Shown here piece after piece: positions 1 to 64,000 of a DNA stretch of 64,000 nucleotides (position 1 is the first letter of the stretch; each line of letters starts with the position of its first letter). Origin of the DNA: Dokdonia sp. 4H-3-7-5 (GTDB lineage: Bacteria; Bacteroidota; Bacteroidia; Flavobacteriales; Flavobacteriaceae); assembly GCF_000212355.1 (NCBI RefSeq), contig NC_015496.1:1736001-1800000 (forward strand). Reading direction: 5' to 3'. A program made the translations under genes and the position numbers. The notes under the pieces were generated by a model. It did not search any database, was not told the origin of the DNA, and saw only the letters and a program-made list of their open reading frames with translations.

Positions 1-631
1 GATTGCCTGTCATCTCAATAATGATAAATGGATTGAGCCCGTACCAGAAGATATTATGGATGGGTAATCCTAGTTTTTGCAATAATTTTTTGCCGTAAAT
101 GATAATCCCAACATCTGCTAGAATAATAGTAATTCTAAAAACGATAGCTGCGCCAATGATGCTATTGTCTGAGAATAATCCAGCAATTGCAAATATAAGT
201 TGGTTTACGGGCGGGTAATTTGTAAAGTGACTTCCGTTAAGTGCTCCCATTCCCTCATAGAGCTGTCTTGCTTGCGCTACAATCTGGAGATTACCTACTT
301 CTATATAGCTTTGTGGAGTCGTTAGGTACGGATTAAGACCTTGTACAAACATGCGTCCGTCCCATATAAAGCGATAAAAATCTTGAGAGAGATTTGGGAT
401 TACAGGTATAAATATGAGTCTTAATGCTACTGCAAAAACGAGTAGCAAAGAGAAGTCATTTTTGCCTTTGCTTACTATGAAGTAAAAGCAAGCAAAAAGT
501 ATGCTGTACAGACTTAGTAGGAGTGCGGTGTTAGCTCTTTCTAGTTGAAAAGCAAAGACGTAATAGGTAACTAAGGAAACAATCGCTAGTGCGATAGGAG
601 TTTTTTGATATTTCCAAAGACGTTCTATCAC
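1..631 (-). CDS. Integral membrane glycosyltransferase, GT87/DUF2029-like mannosyltransferase (partial)
   Basis: The open frame on the minus strand runs off the left edge, so only about 210 N-terminal residues are visible. It begins at a GTG at 629-631 that overlaps the TGA of the upstream glycosyltransferase as GTGA, which points to translational coupling. The protein has several hydrophobic segments. A conserved loop reading DFYRFIWDGRMFVQGLNPY, followed by TNYPPVNQ, is typical of polyprenol-phosphate-sugar dependent membrane mannosyltransferases (GT-C fold). Family knowledge suggests transfer of a hexose from a lipid-linked donor outside the membrane. The DPM-synthase-like gene two places upstream could supply that donor. 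The specific sugar is not known. The C terminus is missing, so the exact family remains open. Confidence 0.75.
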   Translation of the reverse strand, partial: MIERLWKYQKTPIALAIVSLVTYYVFAFQLERANTALLLSLYSILFACFYFIVSKGKNDFSLLLVFAVALRLIFIPVIPNLSQDFYRFIWDGRMFVQGLNPYLTTPQSYIEVGNLQIVAQARQLYEGMGALNGSHFTNYPPVNQLIFAIAGLFSDNSIIGAAIVFRITIILADVGIIIYGKKLLQKLGLPIHNIFWYGLNPFIIIEMTGN

Positions 632-2118
632 GCTTTACTCGTAAGTGATTTAAAAAACACAAAACCAAATCCCATGAATAACATAAAGTGAAAAGGGAAC
701 AATCCAAAGTCACCACCTTGATCACCTACGACAGATGCATAGTACATCCCAAAACCAAAGTACAGCATCAAAAGTCCTTCAAAAATTACATTGATTGATA
801 TGTTCTTTTTGAGGTATTTATTGCCTTTCCAAGAGTCTTTGAGTTCGCTTATATTAAACTTAGGCGTACGTATAAAATCACTTCGTTTACCTAGGTGACC
901 TTCTATTACTGCAATAGAATTATGAAGTGAGAATCCCATGGCAATACTAAAAAATACAAAGAACATCCCCGTGTATTTTAAAAATTGCTTGAAACCTCCA
1001 CCATATATACTTTTAAACATAAACCAGTAGCAGATAAAGAAAATCACACTACTTATTACAAAGAAAGACATCACATAAAAGTATGGCTTTAGGTGTGCAT
1101 ATTCGTTTTTGATATAGAGCATTGGGATACTCAATATCGCTACAATAAGAACATTTAAAAACATGGTACTATTTAAAAGGTGTAGTAAGCCATGCAATTT
1201 TGTTTTTGGAGAAATACTCTTGCTTGCTAATACCTTTCTAGACATTTTCTGGAAGTTCTCTGCTCCACCTTTATTCCATCGAAACTGTTGAGAGCGTGCA
1301 GCACTTATTACTACTGGAAGCTCTGCAGGAGTTTCTACATCTTCAAGATATTTAAATTTCCAGTTTTTGAGTTGTGCTCGGTAGCTCAAGTCTAGATCTT
1401 CGGTAAGGGTATCACCTTCCCAGTTTCCAGCATCTTCAATACATTGCTTGCGCCATAAGCCAGCAGTTCCATTAAAGTTTATAAAATGTCCTTTACTATT
1501 TCTACCTACTTGTTCTAGTGTAAAGTGTGCGTCAAGTGCAAAAGCCTGCACTTTTGTAAGCAAAGAATAATCTCTATTTATATGTCCCCAGCGAGTTTGT
1601 ACAACGCCTATGTTACGATCCTTAAAATAAGGAACGGTGCGCTGCAGCCAGTTAGGTTCTGGAAGAAAATCTGCATCAAATATGGCAATAAATTCGCCTT
1701 TTGCAACTTTAAGTCCTTCCTTTAAAGCACCGGCTTTAAAACCTGAACGGTCTGTACGAGTAACATGTTTTATGTCTAGTCCTTTATCGCTAAGGCGTTT
1801 TATGTGATTTCTTGTAGTTTCAAAAGACTCATCTGTACTATCATCTAGTACTTGGATTTCAAGCTTATTTGCAGGGTAGTCTAAGAGCGCAATATTATCT
1901 AATAGACGCTCCATGACATACAGTTCATTATATACTGGAAGCTGTATCGTTACAAATGGAATTTGTGCAGGATCTTTAAAATTAAATAAGACAGCGTCAT
2001 CTTTCTTGCGCTGTGCGCGCAAGTAATTAAAAAGTAAGTTGAGCTGGGATAAGCTATACGCAAATATGATAATAAGCGAAATCGTGTAAATAACAATAAT
2101 AACGGTTTCTAATATCAT
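628..2118 (-). CDS. Processive-type family 2 glycosyltransferase (CESA/ceramide glucosyltransferase-like)
   Basis: This 496-residue membrane protein has one N-terminal transmembrane helix (about residues 5-28), a cytoplasmic GT-A domain and four or more C-terminal helices from about residue 310. The full processive GT2 signature is present: the Asp pair at DDSTDES (about 92-93), the DxD motif in FDADF (148-150), the catalytic TED (239-241) and QQFRW (277-281). Family knowledge predicts transfer of a nucleotide sugar to a growing polysaccharide or lipid acceptor, with export through the C-terminal helices. Its ATG overlaps the stop of the upstream GT2 gene (ATGA, 2115-2118) and its stop overlaps the next gene (GTGA). 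All four genes in 1-3312 therefore appear to be one minus-strand transcript. The product glycan is not identifiable. Confidence 0.88.
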   Translation of the reverse strand: MILETVIIVIYTISLIIIFAYSLSQLNLLFNYLRAQRKKDDAVLFNFKDPAQIPFVTIQLPVYNELYVMERLLDNIALLDYPANKLEIQVLDDSTDESFETTRNHIKRLSDKGLDIKHVTRTDRSGFKAGALKEGLKVAKGEFIAIFDADFLPEPNWLQRTVPYFKDRNIGVVQTRWGHINRDYSLLTKVQAFALDAHFTLEQVGRNSKGHFINFNGTAGLWRKQCIEDAGNWEGDTLTEDLDLSYRAQLKNWKFKYLEDVETPAELPVVISAARSQQFRWNKGGAENFQKMSRKVLASKSISPKTKLHGLLHLLNSTMFLNVLIVAILSIPMLYIKNEYAHLKPYFYVMSFFVISSVIFFICYWFMFKSIYGGGFKQFLKYTGMFFVFFSIAMGFSLHNSIAVIEGHLGKRSDFIRTPKFNISELKDSWKGNKYLKKNISINVIFEGLLMLYFGFGMYYASVVGDQGGDFGLFPFHFMLFMGFGFVFFKSLTSKA

Positions 2119-2825
2119 TTCTTAAAACTGTATTTAAAAATCCATCCTAGTATTTTAACTCCAGCCATTACTGCACCTTTTACGGTACCAGAGACTTTAG
2201 AAACACCTATGCGATTGCGATAAGTTACCGGGACTTCTATATAATTCATCTTTTTCTTTAAAACCTTGAGTTGCATTTCAACCGTCCAACCATAGGTTTT
2301 ATCTTCCATCTGTAAGGCGAGTAAGCTATCATATTTCATAGCTCTAAAAGGACCCAGATCTGTAAAGTTTGCTCCAAAGAATAGCGTCATTAATGAAGTA
2401 GCAAGCCAATTTCCAAAAATCTGAGGAGTGGTCATTGATCCGCTTTCGCGAAAGCGTTTATCTCTAGCACCTATAACCATGTCGTAATCTCCATTGATAA
2501 TAGGAGCAACTATCTTAGTAAGCTCTTCTGGGTAGTCACTATAATCTCCGTCTAAAAAGACAACGATATCTGGGCGTTTGGTAGGGTCATCAATACCCGT
2601 GGTTGCAATGTATTCCATGCCCTTGAGGCAAGCGTATCCATATCCTTTGCGTTCTTCTCTTAATACAGTAGCACCATTATCTCTAGCAACTTGTTCTGTA
2701 TTATCTGTAGATGCATTGCTTACTACAATTACTTCGCTCACTGTATGAGGAATGTCTCGTAGCACATGACCAATGGAGTCTTGCTCGTTGTAAGCTGGTA
2801 TTATTACTTTAATAAGGGGAGTCAT
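2115..2825 (-). CDS. Family 2 glycosyltransferase, dolichyl-phosphate mannose synthase-like
   Basis: I start this protein at the ATG at 2823-2825, giving 236 residues beginning MTPLIKVIIPAYNEQ. An upstream in-frame ATG at 2868 would run into the preceding gene and adds no conserved sequence. The fold is a GT-A domain: IIPAYNE at residues 8-14, and the metal-binding DGDYSD at about 92-97. There is no long membrane region, as in DPM1-type enzymes that load a hexose onto a polyprenyl phosphate. Only 4 nt separate it from the upstream MORN gene, and it overlaps the downstream GT2 gene by 4 nt. A copy of the genome-wide palindrome (2441-2456) lies inside the frame and codes for the RFRES stretch near residue 124, in a predicted surface loop. 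The sugar donor is unknown. Confidence 0.85.
   Translation of the reverse strand: MTPLIKVIIPAYNEQDSIGHVLRDIPHTVSEVIVVSNASTDNTEQVARDNGATVLREERKGYGYACLKGMEYIATTGIDDPTKRPDIVVFLDGDYSDYPEELTKIVAPIINGDYDMVIGARDKRFRESGSMTTPQIFGNWLATSLMTLFFGANFTDLGPFRAMKYDSLLALQMEDKTYGWTVEMQLKVLKKKMNYIEVPVTYRNRIGVSKVSGTVKGAVMAGVKILGWIFKYSFKK
2441..2456. repeat. Iterated palindrome, perfect 16-mer, within GT2 coding sequence
   Basis: Perfect CGCTTTCGCGAAAGCG. It is read in the frame that gives RFRES on the minus strand. Confidence 0.95.
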
Positions 2826-2829
2826 AACG

Positions 2830-3312
2830 CTAGTAGAGTGATACATCAGGATTATCGCGGCGGAAATCACGTATGCTTGTCCACGCGCCTTTTAATTGAT
2901 TCTTCTCGTATTTTTCTACCTTAAAAAGTTTTTTGTTTTTATATACGAGACAGAAACCATGTAAATGATTGTCAACGTACTGGCTTTTTCTAGTTTCTTG
3001 GCGCGCAAGGTCGTAAAAAATCCACCAATTTTGGGCAATTCCGTCCTCATAATGCCCTTCCTTGGTTAGTTTTCCTTGATTATCATAATAATGCCAGTAT
3101 TTTGATTTCTTATTGGTTTGATAGTGTCCCTCGGCGGCGATGGTTCCATTCTCGTGATAAAATTTCCAGTATTTTACCTTTTGCTCTCCCATGATCCATC
3201 CTTCTGCTTTAATGGTGCCATCATCATGATATTGCTTGCTATACATTCTCGGCTCTGGGAGTGAAAATGCTATAAAAGCTAGTAAGATCGTACTAATTGC
3301 CTGCGCTGTCAT
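2830..3312 (-). CDS. Secreted MORN-repeat-variant protein (YwqK-like)
   Basis: A 160-residue protein with a hydrophobic N terminus (about residues 4-20) that could be a signal peptide. It then carries three or more tandem units of roughly 23 residues with the pattern GTIKAEG.....KYWKFY, GTIAAEGHY....KYWHYY and GKLTKEGHY....NWWIFY. These match the MORN_2 variant repeats that annotation pipelines often label YwqK-family antitoxin. That label is weak: no toxin gene is adjacent, and such proteins are common in Bacteroidota envelopes. It is the first gene of the minus-strand glycosyltransferase operon, 4 nt before the DPM-like gene. A role in envelope or glycan organisation is a guess from context only. 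It is divergently arranged with the oxidoreductase at 3380, with 67 bp between them. Confidence 0.75.
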   Translation of the reverse strand: MTAQAISTILLAFIAFSLPEPRMYSKQYHDDGTIKAEGWIMGEQKVKYWKFYHENGTIAAEGHYQTNKKSKYWHYYDNQGKLTKEGHYEDGIAQNWWIFYDLARQETRKSQYVDNHLHGFCLVYKNKKLFKVEKYEKNQLKGAWTSIRDFRRDNPDVSLY

Positions 3313-3379
3313 ACGAGTGTTAGACGAGAGAAATTTGAGGCACTAACATAGAACACGTATTTTTAATGAAAAATATCTA

Positions 3380-4492
3380 ATGAATCTAAGTTTTTGGGAG
3401 CGAGAATCGTGGTTTAATAATGTAGACTACACCATTATAGGTAGCGGTATCGTGGGATTAATGTGTGCAATACGCTTACGCGAAAAAGATGCCAACTCAA
3501 AAATAGTTATTCTAGAAAAAGGTTTACTTCCTAATGGGGCGAGTACAAAAAATGCTGGTTTTGCGTGCTTTGGAAGTATTTCAGAATTACTAGAAGATCT
3601 CAAAACACACTCAGAAGAAGAGGTGATCTCTCTAGTTAAACAACGTGTGGAAGGTTTACAACTGTTGAGAAGTATGCTTGGAGATGAACAAATAGACTAT
3701 CAAGAGCATGGAGGTTATGAGCTTTTCACTTCAAATGATACCGTGCTGTATGAGGAATGTGTACAGAATCTAGCTCACATAAATAAGTTGCTATTTCCTA
3801 TCTTTAATAAAGAAGTGTACACGCTGCAGGATGATGCATTTGGTTTTGATGGTATAGAAAATAAGGTGATTTTTAATAATTGCGAAGGCCAGATAGACAC
3901 GGGAATGATGATGAGTGCACTTCTCAAACTCGCACATGCTAAAGGGATACTCATATTAAATAGTATGACCGTAAACTCTTATAAAGAAGAAGCCGAGAGC
4001 GTAGCAGTTGTAGCTGCTCATAATACATTTTATACAAAAAAGCTCTTTATTGCTACTAATGGTTTTGCAAGCACGCTTGGACTTAGCGAAGTAAAACCAG
4101 CGAGAGCACAGGTGTTAATCACACATCCTATTCCAGAACTCAAAGTGAAAGGCACTTTTCATCTCGATAAAGGATACTATTACTTTAGAAATATAAATAA
4201 CAGAATTCTTCTAGGCGGAGGGAGAAATCTAGATATACAAGGAGAGGAAACGATGGTGATGTCTCAAACAGCACTTATTCAAAATGAATTAGAACGACTG
4301 CTCGCTGAGGTGATTTTACCTAATACCCCTCATACTATAGATCACAGATGGAGTGGTATCATGGGTGTGGGTATTCAAAAAAAGCCCATCGTTAAGAAAA
4401 TATCTCAACATACTTATTGCGGAGTACGACTAGGAGGAATGGGAGTTGCTATAGGAAGTACCATAGGTAAGAATCTCGCAGATTTAATTTAG
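3380..4492 (+). CDS. FAD-dependent oxidoreductase, DAO family
   Basis: A 370-residue protein of the glycine/D-amino acid oxidase (DAO, PF01266) type. The N-terminal dinucleotide-binding motif is seen as DYTIIGSGIVGL (about residues 16-27), followed by an acidic strand end (ILEKG). The FAD-proximal motif GASTKNAGFACFGS follows, where substrate-contacting residues lie in this family. The C-terminal part ends in GGMGVAIGSTIGKNLADL, the usual second FAD-contact region. There is no signal peptide, so it is expected in the cytoplasm, where it would oxidise the C-N bond of an amino acid or amine. The substrate cannot be read from the sequence. It stands alone, with no obvious operon partners. Confidence 0.85.
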   Translation: MNLSFWERESWFNNVDYTIIGSGIVGLMCAIRLREKDANSKIVILEKGLLPNGASTKNAGFACFGSISELLEDLKTHSEEEVISLVKQRVEGLQLLRSMLGDEQIDYQEHGGYELFTSNDTVLYEECVQNLAHINKLLFPIFNKEVYTLQDDAFGFDGIENKVIFNNCEGQIDTGMMMSALLKLAHAKGILILNSMTVNSYKEEAESVAVVAAHNTFYTKKLFIATNGFASTLGLSEVKPARAQVLITHPIPELKVKGTFHLDKGYYYFRNINNRILLGGGRNLDIQGEETMVMSQTALIQNELERLLAEVILPNTPHTIDHRWSGIMGVGIQKKPIVKKISQHTYCGVRLGGMGVAIGSTIGKNLADLI

Positions 4493-4575
4493 AATTTTAT
4501 AGCTAGCAATTGTAACCTTTTATGTGTTTACACGTATAATAAGTTTATTGTCACATAACTATAGGCAGGTAATTT

Positions 4576-5034
4576 ATGAATCATCAAGAAATAAAGTTAG
4601 AACTCTTTACAAAGTGCACGCAGTGGATTGTAAACCGTCGCAATAAAGTAGAAACTGTGATTGCAGATATTATGGAATCGCTAGAAGACGAGACTAAAAG
4701 TTCGGCGGGAGATAAGCATGAGACAGGACGAGCGATGCTACAGATTGATCGCGAGCAAGCGGGCGAGCAACTTAAAGAAATAGGGAAGATAGAAGATGCC
4801 TTATCCAAAGTTGATATCAAAGTAAAGAGTGATTACGTGCGTCTAGGTAGTGTAGTGCATACCTCTACAAATCGTTTCTTTATCTCAGTTTCGGCAGGAG
4901 AAATAAAAATAGAAGGAAGACCTTATTATGCGATAGCCCTTGCATCGCCTATGGGGCAATTATTACTGAGTAAGAAAAAAGGTGACGTAGTACGCTTTCG
5001 CGAAAGCGATATTACCATTACTTCGGTGTATTAA
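4576..5034 (+). CDS. GreA/GreB C-terminal-like protein
   Basis: A 152-residue protein. Its first 70 residues are charged and likely helical. The second half (from about residue 85) reads VRLGSVVHT...FFISVSAGEI...YYAIALASPMGQLLLSKKKGD, the pattern of the FKBP-like C-terminal domain of GreA/GreB transcript-cleavage factors. Many databases call such flavobacterial proteins 3-oxoacyl-ACP synthase, which nothing here supports. The N-terminal region lacks the conserved acidic tip I would need to claim transcript-cleavage activity, so it may be a Gre-like factor that binds RNA polymerase for another purpose. A perfect palindrome copy (4993-5008) codes for RFRES at the C-terminal edge. Its last 17 bp overlap the convergent ABC ATPase gene. 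Confidence 0.7.
   Translation: MNHQEIKLELFTKCTQWIVNRRNKVETVIADIMESLEDETKSSAGDKHETGRAMLQIDREQAGEQLKEIGKIEDALSKVDIKVKSDYVRLGSVVHTSTNRFFISVSAGEIKIEGRPYYAIALASPMGQLLLSKKKGDVVRFRESDITITSVY
4993..5008. repeat. Iterated palindrome, perfect 16-mer, within Gre-like coding sequence
   Basis: Perfect CGCTTTCGCGAAAGCG, read as RFRES nine residues before the end of the protein. Confidence 0.95.
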
Positions 5035-5974
5035 TTTTCAGGCCTAGTATAACATCTGTATGTATAGGATATGGAACTGATGTATTAAAGAGAACAATTT
5101 TATCTCCTACCATAGCAGTTACCAAATAGTGCGAACCCATAAAATAGCAATCTGTAACTGTTGCTATTTTTCCATCTGGAACTGTAGTAATCTCGTGAGG
5201 ATGTAGTAAGAGGGTAGCATCACCTTGATAATCTTTAAAAAACCAAGTTTTAGGTAGTTCATTAATATCTCCAAAAAGCGAACCAACATAATAGCTAGGA
5301 GGGTTTTTATACAATGCTAGTGTCTCATCATGGGCGATTACTTTTCCACCTTTCATCACTACGGTTTTATCCATAAAAGCTAGTACATCTGTACTATCAT
5401 GCGTTGCAACTAGGCAGGTAATTTGTTGTTTTTTTAGATAACTAAATAATCTACGACGTAATTTGTTTTTTCTAAAGTTGTCTATATGTGAGAACGGCTC
5501 GTCTAACAGGAGTAATTCTGGTTCTTTGGCTAGCGTTTGAGCAAGTGCTACTCGTTGTTTTTGACCGCCAGAGAGTGTTTTTACGTGTGCGTTTGCATAC
5601 GCTGTCATTTCTACCACTTCCATAAGTTCATTCGTACGCGCCTTACTCGCTTCAGGCTCTAGTCGGCTTAAATATTTATTAATATTTTCTGCTACCGAGG
5701 TGAAAGGCATGAGGTCAAAATCCTGAGAAAGATATTTAATAAAAGGCATTCCTGGTATGAGATGATCCTCTGGGCCTGTGATTTTTTCTTCATTCCACGT
5801 GATAAATCCTTCATCTAGGTCATAAAGTCCATAAATCATTTTAAGTAAGGTAGTCTTACCACAACCACTTTCTCCTATGAGCGCGATATGATCACCTTGG
5901 CTGATAGACAGGTTGATAGGCCCTATTGTAAATCGGTTAGAAATATGAAATAGTACATCTTTTAATTCAAGCAT
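5018..5974 (-). CDS. ABC transporter ATP-binding protein
   Basis: A 318-residue ABC ATPase with Walker A GESGCGKTT (34-42), signature LSGGQKQRVAL (134-144), Walker B LLLLDEPF (154-161) and an H-loop histidine in VATHD (192). About 100 residues beyond the ATPase core resemble a small beta-rich C-terminal domain, such as the TOBE domain of importer ATPases of the MalK/PotA class. No permease or binding-protein gene is adjacent, so the transported substrate is unknown and partners must lie elsewhere. The gene is convergent with the Gre-like gene, and the two stops overlap by 17 bp. A CAAAnnTA motif (reverse of the Bacteroidetes -7 box) is at 5983-5990, very close to the start codon. Confidence 0.87.
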   Translation of the reverse strand: MLELKDVLFHISNRFTIGPINLSISQGDHIALIGESGCGKTTLLKMIYGLYDLDEGFITWNEEKITGPEDHLIPGMPFIKYLSQDFDLMPFTSVAENINKYLSRLEPEASKARTNELMEVVEMTAYANAHVKTLSGGQKQRVALAQTLAKEPELLLLDEPFSHIDNFRKNKLRRRLFSYLKKQQITCLVATHDSTDVLAFMDKTVVMKGGKVIAHDETLALYKNPPSYYVGSLFGDINELPKTWFFKDYQGDATLLLHPHEITTVPDGKIATVTDCYFMGSHYLVTAMVGDKIVLFNTSVPYPIHTDVILGLKINTPK

Positions 5975-6040
5975 AGTGTTTACAAAAATACAGATAGCGA
6001 ATCAAGAAATAGAAGTGATAGAAAAATTTAAGGTAAGCTG

Positions 6041-6048
6041 TATATTTG
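6041..6048 (+). promoter_or_regulatory. Candidate promoter -7 box for manA
   Basis: TATATTTG matches the Bacteroidetes TAnnTTTG consensus, 15 nt before the manA start codon. No clear TTG lies at the -33 position. Confidence 0.5.
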
Positions 6049-6063
6049 TGACCTATTTAGACT

Positions 6064-7035
6064 ATGAAACTATATCCCCTATTTTTTACTCCACACTTTA
6101 AATACCGCCTATGGGGTGGTGATAAGTTGCGCACAGAGCTCAATAAAGAATTTAGTGGGGATCAGATAGGTGAATCTTGGGAGGTTTCTGATGTAGAAGG
6201 CAGCGAGACACAAGTGTCAAATGGAGCGCTTGCTGGAAATACGTTACATGATCTCATTACCACTTATGGAGCGCAATTTTTAGGAGTATCGGTCCTTGAG
6301 CGATTTGGTACAAACTTCCCGTTACTAATTAAATTTCTAGATGCCAAAACTCCGCTTTCTATACAGGTGCACCCTGATGATAAAGTAGCAAAGGAGCGCC
6401 ATAACTCTTTTGGGAAAAATGAGATGTGGTATATCATGCAAGCAGATCATGATGCGAGTATTATCGTTGGATTTGAAGAGGATACTTCAAAAGAACAATA
6501 TGAAGAATCTGTAAAGGATGGAAATATTGTAGATCTTTTACATACAGAATACATAAAAGAGGGCGATATCTTCCATATACCTACAGGTAGAGTACATGCT
6601 ATAGGTGCAGGAGTATTACTTGCCGAGATCCAGCAAACATCTGATGTTACTTACCGCATATTTGATTATAACAGAATAGATGCAAAAACTGGAGCAGTGC
6701 GTGATCTCCATAGTGAGGAAGCTATCGATGTGGTAGACTTAAAAGGATATGACACTTACAATACTCCTTATAAAACGGAGGTAAACACTGCTGTGTCTAT
6801 CATGGAAACACCATACTTCCAGACAACATTATTAGCCCTAGAAGGAGAAGCAACACGGGATTACAGTAATAAGGATTCTTTTACAATCCTTATGTGTGTA
6901 GATGGTAGTGCAACGTTCTCATGTGATGATGAGGTGTATGCATTTAAAAAAGGACAAACAGTAGTGCTGCCGGCGGTTGTAAATGAACTTTCATTTGCAA
7001 GTAGTCATGCAAAAATTCTAGAAGTTACTGTTTGA
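6064..7035 (+). CDS. manA: Mannose-6-phosphate isomerase, type I
   Basis: A 323-residue cupin enzyme that interconverts mannose 6-phosphate and fructose 6-phosphate. This links glycolysis to GDP-mannose supply for glycan synthesis. Zinc-site motifs are seen in order: QVHPDD (101-106), GKNEMWY (117-123), and the histidine in GRVHAIGAG (175-183). The active-site region YRIFDYNR follows soon after. The length fits the short Firmicutes/Bacteroidota form rather than the roughly 390-residue enterobacterial enzyme. It starts at an ATG 15 nt after a TAnnTTTG box and appears monocistronic. A degenerate palindrome lies just after the stop. The neighbouring glycosyltransferases (1-2825) and DUF2723 protein may use mannose-derived donors, but this is inference. 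Confidence 0.93.
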   Translation: MKLYPLFFTPHFKYRLWGGDKLRTELNKEFSGDQIGESWEVSDVEGSETQVSNGALAGNTLHDLITTYGAQFLGVSVLERFGTNFPLLIKFLDAKTPLSIQVHPDDKVAKERHNSFGKNEMWYIMQADHDASIIVGFEEDTSKEQYEESVKDGNIVDLLHTEYIKEGDIFHIPTGRVHAIGAGVLLAEIQQTSDVTYRIFDYNRIDAKTGAVRDLHSEEAIDVVDLKGYDTYNTPYKTEVNTAVSIMETPYFQTTLLALEGEATRDYSNKDSFTILMCVDGSATFSCDDEVYAFKKGQTVVLPAVVNELSFASSHAKILEVTV

Positions 7036-7041
7036 TAGGTA

Positions 7042-7057
7042 CGCCTTCGCGAAAGCG
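7042..7057. repeat. Iterated palindrome, one mismatch, 3' of manA
   Basis: CGCCTTCGCGAAAGCG, one change from the consensus, 6 bp after the manA stop codon. Confidence 0.85.
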
Positions 7058-7121
7058 TATGTAAATAATACCTTTATAGTTAAAGAAACGTGAAACGGTA
7101 CTCTACTAATAGTTCACCCTC

Positions 7122-7129
7122 TATTTTTG
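7122..7129 (+). promoter_or_regulatory. Candidate promoter -7 box for metallophosphoesterase
   Basis: TATTTTTG matches TAnnTTTG, 16 nt before the GTG start at 7146. No good -33 TTG is seen. Confidence 0.45.
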
Positions 7130-7145
7130 CCTAAATTCATAAACT

Positions 7146-8372
7146 GTGCTCAGATTTATTTTTATTATCCTATTTGTGATTGCCTTAGATATATATGCCT
7201 ACCAAGCATTTAGATTTCTTGTGAAAGGCCGCTGGGGAACCATTTTATACTTTCTTATTACCGTTTTTATTATAGGAGGGATGATTTATCAATTCTCAAC
7301 TGGTGGACGACGCAATATGAGTGCGTTGACACAATTTTTTGTGGTGTCATTTATCATTCTCATTGTTTGCAAGCTAGTAATTATTGCAACTATGTTTGGT
7401 GAAGATATCTTTAGGCTCATACGCGGTGGTGTGAATAAAATCTCGACAAGCTCAGAAGGGAAAGCAATCCCCTCCCGCCGTAAATTTGTAAGTCAGATTG
7501 CATTAGGGTTAGCAGCAATTCCGTTTGCATCTATATTATATGGTGTTATAAAAGGGCGTTATAACTTTAAAGTCCTTAAGTATACGCTCACGTTTGATGA
7601 TCTTCCAGCTGCCTTTGATGGTTATAAGATTACACAAATAAGTGACATACATAGTGGAAGTTTCGATAATAAGGAGAAGGTAAATTATGCCATAGATCTT
7701 ATCAATGAGCAGGCGAGTGATGCTATCTTATTTACTGGTGATATGGTAAATAATGAGGCGAGCGAGATGGATCAATGGCAAGACTCTTTTGCTCGTTTGC
7801 GTGCAAAAGATGGGAAGTTTTCTGTTTTAGGAAATCATGACTATGGCGATTATGTAGAGTGGCCTACGCCTCAAGCAAAAATTGATAACCTCAATAGGCT
7901 CAAAGAAATCCAAAAAGAGATGGACTTTAAGCTATTACTTAATGAGCACCACTTTATTGAAAGAGATGGAGAGCGCCTTGCAATTGTGGGAGTAGAAAAC
8001 TGGGGTGAAGGCGGATTTAAAAAAGCGGGAGATCTCAATAAAGCAATAAGCGGTCTTGATAAGGAGGAGTTTAAAGTACTAATGAGTCATGACCCTTCTC
8101 ACTGGGAGTTTGAGGTAAAGGATCACCCAGAGCATTTTCACTTAACGCTTAGTGGTCATACGCATGGCATGCAATTTGGTATTGAGATACCAGGTTGGTT
8201 TAAATGGAGTCCTGTAAAGTGGCGCTATAAATACTGGGCAGGTATCTATGAAGATGCAAAGCAGTATATAAATGTAAACCGTGGTTTTGGGTATCTTGCT
8301 TTTCCTGGAAGGGTAGGGATTTGGCCTGAGATAACTGTTATAGAGTTGAAAAGAGGTAGTGCAAACGCATAA
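7146..8372 (+). CDS. Membrane-anchored metallophosphoesterase (YkuE/YaeI-like)
   Basis: A 408-residue protein with a GTG start. Three hydrophobic segments occupy about residues 3-90, followed by SRRKF and a hydrophobic run (111-133) that looks like an internal twin-arginine-type segment. The calcineurin-like phosphoesterase domain then carries the full metal set: DIH (167-169), GD (198-199), GNHD (229-232), a lone histidine in SHD (315) and GHTH (337-340). Related YkuE/YaeI proteins act on lipid or nucleotide phosphates at the outer face of the membrane; the substrate here is not known. It is the first of two closely spaced plus-strand genes, with the thioredoxin-like gene 63 bp downstream. 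Confidence 0.88.
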   Translation: MLRFIFIILFVIALDIYAYQAFRFLVKGRWGTILYFLITVFIIGGMIYQFSTGGRRNMSALTQFFVVSFIILIVCKLVIIATMFGEDIFRLIRGGVNKISTSSEGKAIPSRRKFVSQIALGLAAIPFASILYGVIKGRYNFKVLKYTLTFDDLPAAFDGYKITQISDIHSGSFDNKEKVNYAIDLINEQASDAILFTGDMVNNEASEMDQWQDSFARLRAKDGKFSVLGNHDYGDYVEWPTPQAKIDNLNRLKEIQKEMDFKLLLNEHHFIERDGERLAIVGVENWGEGGFKKAGDLNKAISGLDKEEFKVLMSHDPSHWEFEVKDHPEHFHLTLSGHTHGMQFGIEIPGWFKWSPVKWRYKYWAGIYEDAKQYINVNRGFGYLAFPGRVGIWPEITVIELKRGSANA

Positions 8373-8435
8373 TACCAAGAAAGTGCTATCTTTACTAAGC
8401 ACGTAATCCTTAATTGATTAATAAAATCCATAGGT

Positions 8436-8735
8436 ATGTCAAAATTTGGAGAACTTATAGACGTAAATATTCCGATACTGTTAGACTTTTATACAGACTG
8501 GAATGAAAATTCAATGGCAATGCATCCTATTCTTAGGGAAGTAGCTGCCGCAATAGGTGATAAAGGAAAAGTGGTTAAGATAGATGTAGATAAGAATAAC
8601 AAGCTTGCCGAAGCATTGCGCATTAAAGCGTTACCTACACTAATTATTTATAAAAACGGGGAGATGATATGGCGTCAAAGCGGAGCGCTAGATGCAAATA
8701 CTATCATTGGTATTATGGAAGAGTACTCAGTATAA
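8436..8735 (+). CDS. Thioredoxin-fold protein lacking the CXXC active site
   Basis: A 99-residue protein with the thioredoxin fold pattern: LLDFYTDW at 15-22, a KIDVDKNNKLAEALRI segment, the cis-proline loop ALPTLIIYKNGE (about 65-76) and a C-terminal helix. Where active thioredoxins have W-C-G-P-C, this one has W22-N-E-N-S, and there is no cysteine anywhere in the protein. It therefore cannot do dithiol-disulfide exchange. By analogy with other redox-dead thioredoxin folds it could be a chaperone, a scaffold or a subunit; this is inference. The protein has no signal peptide and should be cytoplasmic. A weak TATCTTTA box lies upstream, near 8387. It is convergent with the deacetylase, with only 5 bp between the genes. 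Confidence 0.82.
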   Translation: MSKFGELIDVNIPILLDFYTDWNENSMAMHPILREVAAAIGDKGKVVKIDVDKNNKLAEALRIKALPTLIIYKNGEMIWRQSGALDANTIIGIMEEYSV

Positions 8736-8740
8736 TATCA

Positions 8741-9406
8741 CTATAATTTCCCAAAGCTAAATCCAGCATTTTCAAAATACTCAATAACTTTAGGAAGTGC
8801 ATACTGCAAGTTGTTAAATGCTTTTACACTGTCGTGAAAAACGATAATATCTCCATCCCGGGCAGTATCAATTACATTGCGTAAACATGCTTCTGGAGTA
8901 ATACTTGACTCCCAGTCATAAGCAACTATACGATACATTACGATTTTATATCCCATCTTGCGCAATGCAGATGCCTGCTTACGCTTTACTTTTCCATATG
9001 GTGGTCTAAATAGGGGGCTTGATAATGTATTAGGATTACCTTCTATATGCTTGCTCATCTCAAGTTCGGCGAGCTGTGTGTTTGTTAAATACGTCTCGTT
9101 ATCCGTTTTCCAACCCTGAAGGTGATTGTAGGTGTGATTCCCTACGGAGTGACCTCCAGCAAGGATTCTTTTAAACACATCAGGGTGCTTACGCACATTA
9201 TCTCCTATGCAAAAAAAAGTAGCGTGAATGGGTTTGTCTCGCTTTCGCGAAAGCGTATCCAACACAAAATCTGTCACCTCAGGAATAGGTCCGTCGTCAA
9301 AAGTGAGATAGATAGTTTTCTTACCTTTTGGTTTGCTCCACAAATACCAACTTGGATACAACCAGGTAACTATGGAAGGTACTCGAGATGGTTTTAAAAA
9401 GCTCAT
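8741..9406 (-). CDS. Polysaccharide deacetylase, NodB homology domain
   Basis: A 221-residue carbohydrate esterase family 4 protein. The catalytic and metal-binding motifs are complete: TFDDGP (35-40, catalytic base and metal Asp), HSVGNHTYNH (86-95, metal histidines), RPPYGK (about residue 144) and a late FHDS histidine. The family removes N-acetyl groups from peptidoglycan or N-acetylglucosamine polymers in the periplasm or at the surface. No clear cleavable signal peptide is seen, though the first 25 residues are fairly hydrophobic and may anchor it. Its start codon directly follows the stop of the terC-like gene, so the two are probably co-transcribed. A palindrome copy (9240-9255) codes for TLSRKR after the first motif, in a region that varies in length in this family. 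Confidence 0.9.
   Translation of the reverse strand: MSFLKPSRVPSIVTWLYPSWYLWSKPKGKKTIYLTFDDGPIPEVTDFVLDTLSRKRDKPIHATFFCIGDNVRKHPDVFKRILAGGHSVGNHTYNHLQGWKTDNETYLTNTQLAELEMSKHIEGNPNTLSSPLFRPPYGKVKRKQASALRKMGYKIVMYRIVAYDWESSITPEACLRNVIDTARDGDIIVFHDSVKAFNNLQYALPKVIEYFENAGFSFGKL
9240..9255. repeat. Iterated palindrome, perfect 16-mer, within deacetylase coding sequence
   Basis: Perfect CGCTTTCGCGAAAGCG, read as TLSRKR on the minus strand. Confidence 0.95.
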
Positions 9407-10351
9407 CTATAGTCGCGTCTGATCTTTATTTAAGGAGTATATAACCCCTGCGCCTAGACATACAAAAATGACAACGAGTGATAACCATTCTGGGAATGGG
9501 TAATAATGACCTACAATAAGTTTGGCTGCGACAAATAGAAGTATTACAAAAACACTATACTTAAGATACCTAAATCTCTCTAGCATGTTCGCTAAAAAGA
9601 AATAGAGTGATCTCAAGCCCATGATAGCAAATATATTTGAACTGTATACGATAAATGGGTCTTTTGTAATGGCTAGTATTGCAGGGATGCTATCTAAGGC
9701 AAAAAGTAGATCTGTAAGCTCTATGGTAACCAGTGCTCCAAATAATGCTGTAAAAACGCGCTTTCCATCTACTGTAGTTACCCAATTATCTCCGTCTATT
9801 ATTTTTGAGAATTTAAACCACTTGGCAAGACCTTTAGGCTCTTCATTTTTTACAGGCTCTTGGTCGTCTTTAAGCATCTTGAATGCTGTAAAGAGTAGGA
9901 TGCCTCCAAAAATGAAGTGCATTCCAGGTATTTTATTAATAAGTGTAATACCTACTCCGATAAGTAATGCTCTAAATATGATGGCGCCTAAAATACCTAA
10001 AAACAACAGTCTATGCTGGAACTGGCTTGGTATCTTAAAAGAAGTGAAGATTACTGCAATAACAAAAAGATTATCTACACTAAGCGATAGTTCCACCAGA
10101 TAACCTGTTAAGTAGGTGACTACTGCTTTCGTACCAGAATAATCATAAGGATTTGTTACTAGCCCTGAGCTATAAAACCAATAAATAAGCCCTCCAAAGA
10201 GAAGGGCGTTTGTGATAAAAAAGATAGTCTCGTACGAAGCTTTTTTAACGCTTATAGTTGTCCCTTTTTTGTGTAGCACAAAAAAGTCTATAAGCAGTAG
10301 GATAACTATATAGCCTATTAATAAGGCCCATGGTAAAATACTCTCCTGCAT
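9407..10351 (-). CDS. TerC family integral membrane protein
   Basis: A 314-residue protein with about eight hydrophobic segments. The family hallmark is present: ELSLSVDNLFVIAVIFTSF at about residues 86-104, with acidic residues inside a membrane helix, and a second related segment ELTDLLFALDSIPAILAI in the second half. TerC/Alx proteins are linked to tellurite resistance and, more recently, to manganese export and metalation of exported proteins. It is encoded directly upstream of the deacetylase with no gap, and 8 bp after the DUF2723 gene on the same strand. The three minus-strand genes may form one transcript. No metal-responsive leader RNA was recognised ahead of it. Confidence 0.9.
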   Translation of the reverse strand: MQESILPWALLIGYIVILLLIDFFVLHKKGTTISVKKASYETIFFITNALLFGGLIYWFYSSGLVTNPYDYSGTKAVVTYLTGYLVELSLSVDNLFVIAVIFTSFKIPSQFQHRLLFLGILGAIIFRALLIGVGITLINKIPGMHFIFGGILLFTAFKMLKDDQEPVKNEEPKGLAKWFKFSKIIDGDNWVTTVDGKRVFTALFGALVTIELTDLLFALDSIPAILAITKDPFIVYSSNIFAIMGLRSLYFFLANMLERFRYLKYSVFVILLFVAAKLIVGHYYPFPEWLSLVVIFVCLGAGVIYSLNKDQTRL

Positions 10352-10359
10352 CGTTGAGA

Positions 10360-13300
10360 TTAGTTTAAATCTGTTATTACTTCGTCTCTTACGCTATCTT
10401 GGGCTGGAATCTCTATAGATGGTTCTGGTAGTGTTTCAAGTAATTCTTGAGGAACTTCTTCTGTTTCATCATCATCGCCCATTAAATATGGGAACGTGCG
10501 CATGTAGTTATCAAAGACTTTTGCTTCTTTTTCAAACAGTTCTCTATCATCATTTATAATAAGAAGGTCTACAAGACTTCTATACTTCTCAATATTAGTC
10601 AAGATATCTTCATAATATTTATATTGAAGTTCTTCATCTACCTTACTAAAGTAAGTTAGTTGCTCTTGATACTTAGCAGCAACTTCTTTCCATATTTCTT
10701 GAGCACGTTGCGTTTCTCCTATCTCATAATATCCAGTGATATATGGTTCTACAAGCGTGTAAAACTCAAAGATGTCTACTGGCATTTTTTCCATCGCGAG
10801 ATCCATGATTTTCTTAGCCTTTTCTGGCTTGTTTTCTGCGAGAAGTTGCTCCACTAGACGTGCCATGTTACCTCTATAAGTAATCGCATTAGTGCGCGTC
10901 TCACGATCGTGATAGATATCTGGGCTTCCGCTGTTGCCCCAATACCATTTCTTTACGATGTCATACATCTTATCTGCATCTACGCGACCCATATCATAAG
11001 GATTACGAGGATCGATAGGAGTTCTTATTGGGATAAGCTTATAAGCTACGCCATCCAGTTGCAGGTAGTCCTTCATCCATAAGTAGTCATCATCACCAAA
11101 GCTTCCTCCAGTAAAGTAAATAGGTCGTTCCCAGTTATTGCTAGCAATAATGTCTAGCATAAGCAGCCTATTTTTGTAAAGAACATTCCCTTTAAGTTCA
11201 ATGTCTATGTATGGTACAATGCTATCTGCATCATCCATAGGGACAATCTTGTTCTTGAGTACGGTTTCCTTATTTACTGGAATGCGCACCTTTTTACTAG
11301 GGAAGGTGTTAAAAAACTGTCCTTTTGCATATTCTACCTTTGTTCTAGGATCATCACTAGCAACAAAACTCATCCATTGCGAGATAGGAATAATAGAGTC
11401 TTTGGTTTCTTGATAAAACAGGGCTTCTCTATTGTCTGCCGCATACTTGTCGTGTGTAAGCGAGCTAGGTACCGGTGGACTCTTGTATGCCGCTCTCTTC
11501 ATCTGGTCGTAGTACCAATCTGTATTAATCAAACTAGTATTTACAATACGCACATCAGTACGATATCCTTCAATTTCTTGAGCATACCAAAGAGCAAACG
11601 TATCGTTGTCACCTATTGTAAATATAATGGCATTCTCATCTACAGAGTCTAGATACTTCTTTGCCATGGCAAGAGCCGTTTTCCTTCCTGAGCGATCATG
11701 GTCATCCCAGTTTTGTGAGGCAAGCAATACAGGAGCAGCTAGTAAACATATAACAGCCACAATAGGCATTGCTATTTTAGGTTTTATAAAATCTTTTACA
11801 ATATCAAATAGCGCATACACTCCAAAGCCTATCCACATCGCAAAGACATAGAAGGATCCCACTAGCGCATAATCACGCTCACGAGGTTCAAAAGCACGTT
11901 CATTTAGATATACCTTTAATGCAAGACCTGTAAATAAGAAGAAGACTAGTAATACTGCAAAACGTTTCCAGTCTTTACTTGCGTGAAAAAGTAGGCCTAA
12001 TAATCCAAGTAATAGGGGAAGGAAGAAATAGGTGTTGCGAGCTTTATTATCGGCAACATCAGACGGTAGGTTGTCTTGTGGTCCTAAGAACATACTGTCA
12101 ATAAAGCCTATTCCAGAAATCCAATTTCCGTTAAAGTCATCGCCTTTACCTTGTATGTCGTTCTGTCTTCCTACAAAGTTCCACATGAAGTAACGCCAGT
12201 ACATATACCCAAACTGGAAGCTAAACATGTAATTCATGTTTGCTCCAAAGGATGGTTTTTCTACATCTAGGTAACTTCCTATCTGGCTCTTTAAAAAGGC
12301 ATCATAACCTTCATAATTTACCTTTCCGTCTCTGTAATCTATCTTGAACTGCGTTACAACATCTTGAAGATACTGGCGATCTTCCTCTGGCATATCAGGA
12401 TCATACTTGATACTGAATTTTAAAGGACCCGTATACTGCATGTAATTTGCATTATTTTCTGGGCTCCACATTCTTGGTAAGATAGCATTATGCGCATCAT
12501 CAAGATTTTGCTTTGCATTACGCCACTCATTTACCACTACATATTTTCCAAGAGCTTCGTCTTTCTCGTATAACTTCGGTTTGTCGAGATATGGTGTATC
12601 TGGATCTAGCCCAGAATAGTCTGAGGTAAATTGAGGTCCATAAAAGAGTTTTGTTTCGGCATATTGCTCACGGTTGTAATAAGCAAGTAATGATCGAGCA
12701 TTTGACGGATTGTTCTCATTAATAGTTGTACCAGCATTTGCACGTATAGGCAACATCATCCAGCTAGAAAAACCTATAAAGATGTAAAGCATGCAAAGTA
12801 GCATGGTGTTAAGGAGTGGTTTGTTACGCTTTCGCGAAAGCTTAAATCCGTAAACAAATAACCCTACAAGAAGTAAGCCTGCTATAATGGTACCACTATT
12901 AAAAGGTAGTCCCATAGAGTTTACGAAGAATACTTCTAAGTACCCAAATAATGATAATGTATAAGGTAATAGTAGCTTAAAAATAAACATCAAGATGGCT
13001 ACAACGATAACCAGTGCTATGATGAGATTTTTGGCAGTTACTTTTTCTGTGTTCTTGAAGAAATAGAGTAAGCCAATTGCCGGGATGGTAAGTAATCCCA
13101 TAAAGTGAATACCAAAGGATAGACCTACAATAAAAGATATCAATATGAGCCAGCGATTACCTCTAGGTTCATGCATGTCACGTTCCCATAATAACCCAAG
13201 ATAGAATAAAAGAGAGAGTACCACTGCTGCTGGGGCATATACCTCTGCTTCTACGGCATTAAACCAAAAGCTATCTGTAAAAGCAAATGCAAGCGCACCT

Positions 13301-13683
13301 ATGGCAGCACTAGCAAGAATTGCTTGTTGCTTTGTTTTTGTAATAAGTTCTGCGTTAATAGTAAGCGATCTCGTGATCAATAAAGTGAGCGACCAAAACA
13401 TGAAAAGTATGGTAAACGCACTTGTGAGGCACGAAAGATAATTTACAGCAAGTGCTATGTAGGTTGCATCTGGTGCAAAAATAGAAACAAAAGCTCCTAA
13501 AATTTGATATAGGGGTGCTCCAGGTGGGTGACCTATTTCTAGTTTTGAGGAGGTAGAAATGTACTCACCAGCATCCCAGAAACTCGCTGTAGGCTCTACA
13601 GTAAGAGAGTAAACAATAAGGGCAATGGCAAATACTGTCCAGCCTAATATCTTATTATACTTCGCAAAATTGAAGTCGGTCAT
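10360..13683 (-). CDS. DUF2723 membrane protein, putative protein O-mannosyltransferase-like
   Basis: A 1107-residue protein. The N-terminal half has a dozen or so membrane helices and the DUF2723 (PF11028) signature near residue 35, FWDAGEYISTSSKLEIGHPPG, with an Asp and Glu in the first loop as in GT-C glycosyltransferases. A large soluble region follows, and the last 150 residues are helical and TPR-like. In Bacteroidota this family is thought to belong to the O-mannosyltransferase clan and to general protein O-glycosylation; the exact reaction is inferred. A palindrome copy (12827-12842) encodes KLSRKR in a cytoplasmic loop near residue 283, showing that the element is tolerated between helices. 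Confidence 0.85.
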   Translation of the reverse strand: MTDFNFAKYNKILGWTVFAIALIVYSLTVEPTASFWDAGEYISTSSKLEIGHPPGAPLYQILGAFVSIFAPDATYIALAVNYLSCLTSAFTILFMFWSLTLLITRSLTINAELITKTKQQAILASAAIGALAFAFTDSFWFNAVEAEVYAPAAVVLSLLFYLGLLWERDMHEPRGNRWLILISFIVGLSFGIHFMGLLTIPAIGLLYFFKNTEKVTAKNLIIALVIVVAILMFIFKLLLPYTLSLFGYLEVFFVNSMGLPFNSGTIIAGLLLVGLFVYGFKLSRKRNKPLLNTMLLCMLYIFIGFSSWMMLPIRANAGTTINENNPSNARSLLAYYNREQYAETKLFYGPQFTSDYSGLDPDTPYLDKPKLYEKDEALGKYVVVNEWRNAKQNLDDAHNAILPRMWSPENNANYMQYTGPLKFSIKYDPDMPEEDRQYLQDVVTQFKIDYRDGKVNYEGYDAFLKSQIGSYLDVEKPSFGANMNYMFSFQFGYMYWRYFMWNFVGRQNDIQGKGDDFNGNWISGIGFIDSMFLGPQDNLPSDVADNKARNTYFFLPLLLGLLGLLFHASKDWKRFAVLLVFFLFTGLALKVYLNERAFEPRERDYALVGSFYVFAMWIGFGVYALFDIVKDFIKPKIAMPIVAVICLLAAPVLLASQNWDDHDRSGRKTALAMAKKYLDSVDENAIIFTIGDNDTFALWYAQEIEGYRTDVRIVNTSLINTDWYYDQMKRAAYKSPPVPSSLTHDKYAADNREALFYQETKDSIIPISQWMSFVASDDPRTKVEYAKGQFFNTFPSKKVRIPVNKETVLKNKIVPMDDADSIVPYIDIELKGNVLYKNRLLMLDIIASNNWERPIYFTGGSFGDDDYLWMKDYLQLDGVAYKLIPIRTPIDPRNPYDMGRVDADKMYDIVKKWYWGNSGSPDIYHDRETRTNAITYRGNMARLVEQLLAENKPEKAKKIMDLAMEKMPVDIFEFYTLVEPYITGYYEIGETQRAQEIWKEVAAKYQEQLTYFSKVDEELQYKYYEDILTNIEKYRSLVDLLIINDDRELFEKEAKVFDNYMRTFPYLMGDDDETEEVPQELLETLPEPSIEIPAQDSVRDEVITDLN
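12827..12842. repeat. Iterated palindrome, one end mismatch, within DUF2723 gene
   Basis: CGCTTTCGCGAAAGCT. Fifteen of 16 bases match; read as KLSRKR on the minus strand. Confidence 0.92.
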
Positions 13684-13847
13684 ATTGTATATTTTGTAAA
13701 GGGACGAAGTTAAGCAATACGTGTGATTTGTGGTAACGTCATAGAGTCATTAATTATTGGGCTTAAAAAAATTTTTTCTGTCTCGGAATGCCATATTTAA
13801 TTCAAATTCAAATGCTTGTATTGTATAGCGTGCTTCAAGAAGAATTT

Positions 13848-13880
13848 TTATTTTAAAAAAATGAGATTTTTTTAAAATAA
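13848..13880. repeat. AT-only inverted repeat (15-bp arms, 3-nt loop) upstream of tRNA-Gln
   Basis: The arms of an inverted repeat, centred on GAG at 13863-13865, are fully complementary over 15 bp and contain only A and T. The element ends just before the -33 TTG (13884-13886) of the tRNA-Gln promoter. It could act as an UP-like element, a binding site or a weak bidirectional terminator. The 250-bp stretch 13684-13933 holds nothing else recognisable apart from this and the promoter. Confidence 0.7.
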
Positions 13881-13883
13881 TGT

Positions 13884-13913
13884 TTGGATTTCTAAAACTT
13901 TGGTTTAAATTTG
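13884..13913 (+). promoter_or_regulatory. Bacteroidetes-type promoter for tRNA-Gln
   Basis: TTG at 13884-13886, a 19-nt spacer and TAAATTTG at 13906-13913 match the flavobacterial sigma-A consensus. It ends 20 nt before the mature tRNA. Confidence 0.75.
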
Positions 13914-13933
13914 CACTCGCTATCACAAAATAG

Positions 13934-14006
13934 TGGCCTATGGTGTAACTGGCAACACGTCTGTTTTTGGTGCAGAAGAGTCTAGGTTCGAAACCTAGTG
14001 GGCCAA
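13934..14006 (+). tRNA. tRNA-Gln (anticodon TTG)
   Basis: The 73-nt sequence folds as a full cloverleaf. The acceptor stem pairs TGGCCTA (13934-13940) with TGGGCCA (13999-14005), including one G-T pair. The anticodon arm TCTGT/GCAGA encloses the loop TTTTGGT, so the anticodon is TTG, reading CAA (Gln). The T arm is CTAGG TTCGAAA CCTAG. The CCA end is not encoded. It has its own promoter and a strong terminator, so it is a single-gene unit. Confidence 0.95.
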
Positions 14007-14010
14007 CAAG

Positions 14011-14045
14011 AAACCCGATCTTTAATTAGATCGGGTTTTTTTTAT
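14011..14045 (+). terminator. Rho-independent terminator of tRNA-Gln
   Basis: An 11-bp stem (AAACCCGATCT with its complement) around a short loop is followed by a run of Ts. It begins 5 nt after the tRNA. The 200 bp from here to 14246 hold no other recognisable feature. Confidence 0.92.
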
Positions 14046-14245
14046 GCGCTTAAGGTTTCAATAATATTCTTCCATATAATAATGTGCGCTCAACTATACC
14101 TGCGTATTAATATTTACTGGTATTCGTACCCCAAAATCCATCTCATATTTAAAATCATAAAGTCTCTTAAAAAAGTTATACTATTCTAAAAACCAATTGT
14201 TTTAGTGAGTTAAAAGATTAATTTTAAGATAAAAAATAAATTATC

Positions 14246-14497
14246 ATGGATAAGAATGACAGACCATCGGTTATGAATGAGGAGCAATACGAAGCATTAA
14301 AGGGTAAGGGAATGAGCAAGGAGAAAGCTGCACGTATTGCAAATACGTCAGACGCTGGTAAAAAGGGAGGCGCCTCAAAACCTTATGAAGAGCGCTCTAA
14401 GAAGGAGCTTTATGAGCAAGCTAAGGATTTGGAAATAGATGGTCGAAGTAAGATGGATAAGGAAGAGTTGATAAAAGCTCTGAGAGAAGATTGCTGA
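14246..14497 (+). CDS. Small Rho-N-domain protein (DUF7218-like)
   Basis: An 83-residue, highly charged protein. The first 50 residues contain MSKEKAARIANTSDAGKKGG, a pattern found in small stress or plasmid-stabilisation-like proteins. The last 35 residues, ELYEQAKDLEIDGRSKMDKEEL, match the Rho termination factor N-terminal fold (Rho_N/SAP-like helix-extended loop-helix), which commonly binds nucleic acid. There is no signal peptide. Such proteins are widespread in bacteria without a settled function. It precedes a pyridoxamine-oxidase-like general-stress gene by 59 bp, and a palindrome variant lies between the two. A stress-linked role is inference from that neighbour alone. Confidence 0.75.
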   Translation: MDKNDRPSVMNEEQYEALKGKGMSKEKAARIANTSDAGKKGGASKPYEERSKKELYEQAKDLEIDGRSKMDKEELIKALREDC

Positions 14498-14506
14498 TTT
14501 ATTTCA

Positions 14507-14522
14507 CGTTTTCGCGAAAGCG
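14507..14522. repeat. Iterated palindrome variant, intergenic
   Basis: CGTTTTCGCGAAAGCG, one mismatch; the left arm carries the TTTT form seen in the asymmetric variants. It lies 9 bp after a stop codon. Confidence 0.88.
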
Positions 14523-14556
14523 AATAAAAAACAATAACAATTAAAACTAGCAGGGG

Positions 14557-15057
14557 TTGAGTCACAAAAATTTATATAGCGAAGAGGCTATAGAAAAACT
14601 ACGAGATCTCGCAGAGTCTATTGATTTTGCAATGATGGCAACAGGTCTAGAAAAACTACCACTTCATATTGTGCCTATGAGTACAAAGAAAGTAGATGAT
14701 AGGGGTTCTATCTGGTTTTTAAGTAATAGATATAGTTCTCATAACAAACACCTAGAAAAAGACGCTAGAGTACAGTTAATTTATGGAGATACAACAAGTG
14801 TGAGTTTTTTAAGTGTGTATGGTACTGTAAATATTACTACTAATCAAAAGATAATAGAAGAGCTTTATGCAAAAACAGATGATGCATGGTTTGACGGAAA
14901 AGAAGACCCAAACATATGTGCTCTAGAAGTTATACCGAGCCATGTACATTATTGGGATACTAAAGAGAGTGCGCTTGTCTCGCTAGTGTCTTTAGGTTTT
15001 GCGGCACTCACAGGGGAGCAGCAAGACTTGAATGAAGAAGGAAAGCTAGAGATTTAA
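14557..15057 (+). CDS. Pyridoxamine 5'-phosphate oxidase-like general stress protein
   Basis: A 166-residue protein with the FMN-binding split-barrel pattern of general stress protein 26. It includes GSIWFLSNRYSSHNKHLEKDARVQL, in which a surface strand contacts flavin, then VYGTVNI, and an acidic middle section. A TTG at 14557 is the most likely start: a stop lies three codons upstream, and the next Met would delete the first strand of the fold. Family members bind FMN, FAD or F420 and reduce small molecules, but the physiological substrate is seldom known. The 3' end overlaps the convergent mscS gene by 4 bp. Confidence 0.83.
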   Translation: MSHKNLYSEEAIEKLRDLAESIDFAMMATGLEKLPLHIVPMSTKKVDDRGSIWFLSNRYSSHNKHLEKDARVQLIYGDTTSVSFLSVYGTVNITTNQKIIEELYAKTDDAWFDGKEDPNICALEVIPSHVHYWDTKESALVSLVSLGFAALTGEQQDLNEEGKLEI

Positions 15058-15947
15058 TCTCTAACTTTATTATTAAGTGCATTTATGGTTGCTTGAGGAA
15101 TGTCTAGAGTTCTTATAGGGAAAGGGATGTTGATGTCCTCTTGAGCAAATAAGTCATTGATGAGAAGTATGGCTTTATCTTGAGCAGCATACATCTGACT
15201 TTTTTTAACGCAATCAATCCAAAATCTGGTCATAAAATTGATACTGCTATCTCCAAATTCTGTAAAATAAAACTCTATGCGTTCTCCATGTTCTAGTGGG
15301 AAATTATCAGTAATTGCTTTGGTAACTAGTTCTTTTACCTTGTGTAGGTTTGATCCATAGGCTACGCCACAACTCACGGTGATTCTGCCGCGTTTTACTA
15401 GAGAGTAGTTTACAAAAGGTTCTTCTATAAACTTCGAGTTAGGCATTATTACATAGTGGTTGTCGGGTCTTCTAAGAACAAGGTTGCGCAAGCTTATTTC
15501 ATGAACAAATCCTCCATGTTCACTCGTTTCTACATAATCTCCTATTTTGATACGAGGCAAGAAGGAAAGCATAATACCAGAAAAAGTATTTGATAATGTG
15601 CTTTGCAGTGCAAGTCCAATTGCTAGCGCAACTACGCCAGCACCCGCAAGTATGGAGGTAAGCGCTTTATCTAGTTCTAGAACTCCTAGCGCTAAGAAAA
15701 ATCCAAAGAGAAGAATGATACCGTAAACTATCTTTGAGATAATCCTGCGCATAGATTTATCTTGCATTTGTTTTCTCAAGATTCTGCGTAAGAGATTGCT
15801 AATACCTCTTGCTACAAAATATGAAAGCACCATTACCAGTATTGCAATTGCGATATTAGGTAGTTTGAGAATAATGGCATCCCACCAGCCTTCAAGTTTT
15901 AGTGTGAGTTTTGTAAACGTACCTGTGTTTTCTGCTTGTAAATACAT
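15054..15947 (-). CDS. Small-conductance mechanosensitive channel, MscS family
   Basis: A 297-residue protein with three membrane helices in the first 130 residues. The pore-lining third helix is glycine- and alanine-rich (ILAGAGVVALAIGLALQSTL). The beta domain follows, with the conserved IKIGDYVE and a NSKFIEEPFVNYS segment, then the alpha-beta C-terminal domain. The size matches E. coli MscS (286 residues). It would open on membrane tension to release osmolytes after hypo-osmotic shock. The gene lies 16 bp downstream of the SLC13-type transporter on the same strand, so the two are probably co-transcribed. Its 3' end overlaps the convergent stress protein gene by 4 bp. Confidence 0.92.
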   Translation of the reverse strand: MYLQAENTGTFTKLTLKLEGWWDAIILKLPNIAIAILVMVLSYFVARGISNLLRRILRKQMQDKSMRRIISKIVYGIILLFGFFLALGVLELDKALTSILAGAGVVALAIGLALQSTLSNTFSGIMLSFLPRIKIGDYVETSEHGGFVHEISLRNLVLRRPDNHYVIMPNSKFIEEPFVNYSLVKRGRITVSCGVAYGSNLHKVKELVTKAITDNFPLEHGERIEFYFTEFGDSSINFMTRFWIDCVKKSQMYAAQDKAILLINDLFAQEDINIPFPIRTLDIPQATINALNNKVRD

Positions 15948-15963
15948 ATTTATTAAGGTGAGA

Positions 15964-17778
15964 TTATAACATAGTTGATAGAATGAATGTTGCTAGTATC
16001 CATAAGATAATGGAGAGCATACCGCCTATAATTAAAAAATGTTTGAACTTATAGATACCTGTTCCGTAAATGAGAGTGTTGGTCTGGTAACCCACAGGGG
16101 TGAAAAAACTAAAATTTGCAGCAAACATAACTGCTAGAATAAATGGTTTTACTGGAAGACTTAATCCGGCAGCTAGTGATAGCGCTATAGGAGTCATAAT
16201 TATAGCTGTGGCGTTATTTGAGATGGTACCACTTATTAACATGGTGAAGCCAAAAAGCAAGGCGATGACAACGGTAGGTGTTTGACCGTCTAGAAGCGTG
16301 AGTAGGTTTTCTGACAGCCATGTATCTGCGCCAGTGTTAGTCATAGCAACTCCCAGAGGAATCATGCCTGCAAGTAAAAATATAATTTGCCAGTTTATTT
16401 TGTGATACACATTTTCAAGTGAAATTGAGTTGGTGAGGAGCATGGCGGCAACTCCAGTAAGGGAAGCTCCTAAAATAGAGAGAACTCCAGAAGCCGCTAA
16501 GCCTATTACGCCTAACAGAATTATTAATGCAATGCTCTTTTGTAGTGTGGTCTTTCCTATTTTGTAGTCATGCTCATTTAAAATAGCGATGTTTTGTATG
16601 CTGTTTAATCTAGATATGGCAGTGGTTTGTGTTTCTACCAGTAAACGGTCTCCAGGTTTTACTCTTATGTTGTCAACATTTTTTCGCAGTAATCTTTCTT
16701 GAGTATTTCTTATGTTCTTTCGTTTGTTAATAGCAATAGGAAATGCGCCCTGAAGCGACATGTTTCTTAGGTTTTTAATGGTTTTACCTATCATTTCGGA
16801 CCCAGGAAGTATAAGTAACTCTACATAGGTGAGTTTTTTATTTTCTGATTGTTGTTGTTCTTCGTTGTCAATTTTGGCGTTGTTTTCTTCCTGTTTCTCA
16901 TTAAAGCTTATTTCATTGGTAGCTGATAGATCAGTAATCTCAGAAATTTCTGAGAGCAGAATAAGTTCGTCGTCTTCTTGTATGGTTACGTATTTTCCTG
17001 GCGCATTAATGACTTGGCGGTCTCTAATGAGTTTTAGAATATGCCCATTTTGGTTGGTTAAGAAGTCTATGTCTGCAATCTTCTTTCCTATAAAGGAAGC
17101 TTCTGGTTTTACTTTAATTGAGAATACATACTTGTCAATTCCGTAATCACCCTGTAGGTCTTTGCTTTTGTCTTTCGGTAAAAAGCGCGAGGCAATAGTC
17201 ATAAAAATTACACCTACTAGAACAAATGCTAGACCTATAAAGGAAAACTCAAAAAAGCCTAAGCTTTCTGCTCCAGCTTCCTTGGCGAGGGAGTTTACGA
17301 TAAGGTTAGTAGAAGTTCCCATAAGCGTACAGCTTCCTCCTAAAATTCCAGCAAAGGAAATAGGCATTAAGAGTTTTGAAGATGAAAAGTTATACTTTTC
17401 TGCAAGTTGAGAAACAATCTTTATGAAGATAATCACCACTGCTGTAGTGCTTATAAATGCAGATATGCCTGCAGATACAATCATAAATGCTGGCGTGATA
17501 AGTATAAGTGGCAAGAGTTTGAGTTTTCTAATGCCATCTGTAAGCCATTGTATGACCCCATTTTCTTCTAATCCTACAGCTAGAATCATGAGTGATAAAA
17601 TGGTTATAGTTGCGGCGTTAGAAAAGCCGCTTATTGCTTCTTCTGGTGTAGTGAGTCCTAGGAGTAGTAGTGAGACTACTACAAACAGTGCAATCTTATC
17701 AATTGGGAAAAACTCTGTAACAAAGAGTATTATAGTGGCTCCAATTATTAGAAACACTAAAAGAATAGGTAGTTCCAT
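15964..17778 (-). CDS. SLC13/ArsB-clan permease with two internal TrkA-C (RCK_C) domains
   Basis: A 604-residue transporter with two membrane halves, roughly residues 1-190 and 400-604. Between them lies a soluble insert with two RCK_C-like units (FSIKVKPEASFIGKKIADI... and VELLILPGSEMIGKTIKNL...). This is the layout of sulfate, dicarboxylate or sodium-coupled anion permeases often annotated as SLC13 family or SAC1-like. Conserved glycine/serine-rich segments (GGSCTLMGTSTNLIVNSL and the later SGTISNNATAIIMTPIAL) are the usual helix hairpin and substrate-site pair of this clan. The substrate is probably sulfate or a dicarboxylate. The linked MscS gene suggests an osmotic setting, but this is inference. 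Confidence 0.87.
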   Translation of the reverse strand: MELPILLVFLIIGATIILFVTEFFPIDKIALFVVVSLLLLGLTTPEEAISGFSNAATITILSLMILAVGLEENGVIQWLTDGIRKLKLLPLILITPAFMIVSAGISAFISTTAVVIIFIKIVSQLAEKYNFSSSKLLMPISFAGILGGSCTLMGTSTNLIVNSLAKEAGAESLGFFEFSFIGLAFVLVGVIFMTIASRFLPKDKSKDLQGDYGIDKYVFSIKVKPEASFIGKKIADIDFLTNQNGHILKLIRDRQVINAPGKYVTIQEDDELILLSEISEITDLSATNEISFNEKQEENNAKIDNEEQQQSENKKLTYVELLILPGSEMIGKTIKNLRNMSLQGAFPIAINKRKNIRNTQERLLRKNVDNIRVKPGDRLLVETQTTAISRLNSIQNIAILNEHDYKIGKTTLQKSIALIILLGVIGLAASGVLSILGASLTGVAAMLLTNSISLENVYHKINWQIIFLLAGMIPLGVAMTNTGADTWLSENLLTLLDGQTPTVVIALLFGFTMLISGTISNNATAIIMTPIALSLAAGLSLPVKPFILAVMFAANFSFFTPVGYQTNTLIYGTGIYKFKHFLIIGGMLSIILWILATFILSTML

Positions 17779-17967
17779 ATTTGATTTTAATGAAGATGTT
17801 GTTGATCTCCTAGTATAAATCTACAGTGGATTGACTTAATGTGATATGACTTTGTGTATATTTTGTGAGAATATTTATATATTCTTTAATTGTAGTTATT
17901 TGCTTTTGGTTAGTGAGTGTTAAGTATCACAAGTAAGCTAATGGTTTGCGTGTATTGTGTGGTGTTA

Positions 17968-17983
17968 CGCTTTCGCGAAAGCA
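17968..17983. repeat. Iterated palindrome, one end mismatch, intergenic
   Basis: CGCTTTCGCGAAAGCA. It lies in the 279-bp space (17779-18057) between the SLC13 transporter start and the usp gene stop. Nothing else is recognisable there. Confidence 0.92.
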
Positions 17984-18057
17984 TAAAAAATCTAGAGCAC
18001 ATCAAGAGTGAATATTCCCTCAAATATTCAGTAATGAATTATGATCTAGACTATATT

Positions 18058-18891
18058 TTAAATTCTAAAAGTGATTACGGGTCGTTTTGCGTGATTTACA
18101 AGTCCTTCACTCAAGGATCCATTTAAGAAATGAGCGAGTCCTTTGCGGCCGTGGGTTGCGATACCTACGAGTCCAGAGTCAATCATCTCTGCAAAGTGAA
18201 GGATACCGCTTTCTATCGTGTTGTCATTATAGATGTTTAATGTGCAATTTTCTACTTGCCCTTCTACATCCATGAACTTTTTCATTTGTTCTTCAACCTC
18301 ATGAGTTGATCTAAAGTCTCCAGGTGTATTTACATAAAGCATGTGAAGTTGTGCGTTGTTTATTTTGGCAAATGCGATAGCTTGTTTAAAAGCATTGTGA
18401 TTCTCTGCTTGAAAGTCAAGCGCATAAATAAAGTTTTCAATTTCAAAATGCTCATGTCTGTTCTTAATAATAAGTACTGGAATTTTAGAATTACGCACTA
18501 CTTTCTCTGCATTCGAACCAATAAAGAATTCATGTAAACCGCTATCTCCGTGGGATCCCATGACAATTAGGTCTGATTGATATTTGTCTACATAATCCAT
18601 AATTCCCTCAAATGCACCGTCAAACTCTGCACTTTCTTCTATAGTTACTCCATCAAGAAAAGGTGCGCTCATCATAGATTCAAATCTTTGATGAGCAAGT
18701 TTCATGAAGAAAATTGCCTCGGGAAGTTCGCTTTGATTTCCGGTAACAGCATCTACGAGTGTCATGGGGAGGTCTACCATGTGCAGTAAATTAATAGACG
18801 CATTGTGTTTCTTTGCTAAATCTGCAGCAACTCTTAGCGCATTTTCGGCCTGTTCAGAAAAATCTGTGGGTACAAGTATTTTTTTAATCAT
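18058..18891 (-). CDS. Tandem universal stress protein (UspA family)
   Basis: A 277-residue cytoplasmic protein with two Usp domains. Domain 1 (about 1-145) starts MIKKILVPTDFSEQA and ends with the ATP-binding pattern GSHGDSGLHEFFIGSNAEKV, the G-x2-G-x9-G-S/N form. Domain 2 (about 150-277) ends IATHGRKGLAHFLNGSLSEGL, which also keeps the glycines needed for nucleotide binding. Such tandem Usp proteins in Bacteroidota are induced by stress and starvation and probably bind ATP. It is monocistronic; the upstream space contains the divergent rimP promoter. No regulatory site specific to it was recognised. Confidence 0.9.
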   Translation of the reverse strand: MIKKILVPTDFSEQAENALRVAADLAKKHNASINLLHMVDLPMTLVDAVTGNQSELPEAIFFMKLAHQRFESMMSAPFLDGVTIEESAEFDGAFEGIMDYVDKYQSDLIVMGSHGDSGLHEFFIGSNAEKVVRNSKIPVLIIKNRHEHFEIENFIYALDFQAENHNAFKQAIAFAKINNAQLHMLYVNTPGDFRSTHEVEEQMKKFMDVEGQVENCTLNIYNDNTIESGILHFAEMIDSGLVGIATHGRKGLAHFLNGSLSEGLVNHAKRPVITFRI

Positions 18892-19036
18892 GCTAATAAT
18901 TATTTAGTGAATCTGGATATCAAGATAGACGCGCTGTCGTCCCGTAGTACAGATGTAAATACTCATTAAGAAAGGCATCTTAAATTTACAAAATAATACT
19001 CACGGTTTTAGGCTTTTAAAAACGGATAATTTGTAG

Positions 19037-19044
19037 TATATTTG
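19037..19044 (+). promoter_or_regulatory. Promoter -7 box for rimP-nusA-infB
   Basis: TATATTTG matches TAnnTTTG. Transcription would begin near 19050, about 20 nt before the leader hairpin at 19071-19090. No clear -33 TTG is seen. Confidence 0.6.
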
Positions 19045-19069
19045 CACCGTTGAAAGACGAAGTGAATAC

Positions 19070-19095
19070 AGAGGGGACAGCGGTCCCCTCTTTTT
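19070..19095 (+). promoter_or_regulatory. Leader hairpin with T-run ahead of rimP (attenuator-like)
   Basis: GAGGGGAC (19071-19078) and GTCCCCTC (19083-19090) form a perfect 8-bp GC-rich stem with a 4-nt loop, followed by TTTTT. This has the form of an intrinsic terminator, yet it lies inside the presumed 5' leader, about 10 nt before the rimP start codon. Since the operon encodes the termination/antitermination factor NusA, attenuation is plausible but not shown. Confidence 0.7.
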
Positions 19096-19105
19096 ATAGG
19101 CTTAT

Positions 19106-19570
19106 ATGTTGAAGGAAAAAGTAACCAATTTACTACAAGAAGCGCTGGATGAGAATCCAAGTTTATTTTTGATTAGTCTTGATATTCAAGGAAATAACGA
19201 GGTTAAAATCATTATAGACGGTGATAGTGGTGTGACAGTTGAGGATTGCATGGCGGTGAGTCGTAAGGTAGAACATAACTTAGATCGTGAGGAAGAAGAC
19301 TTCTCGCTAGAAGTGATGTCTGCTGGCGCAACGAGCCCTTTGGAAATTCCGAGACAGTACAAAAAGAATATAGGTAGACACCTAGAAGTGAAGACGCAGG
19401 ATGGTGAGAAAATCGAAGGGTTGATGACCGAGGCGACAGATGCAGAGATTACGCTTACTTGGAAAACAAGAGAGCCTAAGCCTGTAGGTAAAGGAAAAGT
19501 AACTGTCGAAAAGATAGAAACATTCCCTTACAATGAGATAGTTCAAGCAAAAGTGATGATTAAATTTTAA
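19106..19570 (+). CDS. rimP: Ribosome maturation factor RimP
   Basis: A 154-residue protein. Its N-terminal alpha-beta domain contains IIDGDSGVTVEDCMAVSRKVEHNLD and LEVMSAGATSPLEIPRQY, the usual RimP sequence pattern (DxxxGVTxxDC.xxSR; LEVSSPG in many species). The C-terminal SH3-like barrel follows from about residue 90. RimP binds the 30S subunit during assembly and promotes incorporation of late ribosomal proteins. It is the first gene of the conserved rimP-nusA-infB operon, 11 bp before nusA. The leader upstream contains a strong GC hairpin that may regulate the operon. Confidence 0.95.
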   Translation: MLKEKVTNLLQEALDENPSLFLISLDIQGNNEVKIIIDGDSGVTVEDCMAVSRKVEHNLDREEEDFSLEVMSAGATSPLEIPRQYKKNIGRHLEVKTQDGEKIEGLMTEATDAEITLTWKTREPKPVGKGKVTVEKIETFPYNEIVQAKVMIKF

Positions 19571-19581
19571 CAAATGTTGAT

Positions 19582-20814
19582 ATGGAGAATTTAGCGTTAA
19601 TCGATTCTTTTTCAGAATTCAAGGACGATAAATTAATAGATCGTGTAACCTTAATGGCCATCTTAGAAGAGGTGTTCAGAAGTACGTTAAAGAGACGTTT
19701 TGGTAGTGATGATAACTTTGATATTATTATAAATCCTGATAAAGGAGATCTTGAGATCTGGCGTAACCGTGTGGTTGTGGCAGATGGTGAGGTTGAAGAT
19801 GATAATGAAGAGATTTCATTAACTGATGCTCGCAAGATTGAGGAAGATTTTGAAGTAGGAGAAGATGTTTCTGAGGAGGTAAAGCTTTTTGACTTAGGTC
19901 GACGTTCTATTTTGGCATTGCGTCAAAATTTAATTAGCAAGATTCACGAGCATGATAATACTAACATTTACAAGCAGTTTAAAGAGCTTGAAGGTGAGTT
20001 GTATACTGCAGAGGTGCATCATATAAGACATAGAGCGATCATTTTACTTGATGATGATGGAAACGAGATTATCTTGCCAAAAGATCGTCAGATTCCTTCA
20101 GATTTTTTCCGTAAAGGAGAAAATGTACGTGGAGTAATTGAGAGCGTAGAGTTGAAGGGTAATAAGCCTTCAATTGTTATGTCTCGTACATCCCCATTGT
20201 TCTTAGAAAAATTATTTGAGTCTGAAATACCAGAAGTTTTTGATGGTTTAATTACTGTCAAGAATGTTGTGCGTATACCAGGGGAGAAGGCAAAAGTAGC
20301 AGTAGACTCTTATGATGATCGTATTGATCCAGTAGGAGCCTGTGTAGGTATGAAGGGTTCTCGTATTCACGGTATTGTACGTGAGTTAGGAAATGAGAAT
20401 ATTGATGTGATAAATTACACAACAAACCTTAACTTGTATATTACTAGAGCTTTAAGCCCTGCGCGTATTACAAGTATTAAGATTAATGAGGAAAATAAAA
20501 CCGCACAAGCAGTTCTTAAACCTGAAGAGGTTAGTAAGGCTATAGGTCGCGGTGGTCATAACATTCGTTTGGCCGGACAGCTTACTGGATATGAGATTGA
20601 CGTTTACAGAGAAGGGGTAGAGGAAGACGTTGAGCTTACAGAATTTTCAGATGAGATAGAAGCGTGGGTGATTGAAGCTTTCGCGAAAATTGGTCTTGAT
20701 ACCGCAAGAAGCGTATTAGAGCAAGATGCAGAAGATCTAGTACGTCGTACAGATTTAGAAGAAGAAACAGTTCTTGATGTGATGAGAATCCTTAAGGCAG
20801 AATTTGAAGAATAG
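19582..20814 (+). CDS. nusA: Transcription termination/antitermination factor NusA
   Basis: A 410-residue NusA, shorter than the 495-residue E. coli protein because the C-terminal acidic repeats are reduced; this is usual in Bacteroidota. The N-terminal RNA polymerase-binding domain spans about 1-130, an S1 domain about 135-200, then KH1 (GACVGMKGSRIHGIVRELGNE) and KH2 (AIGRGGHNIRLAGQLTGYEI). It modulates pausing, intrinsic termination and antitermination. A degenerate palindrome at 20677-20688 encodes EAFAK in the C-terminal part. It is located between rimP and infB, as in most bacteria. Confidence 0.96.
   Translation: MENLALIDSFSEFKDDKLIDRVTLMAILEEVFRSTLKRRFGSDDNFDIIINPDKGDLEIWRNRVVVADGEVEDDNEEISLTDARKIEEDFEVGEDVSEEVKLFDLGRRSILALRQNLISKIHEHDNTNIYKQFKELEGELYTAEVHHIRHRAIILLDDDGNEIILPKDRQIPSDFFRKGENVRGVIESVELKGNKPSIVMSRTSPLFLEKLFESEIPEVFDGLITVKNVVRIPGEKAKVAVDSYDDRIDPVGACVGMKGSRIHGIVRELGNENIDVINYTTNLNLYITRALSPARITSIKINEENKTAQAVLKPEEVSKAIGRGGHNIRLAGQLTGYEIDVYREGVEEDVELTEFSDEIEAWVIEAFAKIGLDTARSVLEQDAEDLVRRTDLEEETVLDVMRILKAEFEE
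20677..20688. repeat. Iterated palindrome, asymmetric variant, within nusA
   Basis: GCTTTCGCGAAA followed by AT, the same right-arm form (GAAAAT) as the variant at 56513. It encodes EAFAKIG and may be coincidence in a conserved gene. Confidence 0.55.
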
Positions 20815-20866
20815 AGTACCCTACAAGCGGAAGTAAGTAGGTTAAGAATAAAATTTAGAGCAGTTT

Positions 20867-23686
20867 ATGGCAGCAGCAACAATGCGATTAAACAAGGTAT
20901 TACGAGAAATGAACATTTCTCTTGATCGTGCCGTTGAGTTCCTAGGAACCAAAGGTATCGAGATAGAGGCGCGTCCGACTACGAAAATCACTACGGAGGT
21001 TTACGAGGTGCTTTCGGGGGAATTTCAAACGGATGCCAATAAGAAAGTAGCTTCTAAGGAAGTTGCCGAAGCAAAAGAGAAAGAGAAGGAGGCACTGCGC
21101 GCCGCTCGAGAAGTTGAGATCGAAGCAAAAGCTGAGGCAAAAGCCGAGGCGCCTAAAAAGCAAGAGGTTGTTAAGGCTAAAGCACAGCTTAGCGGACCAA
21201 AGCAAGTGGGTAAAATCGATCTTAGTAAACCAGCAGGAAATATAGCAGACCGTAAGGAAGCTAAAAAAGAAGCTGTAGAAGATGTGAAGCCAGTGGAAGA
21301 GGTTAAGCCTGTAAAAGAGGTGAAGACTGAAGACGCGGCTACTCCAAAGGTAGATGTGAAAGAAACTCCAGCTCCTGTGGTCGAAGCAAAGAAGGAAGAG
21401 GTTAAATCTGAAATCAAAGCTAAAGCGCCAGAGAAAAAGGAAGCTTCAGTAGCTAAAAAGGAAGAAGCAAAACCTGCGGATTCTAAAGCTAAGAAAGAGG
21501 AAAAAGAAGTGCGTTTAGGGGACGAAGTTCTCAAGACGGATTATAAAAAACTTAACGGTCCTAACTTTACAGGGCAGAAGATTGATCTTTCTAAGTTTAA
21601 AAAACCTGAGAAAAAATCATCTGCTTCCGACGATAAGAAAAAACGTCGTCGCCGTATTACAAAGCCAGGAACTACTACAGGTGGTTCAAAACCTGGAGGA
21701 AATAATACGCGTGGGGGTAATAATTCTCGAGGCGGAAATAACGCTGGTAAAGGTAGAGGTCGTGTTGTCAAAGCAGAGCCTACTGAAGAAGAAGTACAAA
21801 AGCAAATTCGTGAGACTCTTGAAAAACTTCAAGGAAAGTCAAGCAAAGGAAAAGGAGCAAAATATCGTCGTGATAAGCGTGATCAACACCGTCAGAAGAC
21901 AGAAGATGATCAGGCACAGCAGGATATAGAAAGTAAAATCCTTAAAGTAACAGAATTTGTTACGGTAAGTGAGGTTGCTACTATGATGGATGTAGGTGTT
22001 ACTCAAATTATATCAGCGTGTATGTCACTTGGTATGATGGTGACAATGAACCAGCGTCTTGATGCAGAAACGATTTCTATTGTTGCAGATGAGTTTGGAT
22101 ATACAGTAGAATTTGTAAATGCAGACATCGAGGATTCTATCGAAGAGGTAGTTGACTTGCCAGAAGATCTTGTTGAAAGAGCTCCTATTGTAACTGTAAT
22201 GGGTCACGTAGATCATGGTAAAACATCTTTACTTGATTACATACGTGAAGAAAACGTTATTGCAGGTGAGAGTGGAGGAATCACACAGCACATTGGTGCT
22301 TACGGTGTACAACTTGAAAATGGTAAAAAGGTAGCATTCTTAGATACTCCAGGTCACGAAGCCTTTACGGCAATGCGTGCACGTGGTGCCCAGGTTACTG
22401 ATATTGCAGTAATCGTAGTTGCAGCAGATGATAGTATAATGCCACAAACTAAAGAGGCAATCTCTCACGCACAAGCAGCGGGAGTGCCTATCGTTTTTGC
22501 AATTAACAAGATAGATTTGCCAGCAGCAAATCCAGAGAAAATAAAAGAAGGACTTGCTCAAATGAATCTTCTAGTAGAAGATTGGGGAGGTAAAATACAA
22601 TCGCAAGAAATTTCTGCAAAGAAAGGAACTGGAGTTAAGGAATTACTTGAAAAAGTATTACTTGAAGCAGAGCTACTTGAGCTTAAGGCAAACCCTAATA
22701 GAAATGCAAATGGAACTGTAGTTGAAGCTTTCCTTGACAAAGGACGTGGCTATGTATCTACTATTCTTGTGCAGGCGGGTACGCTTGCGGTAGGTGATTA
22801 TGTATTAGCCGGTACAACATCTGGAAAGGTGAAGGCAATGCATGATGAGCGCGGTAAGAAAATTAAAAAAGCGGGTCCATCTACTCCGGTTTCAGTGTTA
22901 GGACTTGATGGAGCTCCTCAAGCTGGTGACAAGTTTGTTGTGATGTCAGATGAGCGTGAAGCAAAAGATATTGCAACAAAGCGTACGCAATTACAGCGTG
23001 AGCAAAACGTGCGTACACAACGTCATATTACACTTGATGAAATAGGTCGTCGTATCGCATTAGGAGACTTTAAGGAGCTTAATATTATCCTTAAAGGGGA
23101 TGTAGATGGATCAGTTGAGGCTCTTACAGATAGTTTCCAGAAATTATCTACAGAGGAAATCGCTGTAAATATTATTCACAAAGGTGTTGGTGCTATAACG
23201 GAAAGTGATGTGCTTCTAGCTTCTGCATCAGATGCAATAATCATTGGGTTTAATGTTCGACCAGCTGGAAATGCTAGACAAGTTGCAGATAAGGAAGAAA
23301 TCGATATCCGTACATACTCAATTATCTATGACGCGATAAACGATCTTAAAGATGCAATGGAAGGTATGCTTTCTCCAGAGATGAGAGAAGAGATAACTGG
23401 TACTGCAGAGATCCGTGAGACATTCAAGATATCTAAAGTGGGTACAATCGCAGGTTGTATGGTTATGAACGGTAAGATCTTTAGAAATTCAAACATCCGT
23501 CTTATCCGTGATAGTGTAGTGGTTTATACTGGTACTCTTGCGGCCTTAAAACGATTTAAGGATGACGTTAAGGAAGTATCAAAAGGATATGACTGTGGTA
23601 TGCAGATTAAGAATTACAACGATATTAAAATTGACGATGTAATCGAAGCATTCCAAGAAGTAGCTGTAAAGAAGAAGCTTAAATAG
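20867..23686 (+). CDS. infB: Translation initiation factor IF-2
   Basis: A 939-residue GTPase that brings fMet-tRNA to the 30S subunit. The N-terminal IF2_N motif ([21 protein letters not shown]) is followed by a 300-residue low-complexity region of Lys, Ala and Glu, then a Gly-Asn-Arg-rich stretch (about residues 265-300). A second IF2_N-like helix bundle precedes the G domain. G motifs are intact: GHVDHGKTS (about 445-453), [12 protein letters not shown] and SAK. The EF-Tu-like and IF-2 C-terminal domains follow. An intrinsic terminator closes the operon 25 bp after the stop. Confidence 0.97.
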
Positions 23687-23710
23687 AATTACAGAATACT
23701 TAATTATATA

Positions 23711-23743
23711 AATCGCTTAGGAGTAATCTTAAGCGATTTTTTT
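23711..23743 (+). terminator. Intrinsic terminator after infB
   Basis: AATCGCTTA pairs with TAAGCGATT around a 12-nt loop and is followed by a T-run. A palindrome copy starts 4 bp further on. Confidence 0.88.
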
Positions 23744-23746
23744 ATG

Positions 23747-23762
23747 CGCTTTCGCGAAAGTG
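23747..23762. repeat. Iterated palindrome, one mismatch, immediately after infB terminator
   Basis: CGCTTTCGCGAAAGTG. The repeat is placed directly behind the terminator T-run. Confidence 0.88.
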
Positions 23763-23949
23763 TTACAGGCTAATTATAATGTTGCTTGTGATGTCTGTCG
23801 TTATCTCAATTAAGCGTAGTTGTTTGATTGCAATAGTAGGTTTGGTAAGGCTCAGGTTGAGCTCTGTTAGTGAAGTTGTGGTTGATGCGATTAGGGCTTT
23901 ATGAGCACCTTCTAATGTGTTTTGCTGGAGAGAACTATGTTTTCTAAAC
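23763..23949 (-). pseudogene. Possible remnant of a small gene (open frame without start codon)
   Basis: About 61 codons are open on the minus strand, ending at a TAA (23763-23765) next to the palindrome. The composition is protein-like (LNLSLTKPTIAIKQLRLIEI), but no ATG, GTG or TTG is in frame downstream of the preceding stop. It could be the decayed 3' part of a small helical protein or chance openness. The whole stretch 23687-24015 holds only this, the infB terminator, a palindrome and a possible minus-strand terminator. Confidence 0.25.
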
Positions 23950-23956
23950 TAAGCAT

Positions 23957-23991
23957 AAAAAAAACCCTTAAAAACAGTTGTGTTGATAAGG
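23957..23991 (-). terminator. Weak candidate terminator for the SPOR gene
   Basis: Read on the minus strand, a short CCTTA/TAAGG stem is followed by GTTTTTTTT. The stem is only 5-6 bp with a long loop, so confidence is low. Confidence 0.4.
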
Positions 23992-24015
23992 ATGTGTAAT
24001 TGGTGTCGTGATTGA

Positions 24016-24411
24016 TTAGTCGCGACCATCTGGTTTGAAGATGAAAGCGCTTGGAAAGTCTTTCTTAATTTCCATAAGAGCTCTGTCTGCCTCGCGTCTG
24101 TTTCTAAAACTTCCTATCCATACTTTATAGTTAGGGGTTTCGTGCTTTATAGACGAAGACCACGTCCCTACACGATTTCTGTATTTTTTTAATGTTGAGC
24201 TTGCAGTATTTAAGCTTCCAGAATAGAGTTGTATTTTATATCTATCTGTTAACTTACCTTCTTTTTCAAGACTGCTTTTTAAATCAAGAAGTTCTGTGAT
24301 TCTTTCATCTTGATTTATAGTAGATTGTGCGGTTTGTGCTTTCGCGAAAGCGAATGAAAACACAGCGGCGGCTAGTGTTAATTGTATGTTTTTAAACGTA
24401 ATGCCGTTCAT
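24016..24411 (-). CDS. Secreted SPOR-domain protein
   Basis: A 131-residue protein with a signal peptide (about residues 1-26, hydrophobic core LTLAAAVFSF) and a SPOR domain from about residue 55 to the end. The domain shows KIQLYSGSLNTASSTLKKYRN and the second repeat YKVWIGSFRNRREADRALMEI. SPOR domains bind denuded septal peptidoglycan, so a role at the division site or in cell wall metabolism is likely. A palindrome copy (24337-24352) encodes FAFAKAQ exactly at the end of the signal peptide, so the repeat appears to supply the Ala-x-Ala cleavage site. The gene stands alone, divergent from the actA operon. Confidence 0.85.
   Translation of the reverse strand: MNGITFKNIQLTLAAAVFSFAFAKAQTAQSTINQDERITELLDLKSSLEKEGKLTDRYKIQLYSGSLNTASSTLKKYRNRVGTWSSSIKHETPNYKVWIGSFRNRREADRALMEIKKDFPSAFIFKPDGRD
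24337..24352. repeat. Iterated palindrome, one mismatch, in a signal peptide
   Basis: TGCTTTCGCGAAAGCG. On the minus strand it is read as FAFAKA at the signal peptidase site of the SPOR protein. Confidence 0.92.
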
Positions 24412-24512
24412 AGTTGTTATATTTTTTGTAAAGGTAAAAGTTTAAAACTTAAACAAATTAAAATTATTATTTAGAACTATTATAAATTAATAAGAACCCT
24501 TGTAAGGTGTCT

Positions 24513-24541
24513 TTGAAAATGCCGTTTGTGTAGTATTTTTG
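24513..24541 (+). promoter_or_regulatory. Promoter of the act-cox operon
   Basis: TTG at 24513-24515, an 18-nt spacer and TATTTTTG at 24534-24541. The leader to the actA start codon would be about 85 nt. Confidence 0.65.
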
Positions 24542-24632
24542 CTAACCATTTTGCGTGCGAGATTAACAGGCTCTTAACAACATTATTTGTCTAAAAATCG
24601 TGCCATCTTTTTGAAGCTAATTCAATATTAAT

Positions 24633-25931
24633 ATGATACAGGTTAAACGCCAAAATTCATTCACAAGAGTCCTTACCCTAGCCGTGGTGGTGATTCTTAC
24701 ACTTTCAAGTTCTCTTTTTGCGCAAGACGCTCCTGTTGCTGATGCTAAGGCTGGTGAAGCTTTATTCAAAGCAAATTGTGCTGCTTGTCATAAACTGTAT
24801 AAGCCTATGACGGGTCCATTACTTCATCAGGTTTCTGAGAAGTATGACCGTGAGTGGTTGTACAAGTGGATTAAAAATAGTCAGGGTCTTATAAAGTCTG
24901 GAGATGCACTTGCGGTAAAAGTGTATGAGGAAAACGGTAATAAAGTGATGAACTCTTTTCCTGCCTTGTCTAATGCAGATATAGATAACATACTCGCTTA
25001 TACGGATACGCCAAAACCTGAAGCTCCAGCTCCAACTGCTGTAGTAGGAGGTGCGGATGGTAATCAAGGTGGTGGCGTTTCAAATAACTTAATCCTTGCG
25101 ATTCTTGGATTTGTGCTGTTGCTTCTTATTGCAGTGCTATTTTTGGTAAATAATACGCTTAATAAGTTTGCCTCAGCTCAAGGTATTGAAGTTGCTGAGA
25201 GGGAAAAGCGCAAGCCTATCTGGAAAGCATTTGTTGAAAATCAATTCTTAGTGCTTGTTTCTGTAGTCTTCCTTTTGTTAGGTAGTGCATATTTTGCATA
25301 TGGATGGATGTCTCAAATAGGAGTTGATCAAGGTTATATGCCGGTGCAGCCTATCCATTATTCACACAGAATTCACGCAGGTGAAAATGCAATCGAGTGT
25401 AAATATTGTCACTCATCTGCACGTGTCTCCAAGCACTCAGGGATACCTTCATTAAACATCTGTATGAACTGTCATAAGTCTATCGCAGAAGTTGCGGGAC
25501 CTGAGTCTGAGTTTACATCTGTTACTGAGGATTACTCTAAAGAGTTTTACGATAAAGAAATTCAAAAGCTTTACAAAGCTGTAGGTTGGGATGAGTCAAC
25601 ACAATCTTACACTGGGGAAACTCAAGCTGTAGAGTGGGTTCGTATTCATAACCTTCCAGACTTTGCATACTTTAATCACTCTCAGCACGTAAGTGTTGCA
25701 GGCATTGAGTGTCAGAAATGTCACGGTCCTGTAGAGGAGATGGAAGTTATGTATCAACATGCTCCTCTTACAATGGGATGGTGTATTAATTGTCACCGAG
25801 AAACAAACGTGAAGATTGAAGGTAATGAGTATTACACAGAGATTCACGAGCAACTTGCAAAGAAGTATGGTGTTGAGAAAGTAACTGCTGCTCAAATGGG
25901 TGGTCTAGAATGTGGTAAGTGTCACTACTAG
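24633..25931 (+). CDS. actA: Alternative complex III subunit ActA: multiheme cytochrome c with N-terminal monoheme domain
   Basis: A 432-residue secreted and membrane-anchored cytochrome. A signal peptide (about 1-30) leads into a class I cytochrome c domain with CAACH (49-53). A Pro/Gly linker and two membrane segments (about 152-174 and 205-226) follow. The C-terminal part contains five more CXXCH sites: CKYCH (256), CMNCH (277), CQKCH (360), CINCH (384) and CGKCH (427). The five are the pentaheme ActA of alternative complex III, which passes electrons from quinol towards the oxidase. The extra N-terminal haem domain gives six in total. It heads the operon and is followed by actB after 95 bp. 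Confidence 0.9.
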   Translation: MIQVKRQNSFTRVLTLAVVVILTLSSSLFAQDAPVADAKAGEALFKANCAACHKLYKPMTGPLLHQVSEKYDREWLYKWIKNSQGLIKSGDALAVKVYEENGNKVMNSFPALSNADIDNILAYTDTPKPEAPAPTAVVGGADGNQGGGVSNNLILAILGFVLLLLIAVLFLVNNTLNKFASAQGIEVAEREKRKPIWKAFVENQFLVLVSVVFLLLGSAYFAYGWMSQIGVDQGYMPVQPIHYSHRIHAGENAIECKYCHSSARVSKHSGIPSLNICMNCHKSIAEVAGPESEFTSVTEDYSKEFYDKEIQKLYKAVGWDESTQSYTGETQAVEWVRIHNLPDFAYFNHSQHVSVAGIECQKCHGPVEEMEVMYQHAPLTMGWCINCHRETNVKIEGNEYYTEIHEQLAKKYGVEKVTAAQMGGLECGKCHY

Positions 25932-25949
25932 TATAATGCGAGTGCCAGT

Positions 25950-25968
25950 CACATCATTATAAGATGTG
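25950..25968 (+). promoter_or_regulatory. Small hairpin between actA and actB
   Basis: CACATC and GATGTG pair around 7 nt in the 95-bp actA-actB spacer. There is no T-run, so a stabilising or processing role is more likely than termination. The assignment is speculative. Confidence 0.3.
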
Positions 25969-26026
25969 TATGTTAACCGAAACGAATTATCGATCTAAAG
26001 AAGATCACAATTAATAAATTAAGTAT

Positions 26027-29000
26027 ATGTCATCAAACAAGAAATACTGGAAAAGTGTCGATGAGCTCCAAGGAGACTCATCTATCGAGGCGCTAAGACA
26101 GAATGAGTTTGTACAAGAAATTCCGACAGATGAATTTTTAGGTGATAAGGAAACGCTTGAGGCTTCAGAAACTACACGTCGTGATTTCTTGAAGTATGTA
26201 GGTTTCTCTACTGCCGCAGCTTCCCTCGCAGCTTGTGAAGGTCCTGTTGTTAAATCTGTTCCTTACGTAGTGCAGCCAGAGCAAATTGTTCCTGGTGTGG
26301 CAGACTATTATGCAACAACAATTGCAGATGGTTTTGACTTTGCAAGTGTTCTTGTAAAGACACGTGAAGGTCGCCCTATCAAGATTGAGAATAACGATTT
26401 AGCTAAAGGTGGTTTTGGAGCAAATGCTCGTGTTCATGCATCTGTATTAGGAATGTATGATACTAATCGTGCACAATTCCCTACTGCTGCTGGTGAAGAA
26501 GCTTCTTGGTCAGATATAGATAAGGGTGTTATAGGCGCACTTCAAGGAGGAAAGAAAGCGGTGTTGCTTACGCAAACATTTGCAAGTCCCTCTACAGATA
26601 AACTTATAGAAGAGTTTAAAGCTAAGTTTCCTAATGTATCGCACGTAGCGTACGATGCTGCTGGGGAGCAATTTGCTTTGGATGCTTTTGAAATGAAATA
26701 CGGTTTCCGTGCATTACCGGATTATGACTTTGCTAAAGCAGATGTTATAGTTGCTGTAGGTGCAGACTTTGTTGGAGATTGGAATGGTGGTGGATATGAT
26801 TCTGCTTACGGTAAGAAGCGTGTTCCAAAAAATGGAAAGATGTCTAAGCATTTCCAGTTTGAGGCGAACATGTCTCTTTCTGGTGCAAATGCAGATGTAC
26901 GTGTACCATCTACGCCATCACAACAAAAATTAATAGTACAAGCTCTTGCTGGTGGTTCTGTATCTGGTTTGCCAGAAGGAATAATGACAAAAGTTGCTCA
27001 AGCTCGTAAGGCATTACTTGCGGCTGGAGATAGCGGACTTCTTATAACAGGAGTTCAGGATGTGGCAACTCAGAAAATAGCGCTAGATTTTAATGCTGGT
27101 AAGTCTGTTATGGACACTGCTAAGCCTAAGATGACTCGCTCTGGAGATGCGCGCAAGATGATGCAGCTTGTAAAAGATATGAATGCTGGGCAAGTAGGAA
27201 CTCTTATTATGGCGGGTGTAAACCCAGCATATAGTTTACCTAATGCTTCAGAATTTACAGAAGGGCTTAAGAAGGTAGATGTTTCAGTTGCTTGTTCTAT
27301 AAGAGCAGACGAGACTGCAGCTTTGTCTACACATATAGCTCCTGTGCCACATTACCTAGAATCTTGGGGGGATGTGCAGATTAAAATGGGAGAGGTAAGC
27401 CTTCAGCAACCTACGATAAAAGAAATTTTCAATACTCGTCAATTTCAACAAAGTTTGTTGACTTGGATGGGTGAGGATAAAACATATTACGAGTATCTCA
27501 AGGATACCATGACTTCGGCTGGACTTCCTTTCAATAAGTCTGTTCAAGCTGGTGTTGTTGAAACTAACGCTTTCGCGAAAGCGGTTACACCTTCAAACAC
27601 ATCGATTACTTCAGATGCTGGATTATCTAGCGCATTACAAGAAGGTACTGGTGATTTTGAATTGACGTTATACACAATGACATCAATGGGTGACGGTACA
27701 CAGGCAAACAACCCTTGGTTGCAAGAAATGCCTGATCCGTTAACACGTTGTACTTGGGATAACTACTTGACAATGTCTGAGGCAGATGCCAAAGAGAAAG
27801 GATTGTGGTTTGATAGAAGTACATTCTTTACAGAAGCACGACACAATGCAAACGGTGGTCTTAACGGTCATTATGCAAATGTTACTGTTAACGGTGTTAC
27901 CTTAGAGAATGTTCCTGTAATGATTCAGCCAGGTCAGGCTAAAGGGTCTGTGGGTCTTGCAGTAGGATATGGTCGTAAAAATGGAATTCAAGAGGAGATG
28001 CAAACGGGTGTAAATGCATTTCCGTTAATGCAGAACTTCCAGACAACTCAAAAGGTATCTATTGAAAAAGTAGGTGGTGTTCATGAATTTGCATCTGTGC
28101 AACTTCATAACACATTGATGGGTCGTGGTGATATTGTAAAAGAAACTACGCTCGAAATCTTCAATACAAAAGATAAGCACTCTTGGAATGTAATGCCAGA
28201 AGTGAGTAAAGGTCATATAGAATATGAAGTAACTTCACCAGAAGTTGACCTTTGGGATGAATTTGATCGTTCTATTGGGCACCACTTCAATCTTGCTATT
28301 GACCTGAATGCGTGTACTGGTTGTGGTGCTTGTGTTATTGCTTGTCATGCAGAGAATAATGTTCCTGTTGTAGGTAAGTCAGAAATACGTCGTAGTCGCG
28401 ATATGCACTGGTTACGTATTGATAGATATTACTCTTCTGAGGAGACGTTTGAGCTTGATGATACTAAGAAAAACGATTTTAGTGGTTTAGGTGGGGATAA
28501 AGGTTCTCTTGGAGGATTTGGTGAGCTAGAAGATCCAGCGGCAAACCCGCAGGTCGCTTTCCAGCCTATCATGTGCCAGCACTGTAACCACGCACCATGT
28601 GAAACAGTTTGTCCAGTTGCAGCATCTGCACACGGTAAGCAAGGTCAAAACCATATGACGTACAACCGTTGTGTAGGTACTAGATATTGTGCAAATAACT
28701 GTCCATATAAAGTACGTCGTTTTAACTGGTTCCTATATAACGGGAATGATGAGTTTGATTACCACATGAATAACGACCTTGGTCGTATGGTAATTAACCC
28801 AGACGTAACAGTTCGTTCACGAGGAGTTATGGAGAAATGTTCTATGTGTATTCAAATGACACAGAAGACTATTCTTGATGCAAAGCGTGATGGACGTAAA
28901 GTAAAAGACGGAGAGTTTGCTACAGCTTGCTCTAACGCTTGTACAAGTGGAGCTCTTGCCTTTGGAGATATAAACGATAAGGAAAGTGAAATTGAAACGC

Positions 29001-29098
29001 TTAGAACAGATGATCGTATGTATCACTTGCTTGAGCATGTAGGAACAAAACCTAATGTATTTTACCAGACAATGGTACGTAATACAGAAGAAGCATAA
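26027..29098 (+). CDS. actB: Alternative complex III subunit ActB: molybdopterin-oxidoreductase-like and iron-sulfur protein
   Basis: A 1023-residue fusion. Near residue 50 a twin-arginine motif, TTRRDFLKYVG, precedes a hydrophobic stretch ending in a lipobox-like LAAC (Cys70), so the protein is probably exported by Tat and lipid-anchored. Residues about 80-740 resemble a molybdopterin oxidoreductase large subunit; ActB is known to lack the cofactor. The C-terminal third is an NrfC/PsrB-like ferredoxin region with four cysteine clusters: CTGCGACVIAC (about 762), CQHCNHAPCETVCP (about 848), CVGTRYCANNCP (about 881) and CSMC (about 937). It carries electrons from the membrane quinol site to ActA. 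A palindrome copy (27568-27583) encodes NAFAKA in a linker. Confidence 0.94.
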   Translation: MSSNKKYWKSVDELQGDSSIEALRQNEFVQEIPTDEFLGDKETLEASETTRRDFLKYVGFSTAAASLAACEGPVVKSVPYVVQPEQIVPGVADYYATTIADGFDFASVLVKTREGRPIKIENNDLAKGGFGANARVHASVLGMYDTNRAQFPTAAGEEASWSDIDKGVIGALQGGKKAVLLTQTFASPSTDKLIEEFKAKFPNVSHVAYDAAGEQFALDAFEMKYGFRALPDYDFAKADVIVAVGADFVGDWNGGGYDSAYGKKRVPKNGKMSKHFQFEANMSLSGANADVRVPSTPSQQKLIVQALAGGSVSGLPEGIMTKVAQARKALLAAGDSGLLITGVQDVATQKIALDFNAGKSVMDTAKPKMTRSGDARKMMQLVKDMNAGQVGTLIMAGVNPAYSLPNASEFTEGLKKVDVSVACSIRADETAALSTHIAPVPHYLESWGDVQIKMGEVSLQQPTIKEIFNTRQFQQSLLTWMGEDKTYYEYLKDTMTSAGLPFNKSVQAGVVETNAFAKAVTPSNTSITSDAGLSSALQEGTGDFELTLYTMTSMGDGTQANNPWLQEMPDPLTRCTWDNYLTMSEADAKEKGLWFDRSTFFTEARHNANGGLNGHYANVTVNGVTLENVPVMIQPGQAKGSVGLAVGYGRKNGIQEEMQTGVNAFPLMQNFQTTQKVSIEKVGGVHEFASVQLHNTLMGRGDIVKETTLEIFNTKDKHSWNVMPEVSKGHIEYEVTSPEVDLWDEFDRSIGHHFNLAIDLNACTGCGACVIACHAENNVPVVGKSEIRRSRDMHWLRIDRYYSSEETFELDDTKKNDFSGLGGDKGSLGGFGELEDPAANPQVAFQPIMCQHCNHAPCETVCPVAASAHGKQGQNHMTYNRCVGTRYCANNCPYKVRRFNWFLYNGNDEFDYHMNNDLGRMVINPDVTVRSRGVMEKCSMCIQMTQKTILDAKRDGRKVKDGEFATACSNACTSGALAFGDINDKESEIETLRTDDRMYHLLEHVGTKPNVFYQTMVRNTEEA
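27568..27583. repeat. Iterated palindrome, perfect 16-mer, within actB
   Basis: Perfect CGCTTTCGCGAAAGCG, read as NAFAKA at about residue 515 of ActB. Confidence 0.95.
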
Positions 29099-29132
29099 AA
29101 ACAACTAATCTAAAGACTAATTATATAGGATT

Positions 29133-30893
29133 ATGGCGCATTACGAAGCACCTATACGAAGACCACTAGTTACCGGAGATAAAACTTATCACGATGTAAC
29201 TTTAGATATAGTCGCTCCTGTTGAAGGACGAGCTAATAAATCATGGTGGATCGTATTCTCTATCGCACTTGTTGCTTTCTTATGGGGAATAGGCTGTATT
29301 ATCTATACTGTAACAAACGGTATTGGTAGTTGGGGTCTAAACAAAACCGTAGGATGGGCTTGGGATATTACCAACTTTGTATGGTGGGTAGGAATCGGGC
29401 ACGCAGGAACATTGATATCTGCGGTACTATTATTATTCCGTCAGAAGTGGCGTATGGCAATTAACCGCTCGGCAGAGGCGATGACTATCTTCTCTGTAGT
29501 TCAAGCTGGTTTATTTCCTATTATCCACATGGGCCGTCCATGGCTAGCGTATTGGGTACTTCCTATACCTAATCAATTTGGTTCTCTATGGGTAAACTTT
29601 AACTCACCGCTACTATGGGATGTATTTGCAATTTCTACATATCTTTCTGTATCACTGGTGTTTTGGTGGACTGGATTGCTTCCTGATTTTGCGATGATAC
29701 GTGATAGAGCTGTAAAGCCTTTCCAAAAGAAGATTTATAGTCTACTTGCCTTTGGTTGGTCTGGTAGAGCAAAAGATTGGCAGCGTTTTGAAGAAGTGTC
29801 TTTGGTACTTGCAGGTCTAGCAACACCATTAGTACTTTCGGTACACACGATTGTATCTTTTGACTTTGCGACATCGGTAATACCTGGGTGGCACACCACG
29901 ATTTTCCCTCCTTACTTTGTTGCAGGAGCGGTTTTCTCAGGGTTTGCCATGGTAAATACACTTCTTATTATAATGCGTAAAGTTGTAAGTCTTGAAGCTT
30001 ACATTACTGTTCAACATATTGAGCTTATGAACATCGTAATTATGATTACGGGTTCTATAGTAGGTGTTGCTTATATTACAGAGTTGTTTATGGCTTGGTA
30101 TTCTGGTGTAGAATATGAGCAGTATGCATTCTTAAACAGGGCTACTGGTCCTTATGCATGGTCTTATTGGGCAATGATGACATGTAATGTGTTTTCTCCA
30201 CAGTTTATGTGGTTTCCTAAGTTGAGAAGATCAATAATGTTTTCTTTTATTATTTCTATTGTAGTAAATATAGGAATGTGGTTTGAGCGTTTCGTGATTA
30301 TTGTAACTTCACTTCACCGTGATTATTTACCTTCATCATGGACAATGTTCTCACCTACATTTGTAGATATAGGTATCTTTATAGGTACTATAGGTTTCTT
30401 CTTTGTATTGTTCTTATTATATGCCCGTACATTCCCGGTGATTGCACAAGCAGAAGTAAAAACAATCATGAAGTCTTCTGGAGAGCGTTACAAGAAATTA
30501 CGTGAGTCAGGACAATCATTAGTAGGTACAGGAGCAGATCCTCGTACATCTGGTGGGCCTGTAAAAATTAATCTTGATGGTGCATATATTGCAAAACCTC
30601 AGGAGGTCTCTGAAGGGGAAACTATAATAGCTGAGGATAATCATGGTGCTGTATCGTTAACCGATCGCTTGGGATCATTTGACGCTGCAACACAAAAAGC
30701 AGATGATCTAAAGGTTATTAACGGCATTGGTCCAAAGATGGAAGAGAAACTTAATGTTCTAGGCATTTACACGTACGAGCAGGTAAGTAGAATGACATCT
30801 AGTGAGTATTCGTTACTTGATAATCTAACTGGATCATTTCCTGGTCGTGCAGAGCGCGATGACTGGGCTGGTCAAGCTAACAATCTTAAATAA
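29133..30893 (+). CDS. actC: Alternative complex III subunit ActC (NrfD/PsrC family) with C-terminal helix-hairpin-helix extension
   Basis: A 586-residue protein whose first 450 residues form an NrfD/PsrC membrane subunit with about ten helices, the quinol-oxidising part of alternative complex III. After a 60-residue soluble linker, residues about 523-586 form a small domain beginning DDLKVINGIGPKMEEKLN and ending ERDDWAGQA. That is the helix-hairpin-helix module found as a C-terminal extension on NuoE and on ribosomal protein L21 in some bacteria. ActC proteins usually stop soon after the last helix, so the extension is notable. The gene is 34 bp after actB and 6 bp before actD. Confidence 0.93.
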   Translation: MAHYEAPIRRPLVTGDKTYHDVTLDIVAPVEGRANKSWWIVFSIALVAFLWGIGCIIYTVTNGIGSWGLNKTVGWAWDITNFVWWVGIGHAGTLISAVLLLFRQKWRMAINRSAEAMTIFSVVQAGLFPIIHMGRPWLAYWVLPIPNQFGSLWVNFNSPLLWDVFAISTYLSVSLVFWWTGLLPDFAMIRDRAVKPFQKKIYSLLAFGWSGRAKDWQRFEEVSLVLAGLATPLVLSVHTIVSFDFATSVIPGWHTTIFPPYFVAGAVFSGFAMVNTLLIIMRKVVSLEAYITVQHIELMNIVIMITGSIVGVAYITELFMAWYSGVEYEQYAFLNRATGPYAWSYWAMMTCNVFSPQFMWFPKLRRSIMFSFIISIVVNIGMWFERFVIIVTSLHRDYLPSSWTMFSPTFVDIGIFIGTIGFFFVLFLLYARTFPVIAQAEVKTIMKSSGERYKKLRESGQSLVGTGADPRTSGGPVKINLDGAYIAKPQEVSEGETIIAEDNHGAVSLTDRLGSFDAATQKADDLKVINGIGPKMEEKLNVLGIYTYEQVSRMTSSEYSLLDNLTGSFPGRAERDDWAGQANNLK

Positions 30894-30899
30894 TTAAGT

Positions 30900-31430
30900 A
30901 TGGCATCTACAGTTATACACGCAATATATACAGATGACGACATTCTTATGAATGCTGTTAAAGAGGTAAAGAAGAAGCATCTTCATATTAATGATATATT
31001 TACCCCTTTCCCTGTACACGGACTTGACAAGGCCATGGGTCTTGCCCCTACTCGTCTTGCAATTACAGCATTTCTTTATGGATGTGTTGGTATTACAGTG
31101 GCGACATTAATGATGAACTTCATAATGATTGAAGATTGGCCGCAGAATATTGGTGGTAAACCTTCTTTTAGTTACATAGAAAACATGCCTGCTTTTGTGC
31201 CTATCATGTTTGAACTTACAGTGTTTTTTGCTGCTCACTTGATGGTTATAACTTTCTACTTAAGAAGTAGATTGTGGCCATTTAAGAAGGCTGAAAATCC
31301 AGATGTACGTACAACAGATGATCATTTCCTTATGGAAATAGACGCAACTGGTAAGGATGGAGAGGAGCTCGCAAACTTTTTAGTTACAACTGGAGCTGTA
31401 GAAATTAATTTAATTGCAAACGAAGCATAA
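30900..31430 (+). CDS. actD: Alternative complex III subunit ActD (DUF3341)
   Basis: A 176-residue protein with a cytoplasmic N-terminal alpha-beta domain containing HINDIFTPFPVHGLDKAMGL, the DUF3341 hallmark. Two membrane helices follow (about residues 57-80 and 100-122), then a charged C-terminal tail. In the known complex ActD is a membrane subunit without cofactors that stabilises the NrfD-like subunits. It lies 6 bp after actC and 9 bp before actE, consistent with tight co-translation. Confidence 0.93.
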   Translation: MASTVIHAIYTDDDILMNAVKEVKKKHLHINDIFTPFPVHGLDKAMGLAPTRLAITAFLYGCVGITVATLMMNFIMIEDWPQNIGGKPSFSYIENMPAFVPIMFELTVFFAAHLMVITFYLRSRLWPFKKAENPDVRTTDDHFLMEIDATGKDGEELANFLVTTGAVEINLIANEA

Positions 31431-31439
31431 GCCAACGCA

Positions 31440-32141
31440 ATGAAGAATATATCTAAAATAGCTATTTTATTAATTGCCTTTGCAAGTGTTATCTCTTGCC
31501 AAGATGATAATAAACCTAACTATCAGTATATGCCTAATATGTATGAGTCCGTAGGTTACGAGACTTATGGTAAATATGAGGTTTTTCCTGATGGTTATGA
31601 AGCACTTGAACCTGCAGAAGGATCTGTTATGAGAGGTTGGATGCCTTATGATTTTGAAAATACTCCAGAAGGTAAAGCTTCCGCAAAAGCTGATTTGAAA
31701 AATCCGCTTCCACTTACAGAAGACAATTATGTAAAGGGTAACGAACTGTATAATATTTACTGTTCAATCTGTCACGGTGTAAAAGGTGATGGTAAGGGTA
31801 ATCTTGCGAAACGCGAGAAAATACTAGGTGTACCTGCCTATAACGATGCCGGTAGAGCTATTACTGAAGGCAGTGTATATCACGTAATGTACTATGGTAT
31901 TAACTCTATGGGGTCTTATGCTTCTCAAATGACTGAAGACGAGCTTTGGATGGTTGATCACTATGTAATGGGGCTTAAAGATGCACTAGATGGTAAGCCG
32001 CAGAGAGAGTTTACTGCTTCCGAAATCATTTCGGAGATGACTGAAGGTAAGATTGACACTGATTTAAACGAGGGCGCAGTCGATGCTATTCCAGGTCCAG
32101 AATCTGAGCCAATGAATGCTCAAGGTAACGAACAAAACTAA
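31440..32141 (+). CDS. actE: Alternative complex III subunit ActE: monoheme cytochrome c lipoprotein
   Basis: A 233-residue protein. The N terminus is a lipoprotein signal with lipobox ending ISC at about residue 20. The mature region includes an ALEPAEGSVMRGWMPYDF segment common to ActE proteins, and a class I cytochrome c domain with one haem site, CSICHG (about residue 111), and a distal methionine candidate in the MYYGINSMGSYASQM region. It would sit on the periplasmic face and act as an electron exit from the complex. The last 30 residues are acidic and probably disordered. Confidence 0.92.
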   Translation: MKNISKIAILLIAFASVISCQDDNKPNYQYMPNMYESVGYETYGKYEVFPDGYEALEPAEGSVMRGWMPYDFENTPEGKASAKADLKNPLPLTEDNYVKGNELYNIYCSICHGVKGDGKGNLAKREKILGVPAYNDAGRAITEGSVYHVMYYGINSMGSYASQMTEDELWMVDHYVMGLKDALDGKPQREFTASEIISEMTEGKIDTDLNEGAVDAIPGPESEPMNAQGNEQN

Positions 32142-32167
32142 TTAACGGAACAACCGATATTTAAGAT

Positions 32168-33550
32168 ATGTATACATTATCTAAGAACTTAAAATTATCA
32201 GCTATCATTTTTATGGTAGTAGGGGCGTTACTATTTGCAGTTGATGCAATGTTTATGCCTTCTTCAATATCAGATATTGAAGCTATGCATGCTGGTGATG
32301 ATCACGGCACTGGTCATGAAGTAGCAGAAGTAAATGATTCACACGGATCTATTGCCACAGCAAAGGGTCACAGTGAAGATCATGCAGTTGCTAGTCATCA
32401 AGCCGAAGAGGGTCATGCTATGAGCGAAGCAGAACACAACCAACATCTTTTGGATGGATATAAAAATAAGCCATGGTCTGCAGTATATGTTGCAGCATTC
32501 TTCTTCTTTATGATATCATTAGGGTGTCTAGCGTTTTATGCCGTGCAATATGCAGCTCAAGCTGGATGGTCACCTTTATTATTAAGGGTAATGGAGGCAA
32601 TAACGGGATATCTACTACCTGGGAGTATTATTATGTTGATTTTGTTAGCCCTTTCTGGTTTTCATTTTAATCATATTTTTCATTGGATGGCAGATGGAAT
32701 AACGGATCCAACGAGTGAGAACTATGATAAGTTAATCGCAGGAAAGGCAGATTGGTTAAATGTTCCATGGTTATTGATTAGAGCCGTAATATTTATAGCG
32801 GGTTGGAATGTATATAGATTTTTTGCTGTTAAATTTTCTAAAGAGCAAGACGAGGCTACCGATAATAGATCGCACAAGAAATCGTTTAAACTTGCTGCAG
32901 CATTCTTGGTATTCTTTTTGTACACTGAGTCTATGATGTCTTGGGATTGGATTATGTCAATCGATCCGCACTGGTTTAGTACTTTATTTGGATGGTACGT
33001 GCTTGCAGGTATGATGGTTTGTGGTATCACAACAATCGCCCTAATAACTATGATTCTTAAAGGGGCGGGTTATTTACAAAATGTAAATGATAGTCATATA
33101 CATGACTTAGCAAAGTTTATGTTTGGATTTAGTATTTTTTGGACTTATTTATGGTTCTCTCAGTTCATGCTTATTTGGTATTCAAATATTCCAGAAGAGG
33201 TGACATACTATATCCAACGTATAGAAGACTATAATTTGCCTTTCTTTGGAATGCTTATAATGAACTTCTTATTCCCTTTATTAATACTGATGAACAGTGA
33301 TTTTAAACGTGTGAATTGGTTTGTCGTTATGGCTGGAATTGTTATATTATTTGGCCATTATGTAGATATTTTCAATATGGTTATGCCAGGAACTGTAGGT
33401 CAGGCATGGTCGTTTGGATTTGTAGAGTTGGGATCTCTTATGTTCTTCTTTGGTTTGTTTGTATTGATTGTATTTACATCACTTACAAAACGTCCATTAG
33501 AGCCTAAGCGTAATCCACTTATTGAAGAAAGTAAACACTTTCATTATTAG
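32168..33550 (+). CDS. actF: Alternative complex III subunit ActF (NrfD-like) with His-rich loop
   Basis: A 460-residue membrane protein, the second NrfD-like subunit of alternative complex III, with about ten helices. The first helix (about residues 8-28) is followed by an unusual polar loop (residues 38-95) that contains ten histidines interspersed with Asp and Glu, for example HAGDDHGTGH and HSEDHAVASH. The rest (DWIMSIDPHWFSTLFGWYV) is typical of the family. The loop could bind metal ions such as copper needed by the oxidase, but it could also be a neutral spacer. coxB follows 28 bp downstream. Confidence 0.92.
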   Translation: MYTLSKNLKLSAIIFMVVGALLFAVDAMFMPSSISDIEAMHAGDDHGTGHEVAEVNDSHGSIATAKGHSEDHAVASHQAEEGHAMSEAEHNQHLLDGYKNKPWSAVYVAAFFFFMISLGCLAFYAVQYAAQAGWSPLLLRVMEAITGYLLPGSIIMLILLALSGFHFNHIFHWMADGITDPTSENYDKLIAGKADWLNVPWLLIRAVIFIAGWNVYRFFAVKFSKEQDEATDNRSHKKSFKLAAAFLVFFLYTESMMSWDWIMSIDPHWFSTLFGWYVLAGMMVCGITTIALITMILKGAGYLQNVNDSHIHDLAKFMFGFSIFWTYLWFSQFMLIWYSNIPEEVTYYIQRIEDYNLPFFGMLIMNFLFPLLILMNSDFKRVNWFVVMAGIVILFGHYVDIFNMVMPGTVGQAWSFGFVELGSLMFFFGLFVLIVFTSLTKRPLEPKRNPLIEESKHFHY

Positions 33551-33578
33551 AATATAGATATAAAGAAGTTAGAAAGCA

Positions 33579-34661
33579 ATGACAGGTTTATTAGCACTCA
33601 TCGTAGTAATTCTATTTGTAGTCACGCTTTGGCAGATGTCAAAGATCTTTAAACTATCACAGTTTAATAAGAAAACCAATAGCGAGACAGCTCAGGTAGC
33701 TGACGACAAAGACAACCGCATCAATGGAAAGTTGATGCTATGGTTTGCGATTGTCTTTTATTTCATAATGGCGTACTGTTTTATTAATTACAGTAAATTT
33801 TATTTACCGGAAGCATCATCAGAACATGGTGCGGATTATGATAATTTGTTATTTATCTCACTAGCCCTTATTATGTTTGTGCAGGTTATAACTCAAGCAT
33901 TATTGCATTACTTTGCTTATAAGTACAGTGGGAAGAAAGGCCAGAAAGCTCTTTTTTATGCAGATAATGACAAATTAGAATTTATCTGGACAATTATTCC
34001 AGTAATTGTTTTAGCAGGTTTAATTATCTATGGACTTTTCACTTGGTCTGATATTATGAACTTTGATGAGGACGAGGATGCCATAGTAGTGGAGCTATAT
34101 GCAAAACGTTTTGGATGGCAAGCTAGATATGCAGGAGAAGATAATATTTTAGGTAATGCCAATGTAAGGTTCATTGAAGGTGCAAACACCGTCGGGGTGG
34201 ATGAGAGTGATGTAGATGCAATGGATGATAAAATCACTACTGAATTACACCTTCCTGTAGGACGTCAAGTGATTTTTAAACTACGTTCTCAAGACGTTCT
34301 TCACTCGGCATATATGCCACACTTTAGAGCGCAGATGAACGTAGTGCCAGGAATGATTACTCAGTTTTCATTCACTCCCTCAAAGACTACTTCAGAAATC
34401 CGTGATACGGATTATATGAAGGACAAAATGGCTACTATTAAGGAAATTAGAAAAGAAAAGAATAAGGTTTCTATTGCTGCTGGAGACGGTCCAATAGATG
34501 CATACGACGAATTTGACTATTACTTGCTATGTAATAAGATTTGTGGAGCTTCGCATTATAATATGCAGATGAAGATTGTTGTTGAGACCCAAGAAGAGTA
34601 TGATGCTTGGATAGCAGAACAAAAAACATTTGGTAGTTCTATTGCAGCGGCTCAAGAGTAA
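33579..34661 (+). CDS. coxB: Cytochrome c oxidase subunit II
   Basis: A 360-residue subunit with four hydrophobic segments in the first 160 residues, more than the two of classical subunit II. The periplasmic CuA domain follows. The copper ligands are seen in DVLHSAYMPHF and in CNKICGASHYNM, the C-x3-C-x3-H-x2-M pattern. No fused cytochrome c domain is present, so electrons must come from ActA or ActE. It lies between actF and coxA, supporting a physical association of complex III and the oxidase, as known in Bacteroidota supercomplexes. Confidence 0.95.
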   Translation: MTGLLALIVVILFVVTLWQMSKIFKLSQFNKKTNSETAQVADDKDNRINGKLMLWFAIVFYFIMAYCFINYSKFYLPEASSEHGADYDNLLFISLALIMFVQVITQALLHYFAYKYSGKKGQKALFYADNDKLEFIWTIIPVIVLAGLIIYGLFTWSDIMNFDEDEDAIVVELYAKRFGWQARYAGEDNILGNANVRFIEGANTVGVDESDVDAMDDKITTELHLPVGRQVIFKLRSQDVLHSAYMPHFRAQMNVVPGMITQFSFTPSKTTSEIRDTDYMKDKMATIKEIRKEKNKVSIAAGDGPIDAYDEFDYYLLCNKICGASHYNMQMKIVVETQEEYDAWIAEQKTFGSSIAAAQE

Positions 34662-34698
34662 AAAAAAGAAAAAGAAAAATTAACTAAAGAATCAAGGT

Positions 34699-36522
34699 AT
34701 GGCAGCACACGCACCAACAGCAGATCATGGTCATGACGATCACGAGCACCACCACGAGCAAACATTTGTAACGAAATATATCTTTAGTACAGATCACAAG
34801 ATGATCTCAAAGCAGTACTTAATTACTGGTTTGATAATGGGTATTATCGGTATTGGAATGTCATTGATATTCCGTCTACAACTTGCTTGGCCAGATCACC
34901 AATTCACTATCTATGAAGTACTCTTAGGAGACTGGGGTAAGGATGGTGTTATGGATCCAAATATTTATTTAGCACTAATTACGATACACGGAACCATCAT
35001 GGTGTTCTTTGTACTTACTGCTGGTTTGAGTGGTACATTTAGTAACTTATTAATTCCACTTCAAATTGGGGCTCGAGATATGGCTTCTGGATTTTTGAAT
35101 ATGGTTTCTTATTGGTTGTTTTTCATCTCATCAGTAATTATGGTTCTTTCTCTATTTGTAGAGTCTGGTCCAGCAGCTGCAGGATGGACAATTTACCCTC
35201 CATTATCTGCGTTACCTAACAGTATTCCTGCTTCGGGCATGGGTATGACATTGTGGTTAGTATCAATGGCTATTTTCATTGCTTCGTCACTATTAGGATC
35301 TTTAAATTATGTAGTAACCGTAATTAATCTACGTACTAAGGGTATGTCTATGACTAGACTTCCTCTTACAATCTGGGCATTCTTCGTAACTGCAATCATT
35401 GGTGTTGTTTCATTCCCAGTATTACTTTCTGCGGCATTAATGCTTATTATGGACAGAAGTTTTGGAACATCATTCTTCTTATCTGATATTTATATAGGTG
35501 GAGAGGTATTACATAATTCTGGAGGTTCGCCTGTATTATTTGAGCACCTTTTCTGGTTCTTAGGTCACCCAGAAGTATATATAGTATTACTACCGGCATT
35601 AGGAATATCGTCTGAGATTATATCAACTAACTCGCGTAAGCCTATTTTTGGTTATCGTGCGATGATTGCTTCTATTCTTGCGATAGCATTCTTGTCTACC
35701 ATCGTATGGGGTCACCACATGTTTATCTCGGGAATGAACCCATTCTTAGGATCGGTATTTACATTTACAACATTGCTTATTGCGATTCCATCTGCAGTAA
35801 AAGCATTTAACTATATAACCACTTTATGGAAAGGTAATCTCCAGTTCAACCCTGGGATGTTATTTTCTATAGGTCTTGTATCTACTTTTATCTCTGGTGG
35901 ACTTACAGGGATTATTCTTGGAGATTCTACATTAGATATTAACGTTCACGATACGTACTTTGTAGTAGCTCACTTTCACTTGGTGATGGGTATATCTGCG
36001 CTTTATGGATTGTTTGCGGGAGTATACCACTGGTTCCCAAAAATGTTTGAAGGTAAGATGATGAACAAGAACTTAGGTTACGTTCACTTCTGGATTACAG
36101 TTATAGGAGCGTACGGTATTTTCTTCCCTATGCACTTCATCGGAATGGCGGGATTACCTAGACGTTACTACACGAACTCTGCTTTCCCATATTTTGATGA
36201 TTTACTAGACGTAAATAAGGCTATAAGTATTTTTGCATTCATAACTGCAGGAGCACAATTAGTATTCTTATATAACTTTATCCATTCTATGTTCTATGGA
36301 AAAGTAGGAGCGCAAAACCCTTGGAAGTCTAACACGTTAGAGTGGACTACGGGACATAAGCATATCCACGGTAACTGGGCTGGAGCAATTCCAGAGGTAC
36401 AACGTTGGCCATATGATTATTCTAAATTGAATAAAGATGGTTCAGATTACGTAATACCTGGTCAAGATTTTATCCCACAGACCATGCCTCTTCAACCTAA
36501 TGAAGAAGAAATGAATCACTAG
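34699..36522 (+). CDS. coxA: Cytochrome c oxidase subunit I
   Basis: A 607-residue haem-copper oxidase with about twelve helices. Visible ligand motifs are IHGTIM (low-spin haem histidine), FWFLGHPEVYI (the CuB histidine cross-linked to tyrosine), WGHHMF (two CuB histidines) and DTYFVVAHFHLV (haem histidines). It reduces oxygen to water and pumps protons. Seven histidines in residues 4-19 form a His-rich N-terminal tail that matches the loop in ActF. Subunit III is not in this operon; the downstream partner is a terminator. Heme o synthase, needed for its cofactor, begins at 63271. Confidence 0.96.
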   Translation: MAAHAPTADHGHDDHEHHHEQTFVTKYIFSTDHKMISKQYLITGLIMGIIGIGMSLIFRLQLAWPDHQFTIYEVLLGDWGKDGVMDPNIYLALITIHGTIMVFFVLTAGLSGTFSNLLIPLQIGARDMASGFLNMVSYWLFFISSVIMVLSLFVESGPAAAGWTIYPPLSALPNSIPASGMGMTLWLVSMAIFIASSLLGSLNYVVTVINLRTKGMSMTRLPLTIWAFFVTAIIGVVSFPVLLSAALMLIMDRSFGTSFFLSDIYIGGEVLHNSGGSPVLFEHLFWFLGHPEVYIVLLPALGISSEIISTNSRKPIFGYRAMIASILAIAFLSTIVWGHHMFISGMNPFLGSVFTFTTLLIAIPSAVKAFNYITTLWKGNLQFNPGMLFSIGLVSTFISGGLTGIILGDSTLDINVHDTYFVVAHFHLVMGISALYGLFAGVYHWFPKMFEGKMMNKNLGYVHFWITVIGAYGIFFPMHFIGMAGLPRRYYTNSAFPYFDDLLDVNKAISIFAFITAGAQLVFLYNFIHSMFYGKVGAQNPWKSNTLEWTTGHKHIHGNWAGAIPEVQRWPYDYSKLNKDGSDYVIPGQDFIPQTMPLQPNEEEMNH

Positions 36523-36540
36523 ATTATAATATTTAGTTTT

Positions 36541-36570
36541 AAAAACCCACTCTATTGAGTGGGTTTTTTG
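36541..36570 (+). terminator. Intrinsic terminator of the act-cox operon
   Basis: AAAAACCCACTC pairs with GAGTGGGTTTTTT around a short loop, 18 bp after coxA. Confidence 0.92.
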
Positions 36571-36576
36571 TTGTTA

Positions 36577-36592
36577 CGCTTTCGCGAAAGCG
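36577..36592. repeat. Iterated palindrome, perfect 16-mer, behind the act-cox terminator
   Basis: Perfect CGCTTTCGCGAAAGCG, 6 bp after the terminator T-run. Confidence 0.95.
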
Positions 36593-36660
36593 GACTAATA
36601 CAATGGAAAATTTTGTGAGTGCTCATTGTTATGTATTCATCATGACCCAACGATATTCCT

Positions 36661-36668
36661 TATCTTTG
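36661..36668 (+). promoter_or_regulatory. Promoter -7 box for ruvB
   Basis: TATCTTTG matches TAnnTTTG. Transcription would start near 36674, downstream of the TTG at 36670, so the ATG at 36688 is the only feasible start. Confidence 0.6.
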
Positions 36669-36687
36669 ATTGAAAGCACCGCTACGT

Positions 36688-37710
36688 ATGAATGAACATT
36701 TAGACCCCACAAATGAAGGTTTTTCTAGAGAAGATGTAGATGTCGAAAAGGCATTGAGACCTCTGTCTTTTGATGACTTTGCAGGACAAGATCAGGTGCT
36801 GGAAAATCTTAAGATATTTGTTCAAGCTGCAAATCTTAGAGGTGAGGCGCTAGATCATACATTGTTTCATGGTCCTCCAGGTTTAGGTAAAACCACCCTT
36901 GCAAATATTCTTGCCAATGAACTTGATGTAAATATCAAGATTACATCAGGTCCTGTACTAGACAAGCCAGGAGATCTTGCGGGTTTACTTACCAATCTTG
37001 ATGAGAGAGATGTGCTTTTCATTGATGAGATACATAGATTGAGTCCCATAGTAGAAGAGTATCTATACTCAGCTATGGAGGATTATCGTATCGACATTAT
37101 GATCGAGACCGGTCCTAATGCTCGAAGCGTACAGATCGATCTTGCTCCATTTACATTAGTGGGTGCAACAACTCGTTCTGGACTACTTACAGCGCCTATG
37201 CGAGCACGTTTTGGTATCTCAAGTAGATTACAATATTACACTACGGAACTGCTTACTACTATCGTTGAGCGTAGTTCGAGCATATTAGGGGTGCCTATCT
37301 CCATGGAAGCCGCTGTTGAGATTGCAGGAAGGAGTAGAGGAACTCCTCGTATTGCAAATGCGTTGTTGAGACGTGTGCGCGATTTTGCTCAGATCAAGGG
37401 TAATGGAAGTATAGATATTGCTATTGCAAAATACAGTCTTGAGGCATTAAATGTAGATGCACACGGACTTGATGAGATGGATAATAAAATACTTGCGACC
37501 ATTATAGATAAGTTTAAGGGTGGTCCTGTGGGGATTACTACACTTGCAACTGCCGTATCTGAGAGTGCAGAGACTATTGAGGAAGTCTACGAGCCATTCC
37601 TAATACAACAGGGTTTTATAATGCGTACACCTAGAGGTAGAGAAGTGACCGAAGAAGCTTATAGGCATTTAGGTCGTGTAAAAGGGCCTGTGCAAGGCGG
37701 ACTGTTTTAA
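36688..37710 (+). CDS. ruvB: Holliday junction DNA helicase RuvB
   Basis: A 340-residue AAA+ ATPase of the RuvABC complex, which migrates Holliday junctions. Walker A is [11 protein letters not shown], Walker [12 protein letters not shown], sensor I GATTR, and the arginine-finger region is [10 protein letters not shown]. The C-terminal winged helix contains the conserved [17 protein letters not shown] at 36670 would extend the protein by six residues, but it lies between the -7 box and the likely transcription start, so I use the ATG at 36688. ruvA is located separately at 48440. Confidence 0.96.
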
Positions 37711-37794
37711 TTTTTACTGTGAAGTTGGCAATTATAAAAGTGGAATGATTCATGTTTTTTGAAAGCCTGGGTTATCTTAATATCATGCAAGCCC

Positions 37795-37802
37795 TATCTT
37801 TA
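37795..37802 (+). promoter_or_regulatory. Possible -7 box for the P450 gene
   Basis: TATCTTTA differs by one base from TAnnTTTG and lies 23 nt before the start codon. Confidence 0.35.
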
Positions 37803-37825
37803 TAATTGATCTTATAAAACATTAT

Positions 37826-39151
37826 ATGCCAGATAAAATTCCAGCAGTATCCGTGTTTAAATTTCTTGCAAATGCAGGAAGTATCCTCAAAAACCCTCTG
37901 CCTTTTCATAAAGAAAACTTTGAGTCAAAAGGTGATACTTTTAAACTAAAGCTTGGTTTTGGTAATGATGTCGTCTTTTCAAGAGATCCGGAATTTGCCA
38001 AATATGCACTTCAGAAAAATCAGCGGAATTATAGTAAATCACCTATCCAAACTAAAGACTTAGCAAAATATGTTGGGGAAGGTCTGCTTACGGCAGAAGG
38101 TGACCACTGGAAAAAACAACGTAAACTCATACAGCCAGCCTTTCATAAAAAGCAACTAGCTCAATTACTTGATGCAATGCATGAGGTAATTAAAGAAGAG
38201 CTATTGCGTATTGAAACGCATAAGCCTTTTGATGTATTTGAAGTTTTTAATGATCTTGCATTTATGACTGTCGTTAAGGCATTGTTTAAAACAGATGTAG
38301 ATCGAGATAAAATTAATAGATTGCAGCACATCACAGAGCAGGCACAAAAGATGCTTGTAAAAGAACTGCGCCAGCCATTTAAGGCATGGTATTTTAAATA
38401 TGGTGGTGCTATAGATAAGCATCTTGCTCTTACAAAAGAGGCGAGGGTGATTCTAAAGGAACTCGTAAAAGAGCGCAAAGACAGCGGTGACAAGCCAGGT
38501 GATTTACTTGATATGCTGCTAGATTCTCAATATGAAGATGGTGGGTTTATGGACAATAAACAGCTTATTGATGAAATTCTCATTTTATTTTCGGCGGGTC
38601 ATGAGACTACCTCAAATGCACTAACTTTTACAGCAGAGCTGCTTGCTAGAAATCCTATCTGGCAAGATAAAATTTATGAAGAATACGCTTTCGCGAAAGC
38701 GAACTCCACAAACCTTAATGAGTTTTTAAGACATTGTACCATTACCAAGCAAGTGCTGGAGGAAACCATGCGTATGTATCCACCGGCATATTTTATAGAT
38801 CGAGTGAATATTGAAGATGATGATCATAACGGAATGGAGGTTCCTGCAGGTTCTAACTTATTGTTTTCTGTGATAGAGATACATAAGCATAAGGACTTTT
38901 GGGAACGAGCAGATCAATTTGATCCTACGAGGTTTGATGATAACGCAGGGATGAAACATCCGGCATATTTTCCTTTTGGCGCAGGACCTAGAATGTGTAT
39001 AGGGAATAATTTTGCAATGTATGAAATGATCTTAGCTATTACAGAAATGGTTAGTATGTATAAGATTACCCCAAAAAACACACCTATTGAAATTTTACCG
39101 CTTATTACCTTAAAGCCTAAAAATGCGTTGCTAGAATTTATACCAAGATAG
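37826..39151 (+). CDS. Cytochrome P450
   Basis: A 441-residue soluble P450. The I-helix oxygen-binding motif is [10 protein letters not shown] (about residues 252-261), the K-helix ExxR is seen in EETMRMYPP, and the haem-thiolate loop is [16 protein letters not shown], with Cys as the fifth ligand. It resembles the CYP102/CYP4-like bacterial P450s found in flavobacteria, which often hydroxylate fatty acids or carotenoids. No ferredoxin or reductase gene is close, so the redox partner and substrate are unknown. A palindrome copy (38686-38701) encodes YAFAKAN between the I and J helices. queG begins 2 bp after the stop. Confidence 0.93.
38686..38701. repeat. Iterated palindrome, perfect 16-mer, within P450 gene
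   Basis: Perfect CGCTTTCGCGAAAGCG, read as AFAKA in the J-helix region. Confidence 0.95.
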
Positions 39152-39153
39152 TA

Positions 39154-40083
39154 ATGATTGAAAATCAAGTAAAACATACCGCCTTCATTAAAGCCGAAGC
39201 CACTCGCCTGGGTTTTATGTCTTGTGGTATAAGTAAAGCTGGTTTTCTAGAAGAGGAGGCACCTCGCCTTGAGTCATGGCTTAAGCAAAATATGAATGGC
39301 GAGATGCAGTATATGGAGAACTATTTCGATATGCGTCTGGACCCAACTAAGCTTGTGGAGGGCTCAAAAAGTGTTATTTCTTTATTACTTAATTATTATC
39401 CTCACGAAGTTCAAAATGAGGATTCGTACAAGATATCTAAGTATGCTTATGGTCGCGATTATCACTTTGTGATAAAGGATAAGCTCAAAGAATTTTTACA
39501 TAACATTCAAGAGGAAATAGGAGATGTGCACGGGCGTGCCTTTGTAGATAGCGCTCCAGTGCTTGATAAAGCATGGGCAAAGAAGAGTGGACTTGGCTGG
39601 ATAGGTAAACACAGCAATCTACTTTCTAAGAAAGCTGGTTCTTTCTACTTCATAGCAGAATTAGTGATTGATCTAGATCTGGAATATGACACACCTGTAA
39701 CAGATCACTGTGGTAGTTGTACAGCGTGCATAGACGCATGTCCTACAGGTGCTATTGTAGAGCCTTATAAGGTAGATGGTAGTAAATGTATAAGTTACTT
39801 TACGATTGAGTTAAAAAATCAAATTCCTGACTATGCAAAGCCACATCTAGACGACTGGATGTTTGGTTGTGACGTGTGTCAAGATGTATGTCCTTGGAAT
39901 CGTTTTTCAAAAGCACATAGTGAGCCGCTTTTCGACCCTCATCCAGAATTGCTTTCCAATTCAAAAAAGCAGTGGGAAGAAATCACGCAAGAGGTATTTT
40001 CAGAAATCTTTAGAAAATCTGCAGTAAAACGAACCAAGTTTTCAGGCCTTCAACGTAATATTGATGCGCTTAAACGGTCATAA
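39154..40083 (+). CDS. queG: Epoxyqueuosine reductase QueG
   Basis: A 309-residue enzyme for the last step of queuosine synthesis on tRNA: reduction of epoxyqueuosine using cobalamin and two [4Fe-4S] clusters. Both clusters are visible: [16 protein letters not shown] (about residues 188-203) and [11 protein letters not shown] (about 231-241). The N-terminal domain contains [16 protein letters not shown] and the cobalamin/substrate-binding segment [22 protein letters not shown]. The size is slightly shorter than the E. coli enzyme, which has extra C-terminal HEAT repeats. It is probably co-transcribed with the P450 gene but is unrelated in function. Confidence 0.94.
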
Positions 40084-40203
40084 TCTGAAAATTTCCTGTT
40101 TTACGAAAACGTTATAGTATCATAATTTGAAATTCTCGGGGGATATTTTAAAAATTATTACGGATATTACTGTCGCTACACAGCAATAATCACGCACAAT
40201 CTT

Positions 40204-41538
40204 ATGAATAAAATACTAAGCTCCATTAAAAAGCCTAACCTCTCGTTCTGGCAAATTTTTAATATGAACGTTGGTTTCTTAGGAATTCAATTTTCCTTTG
40301 GACTTCAACAAACAGCTATAAATCCAATATTCTTATATCTTGGAGCTGCCGAAGATTTGTTGCCTATTCTTAATATTGCTGGTCCTATTACAGGATTAAT
40401 TGTGCAACCTATTATAGGTGCTATAAGTGACAAAACGTGGTCGCCAAAGTTTGGAAGAAGGAAACCATTTTTCTTGATAGGCGCTCTTATAGGTAGTATC
40501 TGTCTTTTTGCATTCCCATTTAGTCCAGTGTTGTGGGTAGCGGTTGCATTGCTTTGGATACTTGATATAGGGAACAACATGGCTATGGAGCCGTATAGAG
40601 CACTAGTAGGAGATAAGTTGCCGCAAAAGCAACTAAGCCTTGGTTACCAAATGCAAAGTCTTTTTGTAGGTGCGGGAACAGTGATTGCGATGCTATCTAT
40701 TATATACTTTCAAGAGATTTTTGGAGTGGCAGAAGAAATTGTAGGAAGTATACCCCAATGGTTATACTACTCATTTTTTATAGGAGCGATATTATCTATC
40801 ACGACCATATTATGGTCTGTTAGTAAGACTAAAGAAATACCACCTTCTGAAGGGGAGATGGTGCAAATCAAGGAATTTAGAGGACTATCATTTATAGAAA
40901 AATTTAAACATCCATTTGTGGAGATTGCTCAAACCGTAAAAACAATGCCTCCATTTATGTGGAAGGTGGCAGGTGTGTATCTATTTCAATGGTATGCACT
41001 GTTTGTGTATTGGCAATTTAATGTTCCTATGTTTAGAGATACATTAAATTTCACTATTGGAGAAGCAGCATCACAATCGGCTAAGATGAGTTTGACCTAT
41101 AATTCGGTTACAATGATTGTTGCACTAGTTCTTGTGCCACTAACCTTGAAGTACGGCGGTAAGAAAATTTATGCAGCAAGTTTATTAGGTACGGCAATCG
41201 CTATGTTTACAATCCCGTATATAAATGACGCAAATTTAGTATTGGTACCTATGATTCTTTTTGGAATAGGTTGGGCTGCAATGATGGGAATTCCATACAC
41301 AATGGTCTCTAAGATTGTACCTCAAACTAAACGAGGTATTTATATGGGTATTTTAAATATGATGATAGTAATACCTATGGCAATTGAGACTGTAACCTTT
41401 GGACCTATTTACAAATATTTGCTAGGAGGAAATGCTATAAATGCAATACTATTTGCAGGTGTATTTTTCTTAATATCGGCTATTTTGGCATTAAGGTTAA
41501 CGCCAAAGCAAGCACAAGAAGTTTATGATCAGCCATGA
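40204..41538 (+). CDS. MFS sugar transporter, SLC45/GPH-like
   Basis: A 444-residue protein with twelve predicted helices. Its first half reads NVGFLGIQFSFGLQQTAINPIF and GAISDKTWSPKFGRRKPFFLIGA, the signature of the sucrose/maltose transporter branch (SLC45, SUT-like), with the RRKPF loop between helices 2 and 3. It probably imports a disaccharide by proton or sodium symport. The genes that follow encode a second MFS protein, a trehalase and a sugar kinase, so trehalose or a related disaccharide is the natural guess. Transport direction and sugar are inference. Confidence 0.88.
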   Translation: MNKILSSIKKPNLSFWQIFNMNVGFLGIQFSFGLQQTAINPIFLYLGAAEDLLPILNIAGPITGLIVQPIIGAISDKTWSPKFGRRKPFFLIGALIGSICLFAFPFSPVLWVAVALLWILDIGNNMAMEPYRALVGDKLPQKQLSLGYQMQSLFVGAGTVIAMLSIIYFQEIFGVAEEIVGSIPQWLYYSFFIGAILSITTILWSVSKTKEIPPSEGEMVQIKEFRGLSFIEKFKHPFVEIAQTVKTMPPFMWKVAGVYLFQWYALFVYWQFNVPMFRDTLNFTIGEAASQSAKMSLTYNSVTMIVALVLVPLTLKYGGKKIYAASLLGTAIAMFTIPYINDANLVLVPMILFGIGWAAMMGIPYTMVSKIVPQTKRGIYMGILNMMIVIPMAIETVTFGPIYKYLLGGNAINAILFAGVFFLISAILALRLTPKQAQEVYDQP

Positions 41539-41740
41539 TAATCGACTCTTGAAGCATTAGAAATGTATTAAGTACTAATAAGTAATTAGTATCTTAGTGA
41601 GATAGTAGTTAGTTTTTCTTGAGCCACTTAGAAAATCATAAATTATTATGACCAACGATAAGAATTACAGAACCTTGATTGTACTACAGTTTTTACAACA
41701 GTATGACGTTTGGATCTGATAAGTGGTTAATACCCAACTT

Positions 41741-41775
41741 GAAAGCACTGGCTCACGCTGGTGCTTTCATTCTTT
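41741..41775 (+). terminator. Weak stem-loop between the two MFS genes
   Basis: GAAAGCAC (41741-41748) pairs with GTGCTTTC (41761-41768), followed by ATTCTTT rather than a pure T-run. It could be a partial terminator or a processing site within the sugar block. The 251-bp spacer 41539-41789 otherwise holds nothing convincing. Confidence 0.4.
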
Positions 41776-41789
41776 AAAAACTCCGCATT

Positions 41790-43016
41790 ATGAAGCACGT
41801 AGGTGTCAAGTTATCACTTTATCTCAATTACTTTATCTTTGCCATACTCTTAAATAGTGTAGGGATTGTTATCTTAAAATCACTTAATAATTATGGAGTA
41901 GACGAGACAACTGCCAGTGTTTTAGAGGCCTTTAAAGATTTACCAATTGCCATAGTTTCATTTGCTGTTGCTTCTTTTTTGCCTAGAGTAGGCTATAAGA
42001 AAGCAATGCTCATAGGTCTGGCGATGGTTACAGTAGCTTGTGTAGCTATGTATTTTGGAAACACCTTTGATACTGCCAAAATTCTTTTTGCTACCGTAGG
42101 TGCAGCATTTGCACTAATAAAAGTATCTGTATATTCTACAATCGGGTTAGTTACTAATAGCACAAAAGAGCATAATAGCTTGATGAGTTCTATAGAAGGT
42201 TTTTTTATGGTGGGAATTGCCATTGCTTACTTTCTCTTTCCGGCGTTTAATACAGAAGGAGAGCCTGATGCATGGCTCAATGTATACTGGCTACTAGCCG
42301 GTTTATCTGCGCTCTCGTTTATAATATTACTTTTTACAAAATTTGAAAAGGAGGCAGAGATTCCTGGAGCAGATCTTAAAGAGGACTTTCTTGAGATGTT
42401 TAAATTAATGGCACGACTATTAATTATCGTGTTTGTAATAAGTGCTTTTCTGTTTGTAATGATTGAGCAAGGAATCATGTCATGGTTACCTACTTTTAAT
42501 AATAAAGTTCTGGGACTATCAGAAAATTTAGGAATTATGATGGCGAGTATTCTCGCTTTGTCACTTGCGGTAGGAAGAATATTAGCAGGTATTCTTACTC
42601 AGAAAATCTCGTGGATTTATGTATTAGTGACATGCACCATAGGAGCGATGTTAATTGTAATCTTTGTCCTTCCAGAAACTGTAGGTTTAAATGTTGGTGT
42701 GATAGATTCATTGAGTGATATCCCGCTTATAGGCTTTGCATTTCCTTTAGTAGGCTTATTTATTGCGCCTATTTATCCATTGCTTAATTCTGTAGTATTA
42801 AGTGCGCTGCCTAAAAGAGTTCATAGCCCTATGACTGGGTTAATTGTTATATTTTCCGCCTTAGGAGGAACTATTGGAAGTAGAATCATTGGATATTTAT
42901 TTGAAACAAAAGGACCAGAAAACGCCTTTTATTTCACACTTATCCCAATGACAGTATTGCTAGTATTTTATGTGATTCTCAAAAAACTTACAGAAAAAGA
43001 TGCACTTCAAGGGTAA
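41790..43016 (+). CDS. MFS transporter, FucP-like
   Basis: A 408-residue protein with twelve hydrophobic segments and no cleavable signal. The second half contains a long loop of charged residues after helix 6 (KFEKEAEIPGADLKEDFLEM) and ends PMTVLLVFYVILKKL, as in sugar permeases of the FucP or NanT type. Its 3' end overlaps the trehalase start by 17 bp, so the two are translationally linked. It may import a monosaccharide or disaccharide. The difference in function from the first MFS gene is unclear. Confidence 0.85.
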   Translation: MKHVGVKLSLYLNYFIFAILLNSVGIVILKSLNNYGVDETTASVLEAFKDLPIAIVSFAVASFLPRVGYKKAMLIGLAMVTVACVAMYFGNTFDTAKILFATVGAAFALIKVSVYSTIGLVTNSTKEHNSLMSSIEGFFMVGIAIAYFLFPAFNTEGEPDAWLNVYWLLAGLSALSFIILLFTKFEKEAEIPGADLKEDFLEMFKLMARLLIIVFVISAFLFVMIEQGIMSWLPTFNNKVLGLSENLGIMMASILALSLAVGRILAGILTQKISWIYVLVTCTIGAMLIVIFVLPETVGLNVGVIDSLSDIPLIGFAFPLVGLFIAPIYPLLNSVVLSALPKRVHSPMTGLIVIFSALGGTIGSRIIGYLFETKGPENAFYFTLIPMTVLLVFYVILKKLTEKDALQG

Positions 43017-44865
43017 TATACAACATACGCTAGATCTCCTGCTTTTGCAAGAAGATACAGATGGCGATAAGAAAATCACGGTAGAAGATAAGGGGCCTAG
43101 ATCTTTTGAAATAGACTTGTTTGAGGATAATAACGCTTTCGCGAAAGCGTACCACATACAAGGAACATATCATCTTTCAAATTTTTTACAAGAGCTAGCC
43201 TTAGAAATGTCACAAGGCAAAAACGAAGCAGAAATTCCATTGTGGAAGATTGAAGAATTACCCACAGACCGCATTAATCGAATGATACGAGATTACTTCT
43301 GGGATGATCTCACGCGAACAATCGATAAGAAAGGGCTTTCAAAAATCCTCACAGATACAAAAGCCGGAGACTCCGTGCAGCGCATGTATGTACCAGTAAC
43401 AGATGAGCAAGGTGTTGCTTACTATTCTTCATTAAAGAAAGATTTTCCTAACCTAGAGGTGGTTATACTTCCCAGGGAAATTACTCCAGAGTATGTGAAG
43501 TCAATAAATAGTAAGCCGGGTATTTTATCTCTAGGCTTAGAAAACCAACAAGGTATTCCGTTTGTAGTTCCAGGTGGTCGTTTTAATGAAATGTATGGTT
43601 GGGATAGTTATTTTGAAGGAGTAGGATTATTATTAGATAACAGAGTAGATCTTGCAAAGGCAATGATTGATAATTTTTGCTATCAAATAACTCATTACGG
43701 TAAAATTTTAAATGCAAATCGTAGCTACTATCTTACTAGAACACAACCGCCATTTCTTACTTCATTTATAAGGGAGACTTTTGAAAAGGATACTGCCTTG
43801 GGAAAAGAATGGCTTTCAAGCGTTCTCGGTATTGCAATGAAAGAATATAAAACCGTCTGGATGACTGCACCTAGGCTTACAGATAATGGACTAAACAGAT
43901 ATTATGCTCAGGGCATAGGTGTGCCACCAGAAACAGAAGAAGGGCATTTTGATGATTACCTAGCATCGTTTGCAAAGGCTTACAATTGTACGATACAGGA
44001 GTTAGTGACTAAGTATCAAGATGGCGATATACATCTTCCAGAACTAGATAACTATTTCACCCATGATAGAAGTCTTAGGGAGAGTGGTCATGATACTTCA
44101 TGGCGACTAGATAATGTATGTACAGATTTAAACACAGTTGACGTAAATAGCTTGCTTTATAAGTATGAGGCAGATTTTGCTTACCTGACTGCTACCTATT
44201 TTGAAGATTCTTTGCATGGTCATAATAGTATGTACTGGAAGCAAAAAGCTAGCAAAAGGAAAAGCCTGATGGATGCTCTATTATGGAGTGAAGAGGCGAG
44301 ACAATTCTTTGATTATAATATGTTGACAGAGAAGCAAACTCATTTTGAAAGCGCATCAAATTATCTTCCATTATGGGCAGGTATGTGTAGCGAAGAGCAA
44401 GCCCTAGCAATGAGCGAGACATTGATGGTTGAGTTAAAGGAAAAAGGAGGTGTCGCAGGTACTAGCCGAAATATGGCAGCTCAAATTCCTGAAGATGCAG
44501 TGCAAAGACAATGGGATTACCCTAATGGCTGGGCGCCACATCAAATGATGATATGGCAAGGACTTAAAAATTACGGTTTTAAAGAAGAGGTCGAAGAGCT
44601 AGCATATCGATGGTTGTGGATGATCACAAAAAATGCTGTAGATTATAATGGGGTTATTCCAGAAAAGTATGATGTAGTGAGTGCAACTCATAAGGTTTTT
44701 GCAGAGTACGGTAATGTGGGGACAGAGTTTGACTACATTACTACAAGTGGCTTTGGATGGATGAATGCTAGTTATCAATTTGGATTATCACTGCTCAATG
44801 TTGAACTTCGTAAGCAACTAGATATTCTTAGAGATCCAGAAATACTATTTATAAAAAAGCAATAA
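43000..44865 (+). CDS. Trehalase, glycoside hydrolase family 37
   Basis: A 621-residue enzyme. Both GH37 signatures are present: PGGRFNEMYGWDSYF (about residues 190-204) and QWDYPNGWAPHQ (about 505-516), where the second Asp and Trp form part of the active site. It hydrolyses trehalose to two glucose molecules. There is no signal peptide, so it should be cytoplasmic, consistent with uptake by the two transporters upstream. The ATG at 43000 overlaps the previous gene by 17 bp; no better start lies within the next 60 codons. A palindrome copy (43134-43149) encodes NAFAKAY in the N-terminal region. Confidence 0.92.
   Translation: MHFKGNIQHTLDLLLLQEDTDGDKKITVEDKGPRSFEIDLFEDNNAFAKAYHIQGTYHLSNFLQELALEMSQGKNEAEIPLWKIEELPTDRINRMIRDYFWDDLTRTIDKKGLSKILTDTKAGDSVQRMYVPVTDEQGVAYYSSLKKDFPNLEVVILPREITPEYVKSINSKPGILSLGLENQQGIPFVVPGGRFNEMYGWDSYFEGVGLLLDNRVDLAKAMIDNFCYQITHYGKILNANRSYYLTRTQPPFLTSFIRETFEKDTALGKEWLSSVLGIAMKEYKTVWMTAPRLTDNGLNRYYAQGIGVPPETEEGHFDDYLASFAKAYNCTIQELVTKYQDGDIHLPELDNYFTHDRSLRESGHDTSWRLDNVCTDLNTVDVNSLLYKYEADFAYLTATYFEDSLHGHNSMYWKQKASKRKSLMDALLWSEEARQFFDYNMLTEKQTHFESASNYLPLWAGMCSEEQALAMSETLMVELKEKGGVAGTSRNMAAQIPEDAVQRQWDYPNGWAPHQMMIWQGLKNYGFKEEVEELAYRWLWMITKNAVDYNGVIPEKYDVVSATHKVFAEYGNVGTEFDYITTSGFGWMNASYQFGLSLLNVELRKQLDILRDPEILFIKKQ
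43134..43149. repeat. Iterated palindrome, perfect 16-mer, within trehalase gene
   Basis: Perfect CGCTTTCGCGAAAGCG, read as NAFAKA at about residue 46. Confidence 0.95.
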
Positions 44866-44867
44866 TC

Positions 44868-45821
44868 GTGAGAAGAGAGACAGACATTATATGCGTGGGT
44901 GAGGTTTTAATAGACTTCATAGGTCACCAAAAGGAAGTGCGAATTGATCAAACTAGAGATTATCACAGGTATCTAGGTGGTAGCCCGACAAATGTGGCTA
45001 TGAATTTATCTAGATTAGGCATGAATGTAAAGCTTGCAGCCACTAGAGGTGACGATGGTCTAGGTATTTATATAGAAGAAAAACTTGAAGAGAATGGAGT
45101 GCAAACAGATCTTGTGCGAACAGATGCTGTAAATCCTACGAGTGTAATCTTTGTGTCGAAAACAACGGGAACGCCAGATTTTATTCCATACCGTTATGCA
45201 GACACAAAAATCACCGAAGATCAAATTCCAAATGAGCTCATTGAAAAGACATCCATTTTTCATACCACTGCTTTTGCATTAAGTAAAAATCCTGCTCGCA
45301 CTACTATCTTGACTAAAGCAAAGAAAGCATTTGAGGCAGGATGTACCTTGAGTATTGATCTCAATTACTCTCCACGTATTTTTCCAAAGAGAGAAAAGGC
45401 GATGGAGACTTTTAGACAATACTGTTCGTATAATCCGCTAGTGAAAATAAGCGAGGATGATATGGAGCGCTTGTTTGGAGAACGTAAATCTCATGATGAG
45501 ATATTTGATTTCTTTCATAATGATTTTGGTGTTGAGCTCGTTTGTCTCACGCTAGGTTCTGATGGGGTTAAGCTTTCGCGAAAGCGTAAAAATGAATCTC
45601 AAGAAATAATTGAACTACCAGCAGCAAGGGTAGAAAATATTCTTGACGCAACAGGAGCGGGAGATGCCTTTTGGAGCGGCTTTTTATTTGCATACATTAA
45701 AGAATATGAAATTGAACGTTGTCTTAAAGTAGCACTATCACTAGCTGCAATCAAATTACAGCATGTAGGCAGGCTTCCTCAAAACGTAGATATCTTAACG
45801 CAATTATTAGATTTTAAATAG
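44868..45821 (+). CDS. PfkB family sugar kinase (fructokinase-like)
   Basis: A 317-residue ribokinase-family protein with a GTG start, 2 bp after the trehalase stop. N-terminal motifs are CVGEVLIDFIG and YLGGSPTNVAMNLSRLG (sugar-binding Gly-Gly). The C-terminal anion hole and base are in DATGAGDAFWSGF. These proteins phosphorylate fructose, 2-keto-3-deoxygluconate or other sugars; annotation as fructokinase is likely but not certain. With trehalase upstream, glucose would be the expected product, so a partial mismatch remains. A palindrome copy (45571-45586) encodes KLSRKRK near residue 239. Confidence 0.9.
   Translation: MRRETDIICVGEVLIDFIGHQKEVRIDQTRDYHRYLGGSPTNVAMNLSRLGMNVKLAATRGDDGLGIYIEEKLEENGVQTDLVRTDAVNPTSVIFVSKTTGTPDFIPYRYADTKITEDQIPNELIEKTSIFHTTAFALSKNPARTTILTKAKKAFEAGCTLSIDLNYSPRIFPKREKAMETFRQYCSYNPLVKISEDDMERLFGERKSHDEIFDFFHNDFGVELVCLTLGSDGVKLSRKRKNESQEIIELPAARVENILDATGAGDAFWSGFLFAYIKEYEIERCLKVALSLAAIKLQHVGRLPQNVDILTQLLDFK
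45571..45586. repeat. Iterated palindrome, one mismatch, within sugar kinase gene
   Basis: AGCTTTCGCGAAAGCG, read as KLSRKR in a loop before the catalytic motif. Confidence 0.92.
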
Positions 45822-45831
45822 AACATAACCT

Positions 45832-45858
45832 CATAACTATAATGTGCTATAGCTTATG
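45832..45858. promoter_or_regulatory. Imperfect inverted repeat upstream of maeB
   Basis: CATAACTATA and TATAGCTTATG form an imperfect dyad, overlapping where the -33 region of the maeB promoter would be. It might be an operator. Confidence 0.3.
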
Positions 45859-45877
45859 TGACCTATTAGGAAATCAG

Positions 45878-45885
45878 TATTTTTG
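45878..45885 (+). promoter_or_regulatory. Promoter -7 box for maeB
   Basis: TATTTTTG matches TAnnTTTG, 23 nt before the start codon. Confidence 0.5.
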
Positions 45886-45908
45886 TAAGTCAAATACAAA
45901 TCAACTTT

Positions 45909-48212
45909 ATGAGTCAAAACAGCAACAAGCGTAGAGAAGCTCTCGTGTATCACGCAAAGCCTAAACCAGGTAAAATTGCCGTAGTTCCTACGAAGAAGTA
46001 TTCTAGCCAGCGCGATCTCGCGCTAGCATATTCTCCTGGTGTAGCGGAGCCTTGTCTAGAGATTGCAAAAGATGTTAATAACGTTTATAAATATACGGCA
46101 AAGGGTAACCTAGTTGCTGTAATCACAAATGGTACTGCAGTGTTGGGACTAGGAGATATAGGTCCAGAAGCGTCTAAGCCCGTTATGGAAGGTAAGGGTC
46201 TCTTGTTTAAAATATTTGCTGGCATTGATGTGTTTGATATAGAAGTAGATACTAAGGATGTAGATGCTTTTGTAGAGACTGTAAAGAATATAGCCCCTAC
46301 TTTTGGAGGTATTAACTTAGAAGATATCAAAGCTCCAGAAGCTTTTGAAATAGAGCGAAGACTTAAAGCCGAGTTAGATATTCCTGTGATGCATGATGAC
46401 CAGCATGGTACAGCCATTATCTCTGCTGCGGCAATGCTTAACGCATTAGAAATCGCAGGTAAACAAATTGAGGATATAAAGATTGTAGTGAGCGGTGCAG
46501 GAAGTGCTGCTATATCTTGCATGAACTTATATCACTTGCTGGGTGCTAAGCTGGAAAATATATCTATGTTTGATATTAATGGCTTATTACGTGAAGATCG
46601 TACAGACCTTTCTCCAGAACAAATAAAATTTAAAAGCAACAAGGATTACAAAACACTAGCAGACGCTATGGTTAATGCAGATGTGTTTTTAGGATTGTCT
46701 GTAGGCAATATTGTATCACCAGATATGATTAGATCTATGGCAAATGATCCTATTGTGTTTGCGATGGCAAACCCAACGCCAGAAATCGATTATAACGTGG
46801 CGATTACATCTAGACCAGATCTTATTATGGCGACGGGTCGCTCAGACCATCCTAATCAAGTTAATAACGTACTTGGTTTTCCATTTATTTTCCGTGGAGC
46901 ACTTGATGTAAGAGCAACTGCTATAAACGAAGAGATGAAGATGGCGGCTGTAAAGGCACTTGCTCAACTCGCAAAGGAGCCAGTTCCAGAGCAGGTGAAC
47001 ATTGCTTATGGAGCAACACGATTTACCTTTGGACGAGATTATATCATCCCAAAACCTTTTGACCCGAGATTGATAACAACAATCCCTCCTGCTGTTGCAA
47101 AAGCTGCCATGGATAGTGGTGTCGCACTTGAGCCTATAACAGACTGGGAGTCTTATAATGATGAGTTATTAGAACGCCTAGGAGAAGATAATAAGATAGT
47201 AAGATTACTGCTAGATAGAGCTAGGCTGGACCCTAAGCGCATCATCTTTGCAGAGTCAGATCAGCTTGATGTATTAAAGGCTGCTCAGATTGTTCATGAG
47301 GAAGGGATTGCAATTCCTGTGTTGCTAGGTAACAGAGACGTGATACTTGAACTCAAGGAAGAAATAGGTTTTGAGGCAGATGTAGAGATTATCGATCCAT
47401 TATCTGATGAGGAAAAAGATCAAGTAGATCACTATGCAAACATTTACTGGAACACACGTAAACGTAAAGGTATTACCTATCTCGATGCAAGACGTCAAGT
47501 AAAACGCCGTGATTATTTTGCGTCAATGATGGTAAACGAAGGTGATGCAGATGGTATGTTATCTGGCTATAGCCGCAGTTACCCTACTGTAATAAAGCCA
47601 GTGCTAGAAGTTATAGGGACTGCGCCTGGTGTTCAAAAAGTAGCAGCTTGTAACTTGATGGTGACATCAAGAGGGCCTTTGTTTCTTGCAGATACTTCAA
47701 TAAATATTAATCCAACTGCAAAAGAGCTTGCTAAAATTGCTCAAATGACCTCTACTACAGTAAAAATGTTTGGTCTTGAGCCTGTTATTGCAATGGTAAG
47801 TTATTCAAACTTTGGATCTTCTGGTCATGAGAAGGCTACAGAGGTAAGTAAGGCGGTGTCTTATTTACACCGTTACTATCCAGATCTTGTGGTAGATGGT
47901 GAGGTGCAGGCAGACTTTGCTCTTAATAGGGAAATGTTGCAGAAGAAATTTCCTTTCTCAAAACTAGCAGGAAGGAAAGTAAATACGCTAGTGTTTTCTA
48001 ATATTGATAGTGCAAACATCACCTATAAAGTGATCAAGGAGCTTGAAAAAGCAGATAACATAGGACCTATTTTATTAGGTATGCGCAAGCCTGTACACGT
48101 ACTTCAGTTAGGAGCAAGTGTAGATGAAATGGTAAGTATGGCTGCAATCACAGTTATTGATGCTCAGAAAAAACAAAAACAAGAAGTGCGTCGTGCTCAA
48201 GAACAGAAATAA
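45909..48212 (+). CDS. maeB: NADP-dependent malic enzyme with C-terminal phosphotransacetylase-like domain
   Basis: A 767-residue protein of the MaeB type. The malic enzyme part (about 1-425) carries SPGVAEPCLEI, the catalytic-lysine region, the metal-binding MHDDQHGTA and the nucleotide-binding VVSGAGSAAISC. The C-terminal part (about 430-767) resembles phosphate acetyltransferase but acts as a regulatory domain in related proteins. It converts malate to pyruvate, CO2 and NADPH, and is a common source of NADPH in marine flavobacteria. It is a single gene with its own promoter and a terminator just after it. Confidence 0.95.
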   Translation: MSQNSNKRREALVYHAKPKPGKIAVVPTKKYSSQRDLALAYSPGVAEPCLEIAKDVNNVYKYTAKGNLVAVITNGTAVLGLGDIGPEASKPVMEGKGLLFKIFAGIDVFDIEVDTKDVDAFVETVKNIAPTFGGINLEDIKAPEAFEIERRLKAELDIPVMHDDQHGTAIISAAAMLNALEIAGKQIEDIKIVVSGAGSAAISCMNLYHLLGAKLENISMFDINGLLREDRTDLSPEQIKFKSNKDYKTLADAMVNADVFLGLSVGNIVSPDMIRSMANDPIVFAMANPTPEIDYNVAITSRPDLIMATGRSDHPNQVNNVLGFPFIFRGALDVRATAINEEMKMAAVKALAQLAKEPVPEQVNIAYGATRFTFGRDYIIPKPFDPRLITTIPPAVAKAAMDSGVALEPITDWESYNDELLERLGEDNKIVRLLLDRARLDPKRIIFAESDQLDVLKAAQIVHEEGIAIPVLLGNRDVILELKEEIGFEADVEIIDPLSDEEKDQVDHYANIYWNTRKRKGITYLDARRQVKRRDYFASMMVNEGDADGMLSGYSRSYPTVIKPVLEVIGTAPGVQKVAACNLMVTSRGPLFLADTSININPTAKELAKIAQMTSTTVKMFGLEPVIAMVSYSNFGSSGHEKATEVSKAVSYLHRYYPDLVVDGEVQADFALNREMLQKKFPFSKLAGRKVNTLVFSNIDSANITYKVIKELEKADNIGPILLGMRKPVHVLQLGASVDEMVSMAAITVIDAQKKQKQEVRRAQEQK

Positions 48213-48223
48213 TATGTAGTTTT

Positions 48224-48238
48224 CGCTTTTGCGAAAAT
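48224..48238. repeat. Iterated palindrome, degenerate asymmetric variant (left member of a pair)
   Basis: CGCTTTTGCGAAAAT, located 11 bp after maeB. Its near-complement lies at 48358-48372. Confidence 0.65.
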
Positions 48239-48245
48239 TTGATAC

Positions 48246-48289
48246 AAAGAGGTATAAAATGTAATTTTTACACCTCTTTTTTTTTGTGG
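48246..48289 (+). terminator. Terminator of maeB
   Basis: AAAGAGGT...ACACCTCTTT forms an imperfect stem rich in A/T in its upper part and is followed by a long T-run. Confidence 0.82.
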
Positions 48290-48357
48290 TTTTGCTAATC
48301 AAATTGAGTTCGGTTATTCGTTATTATTATTAAATGGGCATGGTTTTGAGTTAGATC

Positions 48358-48372
48358 ATTTTCGCGAAAGGG
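48358..48372. repeat. Iterated palindrome, degenerate asymmetric variant (right member of a pair)
   Basis: ATTTTCGCGAAAGGG, inverted relative to 48224-48238. The pair flanks the maeB terminator. Confidence 0.65.
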
Positions 48373-48439
48373 AACCATTAAATTTGGCAATCTCCTAGAC
48401 ATAAATTTCTTACATTTACGCTCCTTAATTATATGTTAA

Positions 48440-49021
48440 ATGATCACTCACTTAAGCGGAAGACTTATAGAAAAAAATCCAACTCATGTAGTATTAGACT
48501 GCAATGGAGTAGGATATTTTATTAATATCTCATTGCATACTTTTGGGCGACTAGGCGATAGTGAGGCTTTAAAGTTACACACCCACCTGCAAGTTAAAGA
48601 AGATAGCCACACACTTTTTGGGTTTGTGGAGGTGATGGAGCGTGAGATCTTTAGACTATTACTGTCTGTTTCTGGTATAGGAGCAAGTACGGCAAGGACA
48701 ATGTTGTCCTCTCTAGATCCTCACCAGATAAAACAAGCTATTGCATCAAATGATGTAGCAACCATACAAAGTATTAAGGGAATAGGAGCAAAAACAGCCC
48801 AGCGAGTAATACTCGACCTAAAGGATAAGATACTGAAGGTGTACGATATGAGTAGTGAAAGTGCTGTGCAAAGCAATACTAGCAAAGAAGAGGCGTTATC
48901 TGCTTTAGAGACCTTAGGTTTTGCGCGTAAGCAAGCAGAAAAAGTCTGTACGGCGATTGTAAAAGAAAAGCCAGACGCAAGCGTAGAAACGATCATCAAG
49001 GAGGCATTAAAAAAACTGTAG
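48440..49021 (+). CDS. ruvA: Holliday junction DNA helicase RuvA
   Basis: A 193-residue subunit that recognises four-way DNA junctions and loads RuvB. The N-terminal OB fold (MITHLSGRLIEKNPTHVVLD) is followed by two helix-hairpin-helix motifs (LSVSGIGASTARTMLS; IKGIGAKTAQRVILDL), and a C-terminal three-helix RuvB-binding domain from about residue 145. It is 7 bp upstream of sprA, the same pairing seen in other flavobacteria. ruvB is 11 kb away and separately transcribed. A weak TACATTTA box lies at 48411-48418. Confidence 0.96.
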   Translation: MITHLSGRLIEKNPTHVVLDCNGVGYFINISLHTFGRLGDSEALKLHTHLQVKEDSHTLFGFVEVMEREIFRLLLSVSGIGASTARTMLSSLDPHQIKQAIASNDVATIQSIKGIGAKTAQRVILDLKDKILKVYDMSSESAVQSNTSKEEALSALETLGFARKQAEKVCTAIVKEKPDASVETIIKEALKKL

Positions 49022-49028
49022 GCATATT

Positions 49029-52000
49029 TTGAAGCAACACTATTATTTAAATGTACGTATAGCGATATTGTTTGTAGTTGGATTTTTCTTTCTAGGAAAC
49101 TCCTTAGCAATCGCACAAGAAGAAGAGGAGAATGCATCAGCTCAAGATTCTACGGCTACTACTTTTTCGCTAGGTAGTCTTGTGTTACCTAATCCAAATA
49201 GTATTGTTTCAAAATACACATATGACGCTATACTGGATAGGTATATATTTACTGAGGAATTAGGAAGTTTTAATATTACATATCCTCTCATATTAACACC
49301 AGCTGAATATCAAAAAAGAGTACGTGACGAGCAAATGCGTCAGTATTTTAGAGAGAAAGTAAATGCGGTAGATGGGAGATCTGACGAGGACGATACACGT
49401 AATAGCTTAGTAAAATCACTATATGTACAGAATGATTTATTCAAGAGCATTTTTGGTGGAGATAAGATAGAGTTTACACCTCAAGGATCTGTAGAGATGG
49501 ATCTAGGTCTTTTATTTACAAAGCAAGATAATCCAGCATTTTCACCACGTAACCGCAGCAATTTTACCTTTGATTTTGATCAACGTATAAGCTTGAGTTT
49601 GCTAGGCCAAGTAGGTGAGCGTTTGCAGATTACTGCAAATTATGATACGGAGTCTACCTTTAATTTCCAAAATCAAATTAAGCTAGAATACACTCCTACA
49701 GAAGATGATATCATACAAAAAATTGAAGTAGGTAACATCTCAATGCCACTAAATAGTGCACTTATTCAAGGTTCACAGAGCTTGTTTGGTGTAAAAACAG
49801 AGTTACAGTTTGGCAAGACGCGTGTAACGGCTGTGTTTTCTGAGAACCAGTCGCAACCTAGAACTGTAACTGCAGAGGGTGGTGCGACTGTACAAGAGTT
49901 TGAGGTCCCTGCGCTAGATTATGATGAGAATCGCCACTTCTTCTTAGCACATTACTTCAGGGATACTTATAACGATGCGCTTAAAAACTACCCGTTTATA
50001 GATAACAGAGGAGTTCAAATAACAAGGGTAGAAGTTTGGATTACAAACAGGCAGAACCAAACGACAAATGCTCGTAATATAATTGCAATACAAGATTTAG
50101 GAGAGTCTGACCCTAGTAACGTAGGGATTGATGTAGGTGCAAATCCAGGTTTTATTAACAACGCTGCAAATGCATTCCCAGATAACCGTAATAATGATTT
50201 TAATCCACGTGGTATAAACGATCAGTCTGTACAGTCTGTTCTTACGCCAGCAATAAGAGATGTGGCGACGGCTAGTCAAGGTTTTGGTAACGTCACAGTG
50301 CAGGACGGAACTGACTACGTATTACTTGAAAATGCTAGACAATTACAAAGCTCTCAGTTTACATTATATCCAGCACTAGGTTATATATCTCTTAGTCAGC
50401 GATTAAATAATGATGAAGTGCTTGGGGTGGCCTTTCAATATACAGTAGGAGGTCAAGTGTATCAAGTAGGAGAATTTGCAAATGACGGAATAAACGCCAC
50501 AGAAGGTAGTCGTCCAGATGCAGATGGAGATGGAAGACCAGATATTGTAGATGCAGATTTTGGACAGGGTCGTCCAGATCAAGATGGCGATAACATTGCA
50601 GATAGTGCAGATGCTGATGTGAATGGTGATGGAATTTTAAACGGACAAGATGTAAACGGAGATGGTATATTAGATACTGTAATTCCTGCTGGACAAGCTG
50701 GAAGCCCCGTAAATCTTGTGGTTAAAATGCTTAAAAGTAACCTCACAAATGTACAAGAGCCTATATGGGATTTGATGATGAAAAATATCTATCCGTTAGG
50801 TGCTTTTCAATTAGAGCAAGAAGGATTTAGATTGAACATTGTGTATTCAGATCCTTCTCCTATTAATTTCATAACTCCTGTAGATGGAGCCCCTTTACCT
50901 ACCTTATTTGATGGGACTAATAATGATAATACCATGGATGAAGGTCAAGATCGTGGAGATCTTGAGAGTAACACCTTATTACGATTATTTAACCTTGACC
51001 GACTAACCACCTTTGGAGATCCTCAAGTAGGAGGAGACGGATTCTTTGATTTTGTGCCGGGCACAACAGTGCATGTGCAAAATGGAAGTGTTGTGTTTAC
51101 AACTGTAGAGCCATTTGGAGAGACATTGTTTGATTTGTTAAGTGTGAACGATGGTGCAGAAACGTACGAGAATGAAGAGACCTATAACGCACATCAAGAC
51201 AAGTACGTTTATTCAACCTTATATCAATCTACAAAGACTATAGCTAGAGATAATGCTGAGAAGAATAAATTTTTACTAAAAGGACGTTATAAATCTGCAC
51301 AAGAGCAGGGTATTCCATTAGGAGCTTTTAACGTACCACAAGGTTCTGTAACGGTAACCGCAGGAGGAAGAAGACTAGTAGAAGGTTTAGACTATACGGT
51401 CAATTATCAGTTAGGGCGTGTTATTATTTTAGATAAATCACTTGAAGCTTCTGGCATTCCTATTTCTGCATCTGTAGAGAATAATGCTATTTTCGGGCAA
51501 CAAAATAAACGTTTTACAGGAATTAATGTAGAGCACCAGTTTAATGAGAATTTCATAGTAGGAGGTACTTTCTTAAATCTTAATGAGCGACCGCTTACGC
51601 AAAAAGCAACCTATAGTTTTGAGCCTATAAATAATACCATTGTAGGTCTAAATGCAAGTTATTCTACAGAACTACCTTTCTTAACAAGATGGGTAAATAA
51701 ACTTCCAAATATTGATACTGATGTAGTATCCAATCTTTCGGTGCGTGGTGAAGTAGCTTATTTAATTCCTGGGCAACCTAAAGGAACGGACTTTAATGGA
51801 GAGGCAACCTCTTATGTAGATGATTTTGAAGGTTCACAAACCTCTATAGATATTGGCGGAGCTTTACAGTGGAGCTTGTCATCTGCACCAGTAGGTTTTG
51901 GCGGAGAACTAGCAAACGGCGATCTTTCTACAGGATATAGGCGGGCAAAGTTTGCTTGGTATTCTATAGATCCTATTTTCTATAATAATCAGCGTCCTGA

Positions 52001-55000
52001 TGGTATCTCAGACGACGACTTGTCTCTCGCTGAAACAAGACGTGTTTTTAGGGATGAGATCTTTCCTCAACAAGATATTATTGCTGGTCAAACACAAGCG
52101 CTTTTTACGCTTGATTTAGCTTATTTTCCAGGAGAGCGCGGGCCTTATAATTTTAGCCCAGATGCAGCAGATGGAATACTTTCTAATCCTCAGGAGAATT
52201 TTGGAGGAATTACAAGGCAGTTAACTTCTACAGATTTTGAACAAGCAAACGTGGAGTTTGTTGAATTCTGGTTGCTAGATCCATTTTTTGGAGATGGTGA
52301 TACTACAAATGCTGGAGGAAACCTAACGATTAACTTGGGTAGCATATCTGAGGATATCCTCAAGGATGGTAGAAAACAATATGAAAATGGACTTCCTAAT
52401 GAAGGAGGAGATGAGGCAACTTCAGAAACGGTATGGGGTAAAGTACCTACTAATCAATCTTTAGTATATGCTTTTGATACAGAAGGGCAGCAACGTGCCA
52501 ACCAGGATATAGGATATGATGGATTAAGTGATGTAGAGGAGGCAGCGGAGTTTCCAAACTTTGCAGGACTTCCAGATCCAGCAGGTGATAACTACAATTA
52601 TTTCTTAAACACTGAAGGTGGTGTAGTAGAAAGATATAGAAATTACAATAACAATCAAGGGAACTCTCCTGTAGAGGTAACACAGACTAATCGTGGTTCA
52701 ACTACTTTTCCAGATGTGGAAGATGTAAACCGTGATAATACAATGAATACGGTTGACGCATATTTTGAATATGAATTACCTATTAATCCTTCATCATTAA
52801 GTATAGAAAACAATCCATTTGTGACCGATGTAAGAGAGCTAACTGTCACTACTCAAAATGGAAATCAACTCCCTACAAGGTGGGTACAGTTTAGAGTGCC
52901 AATTAACCAAGCAACAAATGTAGTTGGAGGGATTAATGACTTTAGGTCTATACGTTTTATGCGTATGTACATGAGCGGATGGCAAGAAGATGTTGTACTT
53001 CGTTTTGGAACATTAGATTTAGTACGTGGTGATTTTAGAAGATACTTACTAACGTTGGATCCTAATGAAAACACTCAAATCAATGATGCAGATAACACAC
53101 AGTTTGAGGTGGCTGCCGTAAATATTGAGGCAAATGAAACAAGACAGCCAGTTCCTTATGCATTACCTCCAGGAGTAGAGCGTGAGAGACTCAATAACAA
53201 TAATAATAATATCAGGCAAAATGAACAGTCGCTTTCTTTGAGAGTTCAAAATCTCGAGGAGCAAGACGCAAGAGGGGTCTATAAATATTATAATCTCGAC
53301 ATGCGACAGTATAAAAATCTTAAGATGTTTATGCACGCAGAGCCTATTGTTGAGAATGGCCTTGATAATCAGAATCTAGTAGGTTTCATAAGAATGGGAA
53401 CCGACCTTAATTCAAATTTTTATCAAATAGAATTACCATTACAGCCTACTGCATTTAATGTGTCTAACCAAGATAGAGATGCTATCTGGCCAGCGGCAAA
53501 TGAGCTCGATCTTCCATTAGAATTACTACAGATTATTAAGTCAAAAGTTATTGCTGGAGATGTAGAGTCAGATCCAGATGATATCACGTATTTTGATCAA
53601 AACGGGGATCGTATTCTCAATCCAGAGTCTATGTGTTATCAAGAAGGTCAATTACGTATAGGTATTCAAGGTCTTCCTAGTTTTGGTGATGTAAGAACAT
53701 TAATGCTGGGTGTGAAAAATGGAAATCCAACCAGTAACCAAGCTATGGGTTGCTCTCCTGGAGAAATTGGTGGAGAGGTTTGGTTTAATGAGCTACGCTT
53801 ATCAGACCTTACTAATGATGGTGGATATGCTGGAGTACTAAGTGTAGATGGAAATATTGCAGACTTTGCAAATGTATCTGCAACGGGACGTTTAAGTACT
53901 GTAGGTTTTGGAAGTATAGAGCAAAATGCTGGTGAGCGCAGTCTAGAAGATGTAACACAATACGATATCGTTACAAATCTTAATGCAGGTCAATTACTGC
54001 CAAAGAAGTGGGGATTACAGTTACCTCTTAACTACGCAATAGGTGAGCAGAGTATTACACCTAAATTCAATCCGCTTTATGAGGATGTAGAATTAGATAC
54101 ATCACTTGATAATGCAGCTAGTCAAGAAGAGAGAGACAACATTGAAGATTACTCTGTAGATTATACAAAACGCCAAAGTTTTAGTGCTATAGGAGTAAGA
54201 AAAGAGCGCATGGATACAGAGCGCAAGCCTATGCCTTATGATATTGAAAACCTTACTTTTTCATATTCTTATAACCAGACAGATCATAAAGATTTTGAGA
54301 TAGAAGAATCTCGCGATCAAAATGTGAGATTAGGAGGTACTTATAACTATAGTTTTAACTCTAAACCTTTAGAACCATTTGCTAAAAATGATTCTCTATT
54401 TACAGGGAAATACTATAAGTTTTTAAAAGATTTAAATTTCAATTACTTGCCGTCTAATATTGCTATACAATCTAATGTTGTGCGCCAATTTAATCAGCAA
54501 AAGTTCAGAGATGTCTTCGCAAACGAAGGTGATATAGCGGTACCGCGTTTATTCCAACGTAACTATTTGTTTGATTGGGGTTATTCGGTAGATTTTCCTA
54601 TTACTAAAAGTCTGCGTCTCAATTATAATGTAAACCATAACCGTATTGTAAGAAATTATCTTGATAATGACGGTACGCCAGCTTTTCTAGATGATGCCGG
54701 TCAAGAGGTGGATGGATATGGTATTTATAATGGATTCTTTGATATAGGTACGCCAGATACTCACTTTGGAGTATTACAGCTCAACTATGATTTGCCATTC
54801 GATAAGATTCCATTCACAGAGTGGATTACTGCTACCTATGCATATACTGCAAATTACAGATGGCAGAGAGGTTCACAACAATTTCAGGTCTTAGATAATA
54901 TCCCAGAAATAGGGAATAGTGTGGAGAATACAAATACGCACGCTATTAATGGAACCTTTGACATGGAGAAGCTTTATAAATATGTAGGCTTAACAAAGAA

Positions 55001-56501
55001 GAAAAAACAGCGTGCTACTAGCACTAGACCTAGAGGATTACCATCACCAGAAGATAATCGTAATAGCAAGATTGATAAATTAAAAGAGGACGCTTCAAGT
55101 GATGGAACCACAAGTGGTCTAAGTACATCAGACAAGGCGCTCAATACAGGAGTAGGATTACTTACTGCGATTAAACGTGTGCAGCTTACCTATGAGGAGA
55201 GTAATGGTATTTATTTACCAGGATATTTGCCATCAGTTGGTTTTGCAGGAAGTTTAAGGCCTACGCCAGGATTTATTTTTGGAAGTCAGGCAGAGGTAAG
55301 AGAGCTGGCGGCGAGTAATGGATGGTTAACATTGTTTCAAGATTTTAACCAGCAGTATCGCGAGATAGAGAGTAGAGACCTTGCAATTCAAGCTAGAATA
55401 GGACTTCTTAAAAATCTCGATATAGACCTTAATTTAAATCGTGTTTTTCAAGAAAACTATCAAGAAAATTACCGAGTTAACCAGCAGAGTTTAGCATACC
55501 AATCACTAACAGGTAATAGCTTTGGTCGTTTCAACATTTCTACCGTATTACTTGGAACTGCTTTTGCAGAGAGTACATCTGAGTCTAGTAGTACATTTAA
55601 CACGTTCAGAGAAAACAGGCTGGCAGTAGCAAATAGATTAGCAACAGAGTTTTACGGTACAAATACCTTTGAGGTAGATGCAGATGGGTATCCAGAAGGT
55701 TTTGGTCGTACTAATCAAAAAGTGTTATTACCTGCTTTCCTTGCAGCGTATAGCGGTAAGGATGTAAATAAAACAGACACTGGTTTTCTTAGAAGCATCC
55801 CATTACCTAACTGGAATATAAAGTATACTGGTTTAATGAATATAAAATGGTTTAAGGATAAGTTTAAGAGATTCTCAGTGCAGCACGGTTATACTGCCGG
55901 TTATTCTGTAAATAATTACTTGACTAACTTAGCTTATAATAGAAACACAGATAGAGACCCTGCGACCGCACAACGTGATCAAGCGGGTAACTTTTTAAAT
56001 CAAACGCTATTAAGTAATGTGACACTTACAGAGCAGTTCACACCGCTAGTTCGCCTGGATTTTGAAATGAAAAACTCTGTAAAGATTCTTGCCGAAATTA
56101 AAAGAGATAGGGCATTAGGATTAAGCTTTGATAACAACCTCTTAACTGAGATTAAGGGTAATGAGTACATATTAGGATTAGGATATCGTATTAAGGACCT
56201 TAGGTTTGTTACAAACTTTGGTGGATCTCGTAGGGTTCTTAAGAGTGATCTCAACTTTAAGGCAGATTTCTCTCTTAGACAAAACGAAACTATCATTAGA
56301 TATCTAGATATAGACAATAGCCAGACCACTGCTGGACAAGATATTTATGGACTTAGGTTTACCACAGATTATGCGTTGAGTAAAAATCTTACTGCGCTCT
56401 TCTTTTATGACCATACTTTTTCGACATTTGCAATATCCACAGCATTTCCACAAACGACTATTAGGTCTGGATTTACATTGAGATATAATTTTGGAAATTA
56501 A
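49029..56501 (+). CDS. sprA: SprA, outer-membrane translocon of the type IX secretion system
   Basis: A 2490-residue protein, the largest in the window. It begins at a TTG (MKQHYYLNVRIAILFVVGFF) with a signal peptide ending about residue 29, followed by alternating strands typical of a giant beta barrel. SprA forms the 36-strand pore through which T9SS cargo, including gliding adhesins, crosses the outer membrane. Residues about 495-555 contain a calcium-type Asp/Gly-rich insert (DADGDGRPDI, DQDGDNIADS, DVNGDGILN) that resembles thrombospondin type 3 repeats. The protein ends with an aromatic-rich strand LRYNFGN, as outer-membrane barrels do. It is followed by gcvH and vanZ-like genes. Confidence 0.95.
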   Translation: MKQHYYLNVRIAILFVVGFFFLGNSLAIAQEEEENASAQDSTATTFSLGSLVLPNPNSIVSKYTYDAILDRYIFTEELGSFNITYPLILTPAEYQKRVRDEQMRQYFREKVNAVDGRSDEDDTRNSLVKSLYVQNDLFKSIFGGDKIEFTPQGSVEMDLGLLFTKQDNPAFSPRNRSNFTFDFDQRISLSLLGQVGERLQITANYDTESTFNFQNQIKLEYTPTEDDIIQKIEVGNISMPLNSALIQGSQSLFGVKTELQFGKTRVTAVFSENQSQPRTVTAEGGATVQEFEVPALDYDENRHFFLAHYFRDTYNDALKNYPFIDNRGVQITRVEVWITNRQNQTTNARNIIAIQDLGESDPSNVGIDVGANPGFINNAANAFPDNRNNDFNPRGINDQSVQSVLTPAIRDVATASQGFGNVTVQDGTDYVLLENARQLQSSQFTLYPALGYISLSQRLNNDEVLGVAFQYTVGGQVYQVGEFANDGINATEGSRPDADGDGRPDIVDADFGQGRPDQDGDNIADSADADVNGDGILNGQDVNGDGILDTVIPAGQAGSPVNLVVKMLKSNLTNVQEPIWDLMMKNIYPLGAFQLEQEGFRLNIVYSDPSPINFITPVDGAPLPTLFDGTNNDNTMDEGQDRGDLESNTLLRLFNLDRLTTFGDPQVGGDGFFDFVPGTTVHVQNGSVVFTTVEPFGETLFDLLSVNDGAETYENEETYNAHQDKYVYSTLYQSTKTIARDNAEKNKFLLKGRYKSAQEQGIPLGAFNVPQGSVTVTAGGRRLVEGLDYTVNYQLGRVIILDKSLEASGIPISASVENNAIFGQQNKRFTGINVEHQFNENFIVGGTFLNLNERPLTQKATYSFEPINNTIVGLNASYSTELPFLTRWVNKLPNIDTDVVSNLSVRGEVAYLIPGQPKGTDFNGEATSYVDDFEGSQTSIDIGGALQWSLSSAPVGFGGELANGDLSTGYRRAKFAWYSIDPIFYNNQRPDGISDDDLSLAETRRVFRDEIFPQQDIIAGQTQALFTLDLAYFPGERGPYNFSPDAADGILSNPQENFGGITRQLTSTDFEQANVEFVEFWLLDPFFGDGDTTNAGGNLTINLGSISEDILKDGRKQYENGLPNEGGDEATSETVWGKVPTNQSLVYAFDTEGQQRANQDIGYDGLSDVEEAAEFPNFAGLPDPAGDNYNYFLNTEGGVVERYRNYNNNQGNSPVEVTQTNRGSTTFPDVEDVNRDNTMNTVDAYFEYELPINPSSLSIENNPFVTDVRELTVTTQNGNQLPTRWVQFRVPINQATNVVGGINDFRSIRFMRMYMSGWQEDVVLRFGTLDLVRGDFRRYLLTLDPNENTQINDADNTQFEVAAVNIEANETRQPVPYALPPGVERERLNNNNNNIRQNEQSLSLRVQNLEEQDARGVYKYYNLDMRQYKNLKMFMHAEPIVENGLDNQNLVGFIRMGTDLNSNFYQIELPLQPTAFNVSNQDRDAIWPAANELDLPLELLQIIKSKVIAGDVESDPDDITYFDQNGDRILNPESMCYQEGQLRIGIQGLPSFGDVRTLMLGVKNGNPTSNQAMGCSPGEIGGEVWFNELRLSDLTNDGGYAGVLSVDGNIADFANVSATGRLSTVGFGSIEQNAGERSLEDVTQYDIVTNLNAGQLLPKKWGLQLPLNYAIGEQSITPKFNPLYEDVELDTSLDNAASQEERDNIEDYSVDYTKRQSFSAIGVRKERMDTERKPMPYDIENLTFSYSYNQTDHKDFEIEESRDQNVRLGGTYNYSFNSKPLEPFAKNDSLFTGKYYKFLKDLNFNYLPSNIAIQSNVVRQFNQQKFRDVFANEGDIAVPRLFQRNYLFDWGYSVDFPITKSLRLNYNVNHNRIVRNYLDNDGTPAFLDDAGQEVDGYGIYNGFFDIGTPDTHFGVLQLNYDLPFDKIPFTEWITATYAYTANYRWQRGSQQFQVLDNIPEIGNSVENTNTHAINGTFDMEKLYKYVGLTKKKKQRATSTRPRGLPSPEDNRNSKIDKLKEDASSDGTTSGLSTSDKALNTGVGLLTAIKRVQLTYEESNGIYLPGYLPSVGFAGSLRPTPGFIFGSQAEVRELAASNGWLTLFQDFNQQYREIESRDLAIQARIGLLKNLDIDLNLNRVFQENYQENYRVNQQSLAYQSLTGNSFGRFNISTVLLGTAFAESTSESSSTFNTFRENRLAVANRLATEFYGTNTFEVDADGYPEGFGRTNQKVLLPAFLAAYSGKDVNKTDTGFLRSIPLPNWNIKYTGLMNIKWFKDKFKRFSVQHGYTAGYSVNNYLTNLAYNRNTDRDPATAQRDQAGNFLNQTLLSNVTLTEQFTPLVRLDFEMKNSVKILAEIKRDRALGLSFDNNLLTEIKGNEYILGLGYRIKDLRFVTNFGGSRRVLKSDLNFKADFSLRQNETIIRYLDIDNSQTTAGQDIYGLRFTTDYALSKNLTALFFYDHTFSTFAISTAFPQTTIRSGFTLRYNFGN
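50511..50693 (+). other. TSP3-like Asp/Gly repeat region within sprA
   Basis: Codons about 495-555 encode at least four DxDGDG or DxNGDG units. The segment falls between the conserved VGEFANDG and LVVKMLKSNL sequences of SprA and looks like an insertion in a surface loop. Calcium binding is expected from the motif, not shown. Confidence 0.7.
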
Positions 56502-56512
56502 TTATATGAGTT

Positions 56513-56528
56513 CGCTTTCGCGAAAATT
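56513..56528. repeat. Iterated palindrome, asymmetric variant (left arm of an inverted pair)
   Basis: CGCTTTCGCGAAAATT, 11 bp after sprA. Its first 15 bases are the exact reverse complement of 56563-56577. Confidence 0.88.
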
Positions 56529-56561
56529 TGAAAATAGTAAGCATTAATCTATTAAAAAGAA

Positions 56562-56577
56562 TATTTTCGCGAAAGCG
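56562..56577. repeat. Iterated palindrome, asymmetric variant (right arm of an inverted pair)
   Basis: TATTTTCGCGAAAGCG, 28 bp before gcvH. With the copy at 56513 it could form a 15-bp stem enclosing 35 nt. Confidence 0.88.
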
Positions 56578-56605
56578 GAATTAAATCAAACTAATACAGA
56601 CTAAG

Positions 56606-56986
56606 ATGAATATACCAGCAGAGTTAAAATACACGAAAGATCACGAGTGGGTACGCATAGAAGGTGACGTAGCCGTAGTGGGAATTACAGATTTTGCACA
56701 AGGAGAACTAGGAGATATCGTTTACGTAGAAGTAGAAACTCTTGATGAAACTCTTGATAGAGATGAGGTTTTTGGAACTGTGGAAGCAGTAAAGACCGTT
56801 TCTGATCTTTTCTTACCGCTTTCTGGTGAGATTGTAGCTTTTAATGAAGGTCTAGAAGATGAGCCAGAAACTGTAAATAGCGATGCTTATGGAGCAGGAT
56901 GGATGATTAAAATCAAATTTTCTGACGCTTCACAAGTAGATGAGCTTTTAAGCGCAGATGCTTACAAAGAACTTATAGGTGGATAA
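56606..56986 (+). CDS. gcvH: Glycine cleavage system H protein
   Basis: A 126-residue lipoyl carrier of the glycine cleavage complex. The lipoylated lysine is in [17 protein letters not shown] (Lys at about residue 64), in the centre of the hammerhead fold. The conserved N-terminal [13 protein letters not shown] and the C-terminal GAGWMIKIK are also seen. It shuttles the aminomethyl group between GcvP and GcvT. Neither gcvP nor gcvT is nearby; in flavobacteria gcvH often sits behind sprA, so the location is a lineage habit and not a functional link. Confidence 0.96.
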
Positions 56987-57368
56987 ACTCATTGGTTTTA
57001 CGGCGATAGCATATACTTGTGCATTGAGCATAGGATCCCTTGTTAAGCCTGTAAAAATAGATACTAATATTTCCAATATAGATAAGCTCCTACATTTAGG
57101 AGCTTATTTTGGTTTAGCTATCCTGTGGCTGAGTTATTTTCATATCGTAAAAACCTCTGCAACGCAGAAATGGGCAAAGCCCATGTTTTATATAGCAATT
57201 GCATTAGCATTAGTGATATATGGCACAGTGATTGAGTTATTACAAGGCAGTGCAACTACATACAGAACGCCTGATGTGTGGGATGTACTTGCAAATAGTA
57301 TAGGTGTAATACTCGGAAGTTTAACATTTCTACTATTTTTTAAGAAATTTAAAGGGTTAAAATCGTAA
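56979..57368 (+). CDS. VanZ-like family membrane protein
   Basis: A 129-residue protein starting at a GTG that overlaps gcvH by 8 bp. It has four hydrophobic segments. Polar residues conserved in the VanZ family are seen in [18 protein letters not shown] and [30 protein letters not shown]. VanZ proteins are small membrane proteins that lower teicoplanin sensitivity by an unknown mechanism. In this gene order (sprA-gcvH-vanZ-tonB-remB) it is a conserved neighbour in gliding flavobacteria, but a role in secretion or motility is not established. Confidence 0.88.
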
Positions 57369-57427
57369 TTTTAGTTTCACAACTGAGATTTATTTTGCTA
57401 TTTTAGCTCTCTACTAATACTTTAATT

Positions 57428-58156
57428 ATGGAACCCAAGAAAAATCCCAAAGCAGACCTTCGCAAGAGAAGCATGCTGTTTTTTCAGCTAGGACTCATTG
57501 CAGTACTCGCACTAACGTACATCACCATCGAGTGGAAGACTTATGATGATGTGGCTATTGATATTGGTCAGCTTGATCTTGATGATCTAGACGACGAAGA
57601 AATTCCAATCACGGAGTTGAATACTCCACCACCACCACCGCCACCACCGCCGCCACCAGCACCGGAAATCATTGAGGTAGTAGAGGATGAAGAAGAAATA
57701 GAAGAAACAATTATAGAGTCTACAGAAACAGATGCCGAAGAGGAAATCGTTGAAGTAGAGGATGTAGAGATTGTGGAAGAAGAAGAGGAGATTGCAGATG
57801 TACCGTTTGCAGTTATTGAAAATGTGCCTATTTTTCCTGGTTGTGAGTCTATGACTAACAACAATGATCGTAAGAACTGTATGTCTGAAAAGGTGAGCAA
57901 GCTTGTAAACAAGAAGTTCAACACAGAGTTAGGTTCAGATTTAGGTCTATCTGGTGTAAACAGAATCTTTGTAAGTTTTAAGATTGATAAAACTGGAAGA
58001 ATCGTAAACATCAGATCTCGTGCACCACACCCACGTCTTGCGTCAGAAGCAGAGCGTGTAATTAAGTTATTACCTAAAATGACACCAGGTAAGCAACGTG
58101 GTAAGCCAGTAGGGGTTTTATACTCACTACCTATTACATTTAAAGTAGAAGACTAA
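57428..58156 (+). CDS. TonB family energy transducer (first of two)
   Basis: A 242-residue protein with one N-terminal inner-membrane helix (FFQLGLIAVLALTYITIEW, about 15-33). A periplasmic linker follows that starts with a run of twelve prolines and then a 50-residue stretch of nearly all Glu, Asp, Ile and Val. The C-terminal TonB domain spans about residues 130-242, with VPIFPGCESM before it and LPITFKVED at the end. It would transmit proton-motive-force energy through an ExbBD complex to outer-membrane transporters; exbBD are not in the window. It is followed by its own terminator and by a paralogue. Confidence 0.9.
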   Translation: MEPKKNPKADLRKRSMLFFQLGLIAVLALTYITIEWKTYDDVAIDIGQLDLDDLDDEEIPITELNTPPPPPPPPPPPAPEIIEVVEDEEEIEETIIESTETDAEEEIVEVEDVEIVEEEEEIADVPFAVIENVPIFPGCESMTNNNDRKNCMSEKVSKLVNKKFNTELGSDLGLSGVNRIFVSFKIDKTGRIVNIRSRAPHPRLASEAERVIKLLPKMTPGKQRGKPVGVLYSLPITFKVED

Positions 58157-58180
58157 GTCATAAAGACTTTTTAAATATTA

Positions 58181-58214
58181 AAAAAACCATCTCAGCAATG
58201 AGATGGTTTTTTTG
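58181..58214 (+). terminator. Terminator between the two tonB genes
   Basis: AAAAAACCATCTCA pairs with TGAGATGGTTTTTT around a short loop. The T-run ends at the point where the next open frame begins, which supports the later ATG for the second gene. Confidence 0.92.
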
Positions 58215-58318
58215 TGTCTTATATCAAAAAAAAAAGAGGCCGCCCTAAGGTGACCTCAATTTTGGCTTGCTTATTGATTCGTTTTAAGAATTGTTCAACA
58301 TTTTTAAAACTATATCTT

Positions 58319-59110
58319 ATGGAAAATTCCAAAGAAAGCACTGCTGTTCGCCAAAACAGCGTGTACAAATCAAGCCGCAAGCACGAGGCAAATTTACGAA
58401 GAAATCCCACGCTTCATTTTCAAATTGGGTTAATCTTAGCACTTCTAGCGTCCATCTTCTTTATCGAAATGCGTACTCCAGAAAAGAAACTGGCGATAGC
58501 GGTAGAGCGGGAAAACGTAGATCAAATTTTTACTCTTGACCAAGTTAAAGTAGAGCAACCTAAAAGGGAAGTTGTAAGAAAAGTACAGCTCCCAAAAATT
58601 GAAGAGCCTAAGATTCTTGAGAACGTCCAGACAAAGGAAGATGATTCCAAGTTCCTTGAAGATGATCTCAAGCCAACAGATGCCACAGATGATCCTATTG
58701 TAGACCCACGTATTCCTGATTATGATGATACGGTAGACGATGAGCCAATAGCCAAAATATTTTCTCTAGTGGAGACAGCTCCTTTGTATCCAGGTTGTGA
58801 AGGTTTAAGCTCAAATGATGAACGCAAGGATTGCATGAGTGCCAAGATTTCTAAATTTGTATCTAAAAAGTTCAGAGCAGAAAGAGGAGAAGGTCTAGGC
58901 CTCTCTGGAGTAAATAGAATCTTTGTGACATTTAAAATTGATGCTTCTGGAAAAGTAGTGGATGTAAATGCTAAAGCCCCTCATCCAAAACTTGAAGAAG
59001 AGGCTTTGCGAGTTACAAAGTTGCTACCTGACATGACTGCTGGAAAACAAGCAGGTGAGAATGTTGCGGTACTTTTTTCATTACCTATCTCATTTCAAAT
59101 AGAAGATTAA
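58319..59110 (+). CDS. TonB family energy transducer (second of two)
   Basis: A 263-residue paralogue of the preceding protein. I use the ATG at 58319 because the open frame upstream of it begins in the terminator T-run and codes for unrelated basic sequence. The N-terminal helix (HFQIGLILALLASIFFIEM) and C-terminal TonB domain (PLYPGCEGL...LGLSGVNRIFVTFKI...LPISFQIED) align well with the first copy. The linker has no proline run but is acidic and lysine-rich. The pair probably arose by tandem duplication. Both share a P-x-x-P-G-C-E motif before the domain and a second cysteine 14-15 residues on, which may form a disulfide. Confidence 0.9.
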   Translation: MENSKESTAVRQNSVYKSSRKHEANLRRNPTLHFQIGLILALLASIFFIEMRTPEKKLAIAVERENVDQIFTLDQVKVEQPKREVVRKVQLPKIEEPKILENVQTKEDDSKFLEDDLKPTDATDDPIVDPRIPDYDDTVDDEPIAKIFSLVETAPLYPGCEGLSSNDERKDCMSAKISKFVSKKFRAERGEGLGLSGVNRIFVTFKIDASGKVVDVNAKAPHPKLEEEALRVTKLLPDMTAGKQAGENVAVLFSLPISFQIED

Positions 59111-59132
59111 ATTATAAGAACATTTTTACTAT

Positions 59133-59165
59133 AATCCCGTTGCCTCTCGCAACGGGATTTTTTGT
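59133..59165 (+). terminator. Terminator after the second tonB gene
   Basis: AATCCCGTTGC and GCAACGGGATT form an 11-bp stem with a 4-nt loop, followed by TTTTT. Confidence 0.93.
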
Positions 59166-59209
59166 GTATAAAACCCTATCTTTCGTGCGTAATTATTACG
59201 CCTACATCC

Positions 59210-61339
59210 ATGCATAAATATGTATTTCTTTTATTCATTTTCGCTACTTGTAGTCTTACCGCTCAGGTAACCACTAGTGATTATGAAAAGTATCCCGTTT
59301 TTCCAGAATGTGCCGACTTGCCAGTGAGCGAAGTTGCGGCTTGTTTTAATGAAACTTTTATTTCATTTATAATTGATAATCTTGAAGTCCCAGCAGAGGT
59401 TAAGGAGGAAAATTACGAGGGTAAGATGGTGATTTTGTTTGAAGTTACTCGTGAGGGCGCTTTTAAGCTACTGTATACAGATGCCGTCTTTGCATCACTT
59501 AAGACTTCGGCGCAAGATGTTTTCGATAAACTACCTGTAATTGATCCGGCTACATATAACGGTGAGCCTACCTATATGCAATTTACAATGCCTGTGCTGT
59601 TGCCACTATCACGTAATAAAATAGGTGAGATGAATAGTGGTGATAATGAAGGTGACGCTTTCGCGAAAGCAAAAAAAGAAACACCGCTTAAAAACCCAAT
59701 GCAGGATGAATATGACCGTATTCAAAATCAAAAATTTAATCCAGCAAATGAGTATACGAGTCAGTTGAATATTCCTTTCTCGCATCAGGTTTATAGTAGG
59801 TTTGATCAAGAGTTGAATCTTGTAGGGACTAATGCGCATACGGCAAGTAAACCTTATCTGTATCAAACTGTAAATCCATATTATAATTTTCAGGAGAAGA
59901 CAGATGCGCTCAAGAAAGAAAAGAAAACGTGGTTTGGGAGAAAATGGTCTAACGAGCATATGGTGCAAATACAAGGAGAGGATTACTGGATAACCCTAGA
60001 CCCCGCAGCCGATTTGCAATTGGGATATGAAACCGACAAGTTAAAGTCTGATAGTTTCACCTATAACAACACTCGTGCAGTTTATATTCAAGGTGGGTTA
60101 GGAAAGAAGCTCAATTTTTTTGCTGCTGTATATGAGAGTCAGGGTCGTTTTCCTCGATACTTTGATTCTTTTGCTAGATCACTAAGACCAGATGGTGGTA
60201 ATCCTGCGGTGGTGCCCGGTCGTGGTATTGCAAAGGAAGGCACAAATGGAGACTTAGACTACCCAGTAGCCGAAGGTTATATTTCATACACACCTAGCAA
60301 GTATTTTAATATTCAGCTAGGTCATGGAAAGCAGTTTATAGGAGATGGTTACAGATCGCTATTGCTTAGTGATAATGCGAGTTATTTTCCATATTTAAAA
60401 CTCAATACAACCTTTTGGAAATTTAAGTACACAAATACGTGGACATCACTGCGTGATGTGCGTCCAGAAACCACAGCAGACGGTGCTTTTAGAACCAAGT
60501 TCATGAGTAATCATTATCTAAGCTGGAACTTAAGTAAGAAACTTAATGTGGGATTTTTTGAATCTGTAATATGGGAAGATGAAAATGGAAGAGGTTTTGA
60601 TTTTAATTTCTTAAATCCTGTGATTTTTTACAGAGCAATAGAGTTCTCTACGGGTTCTCGCGGTGGTAATGCGCTTATAGGGCTAACCGGAAAGTATAAA
60701 GTGAATGATCGCGTAAATGTGTATGGGCAAGTTGTTATAGATGAGTTTTCGGCTAGTGATGTGATAGGCGGAAATCAAAGCTATAAAAACAAACAAGGCT
60801 TCCAGATAGGAGCAAAGTATTATGATGCTTTTGGAGTTAAGAATTTGACATTGCAAGGTGAGTACAGCCAAGTGCGTCCTTATGTATATTCTAATAATGA
60901 GATCCAACTTAATTATGGGCATGCAAACCAGTCGCTGGCACATCAATGGGGAGCAAATTTTAAAGAGCTTATTGGGATTGCTCGTTATGAAAGAGAACGA
61001 TGGTATGGAACAGCAAAACTTATTGTAGGAGCTCGAGGTGTTGAGATAGGAGATATCAATGAAGTATACTACGGAGGAAGTATTTATGGAAATGATGAAA
61101 ACAGGCCATCAGACGATGGGATTGCATTCTTTCAAGGAAATAAGGTTAATAGCCTGTATGCAGATCTTGAGCTAGGGTATTTAATAAACCCTGCAACCAA
61201 CTTAAAAGTATATGCAAACCCTATCTATCGTAGTGTAACCGCAGATATTCAAGATGCGCCAAATACATTTGATACCAGCACGCTGTGGCTCAACATAGGT
61301 TTTAGAACAGATTTGTTTAATTGGTATTATGATTATTAA
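59210..61339 (+). CDS. remB: RemB-like gliding motility protein
   Basis: A 709-residue secreted protein. I take the ATG at 59210, because MHKYVFLLFIFATCSLTAQ is a clean signal peptide, whereas the longer frame from 59162 starts within the terminator. The N-terminal region contains YPVFPECADLPVSEVAAC, like the cysteine motif of the two TonB proteins just upstream. From about residue 190 onward, alternating strands and SPSKYFNIQLGHGKQFIGDGYRSLLLSDN match RemB/Wzi-like outer-membrane beta barrels. In Flavobacterium johnsoniae remB lies in this same order after sprA, and mutants show reduced gliding. A palindrome copy (59656-59671) encodes DAFAKAK in the linker. Confidence 0.83.
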   Translation: MHKYVFLLFIFATCSLTAQVTTSDYEKYPVFPECADLPVSEVAACFNETFISFIIDNLEVPAEVKEENYEGKMVILFEVTREGAFKLLYTDAVFASLKTSAQDVFDKLPVIDPATYNGEPTYMQFTMPVLLPLSRNKIGEMNSGDNEGDAFAKAKKETPLKNPMQDEYDRIQNQKFNPANEYTSQLNIPFSHQVYSRFDQELNLVGTNAHTASKPYLYQTVNPYYNFQEKTDALKKEKKTWFGRKWSNEHMVQIQGEDYWITLDPAADLQLGYETDKLKSDSFTYNNTRAVYIQGGLGKKLNFFAAVYESQGRFPRYFDSFARSLRPDGGNPAVVPGRGIAKEGTNGDLDYPVAEGYISYTPSKYFNIQLGHGKQFIGDGYRSLLLSDNASYFPYLKLNTTFWKFKYTNTWTSLRDVRPETTADGAFRTKFMSNHYLSWNLSKKLNVGFFESVIWEDENGRGFDFNFLNPVIFYRAIEFSTGSRGGNALIGLTGKYKVNDRVNVYGQVVIDEFSASDVIGGNQSYKNKQGFQIGAKYYDAFGVKNLTLQGEYSQVRPYVYSNNEIQLNYGHANQSLAHQWGANFKELIGIARYERERWYGTAKLIVGARGVEIGDINEVYYGGSIYGNDENRPSDDGIAFFQGNKVNSLYADLELGYLINPATNLKVYANPIYRSVTADIQDAPNTFDTSTLWLNIGFRTDLFNWYYDY
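59656..59671. repeat. Iterated palindrome, one end mismatch, within remB
   Basis: CGCTTTCGCGAAAGCA, read as DAFAKAK at about residue 151. Confidence 0.92.
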
Positions 61340-61436
61340 AATCTAGCTAGCATTGTTAAGTGATTGTGTAATATTTGCGATTATGAAGTCGTTATAGCTC
61401 TAGACAAGAAACTACTTCATCAATCACTAAAACAAT

Positions 61437-61853
61437 ATGTTATCTAGAATCACCGCCTTGGGGATAATAGTGCTATGTTTCTTATTTTCTTGTCAGGAAG
61501 AGAACTGTCAAAGCGCACAGCGCAATAACATTCTTGCTGCAAACTCATATAATAGTAAGGAATATCAAGCAGAGCTCTATCGCTTGATAAAGGAAAGCCC
61601 AGAAGTAGATTATTATTATGAAATGCGCGAAGAAATCTTTGGGCAACATTACCTTGTAGTTACTGCTTATGGTAATGCATTCTGCGGGAAGTTATGTTTG
61701 GTAATTTCAGAGGAAGATGCAAATCATATTGAAATAGATAGAGCTAAAGGATATCAAGGCGCGCAGCTAATAGGCTTAAAGTTCAACAAACAAAAAGCCG
61801 ACTATGGTTGGTCGGCTTTAGTGTATGATTCTGTGGAGTATATTGTAGATTAA
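61437..61853 (+). CDS. Small lipoprotein of unknown function
   Basis: A 138-residue protein with a lipoprotein signal: IIVLCFLFSC, with the lipid-modified Cys at about residue 19. The mature part contains another Cys soon after (EENCQ), a YYYEMREEIFGQHYLVVTAYG segment and the pair FCGKLC. I do not recognise the family. The four mature cysteines could make two disulfides. It overlaps the convergent VOC protein gene by 4 bp. It follows remB by 97 bp with no terminator visible between, so it may share the transcript. Confidence 0.72.
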   Translation: MLSRITALGIIVLCFLFSCQEENCQSAQRNNILAANSYNSKEYQAELYRLIKESPEVDYYYEMREEIFGQHYLVVTAYGNAFCGKLCLVISEEDANHIEIDRAKGYQGAQLIGLKFNKQKADYGWSALVYDSVEYIVD

Positions 61854-62224
61854 GATGTGCGATTTGTAAAGGATCCAATGTGCCACAACACGCCAGACGG
61901 ATCGTGTAAGAAAAACTCTCGTCCCCAGTCATTTTCAACAATTTTTGAAATCTTTGCGCCTTTAAATAATGAAGTCAAATCAAGAGATTCGAGGTGATTG
62001 AGATATTCATCTAGATGTTGCACTTCTAGAAATACCATTGTGTTGTCTATCCAATCTTTTACAAAGGCATCTTGCAAGTAGAACCCAAAGTTATCCATTG
62101 TGAATAGTGACATGTTATAGGAGATGATAGTTTCCTTAAAACCAATTGAAGTATAAAACCTTCGGGAGGAATCAAAGTCTGCAGTACCTATAAAAGGCCT
62201 AATGGATTTGGCAATAGGATTCAT
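61850..62224 (-). CDS. VOC superfamily (glyoxalase/bleomycin-resistance fold) protein
   Basis: A 124-residue protein with the beta-alpha-beta-beta-beta vicinal oxygen chelate pattern: RPFIGTADFDSSRRFYTSIGFKE at residues 8-30 and the closing DWGREFFLHDPSGVLWHIGSF. One histidine and one glutamate of the usual metal site can be seen, but the set is not fully clear. Family members include glyoxalase I, dioxygenases and antibiotic-binding proteins. The function here is unknown. It is 8 bp after the MBL-fold hydrolase on the same strand, suggesting a two-gene operon. Confidence 0.8.
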   Translation of the reverse strand: MNPIAKSIRPFIGTADFDSSRRFYTSIGFKETIISYNMSLFTMDNFGFYLQDAFVKDWIDNTMVFLEVQHLDEYLNHLESLDLTSLFKGAKISKIVENDWGREFFLHDPSGVLWHIGSFTNRTS

Positions 62225-62232
62225 AATTTATA

Positions 62233-63117
62233 TTATTTGTTAATCTCAATATTCTCTAAGATACTTTTATAAACAGTGCTTCTAAATTTTGGCCCAGTAA
62301 TAAAGCTCTTTGCGCTTTCTTCGTCTGTAAGATATTCAGATGTGATTGACTCCATTGCGGTTACTTCTTCAAGGGTTTTATTGCTTTCTATAGCTTTGAA
62401 AACTGAAGTGTAAACGTTTACTAGCATATCGTGATATTTTTGATAATCTGCTTTTGTTGCTAACTTTCCGTGACCAGGAATTATTTTAGTATCCTCATTG
62501 ATAAGCATAAGTCCTTTCTTTGCTGCGTCAATATCTCCCTGGATGCTTCCGCCACGGTCTGTATCTATAAAAGGGAAGTTACCGTTAAAGAAGGTGTCTC
62601 CAGTATGTAGCACATTACTCTGAGCAAAATAAACAAGCGCATCTCCGTCTGTATGTGCATTATGTACATGGGTTAAAAATACGTCATCGTCATTTTGGTA
62701 AAAAGTAGCATCTTCACTAAAAGTGATTACTGGGAGTCCCGCACTAGCCGTTTTCTCATCGGCTGCTAATCTCTTGCGTACATTATCGTGAGCTACAATC
62801 ATTGCTCCAGCGGCCTCAAAATTTAGATTTCCTCCAGTGTGGTCACCATGAAAATGAGTGTTGACCAAGAAACTCACAGGCTGGTCAGATATGGTTTTAA
62901 TGGCAGCGGTGATTTTCTTGCTCAGAGGAGCAAACTGATCGTCTATCATAAATACGCCATCTTTTCCAGTAGAGATTCCTATGTTTCCACCAGCTCCTTG
63001 AAGCATGTAGATGTGATCTGTAACTTTTTCAACAGTAATTTGTACATCGTCAAAACGTCCTTGTGCAGTAGCTGCAGCAGTTATTAGTGCGATGATAATG
63101 AGTGTAAAGTGTTTCAT
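62233..63117 (-). CDS. Periplasmic metallo-beta-lactamase-fold hydrolase
   Basis: A 294-residue protein with a signal peptide (residues 1-18, ending TAAATAQ). Zinc-binding motifs of the MBL fold are all present: HFHGDHTGGN (about residues 79-88), a histidine in the HVHNAHTDGDA stretch, the Asp of HTGDTFFNG, and IPGHGKL. The pattern resembles secreted MBL-fold proteins near quinoprotein systems more than acquired beta-lactamases. It could hydrolyse a lactone, thioester or similar substrate. Antibiotic resistance is not implied. It is divergent from the heme o synthase gene. Confidence 0.88.
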   Translation of the reverse strand: MKHFTLIIIALITAAATAQGRFDDVQITVEKVTDHIYMLQGAGGNIGISTGKDGVFMIDDQFAPLSKKITAAIKTISDQPVSFLVNTHFHGDHTGGNLNFEAAGAMIVAHDNVRKRLAADEKTASAGLPVITFSEDATFYQNDDDVFLTHVHNAHTDGDALVYFAQSNVLHTGDTFFNGNFPFIDTDRGGSIQGDIDAAKKGLMLINEDTKIIPGHGKLATKADYQKYHDMLVNVYTSVFKAIESNKTLEEVTAMESITSEYLTDEESAKSFITGPKFRSTVYKSILENIEINK

Positions 63118-63158
63118 TTTTAAGTTTTTTTATAAAGGTAGTCGTATTGATGTAGTTG

Positions 63159-63174
63159 CGCTTTCGCGAAAGCG
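63159..63174. repeat. Iterated palindrome, perfect 16-mer, intergenic
   Basis: Perfect CGCTTTCGCGAAAGCG between the divergent MBL and ctaB genes, about 30 bp upstream of the ctaB -33 element. Confidence 0.95.
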
Positions 63175-63207
63175 TAATTTTAACAACCTATTATGCTTGT
63201 CGTTTTG

Positions 63208-63238
63208 TTGTGCAGATTCCTTTTGGGCAGTATCTTTG
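63208..63238 (+). promoter_or_regulatory. Promoter for heme o synthase gene
   Basis: TTG at 63208-63210, a 20-nt spacer and TATCTTTG at 63231-63238 fit the Bacteroidetes consensus. Confidence 0.68.
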
Positions 63239-63270
63239 CACCACTTAAAAAATTGCTAAACCTACTGTCT

Positions 63271-64000
63271 TTGAGCGACGTCGCCATACATACGAATACC
63301 TACTCTGCCTGGTACGATTTTAAAGAAATCACAAAGATGCGTTTATCTATAAGCGTAGTGTTTTCTAGTGTTGCAGGATATTTTCTTGGAGCCACAGAGA
63401 TAGACTGGTTTATTGTGTTGCTGCTAGCTGTAGGAGGCTACTTTATGGTAGGCGCGTCAAATGCGTATAATCAGGTGCTAGAGAAAGATCTAGACGCATT
63501 GATGGATCGCACAAAAAATAGACCTGTAGCTTCCGGAAGGATGTCTAAGCAAAAGGCGCTCTTAATAGCAATTACATTTACGATTCTAGGTTTAGGAACA
63601 TTGTATTACATAAATCCTCAGACAGCAATGTTTGGAGGGATTTCTATATTTATGTATGTACTGTTATATACTCCCTTAAAAACGAAGACACCTTTATCTG
63701 TTTTTGTAGGGGCATTTCCAGGGGCGATACCTTACATGTTAGGTTGGGTTGCTGCTACTAACGATTTTGGTATAGAGCCTGGGACGTTATTTATGATACA
63801 ATTTTTCTGGCAGTTCCCTCATTTTTGGGCAATAGGGTGGTTTCTTTTTGATGACTATAAAAAAGGAGGCTTTGCTATGTTGCCTACGGGAAAACGTGAT
63901 AAAGGAACTGCAGTTCAAATCGTGTTATACACGGTATGGACAGTACTTATCTCGATAATACCTGCATTTGGGGTAACTGGAGATTTATTTTTAACACCTG
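63271..64000 (+). CDS. ctaB: Heme o synthase (protoheme IX farnesyltransferase), partial
   Basis: The frame is open to the right edge, about 243 residues. The UbiA-family prenyltransferase motifs are NAYNQVLEKDLDALMDRTKNRP (the first Asp-rich motif, N-x3-D-x4-D-x3-R form) and WQFPHFWAIGWFLFDDYKKGG (the second). It farnesylates haem b to haem o, the precursor of the haem a used by the oxidase at 34699. A TTG at 63271 (SDVAIHTNTYS) is the likely start; another TTG at 63253 would add six residues. In related genomes coxC follows this gene, but that lies beyond the window. Confidence 0.92.
   Translation, partial: MSDVAIHTNTYSAWYDFKEITKMRLSISVVFSSVAGYFLGATEIDWFIVLLLAVGGYFMVGASNAYNQVLEKDLDALMDRTKNRPVASGRMSKQKALLIAITFTILGLGTLYYINPQTAMFGGISIFMYVLLYTPLKTKTPLSVFVGAFPGAIPYMLGWVAATNDFGIEPGTLFMIQFFWQFPHFWAIGWFLFDDYKKGGFAMLPTGKRDKGTAVQIVLYTVWTVLISIIPAFGVTGDLFLTP

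Follow-up and report, generated by a model that had tools for sequence, protein, structure and literature searches.

The window, a stretch of 64 kb from the genome of Dokdonia sp. 4H-3-7-5 that includes an open reading frame (ORF) for ruvB, carries 8 perfect copies of the 16-bp palindrome CGCTTTCGCGAAAGCG, with the core TTTCGCGAAA, both inside ORFs and between them (Table 1). Places within three mismatches of the palindrome number 20, compared with 0.10 expected from dinucleotide shuffles, and none of 100 such shuffles of the window reached 20 matches, confirming the original prediction that copies are far more frequent here than by chance. Each of the 8 perfect and 8 one-mismatch copies listed in that prediction was recovered at exactly the predicted coordinates. 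Among its five degenerate copies, those at 56513 and 56562 were exact, two had been placed one base off (48358 and 20677 for 48357 and 20676), and the one at 48224 has a broken core (CGCTTTTGCGAAAATT). A further three-mismatch match, without the core, lies at 3473. In the counts given below, G000 denotes the genome of the window, and G190, G242, G299, G303 and similar labels denote the genomes compared with it.

Table 1. Positions of the palindrome copies in the window, with their setting and their state in compared genomes
Feature	Position	Strand	Setting and comparison
Perfect copy	2441..2456	.	Inside ORF 2115-2870, RFRES frame; same place in G303, G301, G299
Perfect copy	4993..5008	.	Inside ORF 4576-5034, RFRES frame; kept in G303, G301, G299
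One-mismatch copy	7042..7057	.	Downstream of ORF 6064-7035; perfect in G303, G301
Perfect copy	9240..9255	.	Inside ORF 8741-9406, LSRK frame; 0 G in 28 counted arm positions
One-mismatch copy	12827..12842	.	Inside ORF 10360-13683; perfect in G299
One-mismatch copy	14507..14522	.	Intergenic
One-mismatch copy	17968..17983	.	Intergenic
Degenerate copy, 4 mismatches, core intact	20676..20691	.	
One-mismatch copy	23747..23762	.	Downstream of ORF 20867-23686; perfect in G299, G313
One-mismatch copy	24337..24352	.	Near start of ORF 24016-24411 (FAFAKAQ, signal-peptide-like); perfect in G299, G313
Perfect copy	27568..27583	.	Inside ORF 26027-29098, AFAKA frame; perfect in G303, G301, G299, G304, G313
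Perfect copy	36577..36592	.	Between ORF 34699-36522 and ruvB ORF 36670-37710; near-match TGCTTTCGCGAAAGCT at same place in G190 (another genus)
Perfect copy	38686..38701	.	Inside ORF 37826-39151, AFAKA frame; perfect in G303, G301, G299, G304, G313; 0 G in 28 counted arm positions
Whole element of about 50 bp around the 38686 copy (example)	38669..38718	.	17-base 5' arm poor in C, palindrome, 17-base 3' arm poor in G
Perfect copy	43134..43149	.	Inside ORF 43000-44865, AFAKA frame; perfect in G299, G313; place unaligned in G303, G301, G304
One-mismatch copy	45571..45586	.	Inside ORF 44868-45821, LSRK frame
Degenerate copy, 4 mismatches, broken core	48224..48239	.	Perfect at same place in G299
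Degenerate copy, 3 mismatches, core intact	48357..48372	.	Perfect in G299
Degenerate copy, 3 mismatches, core intact	56513..56528	.	Perfect in G304
Degenerate copy, 3 mismatches, core intact	56562..56577	.	
One-mismatch copy	59656..59671	.	Inside ORF 59162-61339, AFAKA frame; perfect in G299
Perfect copy	63159..63174	.	Intergenic; perfect in G303, G301, G299, G304

The enrichment extends beyond the window, as the original prediction of a genome-wide palindromic element resembling HIP1 required, and that part of the prediction is supported. The whole genome holds 505 perfect copies and none of the reversed control, a density of 149 per Mb (232 per Mb for the 12-mer), and all 18 Dokdonia genomes examined contain between 138 and 711 copies. 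A sample of 464 kb from this genome, composed of the window and 20 stretches of 20 kb (approximately 7.5 kb of it reads N), contains 64 perfect copies; 0.05 are expected under an order-5 Markov model that was trained on the sample itself with the motif left in. With order 7 the expectation for this sample rises to 42, because the model has then absorbed the motif.

The palindrome is the centre of an element of approximately 50 bp. Its arm profile was built from the 128 arms of the 64 perfect copies in the sample. The positions 3' of the palindrome (+3 to +16) contain 5% G on both strands, compared with 18.6%, and this depletion is found in intergenic as well as coding copies and on both sides of the coding ones. 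The 3' arms are A/C-rich without a T-run and follow a three-base rhythm, A+C reaching 71-79% at in-triplet positions against about 49% in the genome, and the rhythm is seen in intergenic copies and in all reading frames; the 5' arms are T/G-rich on both strands. Arms of this shape occur alike in Dokdonia, G242 and BBFL7. Of other palindromes, only one reached five copies (its arms contain 20% G), and the arms are therefore compared chiefly with the DNA lying 25-75 bases from the element. Judged by changes to G, the arms are constrained between species, clearly so against G299 (18/470 versus 91/1239) and G313 (9/232 versus 51/623), and slightly, in the same direction, against G303 (5/568 versus 20/1517), G301 (10/542 versus 35/1427) and G304 (6/164 versus 19/441). 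We rejected an extended inverted repeat, since the two arms of one copy match each other no better than shuffled arms, and among the copies we found no shared sequence beyond the base rule of the arms.

In the 464-kb sample, 45 of the 102 copies with at most one mismatch fall into the 12.6% of the DNA that a simple gene caller left as non-coding, a density 5.5 times that inside genes, which contradicts the original prediction of no preference for gene type. The 57 coding copies are spread over all three frames (12/14/31), and this use of every frame, together with the preference for intergenic DNA, indicates that the signal acts as DNA and not as protein or promoter. A signal-peptide motif was dismissed on the same counts, although AFAKA does occur in signal peptides. 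Copies avoid one another within 1-2 kb: pairs closer than 500 bases number 0 in G299 and 2 in G000, where 10.4 and 7.8 are expected, and the share of spacings below 1 kb is significant in both genomes, while the variation of spacing taken by itself gave P 0.008 in G000 and a non-significant P 0.20 in G299. Across the 20 stretches, the copies showed no trend along the origin-terminus axis (Spearman -0.10, p 0.68). The idea that long gaps are fresh foreign DNA gained no support: those of 33 kb in G000 and 38 kb in G299 contain giant ORFs, and one-mismatch copies are still there.

Sites keep their place between strains, a comparison proposed with the original prediction. The core is identical at 18/18 aligned sites in G303 and at 18/18 in G301, where 61% and 42% of random 10-mers are identical, at 16/18 in G299 (80% identity; random 13.5%), at 6/10 in G304 (random 9%) and at 8/10 in G313 (random 15%). 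Among 299 Flavobacteriaceae genomes, 261 have no copy, and two further lineages outside Dokdonia are also copy-rich. A RuvB tree of 66 of 99 rows (33 were dropped by hand, thinning Flavobacterium, Winogradskyella and others) sets Dokdonia apart from BBFL7/G010/G242, yet holding these lineages together is not rejected (p-AU 0.055), and an independent origin in several lineages was not retained. Copies are likewise found on metal-efflux/conjugative islands, and certain viral contigs that include phage structural genes have several of them. Two isolated Nonlabens phages of 35.7 kb each, from one phage genus, contain 0 copies, and we discarded protection of phage DNA as its role on this basis. Four of these observations go beyond what had been predicted: arms poor in G, copies that avoid one another, sites kept from species to species, and carriage by mobile DNA.

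The reading that we favour, tentatively and at somewhat less than even confidence, is that the element is a genome-wide tag that would mark own-kind DNA for uptake and/or recombination, like the uptake sequences of Haemophilus and Neisseria. The 16-bp palindrome with its core and two G-poor 3' arms would form an address tag in double-stranded DNA, a putative DNA-binding factor, probably two-fold symmetric, would read it, and tagged fragments would be preferentially taken up or recombined. Given such a preference, molecular drive would make tags accumulate, permissive places would retain them, and no more than one per 1-2 kb would be needed. ComEC, the channel needed for transformation, is present in 16/16 high-copy genomes tested and equally in 16/17 genomes with few or no copies; we know of no uptake experiment for Dokdonia. 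ComEC aside, the element resembles the uptake sequences of Pasteurellaceae (USS) and Neisseriaceae (DUS) in its hundreds of spaced, lineage-specific copies, in its presence in genes in any frame and more densely between them, and in an invariant core with weaker flanks; excerpts of PMC1939737 likewise describe evenly spaced sites, weaker flanks around a core, and genic sites with an intergenic excess. It differs in being a palindrome, which known uptake sequences are not according to the same excerpts, and in its two symmetric G-poor arms with a three-base rhythm. Copies in Dokdonia lie four to seven times farther apart than in Haemophilus, where, in excerpts of PMC7811141, the mean spacing is about 1 kb, a second site within 100 bp brings no gain and flanking tracts may aid strand separation. 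Excerpts of PMC1939737 and PMC7811141 describe uptake sequences in Pasteurellaceae and Neisseriaceae, and Riemerella columbina, of the same family as Dokdonia according to its authors, prefers its own DNA in transformation, no signal for this having so far been defined (excerpts of PMC7965970). In the literature searched we found no uptake signal described for Flavobacteriaceae, and we found no receptor or reader protein for the element. It is possible, if rather doubtful, that the element represents a further independently evolved uptake or self-recognition signal, with a putative receptor that would steer gene flow among marine flavobacteria, prophages and metal-resistance islands. With similar reserve, and as far as the literature searched goes, such a signal would have no earlier counterpart in Bacteroidota, nor would any earlier one be a palindrome flanked by two symmetric, triplet-phased arms that are nearly free of G.

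The way the sites are spaced, conserved and indifferent to reading frame would suit a Chi-like site or a nucleoid-protein site equally well. The T/G-rich 5' arms on both strands, with their three-base rhythm, resemble the DNA preferred by RecA, the filament of which has a step of three bases, and not the AT tracts of Haemophilus; this counts against uptake and speaks for a bidirectional Chi-like recombination signal, where a helicase-nuclease, arriving from either direction, would stop or switch at the palindrome and RecA would load on the strand ending there, at its T/G-rich 5' arm. We consider such a signal unlikely, as a near-invariant palindrome of 16 bp suggests that a dimer recognises double-stranded DNA, and most Flavobacteriaceae genera lack the element. 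Known Chi sites are also over-represented and have T/G-rich DNA 5' of the site, and E. coli has GT-rich islands, but these sites are short, are not palindromes and are read in single-stranded form, whereas the element is symmetric and longer. RecC was found in 0 of 40 genomes tested, so that any Chi-reading enzyme would have to belong to a different type, for example AddAB, on which this rejection of a RecBCD-type Chi has no bearing. About equally improbable, in our judgement, is a binding site for a lineage-specific chromosome-organising protein (nucleoid, condensin-loading or division-coordinating), which would account for a palindrome that is conserved and spaced over the whole chromosome with no origin-terminus gradient; most genera of the family do without it, and its presence on metal-efflux islands and viral contigs is unexpected for a structural site. 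Furthermore, ParB is single-copy in G000 and in 14/16 high-copy genomes, the second ParB matches in G300 and G310 having counterparts in 4/24 other genomes, and a parS-like cluster is retained at 1,345,881-1,348,910, with three matches within approximately 3 kb and the same step of about 1.9 kb in other genomes; taken by itself, the count of parS-like matches does not exceed the control (4 versus 3 in G000). With this cluster kept, no change in Noc or ParB explains the motif. The element is conserved and a palindrome of a length similar to parS and Noc sites, but it exists in more than 500 copies beside a parS-like cluster and, in 14/16 genomes, with no dedicated second ParB. We rejected a ParB/Noc reading on the single ParB of G000 and the retained cluster, and the segregation role suggested in the original prediction is not supported.

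The palindrome contains TCGCGA, and its single changes cluster at the outermost bases (27/38 in G000, 26/27 in G299), as reported in excerpts of Elhai for HIP1, the highly iterated palindrome of cyanobacteria. A HIP-type origin through a methyltransferase and methyl-directed repair nevertheless appears very unlikely: the m5C methylase (PF00145) is absent from 9/16 high-copy genomes tested, G000 included, and G000, G303 and G242 have no match above the cut-off to PF00145, PF01555 or PF02086, which led us to reject the model, and the methylation role predicted at the outset, for these three families. The density given above lies far below the 1000-2000 sites per Mb stated for HIPs in excerpts of Elhai, where their function is treated as unsettled. 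The element has 16 bp plus arms where HIPs have 5-8 bp, and its G-poor arms and 1-2 kb exclusion zone are apparently no part of the HIP model. Still less probable is a site for a global transcription factor or a terminator, which the higher density between genes would suit, since more than half of the copies in the sample lie inside genes in all frames, the 3' arm is rich in A and C and lacks a T-run, and of the 44 intergenic copies that were typed, 12 sit in divergent gaps and 4 in convergent ones, which approximately follows the base pairs of each gap type. We give least credence to a mobile, REP-like element spread by transposition; hundreds of copies, some on islands and viral contigs, would be expected of it, but the copies share nothing beyond the base rule of their arms, the arms of one copy are unlike each other, and aligned relatives without a copy show substitutions in the main instead of lacking a unit of 50 bp (20676 in G299, 45571 in G304, 12827 in G190).

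For the self-DNA tag that we favour, a conserved 50-bp sequence with hundreds of copies in culturable, sequenced marine strains and with tag-free relatives makes the questions of uptake sequences and of HIP function both testable. Among such strains, D. donghaensis DSW-1 and Dokd-P16 have PacBio reads. On the metal-efflux and conjugation islands of other genera, copies occur with their arms intact, which suggests that these islands stem from tag-bearing lineages, and the element can be used as a sequence fingerprint.

All perfect and one-mismatch copies of the 16-bp palindrome listed in the original prediction were located in the window, where 20 places match it with at most three mismatches against 0.10 expected. 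The genome carrying the window, G000 (3,389,993 bases, one contig), holds 505 perfect copies and none of the reversed control. In 464 kb of this genome we counted 64, 38, 18 and 19 copies with zero, one, two and three mismatches, respectively, while an order-5 Markov model predicts 0.05 perfect copies for the same 464 kb, which bears out the claim that the iteration far exceeds chance. In one-mismatch copies it is chiefly the outermost base that differs (27 of 38 in G000 and 26 of 27 in D. donghaensis DSW-1, G299). The sequence GCTTTCGCGAAAGC was counted 98 and 129 times in two samples, and no other palindromic 14-mer, N runs aside, occurred more than three times in either. Gene names in the window were read from translations, and an Rfam scan of the window returned one tRNA and nothing else.

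The motif is present in all 18 Dokdonia genomes examined, with 138-711 copies each. Among 299 genomes sampled from the family, G000 included, 38 contain at least one copy and 261 none; five (G000, G206, G010, G242 and G190) contain at least 153, three contain 11-13 and thirty 1-4. Across 394 phylum genomes, the 12-mer CTTTCGCGAAAG occurs 786 times in G000 and at most 11 times elsewhere. Strain BBFL7 carries 27 perfect copies in the 161 kb examined and clusters in a RuvB tree with G010 and G242 (support 98/78), a grouping that suggests it belongs to Nonlabens. The lineages may have gained the motif independently; on the RuvB tree, holding Dokdonia together with BBFL7, G010 and G242 was not rejected (p-AU 0.055). 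In G190 (46% GC), 240 kb (stretches L178-L179 and L252-L261) contain 9 perfect and 19 one-mismatch copies with weak flanking arms, perhaps a decaying or young state of the motif set.

The 10-base core of the palindrome was identical to that in the window at 18/18 aligned sites in Dokd-P16 (G303), 18/18 in PRO95 (G301), 16/18 in G299, 6/10 in G304 and 8/10 in G313, whereas random 10-mers were identical in 61%, 42%, 13.5%, 9% and 15% of cases at alignment identities to the window of 94%, 90%, 79.5%, 78% and 81%, respectively. Core conservation so far above that of random 10-mers indicates that the sites are held by selection or a correcting process.

When the arms flanking 64 perfect copies were read outward 5' to 3' from both sides, G fell to 1-9% at positions +3 to +17 against 18.6% in the genome, C averaged 27% at +3 to +16 and TAA was preferred at +1 to +3; beyond the arms, base composition, used as a control, was normal. 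Intergenic copies follow this rule, as do coding copies in each of the three phases, on sense and antisense sides alike; it was fainter in copies with two or three mismatches. The shape of the profile is common to G299, G242 and BBFL7 and weak in G190. Across four genomes, A+C makes up 71-79% at positions 2, 3, 5, 6, 8, 9, 11 and 12 and 57-68% at 4, 7, 10 and 13, a three-base rhythm that is sharpest in Dokdonia. Since the arms diverge from G299 as fast as their surroundings (26% and 25-28%), it is the base rule that is kept, not the letters. Substitutions to G in the arms occurred at half the rate in comparisons with G299 and G313, which are closely related and so do not make two independent tests, and at just a slightly lower rate in those with G303, G301 and G304.

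Of 102 perfect or one-mismatch copies, 57 are genic and 45 intergenic and, with a simple gene caller, intergenic density was 5.5-fold that within genes; none of the intergenic gap types compared was favoured. Genic copies use all three frames of the palindrome (RFRES 12, LSRK 14, AFAKA 31). Copy pairs are scarce below about 2 kb and normal beyond. Among the first 100 copies listed for each genome, neighbours less than 1 kb apart amounted to 5% against 14% expected in G000 and 2% against 19% in G299, and spacing varied less than under random placement in G000 (P 0.008), but not significantly so in G299 (P 0.20). With the origin located by a parS-like cluster, no origin-terminus gradient of copies was found. 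A perfect copy begins 40 bases beyond the end of parB in G000 and G299 alike.

Twenty stretches surrounding copies, taken from 14 of the thirty low-copy genomes (1-4 each), contain 34 perfect copies with readable flanks. Metal-efflux genes (CusA/CzcA-kind RND pumps, outer-membrane efflux proteins, heavy-metal P-type ATPases and one membrane-fusion protein) or their Fur-family regulator host 28 of them, and four lie in a gene with conjugative-transposon TraN as best match, under the model cut-off, one in a helicase-like gene and one between genes; 15 proteins were assigned by a family check and the others by their like sequences. As the copies sit mostly in efflux or TraN-like genes, the motif comes with islands in these low-copy genomes. 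At most three G in 28 arm positions were found in 30 of the 34 copies, many of which are homologous and hence not independent. In one outer-membrane efflux gene shared by islands of G285 and G101, about 90 bases replace the inner part of the palindrome; the replacement falls in the signal-peptide region and adds 27 codons to the ORF, and a relative (L001) keeps an intact site.

A scan of viral contigs yielded 41 stretches from 30 contigs; eleven contigs bear at least two copies, with a maximum of six in 37 kb. Three multi-copy contigs (of L121, L106 and L131) carry portal, terminase, tail sheath, tape measure and capsid genes, the portal of the L121 contig being Mu-like, and we infer that the copy-bearing contigs are prophage-like. 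Seven single copies in stretches above 50% GC have 7-12 G in their arms and look like chance occurrences; some AT-rich viral copies likewise have 5-8. No copy occurs in two phages isolated on Nonlabens, P12024S and P12024L, both of one genus; these genomes lack the TCGCGA hexamer throughout (L262, L263), perhaps through avoidance of the hexamer.

The best fit, which we propose tentatively, is a self-DNA signal kept up by uptake and recombination of tagged self-DNA, which would maintain the motif. It is favoured by a core that looks dimer-like, by the symmetry of the arms, by placement irrespective of reading frame with a preference for intergenic DNA, by the 1-2 kb exclusion zone, and by the presence of the motif on islands and some viral contigs together with its absence from the two isolated phage genomes. 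According to an excerpt of PMC1939737, uptake sequences are evenly spaced, found in genes and in excess between genes. Excerpts of two further papers state that in Haemophilus a nearby second uptake site adds no gain and flanking tracts have a role (PMC7811141), and that transformation in Riemerella columbina favours its own DNA, no signal for this being defined (PMC7965970). ComEC was found in the high-copy genomes and likewise in 16 of 17 others examined. A role in recombination instead of uptake finds its best argument in the T/G-rich 5' arms with their three-base step, given the sequence preferences of RecA; we regard such a Chi-like function as unlikely, and RecC was absent in all 40 genomes examined.

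We are similarly doubtful of a role in organising the chromosome. A dedicated ParB was rejected, with a single match in G000 and a second match in 2/16 high-copy and 4/24 other genomes. The parS search of G000 gave three matches within about 3 kb, and parS-like pairs with the same step of ~1.9 kb were also seen in related genomes, whether or not these carry the motif, at raw counts no higher than the control. Methylases of the three families searched were also rejected as candidates; an m5C methylase had no match in 9/16 high-copy genomes, including G000, PF01555 gave only a piece under the cut-off in G000, and PF02086 was found in none of G000, G301, G303, G010, G242, G190 and BBFL7.

Titles and abstract beginnings of the papers retrieved, from 5.39 million open-access papers (preprints outside the scope), for TTTCGCGAAA and for Dokdonia or Nonlabens palindromes name no such element. 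Open-access literature on highly iterated palindromes is, by its listing, cyanobacterial or general in scope, and the passages on repeats, competence and methyltransferases in a Dokdonia genome comparison (PMC3587595) contain no such element.

Coordinates of individual features in the fetched stretches (L-numbers) and in G000
Location	Positions	Feature
G000	1,345,881-1,348,910	parS matches
L274	9686-10643	parB and following perfect copy
L275	9806-10757	parB and following perfect copy
L013	9041-9230	efflux gene with replaced palindrome
L005		same efflux gene
L270	3-10034	giant ORF, 3344 aa
L272	5930-19222	giant ORF, 4431 aa
L273	3128-18307	giant ORF, 5060 aa
L271	3298-4152	ORF in 33-kb gap
L271	6554-7768	ORF in 33-kb gap

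The giant ORFs lie in the longest gaps among the perfect copies listed, and in G299 a pair of ORFs (653 and 318 aa) adjoining a giant ORF is present twice. The two ORFs of the 33-kb gap have a near-identical start sequence and look like copies of a single mobile gene.
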